A stretch of 64,000 bases of DNA, from contig CM049312.1 in assembly GCA_026874595.1 (NCBI GenBank), forward strand, positions 31,623,456-31,687,455. The letters run 5' to 3'. Positions 1-64,000 of the stretch are shown in pieces. Source of the stretch: Sipunculus nudus. Taxonomy: Eukaryota > Annelida > Sipuncula > Golfingiida > Sipunculidae. How positions within the stretch are numbered: the first letter of the stretch is position 1; the number at the start of each line of letters is the position of its first letter. Made by a program: the position numbers and the translations under genes. The notes under the pieces were generated by a model. That model ran no database searches. It was not told the origin of the DNA and saw only the letters and a program-made list of their open reading frames with translations.

Positions 1-2394
1 TTTATATTGAACTTATTGAAGAGAATAGATTATTACAGAATAGTTTCATATCCAGTGATTAACCATTTTCGTTGCAAGCCATGAGGTATCCATATCACGT
101 ATGGCATGCTTGGCCGTATTCTTCAACAGAAAAAGAAATTCCAAGTTTTTCCGATTTTATCTTATTGTCTGGACAACATAATAATTGCAAACAGTCATAA
201 TATTGGAATCGGTGCTCATCATTTGCATTTTTTCAATTGAAATTGTGTTAATATATCAGGGGAATTTTTTTAAAGAATTTCGATACGTTGACATGTCAAA
301 GGCTTCATCAATGAAAATTCAGGTCGTCCTTAAAGAATCCTCGTTCAAAAGATATAAACTTGTTCTTCATTCTCCCCTCACAGTACAGAAATGATTATTT
401 CGGTAGTCCGATCAATGTCGTCTAAGACATTCTACATGAAGATATTATTCTGTGAACACAGGTATATGTATATTAAGAATACCTCAATCTTGCAGCATGA
501 AGTTTTGATTGATAAAATTCCCCAAGAGATATAGGCAACAAAAATATTCATGTAGATTTGCTCGACATATTCATAAATGTTTCATTCTAAGTGGAATCTG
601 AAATATTTTTAATATAGCAAGAAAAAATTACGGCAAAACGGCCATGTACTTATATATGTATATGAGCCGTTTACTCAGGGTACTTTACCATGCTTTATAA
701 TCTTTCTATCGATGAGACATTTTTGTTTTCATATTATACATAATGGCGTATAGTTCTTGGCGCCTCTTGCAACTATTTAAGCGCTGGTCGCTTTTCTTTT
801 TAGTTTAAGACCAAACCAGTCGGGTTCATACAGTTAATACAGTCAAATTCAGTTTACATGAGCGAATTGTTTAACATCTAATTCCTGTATTACCTTGTCC
901 ATGCATATTGCAAGGAGTATATGATGATCTCAGATTATTAACCACGATTCTTCTTGTGGGTAGAACTGATTCAGTGCCTTAAAACTCCCTAGGGAATTTC
1001 ATGTACGATAACGTATGTTCGACATAGAAAGGAATATGCTTTGGATATGTTTTTGCCTGAAGATTGTTATCCCGTTTATAAATAACTGTTCATACCATGT
1101 TGCCAGTTATCGAAACGTTTAAACTGAAAATTGCTACCTTTAATTACTCTCTACAAGAAAGAGTGATAGAACAGTGATGTCACATTGATTAGAAAAAACA
1201 CGTTTATGTAAAGAATGTTCCAGACCTATTACGGTCAAATTATTTTTATAGGTGTAAACAGTTGACCTTTTACCTGACTCTATCGACACCTAATGACGAT
1301 TCCTGGGATCGATGGTTCTGTCCGTTGCATGAATGGCAGGACAAAAGTTAAGCAAAGACAGCATTTGCTTGAAGAATAGGTTCCTGTCGGAGTGGGGGAA
1401 TCTGATTTCTCATAACAATAAATACCGTAATGCTGTTTCATTTTATGCGAACACAACAGTGAACCATAATGCACAGTGCACAAGCTCGGTCACAAGAGGT
1501 AAATCAACAGAAGTAAACATCAGCCTTTGATAAACAGCTGCTTAGTATATATCATGCAAACGCACAAAATTCAGTAAATCTGGAAGACACAAAGTTAACC
1601 ATTCATGCTTGAATGTTTTAGAAACCGCACAAACTTTCACTGTAAAGTGCTCTGAAAGTGATATTTATGAAAGGTTATTCCCATCTGATTCCTTTTGTTC
1701 AACTGTAATAGCTGGAGCTATAACTGTCGAGGGCTTTCCACGAACCCTGGTTAATTAGAAGGGAACAGCGTTTGCATTTTACACAAGGCCGTGAATCCGA
1801 AACTTTTTTCATCCGAACAAACACCTTGTCTCCTGCGATGTGCATATAGAAGAAGCTCCACTGTACCATGGTTGAGGTTTTAATTGAAATAAAGTTTTTG
1901 AAAGATGACAACCGGGTCACCGAGGAGAAGCAAAGAAAATCAATAACGTTTAAGAAATAAGCCGATTTTATATACACGTTATACATTATATTCTTTTAGT
2001 GTGGATGAAATATACATATAGGCATAAATGTGCACAAGTCTCGGTTTTTAACTTGAACCGTTGAACCATTGTATAGAAGGTCACCCATGGAACGTTTAAT
2101 TTTTTTCCCTAGGTCGGTACTGCAATGTGCACTAAGATATGCATGAGTTCTTTATCACTAGTTAACTTTCTCTGGTAATTATCGCGGGGCTGCTGAGATA
2201 TCATATGAGATATAAAACAAAACATACATGACCATTTTGATCAATTAAGACAATTAAAACGTTGTACCTAAATATTATAATATAGGTTCATTTTTTTACA
2301 CATAATAATCTTTATAAACATTATTTATTTTACATGGATTGTACAACTAGTTATAATAACTAACACGAGGCACTTCCATGGTGCTCGGTAGTCA
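1..2394. other. No supported gene
   Basis: AT-rich sequence with only short open frames. A plus frame at about 1333-1500 ends near a possible donor (gtaaat) and a minus frame at 1699-1986 carries a few cysteines. Neither has a recognisable domain, a convincing acceptor/donor pair or a longer partner, so I do not call them. No tRNA, rRNA or repeat array is visible here. Confidence 0.5.
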
Positions 2395-2535
2395 GTAAGG
2401 ATGGAGGAAACCGGAGGACCCTGAGAAAACTACCGGGTCACTACAACCCACTCCTACAGCCATACCGGGAATCGAACACGGGTCGCCAGCGGAGAGGGTC
2501 GAGCGTTTTACCACTCAGCTGTCCAGGTCCCACTC
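2395..2535 (-). repeat. tRNA-derived SINE
   Basis: On the minus strand this stretch reads like a tRNA head: an A-box-like block (AGCTGAGTGGTAAAACGCT, complement of 2502-2520) followed about 35 bases later by a B-box-like block (TGTTCGATTCCCGG, within 2465-2479). A non-tRNA body follows with the block CTCCGGTTTCCTCC. That order (pol III promoter boxes, then an unrelated body) is the structure of a tRNA-derived SINE. A functional tRNA is excluded because no cloverleaf closes around these boxes. The SINE supplies the artificial C-terminal tail of the open frame at 2508-2792. Confidence 0.6.
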
Positions 2536-2549
2536 TTCTCTCCAGGGAC

Positions 2550-2793
2550 CTTATGGTAATACACTAGTGCATCCATGTAACTGTGTTGTGTCGGATGATT
2601 ATTCTCAATAGATCTATCCCTCTTACAGTTTGCCAGTTCTTCACACGCGTTGCGGACCTTGCCTCTTATATGTTTATAATCCAGCATGCCACGTAACATA
2701 ACTTTGAGTTCACCTAGCACCGGAGCGCATTGAGGGAGTTGTTCTGCTTCTTTTAACATACATTTTGTAATCTCTTCTCCGTCTTCATACATT
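2550..2793 (-). CDS. Candidate exon, small cysteine-rich helical protein
   Basis: The minus strand has an acceptor (atttcag) directly before 2793 and then an open frame of 81 codons with one leftover leading base (phase 2). It reaches a weak donor-like AAG|gtccct at 2550. The frame is charged and predicted helical, with four cysteines (TKC, PQC, NAC, ANC) spaced like paired helices held by disulfides. No domain is recognised. The cysteine/helix style resembles the candidate exons at 4740-4842 and 4374-4419 on the same strand, so it may belong to a related secreted-protein gene. The frame continues past the donor only into the SINE. Exon status and function are inference. Confidence 0.35.
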
Positions 2794-4373
2794 CTGAAAT
2801 GTATATCATGTAAATAAAAGCTATATCTTATCCATTATATGCATTACAGCTCCTGGGTTTCATACAACTGACAAGACTGAGACACGTTGTCCGTAATTTT
2901 GTTCTTACATACGAAATTGATGGTGTATGGTTTATTGCCTCCACTACGAAAGTATACGTCCATTTCCGATCGCGCGTGTGTGTGTCTTGTTCACAACATA
3001 AAACATGCAATCATAAACTGAATCAAATTTTCAGAGCACCTCGCGAATGGGAAAATGAAGGATCGATTGGAGTTAGGTGAAGGTCCGGCACATGATCCGG
3101 ATCGCGATGGGTCTTCCAGGACTACTCACATATGGGCAGTAATATGTGATGATTGAAAAATAGGAATAAGGGCAGAATAAGTGAATGCTAATACTTGTGA
3201 ATATGGACCAATCAGGGAATAAAAATACGGGTTTTCGAGCACGCCATATTAAGGACTGCCCACATGGCGGAAGCCTGCCTTCATGAGAATATCTATTTCT
3301 AGTTTCGTTACTGATTCGTTTCCATTTAGAAATATGGGGTATGAGTTAATTTAGCTGAATGTGCTGTGAAAGTATACAAATGTTGAACAGAAGTAATTTA
3401 AGCGTATCTAGATAATTTACGCTTTTATATGCGTATTAATTTTAGGTTCTGTATTTATTCAACATCACGAAAAAATAAACATACTACTTGACGACATCCT
3501 AAACAATACAATACATAAGTGATATCAGCCCAATAAGAAGACGGTAACAGACCGTATTACAATATAGCAAATTTGCCTTCCAAATAGGTGTTCTTTGTTT
3601 CAGGAATGAAATGAGAGGAAACATTATTTGATAATTGACGTGGCGTTAACATTTGCTTTTATAGGCATACCAAGATGAATATTTTATAACACTCACGAGC
3701 AAAAATAGACCATCTGTTAAGGTCCGCGGTAAAACTCACTACAGTTCTGCCCAAGTCTCCAATGTCGACATTCTAAAATATGTAAAAAAATTGTTACAGA
3801 ATGTACAATGTACAAAGCTCACGAGGAGTAACTGTTTTAATCGGTGTAAAATTTGAATCTACGAGGATTTTCTGTGTCAAACGTAACCATGATGCTACTA
3901 TTTCCTAACTGGAGCGAACTCTTACCGTTATATTAATGTATGAAGTAGAACCTTTATGTAGCCATATGAATATCTTTTACCAAAATAAACACGAATATTT
4001 AACTCTGCGCGAAGCGAGGAGTATTGTTTTCACTCGATTCTGTGTGTGTGTGTGTGTGTTCGCATATATGTGAAGAAGTGTATAACGGGTGTTATTGAAA
4101 TTGAACAAATAGGTCGGTATAGTGAAATTCTTCGAGTGATTAAATGTTGGTGTTAATCCCAGAGGAGGGTTTGATGGTGTTTTAAAGCATATTTGTGTAC
4201 ACAAAGACGTAAACCCTGTGACAATATGGCCATCTTTTGAGTGCGAAAATGATACACGCCTTACAATGACTCTTTAATGATTAAAAACTAACCGGTACAC
4301 ATGATAGGCATGTAAAAATTGTACTGTGGGGTCATTCTGAAAATCGCCTCTCTGGCTGGACAGACTCTCAGGT

Positions 4374-4419
4374 TTAGTGTTCCCTGTTCATATCTCTCAA
4401 GCAGTTCCTGATTTCTTCC
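4374..4419 (-). CDS. Candidate terminal exon joined to 4740-4842
   Basis: A strong acceptor (gggtttacag) precedes 4419. Entered in phase 2, the phase left by the exon at 4740-4842, the frame reads EEIRNCLRDMN and stops at TAA 4376-4374. Entered in phase 0 it would instead stay open to a TAG at 4290-4288. An ATTAAA polyadenylation-like hexamer lies shortly downstream on the minus strand. I prefer phase 2 because it continues the cysteine pattern, but this is inference. Confidence 0.3.
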
Positions 4420-4637
4420 CTGTAAACCCACTAATCATGACATTAAATTAGTATTGATATAAAGACAATTCAACAAAATTATATCTGAAAATATATCTGA
4501 TCTCTCAATATAACCACGAAAGCCTATTGGTCTAGAAAAGTCGTCCTTTGAGAGTAATGAACATTAATGTCGAACATGTGAACATTTGGTCGGAGGCTTG
4601 TTCATAAGAGTATTGGGATGGATGTTGAGCAGAAATT

Positions 4638-4698
4638 TCTCTCTCTCTCCCTCTCTCTCTCACACACACACACACACACATACATACACACACACACG
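4638..4698. repeat. (CT)n/(CA)n microsatellite
   Basis: A compound dinucleotide tract, CT-rich then CA-rich with one interruption. It lies about 40 bases downstream (minus strand) of the candidate exon at 4740-4842, in the putative intron. Confidence 0.9.
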
Positions 4699-4739
4699 CA
4701 CTGATGGTCTTTCGCAGTAGTGAAAAAATGCAAATACAC

Positions 4740-4842
4740 TTATTTTCCGTCTCATTACAGCCCTGAGATATGCCACTGAATACCATTGTGAATGCTTCAA
4801 TGCACTGCCTGGCATCTTCGGAACAGCTGTCAATGCCTTCCT
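4740..4842 (-). CDS. Candidate exon, cysteine-rich secreted protein
   Basis: Acceptor tttatcag precedes 4842 and donor gtgtat follows 4740. The 103-nt exon reads EGIDSCSEDARQC followed by a hydrophobic helix and a further GCNET, so three cysteines fall in 35 residues. Entry is phase 1 and exit phase 2. The fit of phases with the exon at 4374-4419 supports splicing between them. No known family is recognised. An upstream exon with a signal peptide would be expected but is not found. Confidence 0.35.
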
Positions 4843-4969
4843 CTGATAAAGCACAATAAGGTTGGGATCATTGATAAGATAAAGGTGAATAGCTTCAACT
4901 TACACTGACAGTAACCACACGAGCTGATAAAACTTTACATTTTTACGCCAAAACTTTCATAAAGCCTGC

Positions 4970-5915
4970 GTCACGTATGCATCGGCCTCCGGCCGAACTT
5001 GTAGATCGCAAGAAAGTCGCCGAATTCCAAGCCCGCCAGGAAGTCGAGCGTATTTTACGCTTAAAATCTAATCTGTCACACATCGGACGGGGATCAGGCG
5101 GTGCCCATTGAATAATGCGGCCGTCGGTAGTCGGGCGAAGGCCGCCCGGTATAATGGCAGGCGCCGTCCGAGTTGTAGCCGATAATCATTTGTTCTGTCG
5201 ATGCCCGCCAGACGACCGGGCAACGCCTGGGCGTGCTCTGCCCGACGTCCTGCCTGATGTCGTCCGACGTCCGCGCCTCGAGTATATATATGGCATGTTT
5301 AAAGCTTGTCACATCATATGTCTGAGGTCTGACAGAGTGAAGACCACTGCACAGCTACTATGTAAAAGGGGCAAGCTAAGATGCCGCCAAAAAAGACCAA
5401 GGGAGCAACGAAACCAGTTTCTTAGGATAAGGTGGCACAAGAGCCTGAGTCCGCTTCATCGGAGCGTGAACTGGAAGCTGAGTTGACAGGAGGAGCCCGG
5501 CCGGGGACCGAAGTAATCGCGCGACGGCGGCACGACACCAGCATGGACCGTGTTCGCAGCACGTTCGACTTTGTACAAGTCGGGCGCCATACGGGAGGGG
5601 GTCGTTCGAGTATCGTAGGGAGCCCATGCGGAGGCCGCGCAGCTTTGTCTCAAATCGTAGGATTGCTGCCCGAGCATCGATCGCATGTTGGCCGCTGCCT
5701 GAGCGATCTACGGGCGACTTGTTTACGTGTTCTGCGACCTCAAAAATCGCCATTGGAAAATCGCTGATTTATGCACAGATTTCGGTGCCCTGCGATCGTC
5801 GGCTGTCCCCTAAATATCGCGGCGGAGTCCGCAGTGATCGAGCAAACACCGGCCGTATTCCTGCCTAAAATGCCCTTTTCAGCTCGCAGAGAAGTCAAAC
5901 GCAGGCTTAAAGGGG

Positions 5916-5916
<1 letters not shown>
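4970..5916 (+). pseudogene. GC-rich transposon-like island with a broken ORF
   Basis: This block is much richer in GC and CpG than its surroundings, with many repeats of the type CGGCCGTCGG and CCGACG in its first 300 bases. A TATA-like box (tatatatatgg, about 5283-5293) lies about 90 bases before an ATG at 5381 that opens MPPKKTKGATKPVS. A stop follows, and then the same frame reopens to 5767 with a basic, Arg- and Gly-rich sequence. In another frame near 5715-5790 the words FTCSATSKIAIGKSLIYAQ recall the Walker A region of RecQ-like helicases found in invertebrate repeats, but the match is weak. Best reading: a decayed mobile element or retrogene with its own promoter, inserted in AT-rich DNA. 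Family unknown. Confidence 0.3.
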
Positions 5917-5988
<72 letters not shown>

Positions 5989-6016
5989 TATATTTATATA
6001 TATAAACATATATATG
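5917..6016. repeat. (TA)n microsatellite
   Basis: A pure TA tract of about 67 bases followed by an imperfect continuation. The long YIYIYI open frames across it are products of the repeat. Confidence 0.97.
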
Positions 6017-6417
6017 AGAGATCTAGAAATCACGATCACCAAAGGGACCTTGACATTGTTGTCACAGATTCGAGGATTCTGATAGAAGGAGCAAAATAGG
6101 ATTAGGGCCATGACTTTGGACCGGTCTTTATTTTAAGGTGGTCGCAAAACATAGGTGATTGATTCACGAGGTTTATGTATGTTTTTGTATGTGTGTGTTT
6201 ATTGATTGTATTTGTGTATAAGTGGCACTTCTTAGCAGGTTGTTTTTAAAGGTACATAAAAGATACAAGATTAATTTAACGTGTTTAGATTAATGTACAA
6301 TAATATTATGATCCGAAACAAGGAAAAAATTAAAATGTTTGATAGCTTCAGAACATATTCAGAAGCGAAAATCACTTACTCCTTTGACATGTCGATCCCC
6401 TGGAGTTATCAACACAG

Positions 6418-6545
6418 CTACATCTGGAGGCACCGCCCGGGCCAGTGTAGCATGTACCTCTGTTATAGCAAATCTTGGTCTGACATTAGCTGGCTGGGGA
6501 TTAGCGAATATTTTAGATGAAAGTAATATCATGATTAAATTATGA
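6418..6545 (+). CDS. Possible terminal exon, unrecognised
   Basis: A stretch near 50 percent GC inside AT-rich DNA. An acceptor (atcaacacag) precedes 6418, the frame is entered with two bases completing a codon, and it runs 42 codons to TGA 6543-6545. It contains a hydrophobic segment (VACTSVIANLGLTLAGWGL) that could be one membrane helix. No family is recognised and no partner exon is found. Confidence 0.22.
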
Positions 6546-7058
6546 TTGAATCTTAGAAGAACCATAAAGGTCAGGCAAACATTATAAATGATAGAAACGT
6601 GTCTCTTTAAATGCCATATTTAATATATGTAATGTGAAGGGGATAAGAAGCGGATAATCAAGGTGGGATACTTGCTTTATGATATATCTAATTAAAGGGG
6701 TTATTCACATACCAGGTACGTTTAATATATATAAAATATAGGTGATTCTCACTGTCATATTATGTCTGCAAATATTTCTTTCTGAAACCGTCTGCAACTC
6801 CTGTTAAGAAGGACAATTAAGGTTGCACCGGAAGCGATCAACGAGCCAAAACAAATACATACACGTACGTCACCTGGTGGCCATTCCGCGCAGCTTTACA
6901 AATCAAGATTTTTACAATTGTTTTAATATTTATTCTCCTTGATTGAGAGTTGTCGACCATGCACATCGGAACCGAAACCTCTGGCCACGAAGTCTTGCTA
7001 TGGTCAACAGACACACATGGGTTTTGTTTACCGGCACACAGAACCAGAACAACATATA

Positions 7059-8770
7059 AACAAGAGACCCAGGGGTCTAATGTTCGCTCTGTGAATTACT
7101 GTGCATTTTGGCAAGTGATTAAAAAAATTGTTTCAGAAAGATCAGCCCAAGAGTCTCAGAGGAGACTCTGTTTTGGCAGATTATAACAAATAAATACTTA
7201 ATGACATATAATGGATAAAAGCGGAAAAGACCATTACAGCCTGATGAAACCCGGAGGTCAAAATAATTGAGCAGTCACATGATCAATATTACTGTGAAAT
7301 TTGAAACTGAAGGCTGCAGCAGTTCCTAAGATATTTGGTAACAGACAATACATCCTGTATGGAAACACATCAAGTTATCAAATTTTGCAATTGTCACAAT
7401 TTGAAGTTCCTTAGATATGCCATCTTGAAAATGACTTGACTGAATTTATACTCAAATTATTCCCCTTCCTCTAAGAAACTGTTGACTATGATATGAAAGC
7501 CAAAGTATTTATACTTTATGACATATCTTGGAAAAAACAGAAAAGACCATTACAGCCTGTAGAAAGTAGGTCAACACAGGTGGCGCCACCTGCAGGTCAA
7601 AATAAATTCAGCAGTCACATGATCAATATTCCTGTAAAATTTGAAACTGAAGGCTGCAGCAGTCCCTCAGATATTTGGTAACAGACAATACATCCTGTAT
7701 GGAAACACATCAAGTTGTCGTATTTTGCAATCGACAGAATTTGAAGTTCTGTAGAGACGCAATCTTGGAAAAGACTTTATTGAATTTATACTCAAATTAT
7801 TCCCCTTCCTCTAAGGAACTGCTGACTATGATATGAAGGCCAAAATATTAATACTTTATGACATATCTTCAAAAAAGCAGAAAAGACCATTACAACCTGT
7901 AGAAAGTAGTCAACACAGGTGGCGCCACCTGCAGGTCAAAATCATTCAGCAGTCGAATGATCAATATTCCTGTGAAATTTGAAACTGAAGGCTGTAGCAG
8001 TTCCTCAGATATTTGGTAACAGACAATACATCATGTATAGAAACACATCAAGTTGTCATATTTTGCAATCGACAGAATTTGAAGTTCAGTAGAGACTCCA
8101 TCTTGAAAAAGACTTGATTGAATTTATACTCAACTTATTCCCCTTACTCTAAGGAACTGCTGACTATGATATGAAGGCCAAAATATTAAAACTTTATGAC
8201 TTTATTTCGGAAGAAGTGGAAAAGACCATTTCATCCCGCAGAAAGTGGGTCAACACAGGTGGCGCCACCTGGAGGTCAAAATCATTGAGCAGTCACATGA
8301 TCAATATTCCTGTGAAATTTGAAACTGAAGGCTGCAGCAGTTCCTCAGATATTTAGTAACAGACAATACATCCTGTATGGAAACACATCAAGTTGTCATA
8401 TTTTGCGATCGACACGATTTGAATTTCCGTAGAGACGACATCTTGAGAATTTACACACAAATTATTCCCCTTCTTCTAAGGAACTGTTGACTATGATATG
8501 AAGGCCAAAATATTAAAACTTTATGACTTTATTTCGGAAGAAGTGGAAAAGACCATTTGGTCCCGCAGAAAGTAGGTCAACATAGGTGGCGCCACCAAAA
8601 GCTTATTTTTGCATGTCCATCCCATGATTATTAATTCTGCAAAGTTTCATGACGGTAGCTGTTGTGGCTTTTGAGATATTTGGTAACAGACGGTGGACGG
8701 TGGACAGTTGACAGTGGACAGTGGACGTTTGACGCAGCGCCATGGCATAAGTTCACAGAGTGAACTAAAA
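7059..8770 (-). mobile_element. Non-autonomous Helentron-like tandem-repeat element (family 2)
   Basis: Read on the minus strand, the element starts near 8770 with TTTT followed by a perfect 7-bp hairpin (AGTTCAC/GTGAACT, 8750-8766). A GACGGTGG/GACAGTGG microsatellite (about 8690-8735) comes next, then about four and a half tandem units of about 340 bp. It ends near 7059 with AGACCC/GGGTCT (7065-7078) and TTGTTT. Each full unit carries a copy of GGTGGCGCCACC (7579, 7918, 8258, 8585). No protein is encoded. This order (short hairpin, TCCG-type microsatellite, tandem core, palindromic 3' end) is that of the pearl/CvA elements of bivalves, attributed to Helentrons. The 3' palindrome matches those at 29.4, 40.5 and 16.3 kb. 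Confidence 0.7.
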
Positions 8771-8894
8771 CGATATGGCTATGAGCTGGTATGGTTTGAT
8801 GGGTAACTTTTATAATAAGAAAAAATAACCTAATAGGGTGAAATGTTACATATATTATTTTAAAATATATTGATTATGTACCTTAAGCATATAC

Positions 8895-9029
8895 TGCCAA
8901 GCTGGCAGTGTTTTCCGAGATACATGCCAGGACAGCTGCATGAATATTCATACTTTTGTATTAGCACTTTATTGATATGGGAATAGCACGTACCACCGTT
9001 CTCAAAAGGATCTGACTTACAGGGGTTCT
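8895..9029 (-). pseudogene. EGF-like module exon lacking cysteine 2
   Basis: Acceptor ctttttttcag precedes 9029 and donor gtatat follows 8895. The 135-nt exon has phase 1 on both sides, the usual architecture of shuffled EGF modules. It reads NPCKSDPFENGGTC, then YSCSCPGMYLGKHC. The position that is normally the second cysteine (PC-x-NGG) is phenylalanine here, from TTT where TGT is expected, so the C2-C4 disulfide cannot form. The frame is otherwise open. It is the most 3' of four EGF exons on this strand between 8.9 and 12.7 kb. It could be a live but degenerate module or part of a decaying gene. I favour decay because two neighbours are frameshifted. Confidence 0.6.
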
Positions 9030-9070
9030 CTGAAAAAAAGGTTAATTTGTTTGTCATATCAAGACATCAG

Positions 9071-9275
9071 GTGCGAATCCAGGATTTAGGAAAAGGGGAG
9101 GGGGGTCCAACCCAGGAGGACGAATGAAAACCCTTAAAATAGGTCCCAAGACCAGGAAAAAAAAGGGGGGGGGTCCAGGCCGGCAAAATATTGTCTAATA
9201 CTTTAAAAAAAAGATGGCGGTGGATGAAAAGAAGGGGGGACCTCCTGGACCCTCCCCTGGATCCGCTTCTGCATA
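9071..9275. mobile_element. Short inverted-repeat element (MITE-like)
   Basis: A 200-base block bounded by imperfect inverted ends, GCGAATCCAGG on the left and CCTGGATCCGC on the right, with poly-G and poly-A runs inside. There is no coding capacity. Ends and purine-rich interior resemble short non-autonomous DNA elements common in marine invertebrates. No clear target duplication is seen. Confidence 0.4.
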
Positions 9276-10337
9276 TTTCGGATATTATGCTGGATTTCAA
9301 TGTTATGTGCAGCGTGCCAGTACAGTTATTTCGGTGCCTTGGTTGTATCTAAAACGTATGGGTTAACACCCACTTTGCCCGTTCTGCGTATTTCAAAACC
9401 TCTGCCTCAATAGCGCTGATCGGTTACACGTCATCACTATCTGCATTGCGTGCTACGTAGTACACATACAAAGCCGAGTAGGACAAACACATGTTGTCCT
9501 TCTGTGCATGGTGTTGATAATAGTACCGTCAGTCATGACAAGATCTTGAGGGTTTTATAACATAAAGCTGACTGAAAATGATTTTCCGGGAGCAAGGCTT
9601 GTCCATGCTGACATCAGTCAACATTCCTTATGTCAACTAAAGAGATGGCTGGTTTGCAGAGGGTTGCTGGTCACTTAAAAGAAGCCGACTAATGTTGACA
9701 TGCAAGACCTAACTTAAGCCATGACTGTCATGTATCAAGGGTTTAGTATTAAACCTTCCTAGCCCTGTTCAAAGATTACATCAGCACTTCAGAGTAATAG
9801 ATAGTTATTTACTGGACATTTAATAAAATGAGTGTTATATTGTCTTATATATAGTTATAACCAAAACTGTAGACTTAAGCACATTGTAAATAATAGGACC
9901 TTACGATTTTATATTATTTTGTTTTGTCAACATGACATGGAGTAATTTTTGGCATGATTAATTCTATTGAGGTAAATTCAATAATAGTATTTCTTTGTTA
10001 TATATATAACAAATTCTTAACAACAGTAAGGATTGCTACATAGCTGTCATACTAAAAATTCTTAAATAAAGAACAACTGGAAAAGTTCAGAAATTTATAT
10101 CAATCTATTTATTTACACATTGTTCAGATACATCAACTGCATAGCTGCAGGGAACCAGGATGACATCATCATATCTTTTGATGGGAGAATGTGGCATGAA
10201 AAGAAAACCTTAAAAAAACTTGCAGAGAGCTTCAGCCCAGATAATTTTTTTATATACTTTGTTTAACCAGATTGTCATAAAATCAAGTGTGGTGATTTAT
10301 TATATACATCTGAAGTTCCACATTGTAGATACATGTG

Positions 10338-10338
<1 letters not shown>

Positions 10339-10410
<72 letters not shown>
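10339..10410. repeat. (TA)n microsatellite
   Basis: A pure TA dinucleotide tract of about 70 bases, just upstream of the non-LTR fragment at 10448. Confidence 0.97.
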
Positions 10411-10414
<4 letters not shown>

Positions 10415-10447
10415 CGATGTTCAACATTAATACATAAATTGAACTAG

Positions 10448-10735
10448 ATGTCTGTAACAAAACGATATAATACTTTACAGCCCCTCTTATACATAAATTA
10501 TTGCATCAAACATGGCTTACAGGTAGGCGAGAATCAATGTCATTTGCCAAAAATTCATGATTACTCAACTAGATCTGCAACTAATAATTTAATTTTCCTT
10601 CCTAAGCCGAGAACAGAATATTATAGATCAAGTTTTATTTATGCTGGTCCGTTGTTATGGAATATGTTACCATATGAGCTAAGATTAGTAAACTCCTTAG
10701 CCACTTTTAAGCATAGCGCCAAATCCTTCTTTTAA
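10448..10735 (+). pseudogene. 5'-truncated non-LTR retrotransposon, reverse transcriptase C-terminus
   Basis: The open frame ends with YSTRSATNNLIFLPKP, then YYRSSFIYAGPLLWNMLP and a lysine-rich FKHSAKSFF before the stop. This is the typical C-terminal tail of CR1/Jockey-type reverse transcriptases (tyrosine/arginine-rich block, a G-x-x-LWN-x-LP block, then FK). No polymerase motifs precede it, so only the 3' end of a copy was retained, as expected from 5' truncation during target-primed insertion. The first ten or so codons after 10448 do not resemble the family and may be read-in. No poly-A or microsatellite tail is visible after 10735. Confidence 0.65.
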
Positions 10736-11285
10736 AGCTCTTACTTTTATACTCTTAGAGTATTTTAGATTTTATCTTTGATCTTTTGTGGTTTCAAGTA
10801 ACCTAATTACTTGCAAATAACTTAAAAACACCTGTTCACTCGTTCACATAAGATTTGCAGTGAATGCCATGTTTTTATGCTATAACTTTATTTGTTCATA
10901 ACATGCATGATTTTATTTTCATCATATGTTTTATCAGGTTTAATGTGTATAGATTTTTGTATAGGATCTTAAGTATTTTAATGTTAATGTATTTTATATG
11001 TATACTTTCACAGGGCCTAGTGGAAGAACAGAATTGCTTCTGAACAAACAATGGAAATATTTTTTTTTTAAATATAATCAGATGGTAAGCCAAGGCAGGC
11101 TGCCTGAACAACCTCCCTGTATGTTATCACAGGTCAACGTATATGTCAGCCCAACCAGTCGAGCCCTAAAAAAGAATATCATTTAATAGGAGGAAAATGA
11201 GCCGGGTTCTGTGTGTAAGCATTTATGTAAAATCTATAGGAGATGATAAGTGTGTGCATGAGATGTTTCCGGTGATCTTACGTAC

Positions 11286-11408
11286 CATGCTCACAATGGT
11301 CGCCTTTGTAGCCATAAAGGCATCTGCATCTGTAAACTCGTCGATTGTCCAAGAAATAATCTCGACATGATCCACCATTGAAGCAAGGATTCTGTCCACA
11401 CAGAGATT
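11286..11408 (-). CDS. EGF-like module exon, intact
   Basis: Acceptor tctatttag precedes 11408 and donor gtacgt follows 11286. The 123-nt exon is phase 1-1. It encodes one EGF-like module with all six cysteines: LCGQNPCFNGGSCRD, then YRCRCLYGYKGDHCEH. The spacing between C3 and C4 and the C-x-C-x-x-G-Y-x-G-x-x-C ending fit the extracellular EGF family (calcium-independent type, since the D-x-D-E lead is absent). It lies between a frameshifted EGF exon upstream (11768-11883) and a C2-less one downstream (8895-9029) on the same strand, so it is part of an EGF-repeat extracellular protein gene or its remnant. No transmembrane, signal or other domain of that gene is visible in the window. Confidence 0.7.
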
Positions 11409-11767
11409 CTAAATAGAGATTTAAGAAAAAACATAATTCTAATTAGTCTTAAGGTATAACGTTCTATCATGAAAACTGTTTACGTAAGTGATTGCACCGG
11501 TTTTTATTTTACTAGTGTTCCTACATGAAAATGGTATGTGTTTCTATTTGTGATTACATCTGAAAGGAAACAAACGGTTTGAAATATGACTATCCCATGC
11601 AAATTGCATAAAAACGCTTCTGATTTCCTGGTATTAAAAAAATCAAAATAATCATAACTGTAAATAATAACTATTTCGGAAACATGGCATATCGTCACTT
11701 TTGTACATATTTGGTCACATAAATTGCCGATTCTTTCTGAATACACGAAGAGAGCATTTACTCAGCT

Positions 11768-11883
11768 GTCAGTTGTGTCCACCCTTCCCTACCTGACACC
11801 TGCAGTAGTGGTCCTGGCCTCTCGATAAGGGTAGCATTTACCACCATTCTGACACAGATTTGGTACGACCATGCATATGTTTT
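11768..11883 (-). pseudogene. EGF-like module exon, frameshifted
   Basis: After a weak acceptor (ccacaaag) the frame reads ICMVVPNLCQNGGKC, the first half of an EGF module with C1-C3. The second half (HYCRCQVGKGG) is found only in another frame, after a shift near 11822. The sixth cysteine position is followed or replaced by a TGA. The module is therefore broken by one indel plus a terminal change. A strong donor-like CAG|gtaggg falls after C5, but using it would not restore the module. Confidence 0.55.
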
Positions 11884-11989
11884 CTTTGTGGAAAAAATTA
11901 AAAATCAATATGAATTACGCATTCATGTTTCGCATCATGCTTTAATATGCAGGCTGGATATGAATGATATTAAAATGATATTTTGCTGA

Positions 11990-12147
11990 GTGAGGCCTCG
12001 AAATAACCACCAACCAACGGGGCCTCGATAAAGTGGTAGCATCTTTTAGGTGGTCGTCAATGCGAGGTCTGTTATAAAGAACACAAAAGAATTGGGACCA
12101 TGAATAAGTGGTCGCTAAACTGAAGTGGTTGTTCGACGAGGTTTCAG
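11990..12147 (-). repeat. pogo/Tigger-like terminal fragment
   Basis: Contains repeated AAGTGGT, GGTGGTCG and CGAGGT words and ends at 12147 in GACGAGGTTTCAGTATA. Reversed, this starts CTGAAACCTCGTCG, close to the termini of pogo/Tigger-type elements. A similar word pair at 12175-12260 suggests a second, opposed fragment. No transposase is present. Confidence 0.35.
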
Positions 12148-12541
12148 TATATATTCAATATATATGTATTCACTAAAACCTCGCCTAATCTAGCTCCAAA
12201 ATGCGACCACTTTATGGAGGTACCTTTGGTGTCGTAATTTAGAGGTTTAACTGTATATATATGTGTGTGTGTGTGTGTCTGTCTGTTTGTCTGTCTGTAT
12301 GTGTGCCAGTTGTATACATTTCTCGTAGCAAGAACTTATTTGAAAATCGAAGTTTTGCTGAAGAAAAGATTATCTAACTTACAGTTTGTCAGTGACGACC
12401 AAAGAATAAATGAAAATCTCACTTATACACATTCGATTTAGTTCGAAAATTCTTATATTGGTGCTAATATTGAATTACAGACAGAATAAATGTTGCGATG
12501 ACGGACAAAATATGGTTAATCTATTGTTTAACCTTTCTCAC

Positions 12542-12653
12542 TCTGCTGACCATAGTAGGTTTTAGGGCATATGCAAATGTATCCCGGGTAATATGAGAGT
12601 GACCGACAGGAACCCCCCGTTCTCACAAGGATTTGCGTTTAAACACGGGCTGA
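12542..12653 (-). pseudogene. EGF-like module exon with one-base insertion
   Basis: Acceptor tgtttcag precedes 12653 and donor gtgaga follows 12542. The exon is 112 nt, one more than a phase 1-1 exon of 111 nt. The frame reads SPCLNANPCENGG, then a run of six G (complement of 12613-12618). Past the run, the next frame supplies SCRSLSYYPGYICICPK. One extra G in the homopolymer explains the shift. The final cysteine is also missing (YYGQQ at the donor). The extra G could be a sequencing or assembly error. The lost sixth cysteine argues for real decay. Confidence 0.55.
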
Positions 12654-13433
12654 CTGAAACACAAAACGGGTGGATTTTTTTGTATAAAGTGATAAGTAAT
12701 GCGTCACCTAGGAATTCATAAACCAGCCCAGTTTTATACTGAATGGGGTTGGCAGCATAACATGCAGGAAAGATATCTGGAAGTACATATCATAGAGCTT
12801 ATCCTAAAATTATTCTTTGGCCTTAATGCATATATACAGTAAATCTTCATTATCTCGAAAAAGCTTAGATCGAACTCCCGAGAGTGTCAAAGCGAAAAGC
12901 TATTGCTGAGATTAAACGAAACGTTTTCTTCCTGCAGCAGATATTTTTTTTTCATCATGAAATGAAACCATCAAATTTGAATGCCGTGTAATAGCATTAT
13001 CCCTCCTAAACAACATATAAGATACAACTCTCCAGATCAGATTTTGACGGCCATGGTTCAAGATTTATATAATATGTATTGTTAAATCTACATAATCTTG
13101 TATTGTATGATTGTCCTCTTCAAAGCAAAATCTGATAGAAGCAAGGAGGATAAGCTTTTGAAAAGACCTAAATCCCCGGCGGCTGCAAATTTAATCATTA
13201 ATAATATGGTTCCAAACGTGCATGCTTAGAGGTCGACCAAACGTGCATGGACGAACCATAAGAAGGAGAAAGACACCCTGATCTCTCCAATAAGACTGTT
13301 GTGGTAAATTCAAGGAAAATTCATAAACCTTCTAGCTCAATATAACTATGTAGCCAAACTATTATATGATTTCATTTGGTAATTATTCGGACATTTTTAG
13401 AACCTCACACAAATTTTCTATTTTTTATTATAT

Positions 13434-13549
13434 ACAGTTATGATTTGTGCCCTTTTAACGGACAGATAAGTGGACAGGTAGACGGACTGACAGACAGACA
13501 AAGAGTGATCCCTATAGCTCAGATGACTTTCAGTCAGCTGAGCAAAAAC
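13434..13549 (-). mobile_element. 5' end fragment of family-1 Helentron-like element
   Basis: On the minus strand it begins TTTTTGCTCAGCTGACT with a hairpin partner AGTCATCTGAGCT (13517-13545), followed by a GTCTGTC/GTCCGTC microsatellite and GTTAAAAGGGCACAAATC. This is the same order as the 5' end of the element at 25771. The core repeats and the 3' end are absent, so this is a truncated copy. Confidence 0.6.
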
Positions 13550-15027
13550 ACCTTCATGGGAACATGTTGACCTTAAGGTGTTACAGTGGCATTTCCTTAG
13601 GACTTGCACATACGTTCATGAGTATATGTTGACATTTTGGTGTTTTATACTCGAACCAATACCCACTTAAAGCCTTTACTGTTTTGGTATGACAATAAAA
13701 AGAGATTGGTCTTCACTTTATTTACAGCAAGGAGGATACCAGTCTTTCACTGACTTGTTCAGAGATTGTCTACTTCCTGCTGAAATATCTGTAAACGGAA
13801 TAAAAGAGTCCTGCCAAGAACTAATGATGGTACTCAGTACTTTGTTTCTGAGTCAGAACTTTTGTGTAAAAAAAACATGGAGATCAATTTAAACTAGTAA
13901 AGTTGACTCCGGTTTGCTTTATGTTTTCAGACTGCAATTTGCAGAAAAATAAATTTGCAGAAGATCAGGTCATTTTAACAAGATAAAAGAAGTATGAAGT
14001 CGGAGCATTTGATCATCTTGATGAGTCAGAGCATACCTTGTCGAGCTCCGTTGCAAAGCTGATCCACGCATTATGCAAATACTTTTACATTATAAATAGA
14101 TTCACTGGGCATAACATTTTTGATTACACCTTATTCGAGGCGTAATTTTTTGTATAATAAAGCTCATTACACTTATTATATCCCATTTACCATGGTGACC
14201 ATTCCTATTACACAAAGTAAGGACATATTTGATAAGGCTTAAGGGTTTCATTAGATCAACCTTCCTTTTTGCTGATTTACTTCTATCGAGATCACATGAT
14301 TAGTCATATGGTTAGTGTTGCTTAAATTATACTAGAAGACCAGTACTAAGTTTAATCCAATAGTATTAACAGCAATCTTGTAACTCTGCTGGATATATTC
14401 AAAAGTTGTCTTCATTTTAAATTACAGTAATTACAGCAATGTGCCCTTCAATTACTGGTTCTGTCTACTAGATGACACAGGCATCAAGCAAGTTATTGAC
14501 CTGTTAAAATTTGTAACTCAATGTAATTATATTTTTTTATTAAATTTCTAAAATCTACAAGGATGACTTACCTTATGTTGTAGCTTTCAGTACGTGATTA
14601 ATTATTGCTAATTCAGTAATTTCAGCAATGATGTAGTTTCGAACATGTTTTCAAAGAGCTCCTGCATATATTTATTATGTATAAGCCAATTTGCGCCAAC
14701 GCCCGTATAATACCACAGGCATTTTCAGACTCTATGTTCAAAGACCTTATCCAGCGATTTATATGGTTAATTACCGAGTCTTTGATCGTGAAAAACCAAT
14801 ACCTATTATTATTATAATTTTAGATTCCTTGGCTACTGCGCAGGTGGAGCAGAGATGAAAATTGTTCCTAAAAAGGTACAAGTCGAATACGCCAAATGAC
14901 ACATTTTAATTAATGTATCGTCGAATATGATTTTCTAAAGAAATGGTTAAATAACAGGGTTCCGGATGTCACTAGAGGTTGAACAGGGTCTGGATAAACC
15001 AACGTATTTCATCTGCTCTCTGAAAAT
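13550..15027. other. No supported gene; upstream flank of the GPCR gene
   Basis: AT-rich sequence without a recognisable open frame, repeat array or RNA gene. It presumably holds the promoter and 5' untranslated region of the gene that starts at 15028, but no clear TATA box or initiator can be assigned. Confidence 0.4.
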
Positions 15028-15099
15028 ATGGGTGGTTTCAATAGATTTCTTATCTGGACTATCGGCTGCCTTCTATTGCCAACCGGAAATGCGGTTTTG
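15028..15099 (+). CDS. GPCR exon 1: signal peptide
   Basis: ATG 15028, then 24 codons and a strong donor (TTG|gtaagt). The peptide is a classic signal sequence: MGGFNR, a hydrophobic core (FLIWTIGCLLLP) and a small-residue cleavage site (TGNA). It ends in phase 0, matching the entry phase of the exon at 21484. No other start lies in frame with that exon behind its acceptor, which is the reason for linking them across a 6.4-kb intron. Confidence 0.6.
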
Positions 15100-16103
15100 G
15101 TAAGTTTGTATCCTCATTAAATCGTTTTCTTTTAATATTACGAAGGATGTTAGATTTTCACTATTTATCTGTTAATTTTATCTTAATCTAAGGAATTTAG
15201 AAAGCTGCACCTGTTGAATGCTAAATGGCCACTTGACCAGATTTTACTGAGTGTAATATGTCAACCACCTGATAATTATCTAAAATTTTAATGCAATTAT
15301 TATTTTTAAGATATAAAATTAGATATTTTATTACACATGTTAGTTAGAGTAAAACTGTTCGAGTATTTGATATAAGAAAAATCAATATATTTTGCAAGGA
15401 AAGGAAAATAATAGAAGATATTGAAAAAAAAGTGGTTGCAACTGCAGGCATAATGCTTTAATGGATAACTGAAAAAAGGCCCCATTGGGGCCCATTGCAG
15501 AGGAAGGTTATTGCCGCGTATTGTGCGGCCAGACCCCGTAAGGTAACAAACTGCCCGAAACCCGTAAGGTGGCGACGTCTGGTGGTCGATACAGAACCAA
15601 TCTACATACGGCTTTGTAATGTTGGAATGGGGCAAGGTGAATGTTAGCAATGTCAAGCGGTGTGGTCTTGTGCGACAGACCTGCGATGTGATCATGCAGC
15701 CGGAAATTCAATTCTGTGCAAGTGGAAGGACCATATTGGTGTGCATTCTGTATGTTAGGTCACATGACTGGCGATGATAGCAACACTGGTTCACTGACAA
15801 ATAGACAGGAAAATTTTAGTAGTAGATTAGATAAGGTAGATTAAATAGATGGATTAGATGGATGGATGGATTAATGGATGGATAGATAGATTAGATAAAC
15901 ATATTATATAGATCGATTAGATAGATTTGAAATATTAGATAGATTAGCTTAGATTAGATTAGATTAGATAGATTAGAGATAGATTAGATAAATGAGACAG
16001 GTTAGATAGATTGGATAAGATTAGATAGATTTAATTATAAATATTTATTAGATAGATTAATTAGATTAGATATATTAGACTAAATAGATTATATAGAACA
16101 GAC

Positions 16104-16143
<40 letters not shown>

Positions 16144-19100
16144 TTTTTGTATAAAATTTATTTTTGAGTTCATGCGATGCATGTTTTGATACTTATTTTC
16201 TGTCATCTGATGCGGTCTGGAACAGAGGGAAAAGGAACATAGGGAATAATGAAAAAGTTTCCCATTGGCCATGACGCTCAACATAAAGGCGATGCATGTA
16301 TTAATTATTAATGTTATGATCTGGTGAAGATATTTGAACCTTGAACAATGGATAGAATGACTTCTAGAGGGCTCAAATCAGGCGTTTTTTCCGAAGACCT
16401 TAAAACAGGATACAGCGACCTTTTTTAGTGTTTGCAAGGAGATTTTACCAAGAACTACCTGGATGTTAAGTTCTATGTTCAACTGCTACAATTTGCGTCC
16501 TTACTAAAAGGATGCTTGATGCTCACAGAATATGAGTCACAGTGACTTCATTTTATGTTTCCAAGGTGATTTTACAGGGCCATCCCTAGGTTTAATTAAA
16601 TAAGAATTTTCTAAGTCCAACTGCTACCATTTGTGCCGTCCGACTAACAGGGTGCATAAATCATGTTCGTTCACATAGCTCACAAAATATAGTCACAGTT
16701 ACTTATCTCGGTTATCCAAGGAGACATAACAATCACGCTTTTAGATAAAAAATTTAAGAAAATGGCTACGTCTACCTTTCTTGGTGCTTATAGTTAGGTT
16801 TTCCACTCGTGGATCACAGAATATAGAGCATCATGAGCTAATCTCTGGTATTAAAGCAGATTTGGTCAAGACTGAATAGAATTTAGAAGGTTCTAGGTCC
16901 TAACATTATGATTACATTGTGCCCAGTTTAACTGTTTTGGTGCTCCGAATCATGTTTTTTTTTGCCAGTTGCTGGTTGAAAATAGGTCACCATGGCCTAA
17001 TTTCAGGTTTCTAAGGAGATTGTCCCACGACTCTCATGGATGAAACGTTAGACGATTACAAGGAAAATTGAAACAATTTGTACCCTCTCTGACCGCTCAA
17101 TGTCATGCTTTCGGCCAGTAGCTTGCAAAATATAGGTCACAATGGTCATGGCTTAATTTTAAATTTCAAAGGAGATTTGCCCTGGAACTCTTTTGATGTT
17201 GCGTTAGAAAATACTAGGCCTTGAGTAGAAATTCCACGGTGAAGGTGCTAAAATTATGTTTTTGGCCTGTAGCTTGCAGAATCAAGGTAAATATGACCTA
17301 TTTCCATGTTTCCAATGCGATATGATTTGTACCAATCTGTCACCCAGGGTGATCATATGACATATTTTTCATAAAGATCGTAGAATATAGGTCACCATGA
17401 ACTAATTTACTGTTTCCAAGGACATTTGCCCAGGACCTCGCAGAATGTCACGATAGTAGATTCTAGGCCTATTTATTACAAGTTGTGCTCCGTCTGTCTA
17501 GGTGTTGAAAATCATGGAGACAACTACAGCTTCATTCCGATTGCTGAAGTACACAATATGAAAAGTAGGGCTGCGCGATATTATCGATACATCGTTATAT
17601 CGCGATATCTTGATTCGCATTTTGGATGTAGCGATACAATTTTCAAATATCGATTTTTTTTCGATGTTATTGTTGTAGTAAACTTAACGTTACTGTTACG
17701 AATAGAGACTTCTAAATCGTCTCGGATAAATTATAGACTTAAATTTGAAGCCGTTACCGTATCTTAAAACGTTTAGTAGGAACTTTTCAAGTTGACCTGA
17801 TAAACCAAAGATCAAAGTTCCGTCCAAGGAAATTTGCATGTTTGATCGATAACTTTTTTATATACGAGAAATATCCCCAGAGACACCAAAAAGAAAGAAG
17901 TGCTGAAAACGGACATAGTATTTTAATCATTTATTATTTTCTCTCCTCATATCCTATGATAACTTCAGGAAGTTCAAGTGTCATATTAACAGTATGTTTG
18001 TTTTCAGTACGCCAGCCTTGCGAGGTGATACATGGTTTTGTTTGTGCACACAATTTATTCCTCTCTGTGCTAAACCGCGGTGCAGACTTCTCTAATTCCC
18101 ATGTAAGGCCTATATATAACTGTGATTCTGAATGTATATTACTAAGTAATAGTGCCATATTTTGTTTTTTTTTTAATAAACTTTTCTGCTTTGTTCTATT
18201 ATATTTGTAATGATAAAAAGGTTTTTATAATATTCATACTGTTTATATAATATTAAAACACACTTATTTACTATAAATTTAATCAAATGAAAATATCGCA
18301 GTATATATTGCAATATATATCCACATATCACAATATACTGGAATACGACATTTTTTAGCGATACGCAGCCCGAATGAAAAAAAAGAGAAAGGTAAAGATG
18401 GAGGTTTATTGTCTAATATCACCGAGGATGTCAGTCTCATCCGACTTTACACTTTGCTTTCCTGGTCTTTCGGGCTTGTTCATTCTTGTAGCTTTTCTAG
18501 GAGTATACAACCCAAGCAGCCATATCAGCCGCCAGAAGGTTATTCATTCTATATTTGCGTGCCGCCCACGAACAGTACCCATTCACTCCGGCGGTATGAG
18601 CGAGACGCTAACCACCAACCTTGTGATTGTAAGTCACGCGCCCTATCCATTACGCCACCACGCTCCACGTTTGGATAATATGTCAGTACATGTTTTCAAA
18701 ATGTTATCCGATGTAGACCAATGTTGATAACATTTTTTCGCAAGCCAAAGGTAACATCCATAAAATCCATTATAGAGACATAAGTAGGAGCAATATTCTG
18801 CCTATTCTTTCACACTATCAGTTCAGTTTTGCATCATACAAAAGTTTTCCAAGCAAAACCATTCCAGCACACAGTCTCAGTACCTCGCATACGGCTTGTT
18901 TAACCTTCTGTGTGTTTGTAAACACAGTCCACGTGTGTATGTTAAACTTCAAAAGGCCGCGTTGACAGAGGTCCGATTTTGCCTATGCGCGCCAAATCCA
19001 AAAAGAACTTGTCCAAACTAGTCCATAAATGAACCTTTATTCCCTTTGATGTATGGTATTTTCCATGGGCCGAATCGTAATTCATTGTAGAACCTGTCGG

Positions 19101-22100
19101 GACAAAACCGTACGATAAGTCCAGGGGCAATCAACTGAAATCACATGCGTAGCACAGTGTGAGCCGCAACACGCGATTATTCAGCAGCGGGAACATGTAT
19201 TATATTTTTTGGGCCAAGTCATTCAGGTGTTGAGGCCCGGGAGATGCACGGTTTCAGGGCAATACTTTGGCAGGTACCTATTTATTAAAAACGGAGAAGC
19301 TATTTTTCGTATTAGTTCAGCATGCTTTATAGGTGCTTAGATCTCTTTAAACTAAAGATATTCTGAATCACAACTTATATATTAGGTACAGCTATATGTT
19401 TATGAGGACATAGAGCGGGGTTCATTAACTGGTATTATGGCCTCCCTTGTTCTGCCAGGAAGTTGTGAATTCGGAATCGTAAAAGATATCGTGATCGTTT
19501 TGCTTGTGCAGGTGCATGGACAAGAAGCAATTTTTTCACTTGGCATAGAGTTTATACCTGTTGATTCTTTGGAGCTCGGGACTCTTTCAAATTATATTAA
19601 AGGCTGTCATGATCAGTATTTTCACTGAAGAATCCCCTGCTGTCTTAAGAATAGACAGCATCGAGGAAGAATGCCCTAAAACAAGACAAACATTGAGTAA
19701 AGGTTTCCTGTATTGAAATTACAAGAAATATAATGTTATCCAAATTGTTCTCATGTGTATCAACTCCAAAAATTTATTGCAGAATCATTTCAAATATTAA
19801 ATTTCTTCTTATTACTTTTATATGTTGCATTCGCAGTAATAAAATGTTTATATGTGTTTTGTACTTTTGGCGCGAACTCAAAGATTGCAAAGTGATTTAA
19901 ATTAAGAGGAAAAAGAAAAATATGATGATTATTACCTTACTTGAAATTACCACAATTTATCAAGGGAACCATTTTGTTTATTATAACGGACGTAAATATA
20001 ATTTTTAATTTGTGCGTTTAAACGATTATATGATTTAAAATAGAATATCTCTCAACAAGAGTATTGTTATTTACGGTAAATATCGCTTTTGCTTCTCAAC
20101 GCCATCTAGTATTCAAACATTAAACGATTTAGAAGTATATGATATCTGTCTTTTCGATTGAACGTTAGCGTTTATAATATGTAAGCTCAACGCAGTGAAG
20201 TGTTCTCTTTTGGCGTTGGCAAATGTATGAGAATATACAAAGGAATTATCAAGTTTTCACGTTATGTGTTTCACAAGATGGTGGTGAGATGTGGTAGCGG
20301 CTTAAGCGTAACTGTATCCGCCAAAACAAAGTTTTGCGGATACTACGTTTTCAGTCAGACGCCGCCGCTGCCGCCGCTTAGGTTTCCGGAGAACTCCTCC
20401 AAAAACTCTGGGCAGAAGTTTTTGAAATTCGGAATTATGATCGGGTCACATGTGAACTGCTGCGCCCTGATTTTGGTTAACCTCTGACCTTTCCTCTCTG
20501 CCCAGCGTCCATACTTGCGTCTGTTGCTACACATAAACCCACATATCTCGGGAACCGTTTGACCGATCAGGCTAAAAACAGTGCGCAAATGTAGCCCTTA
20601 GATAGCTTTATAACACACAAAAAATGGTGGCGCCACCTGCAACAATTTTTGCATAGCGTCCATCTGTTCATCTACCTTGGGATAAAATCACTCATATCTC
20701 TGCATTGGTTGGACAGGTGGCGCCACCTTCATTTACGTTTATGCTGCACATATCCAAGCTCATATCTCGGAAACCATTTGATCGATTGGGCCAAAATTTT
20801 GCATGTGTATATATCTCACAAAGCTCTATATCATACGCAAAACTACAACCATTTTTGCACAGCGTCCATCTGTTTGTCTGCTATAGGATAAAATCACTCA
20901 TATCTCGGCAGTGGTTTGACCTATCTGCCTTAAATGTTGCATGTTTATACATCTTGGATAGCTTTCTCGGTTTTGTTGCAGGTGGGGCCACCTACATTTA
21001 TGTTTACCCTGCGCCACCTACATTTATGTTTACCCTGCAGACATTCAGGCTTATATCTCAGGAACCGTTTGACATATTCCCCTTAATCATACACAAAATT
21101 GGTGGCGCAACCTGTCACCGTTTTTGCACAGCGTCCTTCTTTATGTCTGCTGAGGGATAAAATCACTCATATACAAGTAGATGTTTGATTTATCTGCCTA
21201 AAATTTTGCATATGTATACAACTTGGACAGCTTTCTGGATTTTGTGGTAGGTGGCGCAACCTACATACGGCTGCAGGTATCTATTCTAATATGCAACACA
21301 CCTCACTCTATTTCCCCTTGCCACTCAATCAATGCCTCACTTCACCCGTCCCACTCTGATTTCGGCGGATACACGTAGTCGCTTGTCGACTACCCATGTT
21401 CTAGTTAATATTGAAGACATATTTTGAGGTAGCCCGTCCTATTATAGATAACACTTTGAGTTGTTTGCCACAATGTTTTTCAGACAGATGTGTCGACAAA
21501 TACTACCGAGATGTTTCAACCGAGTCTCACACCAGAGTACAGCCTGAATGTTACAGCCAACGAAAAGATGGAGCGAAAATACCGACCTAAACAGAATCGA
21601 GAGCTTAATTTTATGGCCTTCACGGATTTAATTTCTTCTGAGGTTAAAGGAAACGTTTGTCTCGAACTTAATGCCTCCATTCAAAGGGTTCCTGAGAATA
21701 TGAATCAGGCGATGGGATGCGTTATATTCAGTGATTCAATCGAAGCAGTTATAAGTTGCCTTAATGACAACAACATAGATAAAATGGATCCAAGTCTGAA
21801 CGATGCAATCTTTGTTCTGCCTCGATCTAGATGCTTACCGGCGTCTTCCCCGATGCGTGTAATATGTGCTAATATGTTTGCCGCAATAGATTTAAAATCC
21901 AATAAACAACCCATGGAAGCCAAGATCTGTGTACTGGATCATAATAACGCCAGACAGATAGCAAATAAAACTCAAAGTGTCCTTAAACGGTTAGCCGAAG
22001 ACGTGTGCGGCTTATCATTTGACGACGGTCATTGGCACTTCAGTTTGGCGTTAAATTCACGACACTGTCATGTACCATATGACCCAACCCGTGCACGCAC

Positions 22101-22277
22101 ACTCAGCAATAACACCATGATTACGTCGGCCCATATTTTGTCAGGTAATTATACAATATTTAATGACCATAAGGTCATAACCATTGTCTTCAATTTTATA
22201 GACGACATATTTTTTTGTATAAGGAATAAGTAGCAATGTCACAGTATGGTTAATTACGATGTTCTTCACATTAACGG

Positions 22278-22341
<64 letters not shown>

Positions 22342-25305
22342 CATATTGTTATATGTAACTGACACATATTTGGCTATAGTTTCAGGTACTGGAGTAGGCA
22401 TGGAAATCTTTTGCATAGTACTCGTGTGGCGGAACATACTTAACAAGAACTCCGCAGTAACTATATTAATAACCATCTCCATAGCAGATATCTTTGGCCT
22501 GGCATCAATCGTCCTCCGATACACTTCGGCACGATATGGCATAATCGGAACTGCATGTTTCGTGGCTGACTGTTTTAATTATTTCGGGACAGTCCTCTGT
22601 TCTATGGCTCACATGCAACTGACCTTCAACCGCTTAATTGCTGTTCTTGTTCCATTCAAAGTGAAAACATGGTGTACCTACAGGAGAAATATGGTGGTAA
22701 GAACTTATTTTATATATGATGTAATACTTATAAAGTTTTTTTTTTAAGATAGGAATAAAGTTCCGATATAATTTTATTCGTTCACATAAATATTTACTTC
22801 TCTACTTATAACATTTTCAACTTTAATGAGTATCCTTTAAATATATGAAACCCGTCTGAATTGTAAATCCTTGTTTATCATTGTAAATATATTGTCTTTA
22901 TCCGTTCTTGACAGAAAACCAATTTTTTATATCCTACTTGTGAATTCGAATGCAATAATTAATAAGGCTCATTGTTATACAACTTTCATACAAAACAACA
23001 TATAAAATGTGTAAAACGGTGTAAAATGAAAACACTATAAAGAAGGGTTACTGTATATATTTTATTCTCCATTCCACCGGTTCGTTTGATAATTTTAAAG
23101 GTGCCTATTCATCTACCATCTGAAAAAGAATTTGTGTGATTTCTGGATTATTCTGTGCATTTTCTGAAGATCTAAGGGTAATTTTGCTTATAAAAAGTTT
23201 TTATAACGCCTCCATGAAGAATGTATGAACAAATTTGTTAACAACGTGTTGGTAAACACAGCTTTGCTGACATACGGGGAAAACACGTAACCACCTAAGT
23301 TTGTAGGTTGCATATATGCGGAGGTAGAAAAGTCACTTATGTGAAAAAAAGAATTTGTGTGATTTTTGGATTATTCTGTGCATTTTTTGAAGATCTAAGG
23401 GTAATTCTGGTTAAAAAAAAGTTTTTACAACGCCTCCATGAAGAATGTATGAACATATTTGTTACCAACGTGTTGGTAAACACAGCTTTGCTGACATACG
23501 GGAAAAACACGTAACCACCTAAGTTTGTAGGTTGCATATATGCGGAGGTAGAAAGGTAACTTGTTGCAATATGCCATTTGCAAAGCTCTGGCTTATCGGA
23601 CTCGCCGCAAGATGCCTTTGTTGAATCTGTTTTATTTTGCGGGACCCCGCATATTATAAACACGTCGATATTAACAAAACAAGCAGCCTGTGTACGGTGA
23701 TATCCACGTTTTCCGGCCTACTTTTTTTGTAAAAAAGCTCCAAGGGATTACCTTTCGTTAATAAAGGTTAGACAGGTGACTGGGCCCCTTTAATAAATTA
23801 CACTAAAGCTTACCTTTATTTAGCTCGGAATCAAACTGTGGTGATTATCTAACAACAAAATAATATTCGCCCCTGTATGGATTCCGTATGACTAATTCAG
23901 AAGGAAATATGACTAAACAAATGTACGGTGTACTAACTGACGATCTTAAATCTTTTATTTAAAGCCTTATTTAAATCATTATAAATAGCGACATAATAAT
24001 TGGTCCACTGCTAACTAATTGCCTACTTATGCTTCGCATATAATTGTTTCAGTGAATGCCCAGCAAGTTCTCAATGTTAATGTTGCTAATCTCAGCTCTT
24101 GCGAAATCCCTTCAAAAATTCTTTTAAACAATTAATATACACAACGAACAATGCAAAAATAATCGTTTATAAAGGTATCACTGAAAATGATTAACTTGAA
24201 TGTGCATTAGAGTGTGTTGTTCATATGAAAAAAATGGTAAAACGAATCATTTTTTATTTTGGCGTGGTATTTTTCTTTAAGGCAGACATTTATCCTTTCA
24301 GGTTCTGGTCGTGTATGCCGGCATAAGTGTCCCAGTGGCCGTCCTGGTAAGCCTACCGGTCACGTGGTCCTATTTGTTTACATGACCTGGGGTCACCAAG
24401 CCCTGAACCTGAAGGAGAGTAGTAAATGGTCTGGCTTTCTCTGGTTGGCTCTAGCCATCATGTGCTGGAGCATCAAAAACACCCCATTGTTTGATTTTTA
24501 AGTATGTTAAGCATAATTTCCAATAAAATTGACAGTATTGGTCATTTTTTTTAAAATCTATGGCCAATCAAAGAGATGTTGTCCAAATGCTTGTTTGGGA
24601 CTGCTTGGTGGGGTATTTTGGGCTTCACTGCATTCGGGCCAGGATTGTTAAAAAAGGAGATACACAAGCCCCATTTTTCTTGGTCTAGTTTGACTGAAGA
24701 AACAACAAATTCTCAGGTAAAAAAAAGTTTAATATCAGAATTTATTTTGAAAATTATTTAAAAGAGGCCCAAACCTCAGGTGTTTTATAGATGTTATATA
24801 GGGAAAATAAATACAGCCACGTGTCCTACCGCGACTCTTCAGCGACGCCTACAGGTCACTTTGTGAATTAACTCCGCTTAAGACAGACATTTTTTCTATG
24901 GCGGCAGTAATCACGTACTTCATAATTTTTATCTGCGTTCCTGTTATTCTGGTGGTTGTGTGGTCAATCTGTATTATAATAAAATTGATCTTGGTCAACC
25001 GCGACAGACGGACATTGAGTACAAACGCACAAGAACTACCTAATGTACGCATTAACCTCAGTCTGCTGGCAACAGTGGTTTTGTTTCTAGTTGTTGTTGC
25101 ACCTATAGCTGCTGCCCAAGCCTTGGCTACCTATTTTTCTTCAATCCTAATTAGAAATTACGTTGCAATGGAAATACTGCTTATGCTGCGATGTACCTCA
25201 GGGATGGTTAATCTGTTTATACGTGTAATCTTTGTTGCGGAGTACCGCAGTAAATGTATAAAGGCCTTTAAAGATTTCAATGCACGCTCTATGAACCGAA
25301 ATTAA
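15028..25305 (+). CDS. Divergent rhodopsin-type GPCR gene, five exons
   Basis: Five plus-strand exons join in consistent phases (0, 1, 0, then an uncertain junction). They encode a signal peptide, an extracellular domain of about 220 residues with eight cysteines and several N-glycosylation sites, and seven hydrophobic segments. TM1 follows the exon 2/3 junction. TM2 carries SIADIFGL in place of the usual LAxAD. TM3 starts after a conserved cysteine (ACFVADC) and ends FNRLIAV where most class A receptors have DRY. TM4 holds SVPVAVLVSLP. Extracellular loop 2 has the partner cysteine (SLCEL). TM5 has its proline (CVPVIL). TM6 keeps a proline (VVAPIA) but lacks CWxP. TM7 ends VNLFIRV instead of NPxxY, followed by a basic helix 8. 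It should sit in the plasma membrane. Ligand and coupling are unknown. Class A membership is inferred from topology and cysteines. It may be an orphan or chemosensory receptor, or a recent pseudogene if the TGA in exon 4 is real. Confidence 0.65.
15830..16142. repeat. GATA/GATTA-rich microsatellite
   Basis: Irregular GATTAGATAGATT repeats ending in a clean (GATA)n run at about 16100-16142, within intron 1 of the GPCR gene. Confidence 0.9.
16256..17557 (-). mobile_element. Helentron-like element, 3' part with tandem units
   Basis: On the minus strand the sequence ends at about 16258 with TTGAGCGTCATGGCCAATGGGAAA, the 3' terminal motif seen at 40.5 and 29.4 kb. Just inside lies TTGTTCAAGGTTCAA, also found just inside the Helentron end at about 40556. 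The rest consists of about six diverged units of 160-200 bp, each with words like CACAGAATATAGGTCAC and a TTTCCAAGGAGATTT block. These resemble the core of the family-1 elements at 25.8 and 49.3 kb. No 5' end is present: the array runs into a hAT-like element at 17558. Confidence 0.6.
17558..18381. mobile_element. hAT-like non-autonomous element with target duplication
   Basis: An 808-bp block (17566-18373) begins TAGGGCTGCGCGATA and ends TACGCAGCCCGA, imperfect inverted ends of the hAT type. It is flanked by 8-bp direct repeats, ATGAAAAG (17558-17565) and ATGAAAAA (18374-18381), matching at seven of eight positions. The subterminal regions are full of ATCGATA and CGATATCG words that can fold on each other. 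No transposase is encoded. It lies in intron 1 of the GPCR gene, against the end of an older Helentron array. Confidence 0.65.
18598..18665 (-). repeat. tRNA-like SINE head
   Basis: The minus strand reads GAGCGTGGTGGCGTAATGG with an A-box-like block, then GGTTGGTGGTTAGCG where a B box would lie, and closes with CGCTC pairing to the first bases. It has the length and order of a tRNA but a degenerate T-arm, so it is a SINE-derived pseudo-tRNA rather than a gene. Confidence 0.4.
18670..20160. other. No supported gene (GPCR intron 1)
   Basis: A 63-codon plus frame from ATG 19437 lacks homology, splice context or a partner. The remainder is AT-rich without repeats that I can define. Confidence 0.45.
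20350..21290 (+). repeat. Tandem repeat block with GGTGGCGCCACC sites
   Basis: About four diverged units of 230-250 bp. Each contains ATATCTCGGAAACC, GTTTGACC or GATTGGGCC, TTTTGCACAGCGTCCATCTGT and a GGTGGCGCCACC palindrome or close variant (exact at 20626 and 20716, degenerate at about 20985, 21010, 21100 and 21250). No terminal hairpins or microsatellite were found, so the element's ends are not defined. The short open frames through it are incidental. Confidence 0.65.
21484..22144 (+). CDS. GPCR exon 2: extracellular domain
   Basis: Acceptor tgtttttcag and donor TCAG|gtaatt bound 661 nt, entered in phase 0 and left in phase 1. It encodes about 220 residues with eight cysteines and N-x-S/T sites (STNTTEM, LNVTANE, LNASIQ, ANKTQS, SNNTMI). 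The cysteines fit a disulfide-bonded ectodomain. No named extracellular domain is recognised, and there is no GPS cleavage motif as in adhesion receptors. Confidence 0.65.
22279..22340. repeat. (TA)n microsatellite
   Basis: A TA tract in the 241-bp intron between GPCR exons 2 and 3, only about 45 bases before the acceptor. Confidence 0.97.
22386..22696 (+). CDS. GPCR exon 3: TM1 to start of TM4
   Basis: Acceptor ctatagtttcag and donor GTG|gtaaga. The 311-nt exon enters in phase 1 and leaves in phase 0. It encodes TM1 (GVGMEIFCIVLVW), intracellular loop 1, TM2 (VTILITISIADIFGL), the conserved cysteine before TM3, TM3 and the FNRLIAVLVPFK motif that replaces DRY plus loop 2. Confidence 0.75.
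23122..23560 (+). repeat. 223-bp tandem duplication
   Basis: Two adjacent copies, starting near 23122 and 23345, share long near-identical stretches (GAATTTGTGTGATTT at 23128 and 23351, and CACCTAAGTTTGTAGGTTGC at their ends). The offset is 223 bp. It lies in GPCR intron 3. It may be a recent local duplication or a dimeric element. Confidence 0.85.
24302..24380 (+). CDS. GPCR exon 4: TM4, 3' border uncertain
   Basis: Acceptor atcctttcag, phase 0 entry. The frame reads VLVVYAGISVPVAVL and, if continued, VSLPVTWSYLFT before an in-frame TGA at 24381. A strong donor (CTG|gtaagc) after 24346 would give a 45-nt exon that omits the SLP part of TM4. Weaker donors downstream (gtggtc, gtttac) keep TM4 whole and leave phase 2, which fits the acceptors at 24842 or 24855 before exon 5. 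Without transcripts the border cannot be chosen. Confidence 0.5.
24817..25305 (+). CDS. GPCR exon 5: extracellular loop 2 to C-terminus
   Basis: The frame is open from 24806. Possible acceptors are atacag (exon from 24817, phase 0), cttcag (from 24843, phase 2) and ctacag (from 24856, phase 2). It encodes the loop-2 cysteine (SLCEL), TM5 with its proline, a basic third loop (NRDRRTLS), TM6 with a proline, TM7 and a short basic tail, ending at TAA 25303-25305. The last exon carries no clear AATAAA soon after the stop. Confidence 0.7.
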   Translation, partial: PRVLPRLFSDAYRSLCELTPLKTDIFSMAAVITYFIIFICVPVILVVVWSICIIIKLILVNRDRRTLSTNAQELPNVRINLSLLATVVLFLVVVAPIAAAQALATYFSSILIRNYVAMEILLMLRCTSGMVNLFIRVIFVAEYRSKCIKAFKDFNARSMNRN

Positions 25306-25770
25306 AACGAGTCTCAAAACCGCTGCACGTTTCATCTGTGATATGAAGATTCAAAATCAGAGAAGAATATTGGTGCAAACATCAGATCAGATCGTTAATA
25401 CGTTTACCTTTTCCAAATGGGGGGGGGGGTTCTATTTTTCCTACCAATTAAAAGTAAGACATGTCAGGAAAAGATTGTTTTATTTGGACAATGACAATGA
25501 TATGTCAGTTAAAGAATGAACTCTATTTGAAGTTGCTAAATTAGGTAACGCATGGGAAGGCCGTGCATCAATATACTGATGTCTGAACTGATTTCTGAAC
25601 TGCTGGTTCACGATTATCTTTGATTTCACAGATGAAACACTGCAGACATAACCGTGAACATATATCTTTCTGACATATTGTAAGGTTAATATCCCGAATG
25701 TTTATACTTCATAGGAAAAGCTTGTTTCGGGAGTATACTGAAAAGTATACTCAAAAGAATGTTCATTAAA

Positions 25771-28700
25771 TTTTTAGCTCAGCTGACTGAAAGTCATCTG
25801 AGCTATAGCGATCACTCTTTGTCCGTCGTCCGTCTGTCTGTCTGTCTGTCCGTCTGTCCGTTAACCAGGCACAAAGGGTAACCGCTAGAACTGGAATCTT
25901 CTTACTTAACATTCTGGGAGGTCCATGAAAAATCTCCTTGGAAACCAGAAATTAGGTCTCTGTTACCCATATCCTACGAGCTATGGGGCCCCAAAGTACC
26001 CCCCAGAAAAGTCCAAAATTTCATACAAAAACTTCAATATCTCATTAACTACTTGACTGATGGTCATGATTTTTGGCATACATATTGATCATGAGAGGTT
26101 CCATCAGTTCCTGAAGACTGGTGGCGCCACCTGTATTTTTCGATTTTTTACGAATTTTTTTCTCTATTTTTGAGACCTTTAAAAATGTGAACATCTGTTA
26201 ACAAGGCACAAATCGTAATGACTGGACTTAGAATCTTCATTCTCGACACACTAAGAGACCTATGAAAAGTCTCCATGGAAACCAGAAATTAGGTCTCTGT
26301 TACTCATATCCTTCCAGCTATGGGGCCCCAAACTACCCCCAAGAAAAGTAAAAAATTTCATACAAAAACTTCAATATCTCATTAACTACTTGACTGATGG
26401 TCATGATTTGTGGCATAACTATTGATCATGAGATGTGTCATCACTTCCTGCAGACTGGTGGTGCCACCTTGATTGTTCGATTTTTTACGATTTTTTCCTC
26501 TATTTTTGAGACCTTTAAGGATGCTGTCATCTGTTAGCATGGCACAAATCGTAACGACTGGACCTAGAATCTTCATTCTTGACACACTGAGAGGTCCATG
26601 AAAAATATCCTTGGAAACCAGAAATTAGGTCTCTGTTAACCATATCCTTCGAGCTATGGGGCCCCAAAGTACCCCCCCCCCCCGAGTAGTCAAAAATTTC
26701 ATACAAAAACTTCAATATCTCAATAACTACATCACTGATGGTCATGATTTTTGGCATACATATTGATTATGAAATGTTCCATCAGTTCCTGCAGACTTGT
26801 GGCGCCACCTGTATTGTTTGATTTTTTTACGATTTTTTCCTCTATTTTTGAGACCTTTAAGGATGCTGTCATCTGTTAACGTGGCCCAAATCATAACGAC
26901 TGGACCTAGAATCTTCATTCTCGACACACTGAGAGACCTATGAAAAGTCTCCATGGAAACCAAAATTAGGTCTCTGTTACCCATATTCTTCGAGCTATGG
27001 AGCCCTAAAGTACCCCCAAGAAAAGTAAAAGATTTCATACAAAAACTTCAATATCTCATTAACTACTTGAATGATGGTCATGAATTGTGGCATAACTATT
27101 GATCATGAGATGTGTCATTTGTTCCTGCAGACTGGTGGCGCCACCTGTATCGTTCAATTTTTTACGATTGTTTCCTCTATTTTTTAGACCTTTAAGGATG
27201 CTGTCATCTGTTAGCATGGCACAAATAGTAACGACTGGACCTAGAATCTTCATTCTCAACACACTAGAAGACCTATGAAAAGTCTCCATGGAAACCAGAA
27301 ATTAGGTCTCTGTTACCCATATCCTTTGAGCTATGGGGCCCCAAAGTACCCCCCCAGAGTAGTCAAAAATTTCATACAAAAACTTCAATATCTCAATAAC
27401 TACATCACTGATGGTCATGATTTTTGGCATACATATTGATTATGAGATGTTCCATCAGTTCCTGCAGACTGGTGGCGCCACCTATGTTATCTATCAAGAG
27501 GGTACAAATTGCAACAACTGGACCTAGAAACTTCATTCTTGTCATGCAAGGAGGCCCATGAAGAGTGCCTGTGGAAACTTGAAATTAGGTCTCTGTTACC
27601 CATATCCTTCAAGCTATAGGTCTCTGAAGTATCCCTCAGAATAATGGACAATTTGATACAAAAGCTGAAGTATCTGAACAACTAATACGGAGATCATCAT
27701 GATTCTTTGCATGGATATTGACCATTAAGTGTTTTTAGCTCAGCTGACTGTAAGTCATCTGAAGTATCCCTCAGAATAATGGACAATTTGATACAAAAGC
27801 TCAAGTATCTAAACAACTATTGCAGTGATCACCATGATTCTTTGCATGGATATTGATCATGGAATGTGTCATCAGTTTCTGCAGTATGGTGGCGCCACCT
27901 GTATTTTTTTTTATTTTTACGAATTTTTTTCTCTATTTTTGAGACCTCATAAGATGCGGTCATCTGTTAACATGGCACAAATCGTAACAACTGGACCTAG
28001 AATCTTCTCTCTTGACATGCTGAGAGGCCCATGAAAAGTTTCCTTAAAAACTTGAAATTAGGTCTCTGTTACCCATAACCTCTGAGCTATGGGGCTCCGA
28101 AGTACCCCCCAGAATAATGGAAAATTTGATACAAAAGCTCAAGTATCTGAACAATTATTATATTGATCACCATGATTCTTTGCATGGATATTGATCATGA
28201 AATGTTTCATCAGTTTCTGCATTCTGGTGGCGCCACTGAAAGTCATCTGAGCTGTAGGGATCACCTTTTGTCCGTCGTCCGTCCGGCCATCCAGGCGTCT
28301 GTCTGTTAACAGGGCACAAATCGTAACCGCTAGACCGGGAATCTTCTTACTTGAAATCCTGGGAGGTCTATGGAAATTCTCCTTTAAAACCTGAAATTAG
28401 GTCACTGTGACCTATATTCTTCGAGCTATGGGGTTCTGAAGTACCCCCCAGAATAATGCAAAATTTAATACAAAAGCTCAAGTATCTGAACAACTAATGC
28501 ATTAATCACCATGATTCTTTGCATGGATATTGATCATGGAGTGTTTCATCAATTTCCGGAGATTGGTGGCGCCACCTATATTTTTTTTTATTTTTTTACG
28601 ATTTTTTTTCTCTACTTTTGTGATCTTTAAACATTTGGTCATCTGTAAACAGGGCACAAATCATAATGACTGGACCTAGAATCTTCTGTCCTCATCTCCA

Positions 28701-29422
28701 GGGAAGCCCATAAAAAGTCTACATGGGAACCCGAAATAAGGTCCCTGTTACCCATATTCTGTGAGCCATGGGGCTCTGAAGTACCCCCGAGAATAAAGAT
28801 TTGGTCATATATTAACAGGGCACAAATCATAATGTCTGGACCTAGAATCTTCTGTCCTCACCTCCAGGGAAGCCCATAAAAGGTCTACATGGAAACCCGA
28901 AATAAGGTCCCTGTTACCCATATCCTTCATGCTCTGGGGCTCCGAAGTACTCCCAAGAATAAAGATTTGGTCATCTGTTAACAGAGCACAAATTATAATG
29001 ACTTGACCTAGAATCTCCTTTCTTGATATGCTGGGAGGCCCCTGAAAAGTCTCCTTGTGCACCTGAAATTACATCTCTGTTACCCATATCCTTCATCCTA
29101 TGCGGCTTTGAAATACCCCCCAGAATAAACATTTGGATTTGTTAACAGGGCACAAATCATAATAACTGGACCTAGAATTTTATTTTTTGACATGCTGGGA
29201 GACCCCTGAAAAGTCATCTTGTAAACCTTGAAAATAGGTGTCTGTTACCCATATCCTTCATGCTACAGAGCTCCATAGTACCCCAATGAATATTGGATGA
29301 TTTTATACAAAAGGTCAAGTTTGGAAAAAGTATTTCATTCAAATTTGACATTCAGATGATAAAATTACTTTTGTCAATGTCTTCCTGGTCAGCTGAGCGT
29401 CATGACCCCTGGGTCACTTGTT
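25771..29422 (+). mobile_element. Large non-autonomous Helentron-like tandem-repeat element (family 1)
   Basis: Starts TTTTT and a 13-bp hairpin with one mismatch (AGCTCAGCTGACT/AGTCATCTGAGCT, 25776-25804). Then come GCGATCACTCTTTGTCCG and a GTCTGTCC microsatellite. About eight tandem units of 335-343 bp follow, then about four shorter units of about 168 bp (28637-29300). It ends TCAGCTGAGCGTCATG, GACCC/GGGTC and ACTTGTT (29389-29422). Most full units carry GGTGGCGCCACC (26120, 27134, 27471, 27888, 28565; one-base variants elsewhere). Secondary copies of the 5' hairpin at about 27735 and 28236 show internal rearrangement. No protein is encoded. Its termini match the coding Helentron at 40.5-50.8 kb, from which I infer trans-mobilisation. 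Confidence 0.75.
28637..29300 (+). repeat. 168-bp deletion-derived sub-array
   Basis: About four units of 165-170 bp, each with GTTAACAGGGCACAAATC, GACTGGACCTAGAATCTTC-type words and a CCCATATCCTTCATGCT-type block. Compared with the 340-bp unit, they lack the half that contains the AAAACTTCAATATCTC block and the GGTGGCGCCACC site. The deleted unit was itself amplified. Confidence 0.7.
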
Positions 29423-29436
29423 ATTATTGATGTATA

Positions 29437-31082
29437 TACAGTCGAACCTCTTTAATGTGGGCACCCTTGGGACTTTGGCCAAACTGCCCACTTTACAGAG
29501 GTGCTTCTATGTGGAGGTAGTAGCTGCCGCATTCAGTGCTGCTTTGAAATATTACTATAGTTGCTTCTGTTTTAAGAGTACTTCATTAAATTGATGTTTG
29601 TACCTTCCCCTGTCTTTAATCATGAAGGTTAATAATTAACAATGTTTTAATTGTTAATATATTTGTTTACAAAAATACAAGAGTACAAAGAATGACATAA
29701 AGGTGACAGTGTTATTACAGAATCAATGGCTAAGTATATTACATGACTTATTTGTAAATAAGATATACAATTGCTCTTTATGGACAGATCTTTCATTAGC
29801 TCGTGTACATAAAAATACCGGTACATAAAAAACATACACAAAACAGGGTACATAACAACAAAAATCTGTACATTTATATAATTCCTATCTATATTCCTAA
29901 GCTGTTTACTGTATGGAGATAAAATTCTTGTTATCAAATGTTTTATCAATTTTTTTTATTAAAGGGTTTATGTGGTTATAGGTATTTACATACAGTGAAT
30001 ATATATTAAGATGTTCAGATACTGGTGTAAACCCAATAGTCTGTCTTATTTCTTTTTCTTATTACATCATGGCAGGAAGGATGATTTTATGTATTGTACA
30101 CAACCGGTTAAAAGTCGGGATTTTTCCAAACATTTGCTTACATATATCTCTCTTTTTGTCAATAATATTATATTTTGTTATTACATATACATAAATATAT
30201 ATATACGTACATAAACATGTGTGGTTGTGTGTTATAACATAAATTGACAGATATAACCCAAGTTTCCAAATGCATCCTTAGATATATCATTCTGCAAACT
30301 TTCTCCAAGATAAGCCACTCCAAGAAATTTTCAACTGGTACACTTTTGGAACTATGCCAAACCTTTATAATTCAGTTTGGGGTTGACATTTTATGTGTGG
30401 ACAGTAATGTAAGGATTATGCACAGGATGCATGCGAATGACCAGTGTTTGGTGTTGATCATTAAGTGAACATTGCACCAGGAGGACTTTACCTTATTACA
30501 TCATCTGAGAGTACCAAGTATGTTGGGGAATAAGCAGGGCTTCCACTCATTGCCTCAGTGACTGTCAGATCAGAAGTATGCTTATCTGCCCAAAATATGG
30601 CTACTGAGTGGTGCATTCACTACTGGCTATAAACCATCAAAGGAATAGCCAGTCTGGGATGAGGTCTGACCAGAGCCTGTGTAGACACATTAATCTAAGT
30701 AGTATGCCAGTATCCCATGCCTAGCTTTGAGTCAAGAAAGCTATTATTATGATTATCCAGTCAACGAGTAATACACCTCTACCTTTGTTAATCTGTTTAA
30801 TCATTAATACTTGAAATATAAATATTTTATAATTAACGTTTATTCTGAATGCTAATAATTAAAAATTTACAATAGATGAAACTGTGCAAGTTGAAATGGG
30901 AAGATACTTCAGTCGGGAAAACCAATGAAGTGGCCAGCTAGGGAAAAGTGCTCACATTACAGAATATACAAATGCCACAATTAGCTAAACATAATATAGA
31001 GAAGAAAAAAATGGGACTGCCCAATAGTGCCGACTTTATAGAGGTGCCCGCTTTATTGAGTTGGCCACTAAGAGGGGTTTGA

Positions 31083-31087
<5 letters not shown>
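29437..31087. mobile_element. pogo/Tigger-like non-autonomous DNA transposon
   Basis: A 1647-bp block begins CAGTCGAACCTCTTTAATG (29439) and ends GAGGGGTTTGACTG (31085), imperfect inverted repeats flanked by TA on both sides. Subterminal motifs GCCCACTTTACAGAGGTGC and GCACCTCTATAAAGTCGGC mirror each other. These end sequences and TA duplications fit the pogo/Tigger branch of Tc1/mariner. No DDE transposase frame is visible; the longest frames (for example 29647-29949, minus) show no homology. Confidence 0.6.

Positions 31088-31140
<53 letters not shown>
31086..31140. repeat. (TA)n microsatellite
   Basis: A TA tract starting at the TA target duplication of the preceding element, which apparently inserted in or seeded it. 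Confidence 0.95.
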
Positions 31141-31146
<6 letters not shown>

Positions 31147-32439
31147 GAATATAACATCATTTGTTTTCAAATTCGGAAATTCTGTATACCTTCCTGGATA
31201 TTCGAAGTTCATTCTAAAATTTCTTACTGCATTCTGGGTGCATTTAGCGCCAAATCGGCCCTCTGACATTACGGCAAGAACCCTGCCCTGTCAGAGTGCC
31301 TGGACATCTATGTCTGAAGAACGCATTATATTCCCCCATGAGCATGCAACTATTTTCGTCATTTTTGACAACGCCTCATTGCTTACAAGCATCTTGTAAC
31401 ATCGAATAAACACACTAGACCTGTAAATAAGTTTCTTATCTCTCCAACGACACGTACCATGTGTGTGAAATATCCCGTTATAACCCAATATATTCGTAAA
31501 TTGTTTTGCATGTATCGGAGATTTCTGCCTGCCGTCCGAGTACAGGCGGGTATGTCTGCCAAGGCATCACTGATTTGCTGATTATGAGGGTAGCCGAAAC
31601 ACTTATTAGTGTTCACCTTCGTCACTAGAGGGACTCACTGTTTATAACCAAAAGCACGCGTGCTCTTGGCTCAATTCATGCTAAAAATGGCGAAATTTTA
31701 CCGTGTCCGCGGTGAAGCAGTTCAAGTTGTATTTGATAGTTCCTCGGTGTGAATAGTCAATGACGCTCGTCCAGGTGTATGAGCAAAACCATTGTGTGTG
31801 TACTTCAAGCATCACTCCCAGCGGATAATCCGTGAGAGCGCTGGAGAATTCAGGGAGATTTTTAAAGGATTTTTATGCATTAATTATATAAAAAATAAAC
31901 TTTAATACTACTCGGAAAATTCTACTATATTGCTATTCACATTCTTTCATCTGTTAAAATACCGATTTAATAAAAAATACCAGCATAATTATTTTAGAGC
32001 TATTAGTGTAGACTCTCTGCTGATTATTAGATAACATGACAATTAATTGTGAAATCTCAAACTGGATGTCAGGATGATGTTTATAACTGTAAAATCATAT
32101 TCACAATACGTGTATAATTAAAACAATATTTATGAATTTTATAATAACTGAATTTAAATTATCATTATATCTGTCACTGTGCAAATAGCACCTATAACAA
32201 TATATTTGTTTTAAGATGATAATATTGCAAATATTGATAATAATAAATTAACCTAAGATAAAATATATGATTTAAATACGAAAATCAATACTACCAATAA
32301 AGAAAAAAAATAGAAAAAACAGTGAACAGTGTCAATCTAATATTATTCTAATATTATTGATAATAAATTTATAATTTTGTTTAACATTTAATGATATGAT
32401 GGTAAAGATAGATGTAAGAATTATTCTTATTCTCATTCT
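31141..32439. other. No supported gene
   Basis: AT-rich sequence with short open frames only. It becomes extremely AT-rich after about 31900. No RNA gene or defined repeat is recognised. Confidence 0.5.
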
Positions 32440-32574
32440 TCTTCTTATTATTATTTTTATTATTATGAGTATATTTATTTATTTATTTATTTATTTATTT
32501 ATTTTTTTTTATTTATTTTATTTTATTTACATTATGTTTATACAGGGAAACCAATCAGTTTAAATTAAACTGGT
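32440..32574 (-). repeat. CR1 3' hairpin and (AAAT)n tail
   Basis: An inverted repeat (ACCAATCAGTTTAAATTAAACTGGT spans 32550-32574, with arms around TTAA) is followed on the minus strand by TTTCCCTGTATAAAC and an AAAT-type microsatellite. A 3' stem-loop plus simple-repeat tail is the recognition end used by CR1/L2-type reverse transcriptases. Confidence 0.7.
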
Positions 32575-32971
32575 CTTACTTGGTGCCCTGTATCAGTACA
32601 TATAAAACATACAATGACTAAACTATCAATACAATGCATAAAATAATACCATGACTAAAAATATAAACATGAACATATGGACTCAAATCATAAAAGCATA
32701 TTAAGAGAGTTAAGAAAGTATATCAAGATATACATCTATAGACAGAAAGAGTAAACTAAAATATCACATTAGATCAGTATATATATACATGCAAATATGC
32801 GAGGCATACGAACCAATAATATTACAATAATCTCTAGCATTTATGGACCTGATCATTGTTAGATTCAGTTAAATACGTATGAAATTAATTTACAGTTATT
32901 GTATGATCTATGAAATGATAGAAGAATGAGTGCTACATGTATAAAACGCAAATTTATGCAAATATAACGTG

Positions 32972-33076
32972 TCATATAGAACATACAGTTGCTAAAATTT
33001 CCAATTTGAGTCGTCTCTTAAAAGATGCACAAGTTATGGCTGACTTAGATTCATTTGATAAACTATTCCATATTTT
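32972..33076 (-). pseudogene. Detached C-terminus of the CR1-like reverse transcriptase
   Basis: In the frame next to that of ORF2, the minus strand reads IWNSLSNESKSAI, then CASFKRRLKLEIL and stops at TGA 32974-32972. This W-N-S-L ... F-K-R-x-L-K pattern is the usual C-terminal tail of CR1/Jockey reverse transcriptases. Its position right behind TYPLDWKS shows a deletion of the whole catalytic polymerase. Confidence 0.7.
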
Positions 33077-34691
33077 TTTTACTTTTCCAGTCAAGCGGGT
33101 ACGTGGCGTTATATAGTGATAGATTAAATAGATAACATAACATAGGACTAATGAGCTGCGAAGCCATTTGGAGTAATGTGATGTCCATATCGATTATATC
33201 CAGAGTGTGTTTAGGTGGAAGTGCAAGTAAATCTTTCTGTATATCCTGCGATAGTAATATAGAAAATTTGAAACGGGACTCTGTAATATTCAACGACCGA
33301 ACTGGGCGGGTTTCGGATGCCTTAAAATTTACCGCTAACATATCACCTATGGTACTGAAATACTCATTAAACTCTTCACATGATATATCGCAATCTCCAG
33401 GTTTAGCTGATGAGGAACCAGGTAATACTTTTTTAAGAGCGCTCCACATACCTTTGATATTATTATAGTTATTATCGATGTTATGTCTGAAATAAGCAGT
33501 TTTCGTCGATCTTATAAGCGTAGTTACCATGTTTCTCATTCTTCTATACTTAAAGAAGAGAATGTGAGATTTGTGTTTTACTGCGCATCTGTGTAATCTG
33601 TCTCTGAGCTTTATCATGCTACGGATTTGCGGTGTCATCCAAGGGTTATCTCTATGTTTTACCCTACGAGACCATATGGGCGCATGTTTATTACAGATAT
33701 TTAGGAACTCAGTTTTCCAGCTGTTCCATGCAACTTCGATATTAGATTCATAGAATACTTTCTGTAGTATAACAGATGAGGCGATATCATTTCGGTAATT
33801 CTCTAGATTAAATTTGCTAAAGTTTCTAGATTTTATTGTTATGACATTTCTATTAATATTTTTAAATGATAGTACTGTGTAAACTAAATAGTGGTCACTC
33901 AAAGAGATTGGTAACACATCCGTAGTTATATGTCTCTCGGGAATGTTCGAGAAGACTAAATCTATCACTGTTGATGAGGTTACAGTTTCTCTGGTTGGAG
34001 ACTTCACTAACTGCTTAAGTTGGAAATTGCATAGCCACTGGTCAAAGACACTTGTCAAAGTTCCTGTTTTACTTACATCGATATTAAAATCTCCAAGAAT
34101 GACTACTGGTACATGGTATTTTAGCGATTCCTCAATAAGATCAGTGATTTTACTTAATAAGCATGTATCAGAAGATGATGGTCTATATATTGAAGCAATA
34201 ATAATATTGCGTTCAGCATACTTTACCTTTACAAAGATAGCTTCAGTATTGACTGATTGTAATTCATCACATAAAACCGGATTCAAAGTATCATCAACAT
34301 ACAAGGCGACCCCCCCTCCGTGGCGATCTCGATCTCGCCTGAAGATTTGGTACCCAGGAATGTTAATTTCATCATTGGTTATATCTTCACACAACCATGT
34401 TTCATTCACTGATATGACTTTTGCGTTACACCTTAAAGCAATATCTTGAAATTCATCAAATTTTGGTAAGATACTTCTAATATTAAGGTGTATAAAACAG
34501 GTCTGCTTGTTATTAGATACATTTAATAGTTTGATTGGATCAGTTGGATTCTCACCAATTTGACCGACTTTGTCAATATTAGTGAGAGCCATCGTGTCAA
34601 CATGGGATTCGGGAGAAAATTCTCTGACATTTGTATTTATTATCTCGATCTTGGGGAGTGATCTTTGTGAAAATTTCTGTATGATTCCCAT
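33063..34691 (-). pseudogene. CR1-like ORF2: endonuclease with truncated reverse transcriptase
   Basis: 542 codons from ATG 34691. Residues 65-270 form an exonuclease-endonuclease-phosphatase fold: HLN at 69-70, VNETWL with the catalytic Glu97, GGGVALYV at 125-132, LGDFNID with Asp201 and Asn203, and LSDHY with Asp266/His267. All key residues are present, so the nicking domain looks intact. Residues 280-540 are the linker before the polymerase (tryptophan/arginine-rich block, then YLFNLSLYNATYPLDWKS). The polymerase itself is deleted, and the last residues (KKNME) are read-through into the displaced C-terminus. The start overlaps the end of ORF1 by 52 nt in another frame, which suggests coupled translation from one mRNA in the parent element. 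Confidence 0.8.
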
Positions 34692-35692
34692 ACTTTCGAG
34701 CTGTCGTCATTTGTTTGGTTTAGATGGTATTTCACGCTGGATGCAACCTGCCCTGTCATAACTGTCACACCATGGTAGCTGAAATGGACGCCATCTGGGC
34801 GATAATACCGCTCTCTCAGTGGTGGAGAACAGTCATTGAAAATGACATCGGCATAAAGTTTACATTTCTGTTGTATCTCATGGTTTAGGGTTAGAATTTT
34901 CATGTTAAGATTTGAGTCATTTAGACGCCTAGGTAATGCAAGAGTTACAATTTGACATTTGCTACTTTTCCTTGTTAGCTCTAGCATTTTACAGAATTTG
35001 TTAACGAAACTTGAGCAGTCATCACATTCAACGTTATTTGTACCAACCTGTATCACTAAAGTATCATTCACAGAGAGATCTCGGCTAGCTTTAGGTATCT
35101 TGTACAGTGCTTCATCAAGCGTTAGCCCACTAGTGCTTAACACACCTATCTGTTTGTCCTGAAGATATTTGGCTAAACTTGCATAAGAATTTCTGACAAG
35201 TGAATCGCCAACAACCAGAACACGATTCCTAGCGCTTTTGTCATTCAAGTCAATGGTAACTGAGTCCGTTAAAGGATTACTAACTGCATCATTGTGTTTT
35301 GTTGCGTCGGATACTTGGCTTCCTAACCCAGTTTCTATGTTTTGGTTGACCTTCTTTGTAGCTAGAGTTTCATTCAGAGATGGCCAATCATCATTCACAA
35401 ACTCCGTGTGGTTGTCATTGCCAGTTACCTTAGTTTTAGTGGTGGTTCCAATGGTCCCAGTTGAGCGTCTACGATAAGGGTCATCCATGGTTGCAGATTT
35501 ACTGTTCTTACAAACTGCACTTTGGTTTGCATTTTGACATTTGCATTTTGTTTGAGATTTCATCTGAGATTGATTCAATTTTCTTTTCAGTTCAGTGCAT
35601 TCAGCGGTCTTGGTAGACAGTTCACGTTCAAGTTTTTCATTATTTGCTTTTATTTCTAGGCATTCTTGCATTTTTTTAAAAACAGCTTGCAA
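34640..35692 (-). CDS. CR1-like ORF1: coiled coil plus SGNH esterase
   Basis: 350 codons. Residues 5-45 are a charged coiled coil (KANNEKLERELSTKTAE), probably for trimer or RNP assembly. A short cysteine cluster follows (KCKCQNA, 50-61). Residues 157-330 are an SGNH/GDSL esterase: VVGDSLV with Ser164, IQVGTNN (block III, about 215-220) and PDGVH with Asp300 and His303, so the catalytic triad is complete. CR1-group ORF1 proteins carry this esterase and bind element RNA. The listed start is a TTG; the first ATG (MQECLEIK) is seven codons later. Upstream in the same frame, past a TGA near 35703, a further open stretch may be the lost N-terminus. Its 3' end overlaps ORF2. Confidence 0.75.
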   Translation of the reverse strand: MQAVFKKMQECLEIKANNEKLERELSTKTAECTELKRKLNQSQMKSQTKCKCQNANQSAVCKNSKSATMDDPYRRRSTGTIGTTTKTKVTGNDNHTEFVNDDWPSLNETLATKKVNQNIETGLGSQVSDATKHNDAVSNPLTDSVTIDLNDKSARNRVLVVGDSLVRNSYASLAKYLQDKQIGVLSTSGLTLDEALYKIPKASRDLSVNDTLVIQVGTNNVECDDCSSFVNKFCKMLELTRKSSKCQIVTLALPRRLNDSNLNMKILTLNHEIQQKCKLYADVIFNDCSPPLRERYYRPDGVHFSYHGVTVMTGQVASSVKYHLNQTNDDSSKVWESYRNFHKDHSPRSR

Positions 35693-35989
35693 AGAAGATT
35701 GGAATCACTGGATTAATATTTGGCCCATTAGGCGAGGACACGTTTTAAAATTAGCTCTAAATACGCAAGATTTAATTCTTTTACCAGTGGAAATTGATAT
35801 AAGAGCAACGTGGTACAGGTTTTTTGTCGATTTCAATGCTTTTGCTCAGCTATCAGTGCATAAATAGCCATGAAAATCTCTCCGAAATATCTCCTTGTCC
35901 TCCGACTTTTAGACTCTAATTAAGTCAGTCTCTCATACCCAGATCATTCAGTTTGCACTTAGCAGCAGCTTGCTTCCGTAACCTCATGA

Positions 35990-36675
35990 GAGCACATGTT
36001 ATACTGTCATTAAGAGGTCACACGACTTGAAAGGAGCCAAGGTCAAGAACTCCACCACTGGCCGCGGCCATGGACGCTGCAGAGATGCTGCAGCCCGTGA
36101 AGCCCCTGAAGAACCCGCGCCTATTGTTGAAGGTGTCCCAGCACCTTCAGAGTTGAAGCTGAGTCCCCAGCCCCTCCCAGATGGGCCGACGTCGATTAGC
36201 ATGCATTAACACGCACAGTCCTCCTCTGACATTAAATTTGATGAAAATGCTAGATTCTGCAGCATTTTATACCCTATCGGCAACCATTCCGGCTTCATTC
36301 TTGATACACTCGGGACATTCGTTGTACATTCTAAGTACAATCGAAATTCATTTAAAATATTCAAACTGCATTCTGTTTGAATTCTTGAATGTTCAAACCA
36401 TAATTTGCGGCCATTCTGGGAGTGTTCTGACTGCATTCGAGGTGAGTTCGTACAGGATTCGAGGCACCATCCGACCAGACTTCGGCCGGTATTCGGCTAG
36501 CAATCGAACCGCAGCAGTACGATATTCGAAGTGTATTCTTAATATTCTGACTGCATTCTAACAGCATTCCAACTTCATTCAACCTACATTCGAGAGCTAA
36601 AACTCCAGAATGTGCAAGATTCATTAGAGGCGGGTTCGAAGAACATTCTAAGTATTCCACGGCATTCTTACATAG
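35990..36675. repeat. GC-richer segment then ATTC-rich repeat-like block
   Basis: 35990-36210 is unusually GC-rich with a short open plus frame (AAAREAPEEPAPIVEG) of unknown origin. From 36240 to 36675 the words CATTC, ATTCG and ATTCT recur about every 10-12 bases over 400 bases, without a fixed longer unit. A minus-strand frame over it repeats LECSQN-like words for the same reason. No function can be assigned. Confidence 0.4.
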
Positions 36676-36679
36676 CTGT

Positions 36680-38247
36680 AAGAATTTATGTAAATTTGAA
36701 AGTCTCTCCCCAATGTGGCGCGATTTTTTAATTCTTCATTCTGGCTGGTTCTGCTTGATCCCTGCTGGCTCCGAATACGTGTGAAGGGGGTTTAATGGCC
36801 AGTTAAGATGTGTTTAAATGGGTTTCTGCGTGTTCACCCGTCTGTTTCTCTCAGTGTTTGGGGTCTGTCGCTTTAATGCAACTGTAATTCACAACTCAGT
36901 GGGCATTTTAAGTGGACTGATAAGGGCGTGTGACGCTATATCGCCGTTCACCACCGGCAATCACAGGATTCGGCAAAGGTCAGGAACTTAAACTTATAAA
37001 TACATCTAAATGTACAGGTAAATCTCGTCCCTATGGTGACCGCCCTCATTTCCTACTGCTTGCAAGACGTACGTGTCAATCACATAACCATGGGATCATG
37101 CCTGTTTGCGGTTAGAAATGCAACAAATATGTTGGTAGATTTGCCAATTTGCTGAGTTACAACGGAATCTGTATTGCTTATGGTAGGTTTTGTTCGAATG
37201 TATATACATCTTTTTACGCAAGATTCGGTTGATTTTGTGTCGAAGTACTTGAATGTTCTACGCTATTTTCACAAATTGGAAAAAATATTAATTTCCACAT
37301 TTATATTTACAGTACAATTCTTTTCTTCTAACTCTTTTGAAATCCTCTGCGAAACCATATATTGCAGTCTCCGTTGTCTGTTTCAAAGTTGTATGTGGAC
37401 AGAACCAATGGTCTTACCAGGTGTGTAAAAAATAAATGAAATATTGATTTCGCCTTACAGTACTACAGGATCTGCCCCGTTTTTGTTCTGAAACCCTGTA
37501 CTTATTCCTGTAAAAGAGTGGATATAAGTGTGCACCGGGCGCGATCGGTGATGCAAAACAAAAAACATAGAACGCAGACCACTTTGTGCCCTTACCGCGC
37601 AATCACCATCACGAAATCAAGGTTTTCAGGTCGGTGTTTATTTTGCATTTCATCTTTCATGTTTCCTCTCTCTCTCTTTGAGAATTGTCGCGCATGCGCC
37701 ACATCGGTCCTCTGGTTACACATTCTTGATATTATAAACAGACACATGTGGATTGTGTTTACTCAGACAAACACAAAACAATGTATAAAACAGGCGAAAA
37801 GGAGATAGTTTATCCGTAGAATTGGATAATTTGCCGGGGAAATTTGACATTGTTAAAAAAAACAATAGTGTACCTTTAATAGCCTGTTACAATTACAAAA
37901 GACATGTATTTAAACCACGGAATACCATGTATAATGTATAAAAAGATGATAGGCATAGGTTAGTACTATACCTTCACAACGGACGCTTATACTGTAACAC
38001 ATAAACATTAATGGTGATCTATGCTTATAAACCTAGTACTCTAATACACTCCTTCATTTATAGGAAAATATGTTTCCCCCCCCCCCGTAAAGGGTTCCCT
38101 GGACTAAGGACCCAACAGTACAAATTATGTCATTTTGTCATGTACTTCGGTATAAAAATTTGCATAAAAGTTTCTATCTGTAGGTGTATTATTTTGTTCC
38201 TTTATGTCGTCAATATATGTCAGTTCGTGGGCTTCATATTTCTCATA
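36680..38247. other. No supported gene
   Basis: Mixed sequence with short frames (for example 37174-37428 and 37518-37808, plus) that show neither domains nor convincing splice structure. Confidence 0.45.
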
Positions 38248-38248
38248 A

Positions 38249-38340
<92 letters not shown>
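38248..38340. repeat. (TA)n microsatellite
   Basis: A TA tract of about 90 bases with two TTTA interruptions, directly bordering the solo LTR. A second TA tract (39138-39176) borders its other side, so the LTR sits inside one microsatellite. Confidence 0.95.
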
Positions 38341-38344
<4 letters not shown>

Positions 38345-39133
38345 ACAGAACCTAATATGAACAGATCACGTATGCGTGATGAACACAAATTCTGTAACGG
38401 AAATTTTTAAAAAATCAGATTCTGTAACACTAGGCAGCGGTAAATGTCTAGGAGAATTGAATAAAGAAGTCAGTGTTTTTTTTTGTTAACAAATAACTAT
38501 AATTTATTCTAAAAAATAACCCTAACAATCCAATACACTAAATCAATACAGTATACAGTAAAACAGCGGTACAGCAACAAGTCAATACAATCACAGAGAA
38601 AATAATGTATTTGCACAGTACCTGGATACCAACACCATCACCACAATAAGTCCTTTAAATGTAAACTCACGGAGAATGACAATCCAGTGGAACGTTCTTG
38701 CAACAACCCAGAAAGAAAACTGAAGTCCAAATGCAAAAAAATCCAGGAGAAAGTCTTTTAAATCAATAATTGCCGCATTCGTAGGATAAGGTCCTACGAT
38801 CTTACACACGCTTCTGCGTCCGTTGGAATCATCTCTGCTGTCTGCCCTCTCCGTTCTGAAACACAGCCCCTTTATATACCTTCACACCTCAAGCCGAGAA
38901 TTTTTCACTTCTCGAACAGTCTATAAGATCTTGCACAACACAGTAAGCACGTGTTTCAGGAATTCTCTAGAAAAACAGCGCTGTGTGTACCTCCACATAC
39001 CAGGGAAAACCCAAGGCTTACATGACAACGAGAGTTCAACCAGTACGGATTAAACATAGATTGTAATACGCGGCTTGACACGAGTGCCACAACAGGAGTT
39101 ACGCCCGTGTCACATAATAAAAAGAACACCTGT

Positions 39134-39137
<4 letters not shown>
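38341..39137 (-). mobile_element. Solo LTR of the Gmr1-like element
   Basis: A 797-bp unit with TGTTAC/GTAACA ends, highly similar to the LTRs at 50815-51525 and 56089-56842 (for example GATCACGTATGCGTGATG, CACTAGGCAGCG and CGAGAGTTCAACCAGTACGG). On the minus strand it contains a TATA box (complement of 38870-38879) and an AATAAA-type signal further down. No internal region flanks it, so it is the product of LTR-LTR recombination. It preserves the uninterrupted site used to place the Helentron insertion in the other copy. Confidence 0.85.
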
Positions 39138-39178
<41 letters not shown>

Positions 39179-40446
39179 TGGAAGGAATTTGTTGTAACAT
39201 CATGTTAAATGACTGAAAGCAAAAAATGACCAATCATTGATAATTAATTAATTAATTTACGTGCCTTCATATGATAAACCAATGTAATCGGTTATGAAGG
39301 AAAACTAACAATCATCGATGAAAAAGATTATATTTATATATATATATGTATATATATATTAAAATATATATTTATATATATTGAAGTCGTCGATTATTTC
39401 AAATAAACCTTCAAAATATATCTTTAATGCTGTATTTTGTTGTTTTGTTTTCCCTTTGAAGGGTTATATAAACTCTATTTGTTAAGAAAAAGTTATCGAT
39501 GAACGTATGAAACATATTAAAAGATAGAAATCTGCATTCTAATGTATGAAAGCCTCCGCTTGCAAACCGCGTTTGCCTTCACTTAATCGGCCGATATTCC
39601 CAGGTTTAACCGTGCATAAGTGACTCTACATTTGTGTATATTCCTTGGTGAAATCCGTGAATCCGGTTCCACACCCAAATTCCATCGGTCCTTCATTGGC
39701 CCATTCCAGAAATGTCCTAAATATCAAGAAATTCCATTCATGATTGTTATATTGAACAAACACATATTAAACCACACAGACATAGAAACGAACGGGGAAG
39801 AACACATCTCTCCTGGCGGAGGCAAATACAAGCACTGATGTAGTAGCAAATTACACAGCACTTCCTCAAAGCCATAAGCAAAAGATTACGACGATCCTTT
39901 ACATGTCCAGACGGGGTCAGAGAAGGCTTTACTGTCCCCGTAAATCTTTACCTAGGCACAAATTACGTTCTTTAGAGTCACCGGGGAGTGTGTTTATCTA
40001 TTAAGAATACTCTCGGGTATATATGCATTGTATAATACAGAAAACAGATTTACTTATCACAGTTTGTACTTACCCCTAAATATTCACCTAAAATCATCAG
40101 GGTATAAAGAAAAATATGACCGTTAAATAACAAGCAGCACACTCAATGACAATTTCAGTTTCAATGGGACACACTGAATGCGGCGAGTATAAAATTAGAA
40201 TAGAAACATGTTCAATTTAAAGCCCAGAAGTTAAGTTATTTATTTCATGCTTCAAGCCTGATAAATATTGGACTACAACATCATAACCCTGCTTCTGTCA
40301 GGTTCTTAAATACACCAGTGCTGATCGTACTAATGGGCACTGAGCATAGAATGTTGTAACATTACTAGAAATAGAAATTAAGGTATGGAAAGGTTCAAAT
40401 GGTCTGAATTAGGACAAAATGAAAATTCTTTTTAATTTTTATGGAT
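39138..40446. other. No supported gene; TA tract at the left end
   Basis: Apart from the TA tract at 39138-39176, this is AT-rich DNA with palindromic AT words around 39330-39380. No coding frame is supported (the 72-codon plus frame at 39620 has no homology). Confidence 0.45.
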
Positions 40447-40512
40447 TTTTATGGAACCTAATATAAACAGATCACGTATGCGTGATGAACACAAATACTG
40501 TAAAGGAGATTT
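40447..40512 (-). repeat. 3' LTR, distal fragment
   Basis: Reads ttttatggaacctaat followed by CAGATCACGTATGCGTGATG and ends CTGTAAAGGAGATTT. It corresponds to the first 66 bases of the solo LTR at 38341. The remainder of the same LTR resumes at 50815. Confidence 0.85.
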
Positions 40513-40560
40513 AAACTAGTGGCCCATGGGCCATGACGCTCAGCTGAATTCAATAAACCT
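40513..40560 (-). other. Helentron 3' terminus
   Basis: On the minus strand: TTCAGCTGAGCGTCAT, the perfect 12-bp palindrome GGCCCATGGGCC (40521-40532), then ACTAGTTT. A terminal palindrome near the 3' end is the termination signal of Helitron-type elements. Close matches end the elements at 29389-29422 (plus), 16258-16282 (minus) and 7059-7085 (minus). Confidence 0.75.
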
Positions 40561-41099
40561 TGAACAACGAGCAAATTGACTTACAGAGTGCTGAAAATTA
40601 TGCATTTTGCCAATAGTCCATAAGTTACGGTAATCTTATTCAGGTTTTCCAAATAGATTAGTACTCCAAAGAAAGTTAGAAGTTGCTTTGTCAAACTGCT
40701 ACAATTTGTTCTCATCATTTGCCTAATAGACTGCTAAAGGCATCATATTCTTTTGATACAAGGTTTGATGGGGAGGTCCAACTCATATCACATACAGTTA
40801 CTGATGCATGTGGCTGACAAGTTTGAATATAAATATGATGATAAGAAGTCTGTATTCACAGCACAGAGGTCGGGACCTGTCTCTGTGTAGGGTGAATAAT
40901 ATTTTACTATTATAAGTTTCTGTCTTTCATTATCTGCATAGATTCTGAATTAAAGATTCTCTAGTTGTTAAATTGTGAAGACATAAATTTTTCCACATTA
41001 ACAGCAATTTCATTTGGGTAGGTTTATGTCTGTTAAATCATATCAAACCATTACTAAGAAATTGGGAGTCAAATTCATTCTGAACCAAAATAAAAATGA

Positions 41100-41775
41100 T
41101 CAATCAGTATGAAACTGGAAAACACTCTTTGAAACAACAGTGAACAAGACTTTATGATCAGACCACGTAGCCTCTATTGTTGAAGTTGTAGCATCAGGGA
41201 AGTTAGAAAACACCAGATCAATAAGACTTCCATGATCAGTTGTCTTTTCTGTTACAAGTTGTTGACAGTGTAAAAGATGTGAAAGATCATTCAACGCTGA
41301 CATAGTGTTTTGTTTACTAACATCTATATTAAAATCTCACATTACTAACAATGGTTTTTGGATATCAACATGTGTCATAAGCTGGGAAAGCTTTGATCTA
41401 AAGTCAGACAGTTTTGACTGAGGGGATCTGTACACACTAATCAGTTGTAAGGAAGAGCTTGGTGTATTTACCAATAATACAGATGCATCAATGTTTCCAT
41501 TAGACTGATGATGGACTTCAATGAATGGGTAGAGGTCTTTGTGGACATAGAATGCTAATCCATAGTGTGGTCTTTTTGATAGGCATGTTGAACTTGTTGT
41601 TTAATGATCATTTCGTATCAGTTGAACATTTGGTATACAATATGAATCATCAGAATCAACAGAACACAAACGAGTTTCAGCCAAACCAATGATATGGGTA
41701 TTAAGGATATGACAATCAGAAATCACATCTTTGAAATGCAAATGAAGAGATCTTGTGTTATGGTATATTATCTTC
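41100..41775 (-). pseudogene. Helentron AP-like endonuclease domain
   Basis: Minus-strand translation gives an exonuclease-endonuclease-phosphatase domain: NTHIIGLAETRL (catalytic Glu region), RPHYGLAFYVHKDLYPF, QLISVYRSPQ, then DFNIDVSKQ and WSDHKVLFTV with the terminal Asp-His pair. Stops interrupt it near 41605 and just before DFN (TGA where Gly is expected, about 41340). Only the last 67 codons (41303-41100) form an uninterrupted frame. Helentrons acquired this domain C-terminal to the helicase, where it lies here. The endonuclease of the CR1-like element at 33-34.7 kb is of the same fold but only distantly similar. Confidence 0.7.
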
Positions 41776-42460
41776 AGTGTATCAGTTGGTACAGAAGTCG
41801 GTGGTAAGAATTAAGAGCAAGTTTAGCACCATGACGTAGTCTGGCCCTTTCATTTGTTACTTGTGGATCAGTTGATATTTTGTTTTCATCTAAATTGAAT
41901 ACATGCAAGCCACCCATATTTGTTGCCCTGCCCAATGCAACATAATGTGCATGCCTCAGTTTTCTAGTACTGGTCATATCCACAACCACCTGATCAAGTG
42001 AACTACCTTGAGCTTTCCATATCGTTTTTGCTGCACCAATTTTTAATTGGTCTACAGCCTTTCCTGTAGGTGCAGTGATCAGTATCTTGCACTCCAATGG
42101 ATTTTCACCTTCATTCCCACATAAGTGACGATGTAATGCTTGAAAGAGAGCTTTGAGCAAAACTGATTTACCAACACCTGCCCCATCAGTAAGGAATAGA
42201 TGTAAAGGCTTAGTAGAACATTTTACATGTTTGATAATGTGTTTGAAGACAGTGAGTTGTTTCTCATTTAGACCCTGTACTAACTGTCTGTATTCTATTT
42301 CAGGTATTCTACCAGGCAATGTAAGTGGTTCTTGTGCAGGGGTTCTTGGTGGTAATCCAAGATCAGTTGTCAAATCATAGTTTCTCAGATGATCTGACCT
42401 TTCTGGGTCAAACAAAGCAAATTCTTAACTGGGAACTGGCTGTTGAATTGAATCCTTATT
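41774..42460 (-). pseudogene. Helentron PIF1-like helicase, core deleted
   Basis: The 213-codon frame holds LNEKQLTVFKHIIKHV, Walker A LTDGAGVGKSVLL (GAGVGKS at residues 78-84) and motif Ia ILITAPTGKAV. Then, near 42060, it passes directly into the C-terminal motifs AAKTIWKAQGSSLDQVVVDM and YVALGRATNMGGL. The DEx Walker B and motifs III-IV between them are missing, so an in-frame deletion has removed the catalytic centre. In complete Helitrons this SF1 helicase unwinds DNA during rolling-circle transfer. Upstream, a frameshift near 42420 separates it from the acidic linker. Confidence 0.75.
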
Positions 42461-44190
42461 CTCTGTATGTTCTGTTGTAGGAGCATATTCAGTTTCATGG
42501 TTATACTCAGCTTGGTCCTGTGCTTCTTGTAGGACATCTGCATTGTGCTCATACTGTTTTCTTTTAAATTCAATTTGTATTTTTTTCTTGTTATACTGTT
42601 CCGAGTATGTGAGTGAACCATTCAAAAGGTCTTTGGTTTCATCTCTCCATGATGTGAACAGCAGCAGCCTTTCACGAAAGCAGTTTTCCGGGTCTATTTT
42701 CTCAGTTTAACGAATACATCTTAAAACTCTTGGATATTATTTGCTGCTATGTCTGTTGATTCATGTGGGAGATGCTCAAGCTGTTCTTTACTCTTGAGTA
42801 GAAAAGTTCTTTCGTCTGGAGGGGCAGTGAGTACAAATATTACATCCCTGATGGCTCTTGTCATTGGAAGTTGTAATACCAGATATGCTGCTTCCTGAGC
42901 ACTTATTTCGACAGCATTTAAAAACTGATTTCCCATATCTCTCACCTGCTGTCTGAGAGTTTTATTCCCTTTTCTAGCTTCTTTACAAGAAGCATCTAAC
43001 AAAGCACTCATTCCCCTTTGACTTTTACTGACATAGGAAACTATGTATGTTGCACATGCATAAGGATCAAGAATAAACTGAAGGTCATGGTTAGCTTTCC
43101 ATGCAGTAAACAAAAGTCTCATGTATCCATTGGTTTTTATTTCAGATGGGTACCTTCTAAGGAACACCTTTGGACCTTTAATGGATGTACGCAAGGCCAT
43201 GTAGTAGTCATCTAGAGAGAGTTCTAGAGAGTTTAAGAAATCATGAAAGGAGAGGTCATTTTCAACATTTAAGTTTGCAAGTGCCTAAGAGGTCTTGTGG
43301 TAGTTCTCTTTGTGTTTTTCATCAACTTCTGTGTCATAAGGTGTAAGGATTTTTGGTTGTGGCATGGGTGGCAATGGAAAGTTAAAACGACAAATTGGCT
43401 TTCCATTCTTTCTACAAGACCTGGAGTGTCTGTGTATTTGTAGATCTATCAGATCTTGATGGTCCTCATCATTCTTGCAGAAGGTCACATGATCATCAAT
43501 GTATTTGGTGACAGTATCTTCTTCATGTTGACCATATTTCGGTGCTTCCTCAATCCACATAAGCATATGAATATGTGGGGAGCCACGTTGCTGAAATTCA
43601 ATTCTGTAAAAAAAAACTTTCAGCTTTCCAAGAGGTGAATGTGCACTTTGTAAGATGGTGTGAATGAAGGAATGAACTCTGTGATCAAAATATCGCACAC
43701 AGGTTAGAGGATCTGCTTAAACCAAGCGTGTTTTATCCACCCAATCCATTTGTCTAATATCATCACTTGAATAAGTTCTGCCATCAATCAGTTTTGCAAG
43801 CATGACCAGTAGGTCTTCCCAATGTGTGTCTGCAGCAGAAAGAAATATAAACCATGTTGGCAATCCTAGTTGTCTAATCATTGCAAAGAGATCTTTTTTC
43901 CGTGCTTCAAAATATGGAGGGGAGCCTCGTATGGATCTGAATATCCTGTAGCCTTCATCCAATCTTGTCAACCCATGAACTTTGCTTTCATTTAAGACAT
44001 CCTGGACAGAATACTTCTTCCCTTTAGTTTTGATTCGACGAATTGCTAGGCTAACTTTTCCTGTAATTTATTCTATTTGTAATTTCTTCATTTTGTAGAA
44101 AAGATTTGGAACATTTGCAGCAACTCTGCGATCAAGTGCTCGGAGTTCCCATTTGCAAATGTCACTGTAATGAACAGAAGTTTTTCTTTC
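42461..44190 (-). pseudogene. Helentron Rep (HUH nuclease) with linker, fragmented
   Basis: Three minus frames carry the Rep domain in order. 43971-43717 has LPTWFIFLSAADTHW (motif 1). 43698-43285 has FQQRGSPHIHMLMW, the HUH metal-binding motif (HIH, 43575-43567), plus a CRKNGKPICRFNFPLPP block. 43200-42721 has DPYACATYIVSYVSK with two tyrosines spaced Y-x3-Y (residues 52 and 56), the nucleophiles for strand cleavage. These are the signature motifs of the Helitron replication initiator, which nicks and joins single strands. Stops lie near 43712, 43283 and 44060. After 42721 a charged linker (42625-42425) leads to the helicase. Catalytic residues remain although the frame is broken. Confidence 0.8.
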
Positions 44191-44194
44191 AGCA

Positions 44195-45040
44195 TTATCT
44201 TATCTCCTTTGCCCACAGAATATTGACGGAAATGACATATTCTGCATCTTTGTCTTGAAACAGATTCAAAGGTTTCTGTCCATCACCAGGAGCCACCGAT
44301 ATTATATCATTCCCTATGAGTTCAGTATCATCAAGCATGGTATCTAGAATTCCTCCTTGTTCATCTTCATGTATTTCTTCAAAATTGTCATCATCAGATA
44401 GACTATCATCCACAGAATTGTCAATTGTGGCAAGAGGTTCATGCTCTTGTGAATTTTTGAAAGTCTGAAGCCAATTGCTATTTATTGTAATGTTTGCATC
44501 TTTATACAACTGACTATGTCTCATCAAGTAGTGTAGTGCACTAAGTATTACAGCTGGACGTACATTTTGGGTGCACTCTACTTTTTTGTACCCAAGTTTA
44601 CGTTTTAAACTAATTGGTACAGTAGCCGTGGAGTCTGACGTGCGTGGCAACATATCCACGGTTGTTTCAATCTGAGTAGGTACGTTGACCAGTGATCCTT
44701 TCAGTGACAACTGTGAAACTCTAGGTAATTCTCGTAACTGCACGAATGGTATCCGTAATGCAACAAGCCCTTCCTCTAGGGGACACAAGTTCAATTCAGG
44801 TGGCTTATCAGGAAACTGTATTCCATTTAATACAGAAAGTTTTAGCGTCTTGTGGCATTTGAGAGCATCAAGACAAGTTGTGCATAACCACTTTTTATTG
44901 TCCACTGATTTTACATCTGTAATGTGTGTTGCTAGAAAAGTGGAATCTAGTCTGTCTGGCCAGCTATCAGAATTCTTTACAGAGTGTTTGAACCATGTCT
45001 GATTACAGCAACAATAAGCATATATGGGACCTTCAGTTAT
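44195..45040 (-). pseudogene. Helentron zinc-binding N-terminal region
   Basis: The frame reads CCCNQTWFKHSVKN upstream and, in the 236-codon frame, KKWLCTTCLDALKCHKTLKL, then ALRIPFVQLRELPRVSQL, GSLVNVPTQIE and KRKLGYKKVEC. These blocks form the cysteine-rich segment found before Rep in Helitron-type proteins. Cysteine pairs suggest a zinc finger for DNA binding. An acidic tail (DDSLSDDDNFEEIHEDE) leads toward Rep. Confidence 0.65.
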
Positions 45041-45233
45041 TGAAGTATGAAATTTCTATATACATTCTCTGAGATTTGCACCCTGTTTTCTCTTCAGATT
45101 AACTGCTTTTTCATTTTGTCTGTATGATTCATCAGTTCTTTTTTGTGCTCTAGCAGCTGTGTTTCTCATAGTTTCAGTTCTCTTATGTAATGGATCGGCT
45201 CTTTTCCTCCTTTTGGCAAGTCTCACAGTTTCT

Positions 45234-45963
45234 CTAAAAATCGTCTTCAGATCTTTTTCTTTTTTTACGAGTAGAATCTCTCACACATTCCATTTGTCTA
45301 TAGATTTCATTTTGTCTGGCAGTTTGCTTCCGTTGTTTCTCAGCTTGCCTCTCTTGTGCCCGTCGAACTTGATCTTTTCTTATCTTTTGATTATATGCTT
45401 TCTTTGCAGAAAATTCTTTTTGTCTGTATGTTTCATTCAGTCTAGCAGTTTGCTTCTGTTGTTTCTCAGCTTGCCTCTCTTGTGCCCGTCGAACTTGATA
45501 TTTTCTAATCTTTTGATTATATGCTTTCTTTGCAGAAAGTTCATTTTTGTCTAAATGTTTCATTTTGTCTTGAGAACAATTTTCTTTGTTGATCTTTTAG
45601 GCTTTCTATATCCCTATGAGCTGGATTCATTCTTTTCTGTTGCATGTACTCTTTCAAATAGTGTTTTCTGTTCATTTTTAGTTGCTGATCTTTAAAGTAT
45701 TCTTGGATCAAGTGAACACCTTGTTGAGAATCATTTTCATGTTCAGGTCTGCTTTTATTTACCGTTTCCATGAGGTCTGTTGTTGACTGGGTTGCATGCT
45801 TTAGCTGGTTATCTGAATTGGTAGACTGTTTAGTTTGGCGTTTCAGTCCCAGTTTAAATGCTTTAGTAGTGACTTGGTTTATTCTGAAATATGTCACTTC
45901 AAACATAGTTGCATTCATCATATTTGCATAGTTTGATATATACTGAAAGCATTCGGACTGCAA
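45234..45963 (-). pseudogene. Helentron charged linker with 43-residue repeats
   Basis: Two frames (45963-45541 and 45563-45234) rich in Lys, Arg, Gln and Asn. The second contains a direct repeat of about 43 residues: KEFSAKKAYNQKIRKDQVRR and a second copy beginning NELSAKKAYNQKIRKYQVRR-type words, each followed by AQERQAEKQ. It ends STRKKRKRSEDDF, a nuclear-localisation-like basic patch. It lies between the peptidase and the zinc region, a position where Helentron proteins often have such basic repeats. Confidence 0.55.
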
Positions 45964-46508
45964 CTCAAATGCAAGGAGAACTGATGTGCCACAAGATGTA
46001 GGATACCCATGATGATTTCTATCATGCTGTGTAGATCAAACACATAGTAACAATTCTGCTGATATGAAATTGCAATCGCGTTTCCTCCAACTATAATATG
46101 ACCATATTTCTTGGAAGTGATTTCTGCCAAAGCATCCTGGTAAAACATATAGGGTGCTTGTACATCAGAATGATTAAGGAAACCACCAGTGATCAAGGTT
46201 GGTTTTATCTTGAAATTATGATCAAGGCATTGTATATACTCTGGTATTTCATCCCAAGCCATGTATCCTTTATCTGGGATATCTGTCACTGTTCTGTACA
46301 AATGATCACCTTCAATTAATATTGTGTCCATATCATTTGTTTGCCATTCAGCAACATCATGCAGGGTGGCATAAAGCAGAGCAACAATTGAATTAGGCAC
46401 ACACTGTTTGCCAACTGAGTCTGATGGAAACTGACGATCACCTTGGTGAAAAGTGCCTTTAACAATCTTACTGATAGATACAGCAGGGACAGGTATAGCT
46501 GAAGCCAT
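45918..46508 (-). CDS. Helentron C76/OTU-like cysteine peptidase
   Basis: 196 codons from a true ATG (46508). Residues 15-165 resemble the peptidase found at the N-terminus of Helentron and related PIF1-type proteins: GKQCVPNSIVALLYATLHDV gives the catalytic Cys36 (with Gln35), and VFDLHSM gives an Asp158-x-His160 pair. That Cys ... D-x-H pattern is shared with C76/OTU-type deubiquitinating peptidases. The likely role is processing or deubiquitination in the host nucleus, by analogy only. The frame ends after a shift: the next frame (45963) overlaps its end, so it was once continuous with the linker. Upstream at 46751-46758 lies a perfect TGACGTCA site. Confidence 0.65.
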   Translation of the reverse strand: MASAIPVPAVSISKIVKGTFHQGDRQFPSDSVGKQCVPNSIVALLYATLHDVAEWQTNDMDTILIEGDHLYRTVTDIPDKGYMAWDEIPEYIQCLDHNFKIKPTLITGGFLNHSDVQAPYMFYQDALAEITSKKYGHIIVGGNAIAISYQQNCYYVFDLHSMIEIIMGILHLVAHQFSLHLSCSPNAFSIYQTMQI

Positions 46509-46750
46509 AGCTTTGCAAATAAGTTTAAAGTTAAAAGTTTACAAAAATTTGATAAAATCTAAAAATGAAAACAGTAGTACTGGATGACAGAAAGTCAGGC
46601 ACAGTGTATTTAATGGAACTGATTAAGAAAATGAAAACAAGACGAGTAGCTAGGAAGAAATGGGAATATGGTGAAGATGCCTCTGTTTAACAGAGTTCAT
46701 AAAATGGAAATAAATGACAAACTCAAACTCAATAAATGATAATTTTTTAA

Positions 46751-46758
46751 TGACGTCA
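46751..46758. promoter_or_regulatory. CRE-type palindrome upstream of the peptidase ORF
   Basis: TGACGTCA, the full CREB/ATF consensus, about 245 bases upstream of ATG 46508 on the minus strand. It could contribute to the Helentron promoter. Chance occurrence of an 8-mer in this length is possible. Confidence 0.3.
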
Positions 46759-47081
46759 GGTTTATTTTTGCACTGGTTTTATTTTCTTGTTTTTAATCTC
46801 GTTTTTTAATCTCGTTTTTTTTCTGGTTTTGATCTAGTTTTTTTATCTGGTTTTGATCTAGTCTTTTTTTATCTGGTTATCTTGGATCTGGTTTTCTGTG
46901 ATCTGGTTTTTCTTGTTTTGTTAAATATTTGATCTGGATTTTTTCTGGTTTGGTCTTGGCAGGTACCTAAAAAAACATAAAGAAAAAAATTACAGTACTG
47001 GAAAATATTTATTATGAACTGAATACATAAGTAAGGATGAAGTAAAAAGAGCATGCATAATACAGCTGTAATGTATCTGAT

Positions 47082-47402
47082 AACCTCTGACCTCATTAAA
47101 TATGCATGAAATTTGTTGGGAATGTATATCAGCTGAAAAACTCTATTGGTTAATATGTATGATGAGTTTCATGAAAATCCATAGGACTTTTGTTTAGTGA
47201 CCACTGTGCCTCCAAAGTGCAGTGACCTTTGACTTCATTAAATATGCATGGATTTTGCTGGAAATTGAAGTTAGGTGAGATATTTTATTGATTAAAAATT
47301 CTGATGAGTTTGATCCAACTCCTTCATAAGTTATAGTGGCGACACAACCAAGTGGCCTATACAAAGCAGCCTGGTAACCTTTGACCTCATTAAATATGCA
47401 TG
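47082..47402 (-). repeat. Three ~145-bp repeats in the Helentron leader
   Basis: CCTTTGACCTCATTAAATATGCATG-type words occur at 47082-47108, 47223-47250 and 47374-47402, with similar but more diverged sequence between (TATTGATTAA-type and TGATGAGTTT words). They lie upstream of the Helentron ORFs. Confidence 0.65.
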
Positions 47403-49249
47403 AAATCTGCCGAGATTTTACCTTTTTTTACTTTTACCTTGGTTAAAGTGCAGTACAGGTGACCTGCCAAAAAAAATACTGGCTTCCTTACTGATTCCAG
47501 TGATGGAGTGTCATTTTTGTTGCTCCAACATGGAGCTTACTTGATGATTCCATCAACATCCAGTAATGGACAAATTAACAAATTTCTATATGACTGACAT
47601 AAATATAAGACATCAAATTTGATTCAAAAGAAAAATTTAGAATGAGTAATGACAGTTTGCGGTAGGTTACCTTAATTGTACGCTTACCAATACATCTTTT
47701 CCTTTAATAGTACATGTGCATCTTTATTTCAGTAAAATCTTCAATCGATTATACCATCATGAGCCATATCGCCTCGACATCAAGGCCAATTAGCAAGTTA
47801 AACTGCTTGTATACATATCCTGATTATCACCCAACATCGTTTCACTTGGAATTTTAAGCAAAGTGAAATAAATAAAATCAAGTGGTAATGTTGTTCCGAT
47901 GAATCTACTGTACTGCTTGAAATATGGCTTTGATAATAAATATGGCCTCATTATTATATTAAGACATTAAAACATGGAATTTTCCCTTCAAGCAAATATA
48001 CACGAACCTTGTTTACGCCTGCTTCTCAGCCACAAAGTTTGACTGTCAATTTTCCGTTACTGGTTACAGCTCACTGTAACAGTTCTCAACAGTTCTCACA
48101 CGAACAGCTGTTTCTGTACTTTAACAACACGTAGCGCCGGACTCACGGACATTGAACTCAGCAATGGTTCAGCTTTGACTAAAACCAGGACGCCGGATAT
48201 TAAAATACACAGAATAATACCCCTACATGGCATCGACGTCTGATAACAAATAACGAGGGATTCTTTCAAAATGAAAAGTCCACATGGCGCAAAAATTTAA
48301 TAAAATCTTAAATCAGACTAACATGCAAAAAATATATATACATATATATATAAAATACCAGTGTAACATATTGGTCTCTTCCTGAACATAAAACAATACA
48401 TTTACATTACAACATACAGTAAACACAGATACATTTAATCAAGTGAATGGTTGATACTTGCAGTAACCCATACTCAGGTTCAGTTTTGTTAACTGAAGTC
48501 TGAAGGAAACAAACTAGAGATAGACACATTACCCGAAATGAAACAAGGAAAAAAATTCATGAAGATCATAATACAGGAAATTTCCCATTTTAACTGGCTA
48601 TTTTAACAAAAGACATGATTAACATGTTTCCTGCTGTCACCATGGATTTAAATTGAACCTAACATCTCAGAGAGATTAAAAAAAACACTCTTGGCAGATA
48701 ATTATCTAATATTGACATCTGATATCCTATATGGTTCACCTACTGACAGACAACTACTAATATTTCAATATTCCTACATCATAATATTATTACATTCTTA
48801 CATTCTAATCAAATTATAGCATATTTTTTTAGGCCACTTTGACAAAACACCTTATGTCTAATGAAGATCTTTAATATACAGATTGTGTGAATAATATATT
48901 GTTAAAAGCCTTGCAACTGAAAATTTTATACAGATAATGCTTTATGTGATAATTAGAGTGCACAAATGATATTTGTCTGAAAGTTGAAACATAAGCCATC
49001 ATATAACTTTTAAGAACAAGAAATTTTATTATATAATGTTCCTGTGCATAAGGGTCCATCAGGCCAATTCAACCAATTATTTTTCAACACTTATAACATA
49101 GTATTCTTCTCCATACAGTCCTTGCCTGGTTCATTCAACAGCAGAATTCCTGTGTGTTCCATCAGCTGAACAGAGTGGTGTCTGTTTTCTCTGCTCGAGT
49201 CTTCTTCAGATAGGCAGTAGTTATTCAGATACTGGAGCTTTTGTATCAG

Positions 49250-50814
49250 ATTTTTAATTATTCTAGGGGGTATTTACGAACCCCATAGGTTGGAGGCTCT
49301 GGGTAACAGAGACCTGATATTTCTGGTTTTAAAGGATATTTGTTATGAACCATCCTGGATGTCAAGTTAAACGATTACAGGTCCTATGGTTAAGATTTGT
49401 GCCAGGTTAATGGTTGACCGCATCTTTGAAGGTCTCAAAAATAGAGAAAATTGCATACGTTTTGAAAAAAAAATCCATGTGGTGCCACCAAACTGCAGAA
49501 AAACAAATGAAACACTCCATGAAGAATGTTCATGCAAAAATCCATGGTGATCAATGCATTAAGTGTCAAGATAGTGCAGCTTTTGCATTAAATTTTTAAT
49601 TATTCTGGGGGGTACTTCTGAGTCCTATAGCTCACAGGATATGAGTAACAGAGACTTACTTTCAGGTTTCCAAAGAGAATTTTCATGGATCTCCGTGGGT
49701 GTCAAGTTAGTAGATTCAATGTGAAATAGTTACAATTTGTGCCTTGTTAATAGAAAAGCACTTCTTTGAAGGTTTCAAAAATAGAGGAAAAAACACGTCA
49801 AAATTCGACAAAATCCATGTGGCACCACCAGTTTGCAAGAATGAATGAAACACTCCATAATGAATATCCATGCAAAAAATCATGGTAATCAATGCATTAG
49901 TTGTCCAGATAGTGCAGCTTTTGCATTAAATTTTTAATTATTCTGGGGGGTACTTCCGAGTCCTATAGCTCACAGGATATGAGTAACAGAGACTTAATTT
50001 CAGGTTTCCAAAGAGAATTTTCATGGATCTCCGTGGGTGTCAAGTTAGTAGATTCAATGTGAAATAGTTACAATTTGTGCCTTGTTAATAGAAAAGCACT
50101 TCTTTGAAGGTTTCAAAAATAGAGGAAAAAACACGTCAAAATTCGACAAAATCCATGTGGCACCACCAGTTTGCAAGAATGAATGAAACACTCCATAATG
50201 AATATCCATGCAAAAAATCATGGTAATCAATGCATTAGTTGTCCAGATAGTGCAGCTTTTGTATCAAATTTTTAATTATTCTGATGGGTATTTACGAGCC
50301 CAATACCTCGGAGGATATGGGTAACAGAGACCTTATTTCAGGTTTCCACAGATACTTTTCATTTACCTCCCTGGATGTCAAGTTAGAAGATTCCAGGTCC
50401 AGCAGTTACGATTTGTGCCCTGTTGACAGATGACAGCTTCTTTGAAGGTATCAAAAATAGAAAAAAAAATCGTAAAAATGAGAAAAGTACAGGTGGCGCC
50501 ACCAGTTTGCAGGAAGTGATGGAACATCCCATGATCAATATTCATGCAAAGAATCATGGTGATCAATGCAGTAGTTATTCAGATATTTTAGCGTTTGTAT
50601 CAAATTTTGCATTATTCTGGGGGGGATTTCGGAGCCCCATAGCTCAAAGGATATGGGCAACAGAGACCTAATTTCAGGTTTCCAAGGAGATTTTTCATGG
50701 AACTCCCTGGATTTCAAGTTTGAAGATTCCAGGTCCAGCGGTTACGATTTGTGCCCTGTTAACGGACGACCGGACGGACGACGGACAAAGGGTGATCGCT
50801 TTGTCATCTGAGCT
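49250..50814 (-). repeat. Helentron 5' tandem array and terminus
   Basis: About five units of 338-344 bp, anchored by the GGGGGGTACTTCCGAG-type word at 49267, 49611, 49949, 50287 and 50624. The units at 49613-49950 and 49951-50260 are nearly identical; the others are diverged. The minus-strand 5' end is TTTTTTAGCTCAGATGAC then GCGATCACCCTTTGTCCG and a GTCCGTC microsatellite, as in the element at 25771 but without the second hairpin arm. One unit has an exact GGTGGCGCCACC (50492-50503). Confidence 0.75.
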
Positions 50815-51525
50815 AAAAAATCAGATTCTGCAACACTAGGCAGCGAGAAATGTCTAGGGAATGAATAAAGAAGTCAGTGGTTTTTTGTTAACAAATAACT
50901 ATAATTTATTCTTTAAAAAAAACCCTAACATTACAATACATTAAATCAATACAATTATTCAGTAAAACAGCAAATAACAACAAATCAATACAAACACACC
51001 GATAAAATAATGTGCACAGTACCTGATTACCAGGACCGTCACAAGGATTAGTTCTTTAAATGTATACTCTCGGAGATTGACAGTCCAGTGTTAATCTCAT
51101 GTAACAATCCAGAAAGTAAACTAAAGTCCTAATGCACAAAATCCAGGAGAAACTCTGAAGAAAATATAATTGCCGCACACGTCGGATAAGGTCCCAGAAA
51201 CTGACACACGCTTCTGCGTCCGCTGGAAATCTTCTCTGCTCTCTGCTCCCGGCGATAAAACACAGCCCCTTTATATACTCTTCACACCAAGCCGAGAATT
51301 TTCCACTTCTCGAACAGTCTATAAGAATTTACACAACACAGTAAACACGCGCAAAGACACACCATGGTGTACACGTGACTCACGACCAGGCGAGAAAGCC
51401 CAAGGCCAGCATGACAACGAGAGTTCAACCAGTACGGATTAAACATAGAATGCAACAAACTGCCCGGCGAGGGTGTCACAACACGAGTTACGCCTGTGTC
51501 ACAAATAAAAAGAGCACCTGTAACA
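50815..51525 (-). repeat. 3' LTR, proximal fragment
   Basis: Continues the LTR begun at 40447: AAAAAATCAGATTCTGC at the Helentron border, through a TATA box (complement of 51270-51277), to the end ACCTGTAACA. Together the fragments make about 777 bp, against 797 bp in the solo copy and 754 bp in the 5' LTR. Confidence 0.85.
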
Positions 51526-51536
51526 TTCCCCCTCCT
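51526..51536 (-). promoter_or_regulatory. Polypurine tract of the Gmr1-like element
   Basis: AGGAGGGGGAA immediately before the 3' LTR on the minus strand, the primer for plus-strand DNA synthesis. Confidence 0.75.
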
Positions 51537-51543
51537 GTAAGAA

Positions 51544-51576
51544 AAAAAGAAAGTTTTCTCGGAAAACTTTCTTTTT
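51544..51576. other. Perfect 15-bp hairpin beside the polypurine tract
   Basis: Arms AAAAAGAAAGTTTTC and GAAAACTTTCTTTTT with a 3-nt loop, seven bases from the polypurine tract. In the RNA it would place a strong stem just upstream of the RNase H-resistant primer. Its role is unknown. Confidence 0.7.
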
Positions 51577-51659
51577 GCAATCACAATCACTTAAATTTTA
51601 CAATATCTCGAAAATCATCTTATTTACAACATTACAGAAACATGTTGTTTACAACATTT

Positions 51660-53030
51660 GATAAACATCTCGATAAGCAATCAGCAAGTACATTGTCTTT
51701 CCCTTTAATGTTTACGATATCAAAATTGTAATCCTGTAAGAACAAACTCCATCTCAACAATCTTTGAGGGGATTGTGATCACTGAAGACAATGATAGGCC
51801 TGACTGATGAAGTAACATAAACCTCAAAAATGTTGCAACGCCAAAATCAAAGCCAAACTTTCTTTTCAATAGTGGAGTAGTTTTTCTGCATTAAACTTTC
51901 TTGAGAAATAACATATTGGATCATCTATGTCATCTTTGCCCTCTTGTAACAACACAGCACCAGCAGCAGTATCACTAGCATCTACAGCTAACTTAAAAGG
52001 TACAGAAAAGTCTGGAGCTGCTAAAACTGGTGCACTTTGCAAAATTGCTTTCAAATACTGAAATGCATTTTCACACTGAACATTCCATACAAACTTTTGT
52101 TTCTTCTTTAACAAATTAGTCAAATGTTCAGCTACAGCAGCAAAATTTGGACAAAACTTCCTGTAGTATCCAACCATACCAAGAAAACGCATTATTTGCT
52201 TTTTGTTTTCTGGTCTAGGAAATGCAGAAATAGCACTTACCTTAGCATCAACATGTTTAACCTGACCCTGCCATACAATATGGCGAAAAAATTTACTTGT
52301 GCATGACAAAACTCAGATTTTACTAAGTTGACGGTCAGATGGCTTCACTGAGTCTTTCGAAGAGGTCGCGAAGAGTTTGCAGATGTTTCTCCCAGGTGTC
52401 GCTGTACACGATAAGGTCATGAATATATGCGTCACAGCCCTGAATGTGCTTGACAACCATATGGATGAGGCGCTCGAACGTGGCTGGCGAGTTCTTCATG
52501 CCAAACGGCATAACTTTATACTGGTACAGTCATTGCGGCGTCACAAATGCGGACACTTCTTTCGCTCGTTCTGTCAGCGGAACTTGCCAGAATCCTTTTA
52601 GCAAGTCAAACTTGGAGACATATCTGGAGCTTCCGACTCTATCAATACAATCATCAATCCTCGGAATCGGGAACATGTCAGCCTTGGTGACAGAGTTCAG
52701 TTTTCGATAATCTGTGCACATACGGTAACTTCCATCAGGTTTTGGCACAAGAATACATGGTGAACTCCAGTTACTGTTACTAGGTTCAATAAAATCATTG
52801 TCCAGCAAATATTGAATCTCATCCTGTAGATACCTTTGCTTTTCTGGATTCAGTCGATATGGATGTTGCTTGACTGCGCTTGCCTCGCCAACATCGACGT
52901 CATGGCACAACATGTTAGTTGGCGTTGGAATTTCACTGAACAAATGTTCATAATTCCACAGCAGGTTCTTGAGATCTTGTTGTTGTTGTGCGGTAAGGTG
53001 TGATAGTTTGGCATCCAGGTTTTTAAGCAC
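51660..53030 (-). pseudogene. Gmr1-like reverse transcriptase and RNase H
   Basis: Frame 53030-52530 starts KNLDAKLSHLTAQQQQDL and holds polymerase motifs: SPCILVPKPDGSYRMCTDY, then FDLLKGFWQVPLTERAKE. A TGA replaces a codon in TPQ*LYQYKV, after which VMPFGMKNSPATFERL continues in the same frame. The active-site box reads AYIHDLIVYSD: the first Asp of Y-x-D-D is His (CAT, complement of 52419-52421), so polymerisation is dead. A frameshift near 52320 leads to the frame 52309-51866 with IMRFLGMVGYYRKFCPNF and RNase H (KLAVDASDTAAGAVLLQE). Further RNase H words (KGKDNVLADCLSR) follow out of frame to about 51660. It follows integrase directly, the Gmr1 order. Confidence 0.8.
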
Positions 53031-54240
53031 GTCTGAGTTTTTTAATGGTACTGTACCAAACTGACTGTCTAACTACACCACACTTACAATCAGTATCCAC
53101 TTTAACTGGGTCAGGGTCAGTTTTTACACAATTAACAGCAGTAACATTTTGTACAACATCTGATGTGCTGTTTCTGTCATAATATGGTTTCAACGTGTTA
53201 ACATGGCACAGTTGTTTGTTCTTACGTCTATCTGGTGTCAACAATATGTAATTTAAATCACTGTTTTTCTTGTCAACAATGTAAGGACCAGAATACCTAG
53301 CTTGCAGAGGTCTGCCAGGGATGGAAAGTAACGCAAGGACCTTTTCACCAGGCTCAAACGTCCTACTTACAGTGTGCTTGTCATACTTTGTTTTCATTTT
53401 AGTTTGTGCATATTTTAGATTTGACTTTGCAATCTCACAAGCATTGTGTAGTTTAGTGAGAAAGTCTGAGACATACTGCAGTAAACTTAGAGAACCAGGA
53501 TTTTCACACGAGAGTTTTTCTTTAAGCAGTTTCAATGGACCTCCAACGGAGTGTCTAAAACTAGTTAAAAGGGACTGGAACCCTAGGACTCTTGAAAGTA
53601 CTCGCTGACAGGAAACAGCAATAGGTGGATATGGCGAAGAGCTGTACTGTTTTTTATCTAGCTAAAGCATAACTTGTTGGAATAAGCCAGACATAAAATT
53701 AGAATCTTGGTCAGACTGGACGGATTTTGGCAATATAAAAGTTGTAAAAAACTTGGTCAGAGCTTTGACAACACTTTAAGCATTAATTGTGCGCAATGGT
53801 ATTGCCTCAGGGTACCTGGTAGATGCGCACATAATTGTCAGCAAGTCCAACACAATCAACATTAATCCTACTGAATGGTTCCTCGAAAGCAGGAATTGTC
53901 CCAATTGGGGCCTTCGGAGGATTCTGATTGGGCTTGCCTGCCATCTGGCATGTATGGCATGACGAACAATATTGTAAACATCTTTTCTGAGGTAAGGCCA
54001 ATAGAAGTGTGTACTGACTTTCTGATAAGTTTTATTTAAACCTAAATGACCAGACAAAGGAGCCCCATGTGCCATGCTTAGAATTTCATTGCAAAAGCTT
54101 TTGGGCATTACTATTTGATGTTTGATGGCCCACTCATCATCAGCGCATACATCAGGTGGTCGCCATTTACGCATTAGCACTCCATTTTTGACCTAGAAAC
54201 AAACTGGGTTCTGTGACAGTTGATCTTTAGAAACTGCCCT
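53030..54240 (-). pseudogene. Gmr1-like integrase, core deleted
   Basis: The N-terminal zinc domain reads GAPLSGHLGLNKTYQKV and THFYWPYLRKDVYNI (histidines) in frame 54180-53776, with the cysteine pair CSSCHTCQMAGKPNQ in frame 54001-53807, so a frameshift splits it. FSRINVDCVGL carries the first catalytic Asp of DDE and CASTRYPEAIPLRTINA follows. Between about 53776 and 53535 the rest of the catalytic core is missing. Frame 53535-53023 holds the C-terminal domain with FEPGEKVLALL and the GPY module (RYSGPYIVDKK), ending LCHVNTLKPYYDR. In Gmr1 elements this C-terminal part joins straight into reverse transcriptase, as it does here. Confidence 0.75.
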
Positions 54241-54419
54241 GGGAAACAAACATGAAACATCAGGGTCCCTATGCTGTTCCGCGATAAGTTCTGACCTTGA
54301 GAATGCTGCATCCTGTACGGGCAAGTCATTAGACGAGTCACTAGTGACTCCCAGAGTGTTATTATCTGGACCATTATCCTCATGTGTGTTTTTTTCTTGG
54401 CCATAGATCTAGTTACAGC

Positions 54420-54786
54420 ACATGAAGGATACAAACCAGGAATTTCCTGACTTTCAGGATCAGTGTCCTGATCAAGTGACGGCTTTTCTGTCACTATTGG
54501 TACAGGCTGTACTTTGTCACCTGCAACATCACTGCCTAGTAGCAACTGAATTCCCTTTAAGGGTAAAGTATTTCTTATGCCCACAGTAATATTCCCATGA
54601 ATCAAATCTGAATTTAAATGGATACTGTGAAGCGGAACTGAAGTGTGCCTGTCTGAAAACACACCATTAACAAGTGCATGTGCACCAGTAAAGGACCTAT
54701 TAGAAAATGGCAAAGTGTTTGCTAACATGAGAGTCTGGCCTGAACCAGTGTCCCTCAAAATTCTAATAGGGATAGAATCTGAAAAA
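54420..54786 (-). pseudogene. Gmr1-like aspartic protease
   Basis: Reads PIRILRDTGSGQTLMLA with the catalytic D-T-G triplet, a region of beta-strand-like hydrophobic words (LHSIHLNSDLIHGNITVG) and LLLGSDVAGDK, the conserved helix-leading motif of retropepsins. AVTRSMAKK follows before the integrase zinc domain. The frame is open from about 54790 to 54174, one of the better preserved parts of the element. Confidence 0.7.
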
Positions 54787-54835
54787 TCACTTGAAAGTGA
54801 TACAAAACCATCATGTATGAATGGCTCAAATAACT

Positions 54836-55922
54836 CTAGTTTGAAAAAGACTGGTCTTTGTTAGACCTAGACACAGTGGACGTGGACTGAGATGTAGCAA
54901 TGTACTTTGCTGAACTATCAGGACTACTAGTACTGGGTGACTGCGCTTTAAACTTCTTTTGATCATACTGATTTACATTCTTGTTTGTGAATGACTGGTT
55001 TGATTTGTTAGTAAAGGACATTTTGTGGGTTAATAAATTTAATCAGCTAATTGAGCAGCAATGTCAAGTGTTTCAGGACTTTTCTCATCAAGAAAAGATT
55101 AAACATCTGCGTTAATGCAGCGCTTGAATTCTTCAAGCATAATCAACTGGCGCAAATCTTTCATTACATTTTTAGAACTACACCAGCGATCAAACAACTT
55201 TGTCCTAGCAAATTCGACGTAGGTCTCTTCTTTGCGCTTTTCCCAATTTCTGAATTTCTGGCGGTAAGCCTCTGGAACTAACTCATAACCTTTTAGGATT
55301 AACCGTTTTACCAGGTCATAGTCATTAGCAGCTTCTACTGAAAGCTCTGTATAAATTTCTTTGGCCTTGCCAGTCAATACACTTTGTAACAGCATAGTCC
55401 AATTTTCCTTTGGCCATTTTAAATTTTCAGCTACTTTCTCAAAGTGTAAGAAATATTTATCAACCTCTTTTTTCTTGAAAAGGTGGGACAAGTCTAATGT
55501 GTTTAGTAACATCAAAACTGTGAGTTGGAGCAGCACTTAGACTATGTTCTAGTTTAAGTCTTTTTAACTCCAGTCGTTTTAACTCAATTTCTTTTCTTTT
55601 TCTAGTCTTTCTCTTTCTAACCTCTTTTATCTTTGTTTTTCTAGTTCTAATTGTTTTAATGCTAGCTAATGTTGCATTTCCAACTTTTTTAATTCTAGTT
55701 GCATTGCAAGGCTGTCATTTTTAAATGTTTCAACTCCACTCTCTTCAATTAAACCTTTGCTAACTAGATATTGCATGATTTTAGCAATGATATCAGGCTT
55801 TCTCACAGCTTTTTTCACACTTAGCCCTACGTGTTGTCCCAAACGCAACAACTGTTCTTTTGACAACTGTTCAAGTTGATCACGGTCGGGATCGTCAACA
55901 AATCAGGTTTAAAAGCTGCCAT
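54836..55922 (-). pseudogene. Gmr1-like gag
   Basis: ATG 55922 opens MAAFKPDLL. After a shift, LSKEQLLRLGQHVGLSVKK leads an N-terminal helical SAP-like segment (55866-55666). Frame 55536-55099 is the capsid-like core: KKKEVDKYFLHFEKVAENL, LLQSVLTGKAKEIYTELSV, LILKGYELVPEAYRQKF, similar to SCAN/retrotransposon gag domains. A serine/asparagine-rich frame (55021-54836) leads to the protease. A zinc knuckle (CCHC) is not found and was probably deleted between 55099 and 55021. Confidence 0.7.
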
Positions 55923-56063
55923 GTTAAGATGTCAAAACAATACCAAAAAATCACTGAGATAAATCCTGTAAACAAAGTACTGTAAACAATTTGTATCTTG
56001 TAAACAATGTATGATAAAACAATGTCCAGGTAAAGGCCTAATAAATTGTCGAAACTATTAAGC

Positions 56064-56081
56064 ATCCCGGACGGGCCCCCA
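56064..56081 (-). promoter_or_regulatory. Primer binding site, tRNA-Pro
   Basis: TGGGGGCCCGTCCGGGAT, 18 nt, seven bases inside the 5' LTR end on the minus strand. It is complementary to the 3' end expected for a proline tRNA (ending CGGGCCCCCA). Confidence 0.8.
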
Positions 56082-56088
56082 AATTTTA

Positions 56089-56842
56089 TGTTACGGATCC
56101 TAATATAGACAGATCACGTATGCGTGATGAACACAAATTCTGTAACGGAGAATAAAAAATCAGATTTTGTAACACTAGGCAGCGTGAAATGTCTAGGGGA
56201 ATGAATAAAGAAGTCAGTGTTTTTTTTGTTAACAAATAACTATAATTTATTCTTTAAAAAACCCTTACATTACAATACACTAAATCAATACAATTTTTCA
56301 GTAAAACAGCGGTAAAACAACAAATCAATAAAATCACACAGAAAAAATGTGCACAGTACCAGGATACCAAGGATAAGTTCTTTAAATGTATACTCTCGGT
56401 GAATGACAGTCCAGTGTAAAGCTCTTGTAACAATCCAGAAAGTAAACCGAAATCCAAATGCACAAAATCCAGGAGAATCTCTGAAGAAAATCAATAATTG
56501 CCGCACACGACGGATAAGGTCCCAGAAACTGACACACGCTTCTGCGTCCGCATGAAATCTTCTCTGCTCTCTGCTCCTGGCTCCAAAACACAGTCCCTTT
56601 ATATACTCTTCACCTTAAGCCGGGAATTTTCCACTTCTCGAACATTCTAAGGTCTAACACAACACAGTAAACACGCGCAGAGACACACCATGGTGTACAC
56701 GTGACTCACGACCAGGCGAGAAAGCCCAAGGCCAGCATGACAACGAGAGTTCAACCAGTTCGGATTAAACATAGAATGCAACAAACGGCCCGGCGAGGGT
56801 GTCACAACACGAGTTACGCTCGTGTCACACAATAAAAACAGG
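56089..56842 (-). repeat. 5' LTR of the Gmr1-like element
   Basis: Begins (plus strand) TGTTACGGATCCTAAT and matches the solo and split LTRs along its length. It ends in ATAAAAACAGGA, lacking the last bases of the ACCTGTAACA end. It has a TATA box on the minus strand (complement of 56598-56605, TATATAAAGG) expected to drive the element. AATAAA-type words lie about 370 bases further. At the Helentron target it reads GGAGAATAAAAAATCAG, uninterrupted. Confidence 0.85.
56598..56605 (-). promoter_or_regulatory. TATA box of the 5' LTR
   Basis: TATATAAA on the minus strand, conserved at the same place in the solo LTR (38870-38879) and the 3' LTR (51270-51277). Conservation in all three copies supports its role in starting the genomic RNA. 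Confidence 0.6.
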
Positions 56843-57438
56843 ATATACCCATAAACATGTTTTTTTTTACTCGAAGTGTAAAAGGTGTTTCTAGAGCGTG
56901 TTTGAAAAACAATATATATATATATATGTGTGTGTGTGTGTTCAAATGTATTAATGGAGGTGTAGAAGAGGGATAATAAATATTATAATCTGATTATATT
57001 TTAGGATTTATTTCAAATGCAAGTGTCGCATTTCTTTTCGTTTTCCCATCTTTATTTGAGTCTAACAACATTAAAGAAACAAACAGTCTATACAATTTAT
57101 TAAATATATTATTTTCTAAGCTGTTGCTGATATATCATTGAATGTAATATCATTTTAACATTTATTTACAAAATATTCCTCGTCCTCATAAACTTCAGTT
57201 AAGCCAAGAAAGAAACACGTTAATTCAAATAATGATGATATTTATACATGATATTAACAAATGTTGTTTTTTTTCTGCTTAGGCATTCGATCACACATAT
57301 TTTAAATATACTAGTATACAATACGGTTGGGTTTATATTCAGTTTTAAATAATGTTCTTGTAGTCCATATGTCTTTTGATTTACTGATTTCGTCCCGTTA
57401 AACAAATTGAAATAAGTATTCATATGCAGGTTCCATAG
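56843..57438. repeat. Intergenic sequence with TA/TG microsatellite
   Basis: (TA)n(TG)n at about 56911-56941. Otherwise AT-rich without a supported feature. Confidence 0.6.
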
Positions 57439-57846
57439 CTAGGGTTGGACAATTTGGTATTTTGGGAAGTCAGAGCTATGGTGTGGGTAAATATCACTAA
57501 AACTAGCAGTACTAGATGCTGAACCACACTTCGTTACAGTTCGCAAAGGATAATGGTATAACCACCTTGCTGTGTATTCATGGAGTTTAAGAGACCAGTC
57601 CGATCGGTCAAGGGCGAAGTCAGAATTAGCCAGAGCAGTTGATTCGTTAACTCCCGGGGTTAATTTGCCATACCAGCCTGGGTATTTCCCAATCAGAAGT
57701 TCTTTGGGACGCCTGGTAGAACACACGATCGCCTCTCTCACAAACAAAAGCATGGCCATCGACAAATAAAAATAATAGTTGATGTAGTCCTGACCTCGCT
57801 TCTGGGGAAAGGCCAAAGTAGCGATACCGATATCGGTCACATTCTT
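57439..57846 (-). CDS. Terminal exon of an unrecognised membrane protein
   Basis: A clear acceptor (ctcaattatcag) precedes 57846 and an open frame of 135 codons, phase 0, runs to the stop at 57439. GC content and codon use are more gene-like than the flanks. It reads KNVTDIGIATLAFPQKRG, a hydrophobic segment YYFYLSMAMLLFVREAIVC that could be a membrane helix, then a soluble tail with KYPGWYGKL, HEYTARWLYHY and a Ser-rich end. No family is recognised. Upstream exons should lie beyond 57.9 kb on the minus strand but could not be identified. Confidence 0.45.
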   Translation of the reverse strand, partial: KNVTDIGIATLAFPQKRGQDYINYYFYLSMAMLLFVREAIVCSTRRPKELLIGKYPGWYGKLTPGVNESTALANSDFALDRSDWSLKLHEYTARWLYHYPLRTVTKCGSASSTASFSDIYPHHSSDFPKYQIVQP

Positions 57847-60376
57847 CTGATAATTGAGATTATTCTGATCCTGTGTCCGGTGTCAAAATCTAACAGAGAG
57901 GTTAGTCTACAGCCACCTAAAATAATGTCCTACAATGAAGACCTGGCACTCCTTTATCTTTCACTTCGATAGGCGTGCAGATGGGTACAGGTTGTCTTAT
58001 CACAGACAATATAAGTGTTTTGTTTGATGGATTCTCTGCCATTTTGGCTATCAAGACCATTATTACCTTTATTAGAGGAAACTTAAGCATCAGTTTCTAA
58101 ATGGAATGTTAGTTTATACTGCATGGATTATAAGCACAAGTGTCGCCTAAATGGAGCCTCCTTAATTTCAAGGGGGAAACTTGAACTGTTGTGCAACATA
58201 TCAGATGGGTAAAAAAAGCTCTTTGTATGAACTGGAAAAAACGTGTGTTTTAATAAAGAAACTTGTCCACCGCTTAAGATTAAAAGACACAGGAAGACAT
58301 ACATAAATCAAGGACTCCATTTACCTCGTGTTAATGAAAAACCATCTGTGAGCCTGTCCAAATCCAGATTAGTTACATACGGAAACCAAATCTTATATTA
58401 ATTTTAAATTAATCAAATAAATCAAATCTGATTCAACATCACAAATGCCACGTCATAATATTATATATATATAGACAGCTGTGCCGCTGGTAGCGTCCAC
58501 TGGGAAGCTGTTCCGTTTTAATAGAGAGCACGTCATTACGGCTGAAGGGTTTACAGCAAACATAATGACCACAGTGTCAAAACCTACAACAGAGCGGCAC
58601 ACTGTACAGCTGTGCCCAGCCGAAATCTTCCTAGAGGTGATCTAGGTTAAATACTCAAGACGAATCCGGATACTCCACTACCGGAAATCGACAATGTCCC
58701 CTCCCTATCTTTGCTCTCAGGTAGACTGACTATCTAGCATCATTCTATCGAAGCACTGGCCCGTCCTATAAATTCTTGCTAATCATAAATGAAGACATTT
58801 TACATGAAATCGCCTCAACTAATTGGTCGGATCTTGTCATAAGAGCTTGGACTTACCTCCACGAGATCGACTGGCGATCTAGTGACGGGATCCTTGATAT
58901 GGCAAAATGCGCTAGCTACGCCTCTGTATGGATATAACTCACAAACAGCTGACACCTGCGCGGCCGAAAGAAAATATAATATGCCCACAAATCAAGCTTA
59001 AACAACCCGATGAAGATTCGTCAGGTCTTTATTAAACAATAAACGAAAAACCATTACCAGAATTTAATCATATCAGCATGCAGTCAGGTTAACAAGATCC
59101 GACACAGGGATCTCTCTGTGTCAGCGGGTACCTTCACCCAAAATAATTTTAATCCCATATGTCTAAAAGAGAAGAGGTGTGCTATGTAACTAGTGTTTAG
59201 GATCACGTGACATGTTAGTATTCCTGTTCATATCACCTTGCTGCACGATACATACTTTTCTTTTAAAATATGCCCAAGTTGATGTAACGGATTCTTTGCA
59301 AAATGATGCAGAAAGATTATTTCACCATATGTAAGTGCTTATATTTTATATGTGCTGAATTGGGCCTTCGACAACGGAATATTGATATTTACATAAAGTC
59401 TGGATTAACCGTTCAAATTGTTGACAATTTGGTATAATCCTGGATCAATAATGACTCTCCTTAACTTATACCAGACAGATTCGGGAAAGACAAATTGATC
59501 ACATAGATGGACGTCATCAGCAAGACATTAGTAGTCACCGGAATAGCTCCTGCAACCTTTGGCCTAGAACTTTTATACTGTTTCTTTTGTATAAAAATAT
59601 TGCCTTAAACATGCTGACACGGGTAATGGTGAAGTCTACACGTGTTCTGTTTGGGTGAGTCGCCCAAATTATGCAAAATGTGCGCTTGCCGGGTGATTGA
59701 CTGTTTGCATTGCCAACAGTTCTCCTCATGATTATTAATTGAATGAATATCCCACTGAGGTCACATAGAGTTTATGGTTAGGTCAGTTCATGCATTAGTT
59801 TATGCATTTCGTTTCAAGATTCAAAACTGCCGGGTTCGTTATCATGTAGAGTAAGCGTGCATATTTCTGCGTTGCGTCTAGCTACCACCATAAACGTACT
59901 TCAGCAAAAGAGGTTTTCTAGTATCTTAATGATTTATTTGCTAGAGTGAAGCTTGCCTACATCTTACAGAAAATATACCATGTTATTGATGTAATGGCCG
60001 CCAATTAGTTTCGCCAATATATTTATCACAATAACAATATTTTCATTCATGCAATTCGAAATTCTTGACTCTCAGATGAAAGAAAGCATCTATATTGGAC
60101 GGCCTTAACCGTGAAAGGTTTCCAATTAATGTAAAGGTATAGAGAAGAGACCCATGGAGGCATGTAATCTACAAAACAAAATTATTGAATATATTGTCCA
60201 TATGATACAATTAGCTTATCACAATTTCAAATTTCTGCGCTTGCGCAATGTAAAGTAACCTTTACACCCTGAATGCTTGAGAATCTCATCTAACATAAGA
60301 TAACTGCTTACGCAGTGTCTACCCACTCCTGACAGAGTGCATGCTTTGTTAAGTTGTTTCACTTTTAGTGAACAAA
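57847..60376. other. No supported gene
   Basis: Probably intron or 5' flank of the gene ending at 57439 and upstream flank of the ORF at 60377. Short frames (for example 59535-59729, minus) lack homology. No repeats of note. Confidence 0.4.
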
Positions 60377-60628
60377 ATGACGGGGGATTCGGAAGATTCG
60401 AGCTGTTCGTCTTGTCTGCTTTTGGCTTTGATGATCTTATGCGTCATCCTGTTAGTGGCATCTGCCGGATTACTGATAGCAAGCATTGTATTCCTGGCAA
60501 TGGATATGTATTACACTGCCGCGGGACTGCACTTTTGTTCTTGGGCCACTTTCGGAACATCTATTTTTGTCAACAAGGTTATCTTAAGGCAACTCAAGGC
60601 TAATACGACTATCCACCCAGCCGTATAG
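60377..60628 (+). CDS. Small two-helix membrane protein
   Basis: ATG 60377 (context aacaaaATGA) and 83 codons to TAG. A pyrimidine-rich acceptor-like ttgtttcacttttag ends 9 bases before the ATG, which suggests a 5' untranslated intron. The protein has a short acidic/Ser/Cys N-terminus (TGDSEDSSCSSC), a long hydrophobic helix (residues about 13-42), a second shorter one (about 52-70, FCSWATFGTSIFV) and a polar tail. This composition is unlikely by chance in AT-rich DNA. Family unknown. It could be a single-exon gene or a first coding exon. Confidence 0.45.
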   Translation: MTGDSEDSSCSSCLLLALMILCVILLVASAGLLIASIVFLAMDMYYTAAGLHFCSWATFGTSIFVNKVILRQLKANTTIHPAV

Positions 60629-63600
60629 GAGACCGCCTAGCGCACGCTCTGCAAATGATTTCTTCAAGTAGGTAAACTGTTTTGAATTTGCCCGTGTCAT
60701 GTTGAATCTAACTCATGTACCCTTCTTCAGATAAGCAAAGCAAAGCAATATAAAAAGTTTACAGTTTCGATCCTAATTAACACATTTTCGTATTTTTTGT
60801 ATCTAACATTGATGTATCTCTGTACAATAGGCCTAGGCTAACTATATACTCTTAGCGCCCTTGCCGATGCAGTTCTGGAAAACCTTACATGTTAAGCACC
60901 ATCGGTTATTAATGCTTTGATTGAGTGCCCATAGTCTTATAAATGGCATTAGGCATTAATTTAACACTTACCCCTATCAATGTGCAAACTCGGCCCTATC
61001 AACTGTTTTAGAGCTGTTGAAGATTTTTGTTTATATATTGTTGCTCATTTATTGTAAATTTATACAGACAAACAAACATTTTTATTCAATGGCTGCTTAA
61101 AAGACTATCAGTCTATATTGCTTAAATATTTATTTGGTGCATGTAGGGTCTAATCTGTGGTCTACCTACATTCGTGACAAATTTACTTTTTTGTGTCAAT
61201 CAAGAACTTTGTAAATGAAAAAAAAATAGTGATAGGAATTTTCTGAATACAATGGTGCCGGCTTCAATTTTTAAAAACCGCGTCAAAAAAGTTTTATTGT
61301 GTTTTCAATAGAAACTTGCCAATCTTGAGCTCCATCCGCTCGATTATTTCTTTCAAGCAGATGAAATCATACAATTTTTATAAAATTTCCTTTGTTATGT
61401 ACTGCTTTTACTTATTTAGCAACATAAATCTGTAATTATCATGCTCCTCCCTTATCATTTGACATTTTATGGAAACATACCAAAAAACGGCACATACTTG
61501 TAACGGCACAGCGTTATTCATTTTCATACACTTTCCTCCCGTCTATCAACTGATTCAGCTTGACACAGCGTATTCAAGCGTTTATACAATCTCCTAAACA
61601 CCTCACATGGGATGGCTATTCCATTAACTGTACAGCGCGTACAACTGGTAATATTGGTTCCATCGACATATGGGGGTTGGTACGTATAATGGCAGTGAGT
61701 TATTTGTTTTCATGACATTGATACTTTATTTCCGACTTTAACTGAGTCCGCTTGACACATCGTATTCAAGCAATTCCGACCTGGTATATACTTGTATGTG
61801 ACTGCCGAGAATATACCACTGAATTTATAGTTGTCGACAAGAGTAAATATTTTTTTAACTATTAAGATTATCTCAGAAGCGTGGTTTCGGTAATTTGCGG
61901 ACGAACTTAATAGCGCTTAAAAATAAAGCAATGAGCGTTATTTGGCTGAACAGAAGCTTCAAACTGTACTCCTTCGTACCATCACTTTGTGACTTCATGC
62001 TACACAAGAAATATGTGCCCACACGTATTTGAACAGTTGCGTTCAACCAGAGGTAGACTCTCATCGTACCAACTTTTCCCGCTTGCGGTAAATTTTTACG
62101 TAGCTTGACAGCACTGATAAGGTTTGCCTTTATTAGTGACAGTGTAGCGTTTATTAGATGGACAAATCGGGAACATTTGGTGTTTTATTATGGAAACAGG
62201 AAATAGGCCTTCGCATATGAAAAAATGAAAGATTTATAGAGGAATTAAACATTTTATCAACACAAAGACAAACCGAAATTAAATACAGGATTCACATGAT
62301 TTCCAAAAGCAAACCGAATACCGTAAAAGAATTTTTGTATTCTATTATTACAACATGTAACTTAAAGAACGGCATTTTCATTTGCATTTAAAAACAAAAA
62401 GTGCAACTGCAGAGTAAATTGAACAATAAATTGAAATTATTAAAATCCGTCAAACTTTTTACAAAATTTGGTATCAAGAAATCTTATATAAAGGTCAATT
62501 AATAACGATAGCCAAGACTTGGCAAATATCCAAAATATATGTTTGACTACCTCCTCCAAGCAGTGAAAGAGGTTTTTCATTCAAGGCCAACGAAGGTCGA
62601 ATCTTAGACAAGGAGACTATATGAGCCCGTGTTATTAGAAAATCTTAAGAGAAACCAATGAAAGAATTGTGTCTCACGCACCCGACCAAAAACAAAACAG
62701 AAAAGGGAACTCAAAGATTTATACTAATATATTTTAAAGTGTGCAAATGTCAGCAAATAAGTCTTACAGTATACTCCTCGTCTGTAAGTATGCACGGGAT
62801 TTTTAAATATTATCAAGCGCTCTTATGGTAGCAACAACAGTTTGGCATACACATGCGCAAACAAGTTCGGTCGAATCGGTATCGGGTCAACGAGCGGTTG
62901 CTGTCTTCTCCTCGTTAATTGTTATTTATACAGCCGCAAGAGATCACATCTTATTTGTTATTTTGGAAACATGGATTATTTTCACTACATGCCAAAATGA
63001 AATAAACCGTAGGAGCTCACTAGGAGGTACATATACCCCATGCTGTTCTCGGGAGCTCTACCCGAGATGGGAGACCGTGGTTTCTTTAGCTTACATCCGG
63101 TAGGGCCGTTGCTGTGTAAGAGGTCTATTGCGCCAAATAGTTTATCACTCTTTGATTTGACCATGAGATAAGGTCGTATGTAGCCCGGCCATGTAGTGCC
63201 GGTTTCATGTAGTTGCTACAACAAGAAACTAACAGGCTTTGCAGTTTATTGCCCCTAGCGAAAAAAAATAAAATTTATAACTTCCTCAAATATTGTTCTC
63301 TGTCGTGTACTAGTGTCTGAAAATAGACGTGTTGACCCAAACTCGAGGGTCTCGGACTCGAGGGTCTCGGACTTGGACTCGGAGGTAAAAACTCTAAAAA
63401 ATCAAGCCGGGTCTAACTCTGGTAGTTGTTTATTGCAGAAAAAGTGGATTATATATGTCTTTTATTATACATTCATTGTATATTTTTACCTAATTTTCAA
63501 AATTTAATTTTCTCAATATGAATTCAATCATTACTTTCTTGTGTTAATCGGGTGTGTACAAACAGGGATTATTTTCTTCTTTCAGAATAATGGCTGGCCT

Positions 63601-64000
63601 AAGCCGTGGACAGTGATATCTCAATTTTATGGAGCTGGAAACATGAAGAGTAAAAAAAATAACCAACAGTCAATGAAGATATTTACAATAATATTCACAA
63701 AAATAGATAAATCATGAATTTGAAAAATGAAATAACGGACATTGTTTCGATATTGTAATCTCTATAAGATGTGTATATTGCTTATAGTATTTCAAAAATT
63801 GTAACCTCTGCATGATTGCAGGATTAAAACAAAATCTGAAAATAAAAATAATGTCCTTGATATTAATTATTCGATGAAACAAAGGGAAACATGGAAAAAA
63901 TGAGTGTAGAAAAAGTGTAGTGGTTTTCTTGTTTGTCAAATTGTGTCTCAGAAAATAAACTGGCGGCGATGTATGTATGTGTGCATGTCTGTTAGTTTCT
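60629..64000. other. No supported gene
   Basis: AT-rich sequence with only short frames. A small direct repeat (ACTCGAGGGTCTCGG, twice) lies at about 63341-63372. No RNA gene, array or transposon end is recognised. Confidence 0.45.

Follow-up and report, generated by a model that had tools for sequence, protein, structure and literature searches.

The window analysed here, 64,000 nucleotides of Sipunculus nudus (GCA_026874595.1, CM049312.1:31,623,456-31,687,455, forward strand), contains the degenerate coding Helentron H, the repeat-only elements A, B and C, a solo 5' end and the repeat array D. Their coordinates are given in Table 1, together with those of a coding Helentron on contig C17 with which they were compared. 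HINEs are non-autonomous rolling-circle elements of the Helentron superfamily.

Table 1. Features of the window, and the coding Helentron on contig C17
Feature	Position	Strand	Remarks
Element C	7061..8766	-	repeat-only HINE, other subTIR type, 1706 bp
C array	7240..8692	-	340-bp monomers, distant kin of A/H monomers around the internal palindrome
Solo 5' end	13435..13542	-	A/H type, behind a T-run
Element B	~16256..17500	-	repeat-only, decayed; A/H-family half-monomers, decayed 3' palindrome
Array D	20542..21266	+	diverged member of 280-bp repeat family; 5 near-perfect internal palindromes
Element A	25776..29420	+	repeat-only HINE, 3645 bp; TTTTT before AGCTCAG, TT after CACTTG
A 5' subTIR	25776..25804	+	GCTCAGCTGAC + inverted copy (hairpin, z -4.13), then GTCC/GTCT microsatellite
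A array	25856..29320	+	monomers ~336-338 bp, then 166-bp half-monomers
Internal second 5' end of A	28237..28300	+	
A 3' subTIR + palindrome	29390..29420	+	GACCCCTGGGTC, terminal CACTTG
Solo LTR	38341..39123	+	empty copy of H insertion site
Element H	40516..50814	-	degenerate coding Helentron, 10299 bp, inside an LTR
H 3' subTIR + palindrome	40516..40548	-	GGCCCATGGGCC, terminal CACTAG
H endonuclease remnant	41100..41810	-	two in-frame stops; frame differs from helicase's; E 0.055
H PIF1-type helicase remnant	41774..42424	-	core absent from Walker A to last motifs
H Rep region	42721..44067	-	Helentron-type IEFQQRGSPHIH; PF14214 E 8.5e-10 and 1.9e-12
H DUF6570 ORF	44195..45055	-	PF20209 E 2.1e-14
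H Herpes_teg_N ORF (OTU-like protease)	45918..46538	-	PF04843 E 2.5e-11
H array	49214..50767	-	338 bp, in 5' part; family and orientation as A's, monomer identity 68-82%
Other LTR of retroelement hit by H	56091..56841	+	second empty copy of site
Coding Helentron on C17	35640361-35625479		14883 bp, between TTTTT and TTTTT

When the 3' ends were read directly, A closed with GAGCGTCATGACCCCTGGGTCACTTG followed by TT (29395-29420, plus), H with GAGCGTCATGGCCCATGGGCCACTAG followed by TTT (40541-40516, minus), C with GAGCGAACATTAGACCCCTGGGTCTCTTG followed by TTT (7089-7061, minus) and B with GAGCGTCATGGCCAATGGGAAACTTTTT starting at 16279 (minus), where the palindrome is lost. The 10-mer GAGCGTCATG, with at most one mismatch, was found five times compared to 1.61 expected, and since 1 of 100 shuffles also reached five matches, it is weak when taken alone. 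Requiring a perfect 5-bp hairpin after GAGCG also gave five matches (shuffles, n=60: mean 0.88, maximum 4), three of which are the named ends of A, H and C, with B not among them. In single-strand folding, the 3' ends were thermodynamically ordinary (z -0.27 for H, -0.36 for A, -1.45 for C and +0.55 for B). The initial annotation had described one terminal motif shared by all four elements. The motif is indeed seen at all four ends, but a single motif common to them is ruled out because the palindrome has decayed in B and the subterminal repeat of C is of another kind. That annotation also overlooked the 5' ends, the array within the coding element and the differing subterminal repeat of C. 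In genome searches, the 3' parts of A and C recur and stop at or near the element end; the firmness of these two ends comes from this genome-wide recurrence. Terminal and monomer patterns gave 0 matches in viral contigs, one such pattern gave 0 matches in genome contigs, a Rep piece had no match in phages, and Rfam and tRNA scans returned none.

Element A carries 5' and 3' subTIRs, a 5' inverted repeat and a 3' palindrome, and its ends are common with a coding Helentron. Its subterminal repeat GCTCAGCTGAC matched at 11/11 positions by eye (a script gave 12 with one mismatch). In the genome search with its 3' part, 40 of 1092 first-look candidates were scored; 39 non-self matches at 98-100% identity ended at query position 224-237, the element end being at 221. 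All eight loci fetched, including the window copy and with seven distinct flanks, ended in CACTTG followed by TT, and one of them (L004) is a complete repeat-only copy of 1.6 kb, running from AGCTCAG behind TTTTT to CACTTG before TTTTT. The internal second 5' end has lost its tip in the A copy of the window, whereas the coding C17 copy and 5/8 fetched loci have it in full. In L002, L003, L006 and L008, the array ahead of this internal end was collinear with A at 98-99% over approximately 510 bp, indicating that the composite moves as a unit. Array junctions favoring the internal palindrome as recombination point were considered and dropped, since a nested 5' end in the adjoining T-rich spacer, with a later small deletion, explains the one seen in A.

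Element H has a subterminal repeat, GCTCAGATGA, matching at 9/10 positions, and its ends are ambiguous by a few bases (T/A runs). A monomer-like stretch near its 3' end (40710-40624, E 0.007) is too weak to build on. The two LTR copies that lack H in the window show that it inserted at a T-run with no target duplication. OTU-like proteases, as encoded in H, are known in Helentrons. The Rep region is interrupted by in-frame stops at 43717-43719, within the Pfam domain, and at 43285-43287, and approximately 985 bp of the helicase are missing. The initial annotation, which saw Rep, helicase and endonuclease encoded only in this element, pointed to Helentron proteins as the likely means of mobilization; H itself is dead, and with stops in both Rep and endonuclease and the helicase core deleted it is ruled out as the enzyme source.

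The C17 Helentron, on the other hand, has a single open frame of 2342 aa in the order OTU-Rep-helicase-endonuclease. Its Rep motif, VEFQQRGSPHIH, fits the Helentron HUH motif 2, for which the signature (V/I)ExQxRGSPHxH is printed in PMC4067079, and the region matches PF14214. The PIF1-type helicase (PF05970) covers positions 2-219 of 223 in C17, where it is nearly full-length, and 2-218 in the C13 copy. An AP-type endonuclease is fused behind the helicase, with scores of 33.8 bits for PF14529 in C13 (cut-off 27.4) and 50.5 for PF03372 in the distant copy L058 (cut-off 24.5). The C17 endonuclease scored 21.4 for PF03372, under the Pfam cut-off, and differs in its last segment from that of H, so that C17 itself may lack full function. 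Insertion is T-rich without target duplication, as seen at the H empty sites and for C17 between T-runs. When Rep regions were compared (30 loci in common orientation, the window's own included), three copies from other contigs had Rep DNA that matched C17 at 424/426, 423/426 and 419/423 positions. The last ~323 bp of these four copies were alike at 315-316/323 positions and were followed by four different 3' flanks. Near-identical Rep and tails with differing flanks indicate that the C17 lineage moved recently.

Both ends of A are closer to C17 than to H: identity was 106/113 compared to 77/92 at the 5' end, and 31/33 compared to 28/33 at the 3' end, C17 being the one coding copy besides H in which the 5' side was read. 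Positions 27761-28903 of A aligned with C17 at 90.3% over 1175 bp, spanning the composite of two 5' ends, while the first 1.2 kb of A reached only 76%. A and C17 thus have in common the 5' part and the last ~33 bp; no coding copy with the 220-bp tail of A itself was found. It could be argued that the arrays are ordinary satellites recombined between unrelated elements, and that the likeness of A to C17 reflects satellite exchange and not descent. PMC12628747 proposes that standalone arrays and those borne by elements undergo exchange, and the 280-bp family is found not only as array D but also within C17, at 71-74%. However, A and C17 agree in the 5' end, the microsatellite and the order of the array as well as in the internal second 5' end and the 3' end, all of them jointly and in one orientation, which makes such an exchange very improbable.

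Element C has subTIRs, a 5' hairpin, a 3' palindrome and T-flanks, and its palindrome GACCCCTGGGTC is identical to that of A; its subterminal repeat, GTTCACTCTGTGA (12/13), differs from those of A and H. From 867 candidates for its 3' part, 40 were scored, and 39 non-self matches at 94-97% ended at 182-195 (element end 180). No match to its ends or monomer was found among 60 genome loci compared. C is a high-copy family of its own. In element B, a 5' end was looked for and not found, so B does not show both ends; near its 3' end 56 bp match the C17-type tail at 82%, whereas its last 31 bp agree better with H (25/31) than with C17 (22/31). The proposal that repeat-only elements are tied to a Helentron enzyme therefore fares differently for each. 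It is supported for A, which has both ends, the array and the rare composite 5' structure in common with coding C17. It stands in part for B, through the tail match and an array of the same family but with the decay and the H-like terminus against it. No such tie was seen for C, which has the architecture and 3' palindrome of A but another subterminal repeat and no match in the 60 loci compared. A single enzyme lineage, that of H, serving all repeat-only elements would account for the plan and CTWG-TT end common to A, C and H and for the palindrome shared by A and C; it is nevertheless unlikely given the closeness of both ends of A to C17, the different subTIR of C and the lack of a match to C in those 60 loci.

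Taken together, we consider A to be a HINE that most likely arose from a C17-lineage coding Helentron by loss of the coding block and was probably copied in trans, with B an old derivative, H a dead relative and C a separate HINE family (probability approximately 0.85). The coding block would have been lost while the 5' end, the tandem array just inside the 5' end of the coding element, and the 3' end were retained. The shared ends suggest that A is probably mobilized in trans by the Rep-helicase-endonuclease of the C17 lineage. A nick at the 5' end would be followed by strand displacement through the array and a stop at the 3' subTIR and palindrome, and the new copy would insert between Ts without target duplication, every round spreading a satellite-like array. 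Arrays also enlarge by nesting, because the monomers hold T-rich spacers that are insertion targets; one of these spacers houses the internal second 5' end. The direction and order of these events, and the rolling-circle steps, are inferred.

The repeat units of A, C and array D all contain a 12-bp palindrome, GGTGGCGCCACC; it is also present in those of H, though mostly in mutated form, 3/4 copies there having two mismatches. There are 111,729 perfect copies genome-wide, compared to 5 to 14 for control palindromes of the same composition, and 218,178 within one mismatch; all 55 perfect copies read were flanked on both sides by A or T. Between families it is 83-97% identical, compared to 24-49% for the adjoining 60 bp on each side, ungapped (all five array-D palindromes included, the A-H pair aside). 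In gapped alignment, which omitted the first array-D palindrome, two further 12-bp blocks were conserved between A and C at 0.72-0.79. There is about an even chance that GGTGGCGCCACC is a mere remnant of common monomer ancestry, neutrally amplified with young families. Around it, a distant relationship is seen among the monomers of A/H, C, D and the 280-bp family, and the two additional A-C blocks and the mutated H copies point the same way. The ratio of perfect copies to those within one mismatch also corresponds to an estimated change of about 7% per base, which is at least as high as the usual divergence of monomers. The contrast with the ungapped flanks argues against this. A tentative and rather doubtful alternative is that GGTGGCGCCACC is a protein-binding module kept in the repeat units of several transposon families, either because the elements need it to replicate or because it acts as a host site, for example a palindromic double CTCF-like core. 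The CTCF core is AGGTGGCGC. A human CTCF-site oligo containing ACTAGGTGGCGCAG is printed in PMC6344568; PMC7883824 proved unrelated as CTCF support, as the letters there belong to a rice gene. If such a role were true, Helentron-borne satellites would have sowed more than 100,000 regulatory or architectural sites genome-wide, one per 13 kb. The shared palindrome raises the question of whether the arrays simply travel with the elements or are retained for the sake of a short motif. Judged by its listings, a literature search on the palindrome found nothing about satellite repeats of this kind.

The elements are of a known kind (Helentron/HINE). In the parts of PMC7492417 consulted, Cg_HINE of Crassostrea gigas resembles them in its 11-12 bp subTIR, complementary inverted repeat, GTCY/GTCC microsatellite, central tandem array in constant orientation, 3' subTIR with palindrome and T-rich target without duplication, with two arrays in some elements. 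Monomers are 336-340 bp here and on average 140-180 bp in Cg_HINE. Pearl elements, DTC84 and MgE of bivalves, named in the same source, are similar by description in having a short satellite-like array within conserved ends. The Helentron/HINE pairs of mite, Culex and Drosophila, as described in PMC4067079, are also alike in that HINEs derive by deletion from coding Helentrons, with which they share their ends and which have Rep-helicase-endonuclease, an OTU domain and a TT target. Identities are 84-99.9% in those pairs compared to 90% in the best shared part here, and the tandem repeats of some HINE copies are not described, in the parts consulted, as an array that the coding partner has too. 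In S. nudus, array and ends are shared by a coding and a repeat-only copy. Since the coding element has this very array enclosed by these very ends, the satellite probably already belonged to the transposon when it still bore the enzyme, prior to loss of the coding block. This suggests how such satellite-like repeats spread, and an enzyme lineage can now be named for them and tested. In contrast, 0/10 autonomous oyster elements were relatable to HINEs in the account of PMC7492417, in which the satellite HINEs are not tied to any autonomous Helentron, whereas in S. nudus the tie is direct.

The repeat-only element A starts at a boundary between TTTTT and AGCTCAGCTGACTGAAAGTCATCTGAGCT, followed by a GTCC/GTCT microsatellite and then by an array of 336-338-bp monomers with 166-bp half-monomers at its end. 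After the array come a 3' subterminal repeat (subTIR), a palindrome and CACTTG, where the element closes before TT. The degenerate coding Helentron H and the repeat-only element C are set beside A in the table below; the decayed repeat-only element B retained half-monomers and a decayed 3' end. Monomers of A and H were 68-82% identical (16 comparisons, four by four). A repeat profile built from eight monomers (four A, four H) detected B with a best E of 1e-17 and C with four matches of E 8e-8 to 3e-5, which had monomer-like spacing and the same orientation, compared to a best E of 0.13 in 21 shuffled or reversed control windows. Shortly before A, at 24811-25305, a 7tm_1 match scored weakly (19.2 bits against a cut-off of 30.5) and is perhaps a receptor-gene exon.

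Features in the window and their copies of the internal palindrome GGTGGCGCCACC
Feature	Position	Strand	Description	GGTGGCGCCACC copies
A	25776-29420	+	repeat-only	8 (5 perfect, 3 with one mismatch)
C	7061-8766	-	plan as in A, letters different	4 (all perfect)
D	20542-21266	+	palindrome-bearing array	5 (2 perfect, 3 with one mismatch)
H	40516-50814	-	order as in A, plus coding block separating array from 3' end	4 (1 perfect, 3 with two mismatches)
LTR copy without H (solo)	38341-39123		empty site	
LTR copy without H	56091-56841		empty site	

The initial annotation had assigned A, H, B and C a single 3' motif, made of a GAGCG-type end, a palindrome and a T-rich end. By direct reading the motif was present at all four places, but the 16.3-kb copy had no palindrome and the 7.06-kb copy had a different subterminal repeat; both element ends were therefore defined. 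The 10-mer of the motif gave 5 matches in the window with up to one mismatch, compared to 1.61 expected, and is by itself only modestly above chance level. GAGCG with a perfect hairpin also matched 5 times in the window, including three at ends given in the initial annotation, compared to a chance mean of 0.88. The subTIR matches obtained by script were 12 (11/11 within), 13 and 10, each with one mismatch, for A, C and H, respectively. Among 3000 randomly drawn pairs of pieces from the window, 21, 13 and 188, respectively, attained these levels, so that the subTIR of H alone is weak. The 5' hairpin was strong in A (z -4.13) and not strong in C (-1.67) and H (-0.84).

H was flanked on both sides by LTR DNA, and its insertion joint was a T-run with no duplication, at a position ambiguous by a few bases. 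In-frame stops were present in the Rep region (43717 and 43285) and, twice, in the endonuclease, whose frame differs from that of the helicase. The helicase aligned with PIF1 at Walker A and thereafter at the last motifs only, and approximately 985 bp of C17, a coding Helentron copy on another contig, was missing from this region. H is dead as a coding element. In-frame tandem repeats encoding a charged, glutamine-rich stretch were seen in the Helentron frame of C17 (63-bp unit, 8.3 copies, L059) and in H (45293-45564, 126-bp unit, 2.1 copies). The LTR retroelement at 51869-56841 (minus strand) showed gag/SCAN-like, protease (DTGSG by eye), integrase, reverse transcriptase and RNase H regions in that order; integrase before reverse transcriptase with Ty3-like domains is an arrangement known from Gmr1-type elements. 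At 33063-35704 (minus strand) lay a LINE-like remnant that contained endonuclease sequence and a sub-threshold GDSL-like match.

C17, comprising L047 with L022, L059 and L060, was 14883 bp long, bounded by TTTTT on both sides, and contained one 2342-aa frame; scans of two pieces gave OTU-like, Rep, PIF1 and endonuclease matches. The endonuclease Pfam match was below cut-off in C17 and passed it in C13, another coding copy. The last segment of C17 diverged from that of H. C17 and H, the only coding copies read at the 5' side, matched the 5' end of A at 106/113 and 77/92, and its 3' end at 31/33 and 28/33, respectively. C17 was 90.3% identical over 1175 bp to A 27761-28903, spanning an additional 5' end nested within the array, and 76% identical to the first 1.2 kb of A. 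The nested 5' end was intact in 5/8 fetched A loci (upstream array 98-99% identical to that of A in four and 79% in L005), and shortened in the window copy; in L004 and L007, also among the eight, it was either missing or not seen. Because this rare composite occurs in both the coding and the repeat-only element, the sequences provide strong evidence that A and C17 share common descent; we infer that the repeat-only form is the later one. The Rep of three copies on other contigs matched that of C17 at 424/426, 423/426 and 419/423, and the last approximately 323 bp of C17 and these copies were alike at 315-316/323, with differing 3' flanks.

Further copies were sought across the whole genome, 1.43 Gb in 153 contigs. 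The 3' end of A gave 1092 first-look candidates, of which 40 were scored, 39 of them non-self at 98-100% identity; that of C gave 867 candidates, of which 40 were scored, 39 of them non-self at 94-97% identity. These counts are lower bounds and candidates rather than confirmed copy numbers. The H Rep piece gave 153 matches from 150 scored of 229 candidates. Downstream of 20 coding copies, two motif scans recognized an end in seven, H-like in L039, L042 and L049, and CAGCTGAGCATCATGACCCATGGGTCACTTG or one base off in L047, L048, L050 and L053, with a second end in L042, L050 and L053. Neither scan found an end in the other 13, including C13 and five distant long-frame copies. L054-L058, whose Rep was 38-43% identical to that of H, formed a distant second clade of Helentrons; their open frames measured 2229-2426 aa, with a near-uniform length after Rep (1280-1282 aa).

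The 12-bp palindrome GGTGGCGCCACC within the repeat units gave 21 window matches with up to two mismatches, compared to 0.38 expected, all within four arrays; the same scan found none in B or in the half-monomers of A. It was 83-97% identical between families, and the 60 bp on each side 24-49% ungapped (A with H aside). Gapped alignment revealed further common blocks between monomers (A with C 0.79 at best), and the monomers are therefore distant relatives. GGTGGCGCCACC occurred 111,729 times in the genome compared to 14 for the same pattern reversed, and a control palindrome of equal composition and its reverse 5 and 6 times, respectively. With up to one mismatch the genome counts were 218,178 compared to 575; selection does not follow from the ratio of perfect to one-mismatch copies alone. 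In a fetched sample of 291,761 bases, picked for Helentron content, GGTGGCGCCACC occurred 36 times and 29 control palindromes of equal composition 0 times. Both neighbors of perfect copies were A or T in 55/55 cases (loci and window). The half-site AGGTGGCGC is similar to a CTCF core, and any link to CTCF is purely hypothetical. D belongs to a 280-bp family with other members in L061 and L044 and a diverged form inside C17. A possible terminal GTATCCGC..GCGGATAC inverted repeat was seen for this family (window approximately 20314-20344, and near 5100 in L044); the array may therefore move outside HINE-type elements, the non-autonomous rolling-circle elements of the Helentron superfamily, carried also by an element without HINE ends.

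The Helentron features tested were found in C17/C13, and those of HINEs in A. The array-carrying coding copy and the palindrome common to repeat families are new here. The oyster study reports that its HINEs were relatable to no autonomous element (PMC7492417), and the portions of later literature covered mention no autonomous partner for them. In contrast, S. nudus has a coding copy that carries the array.
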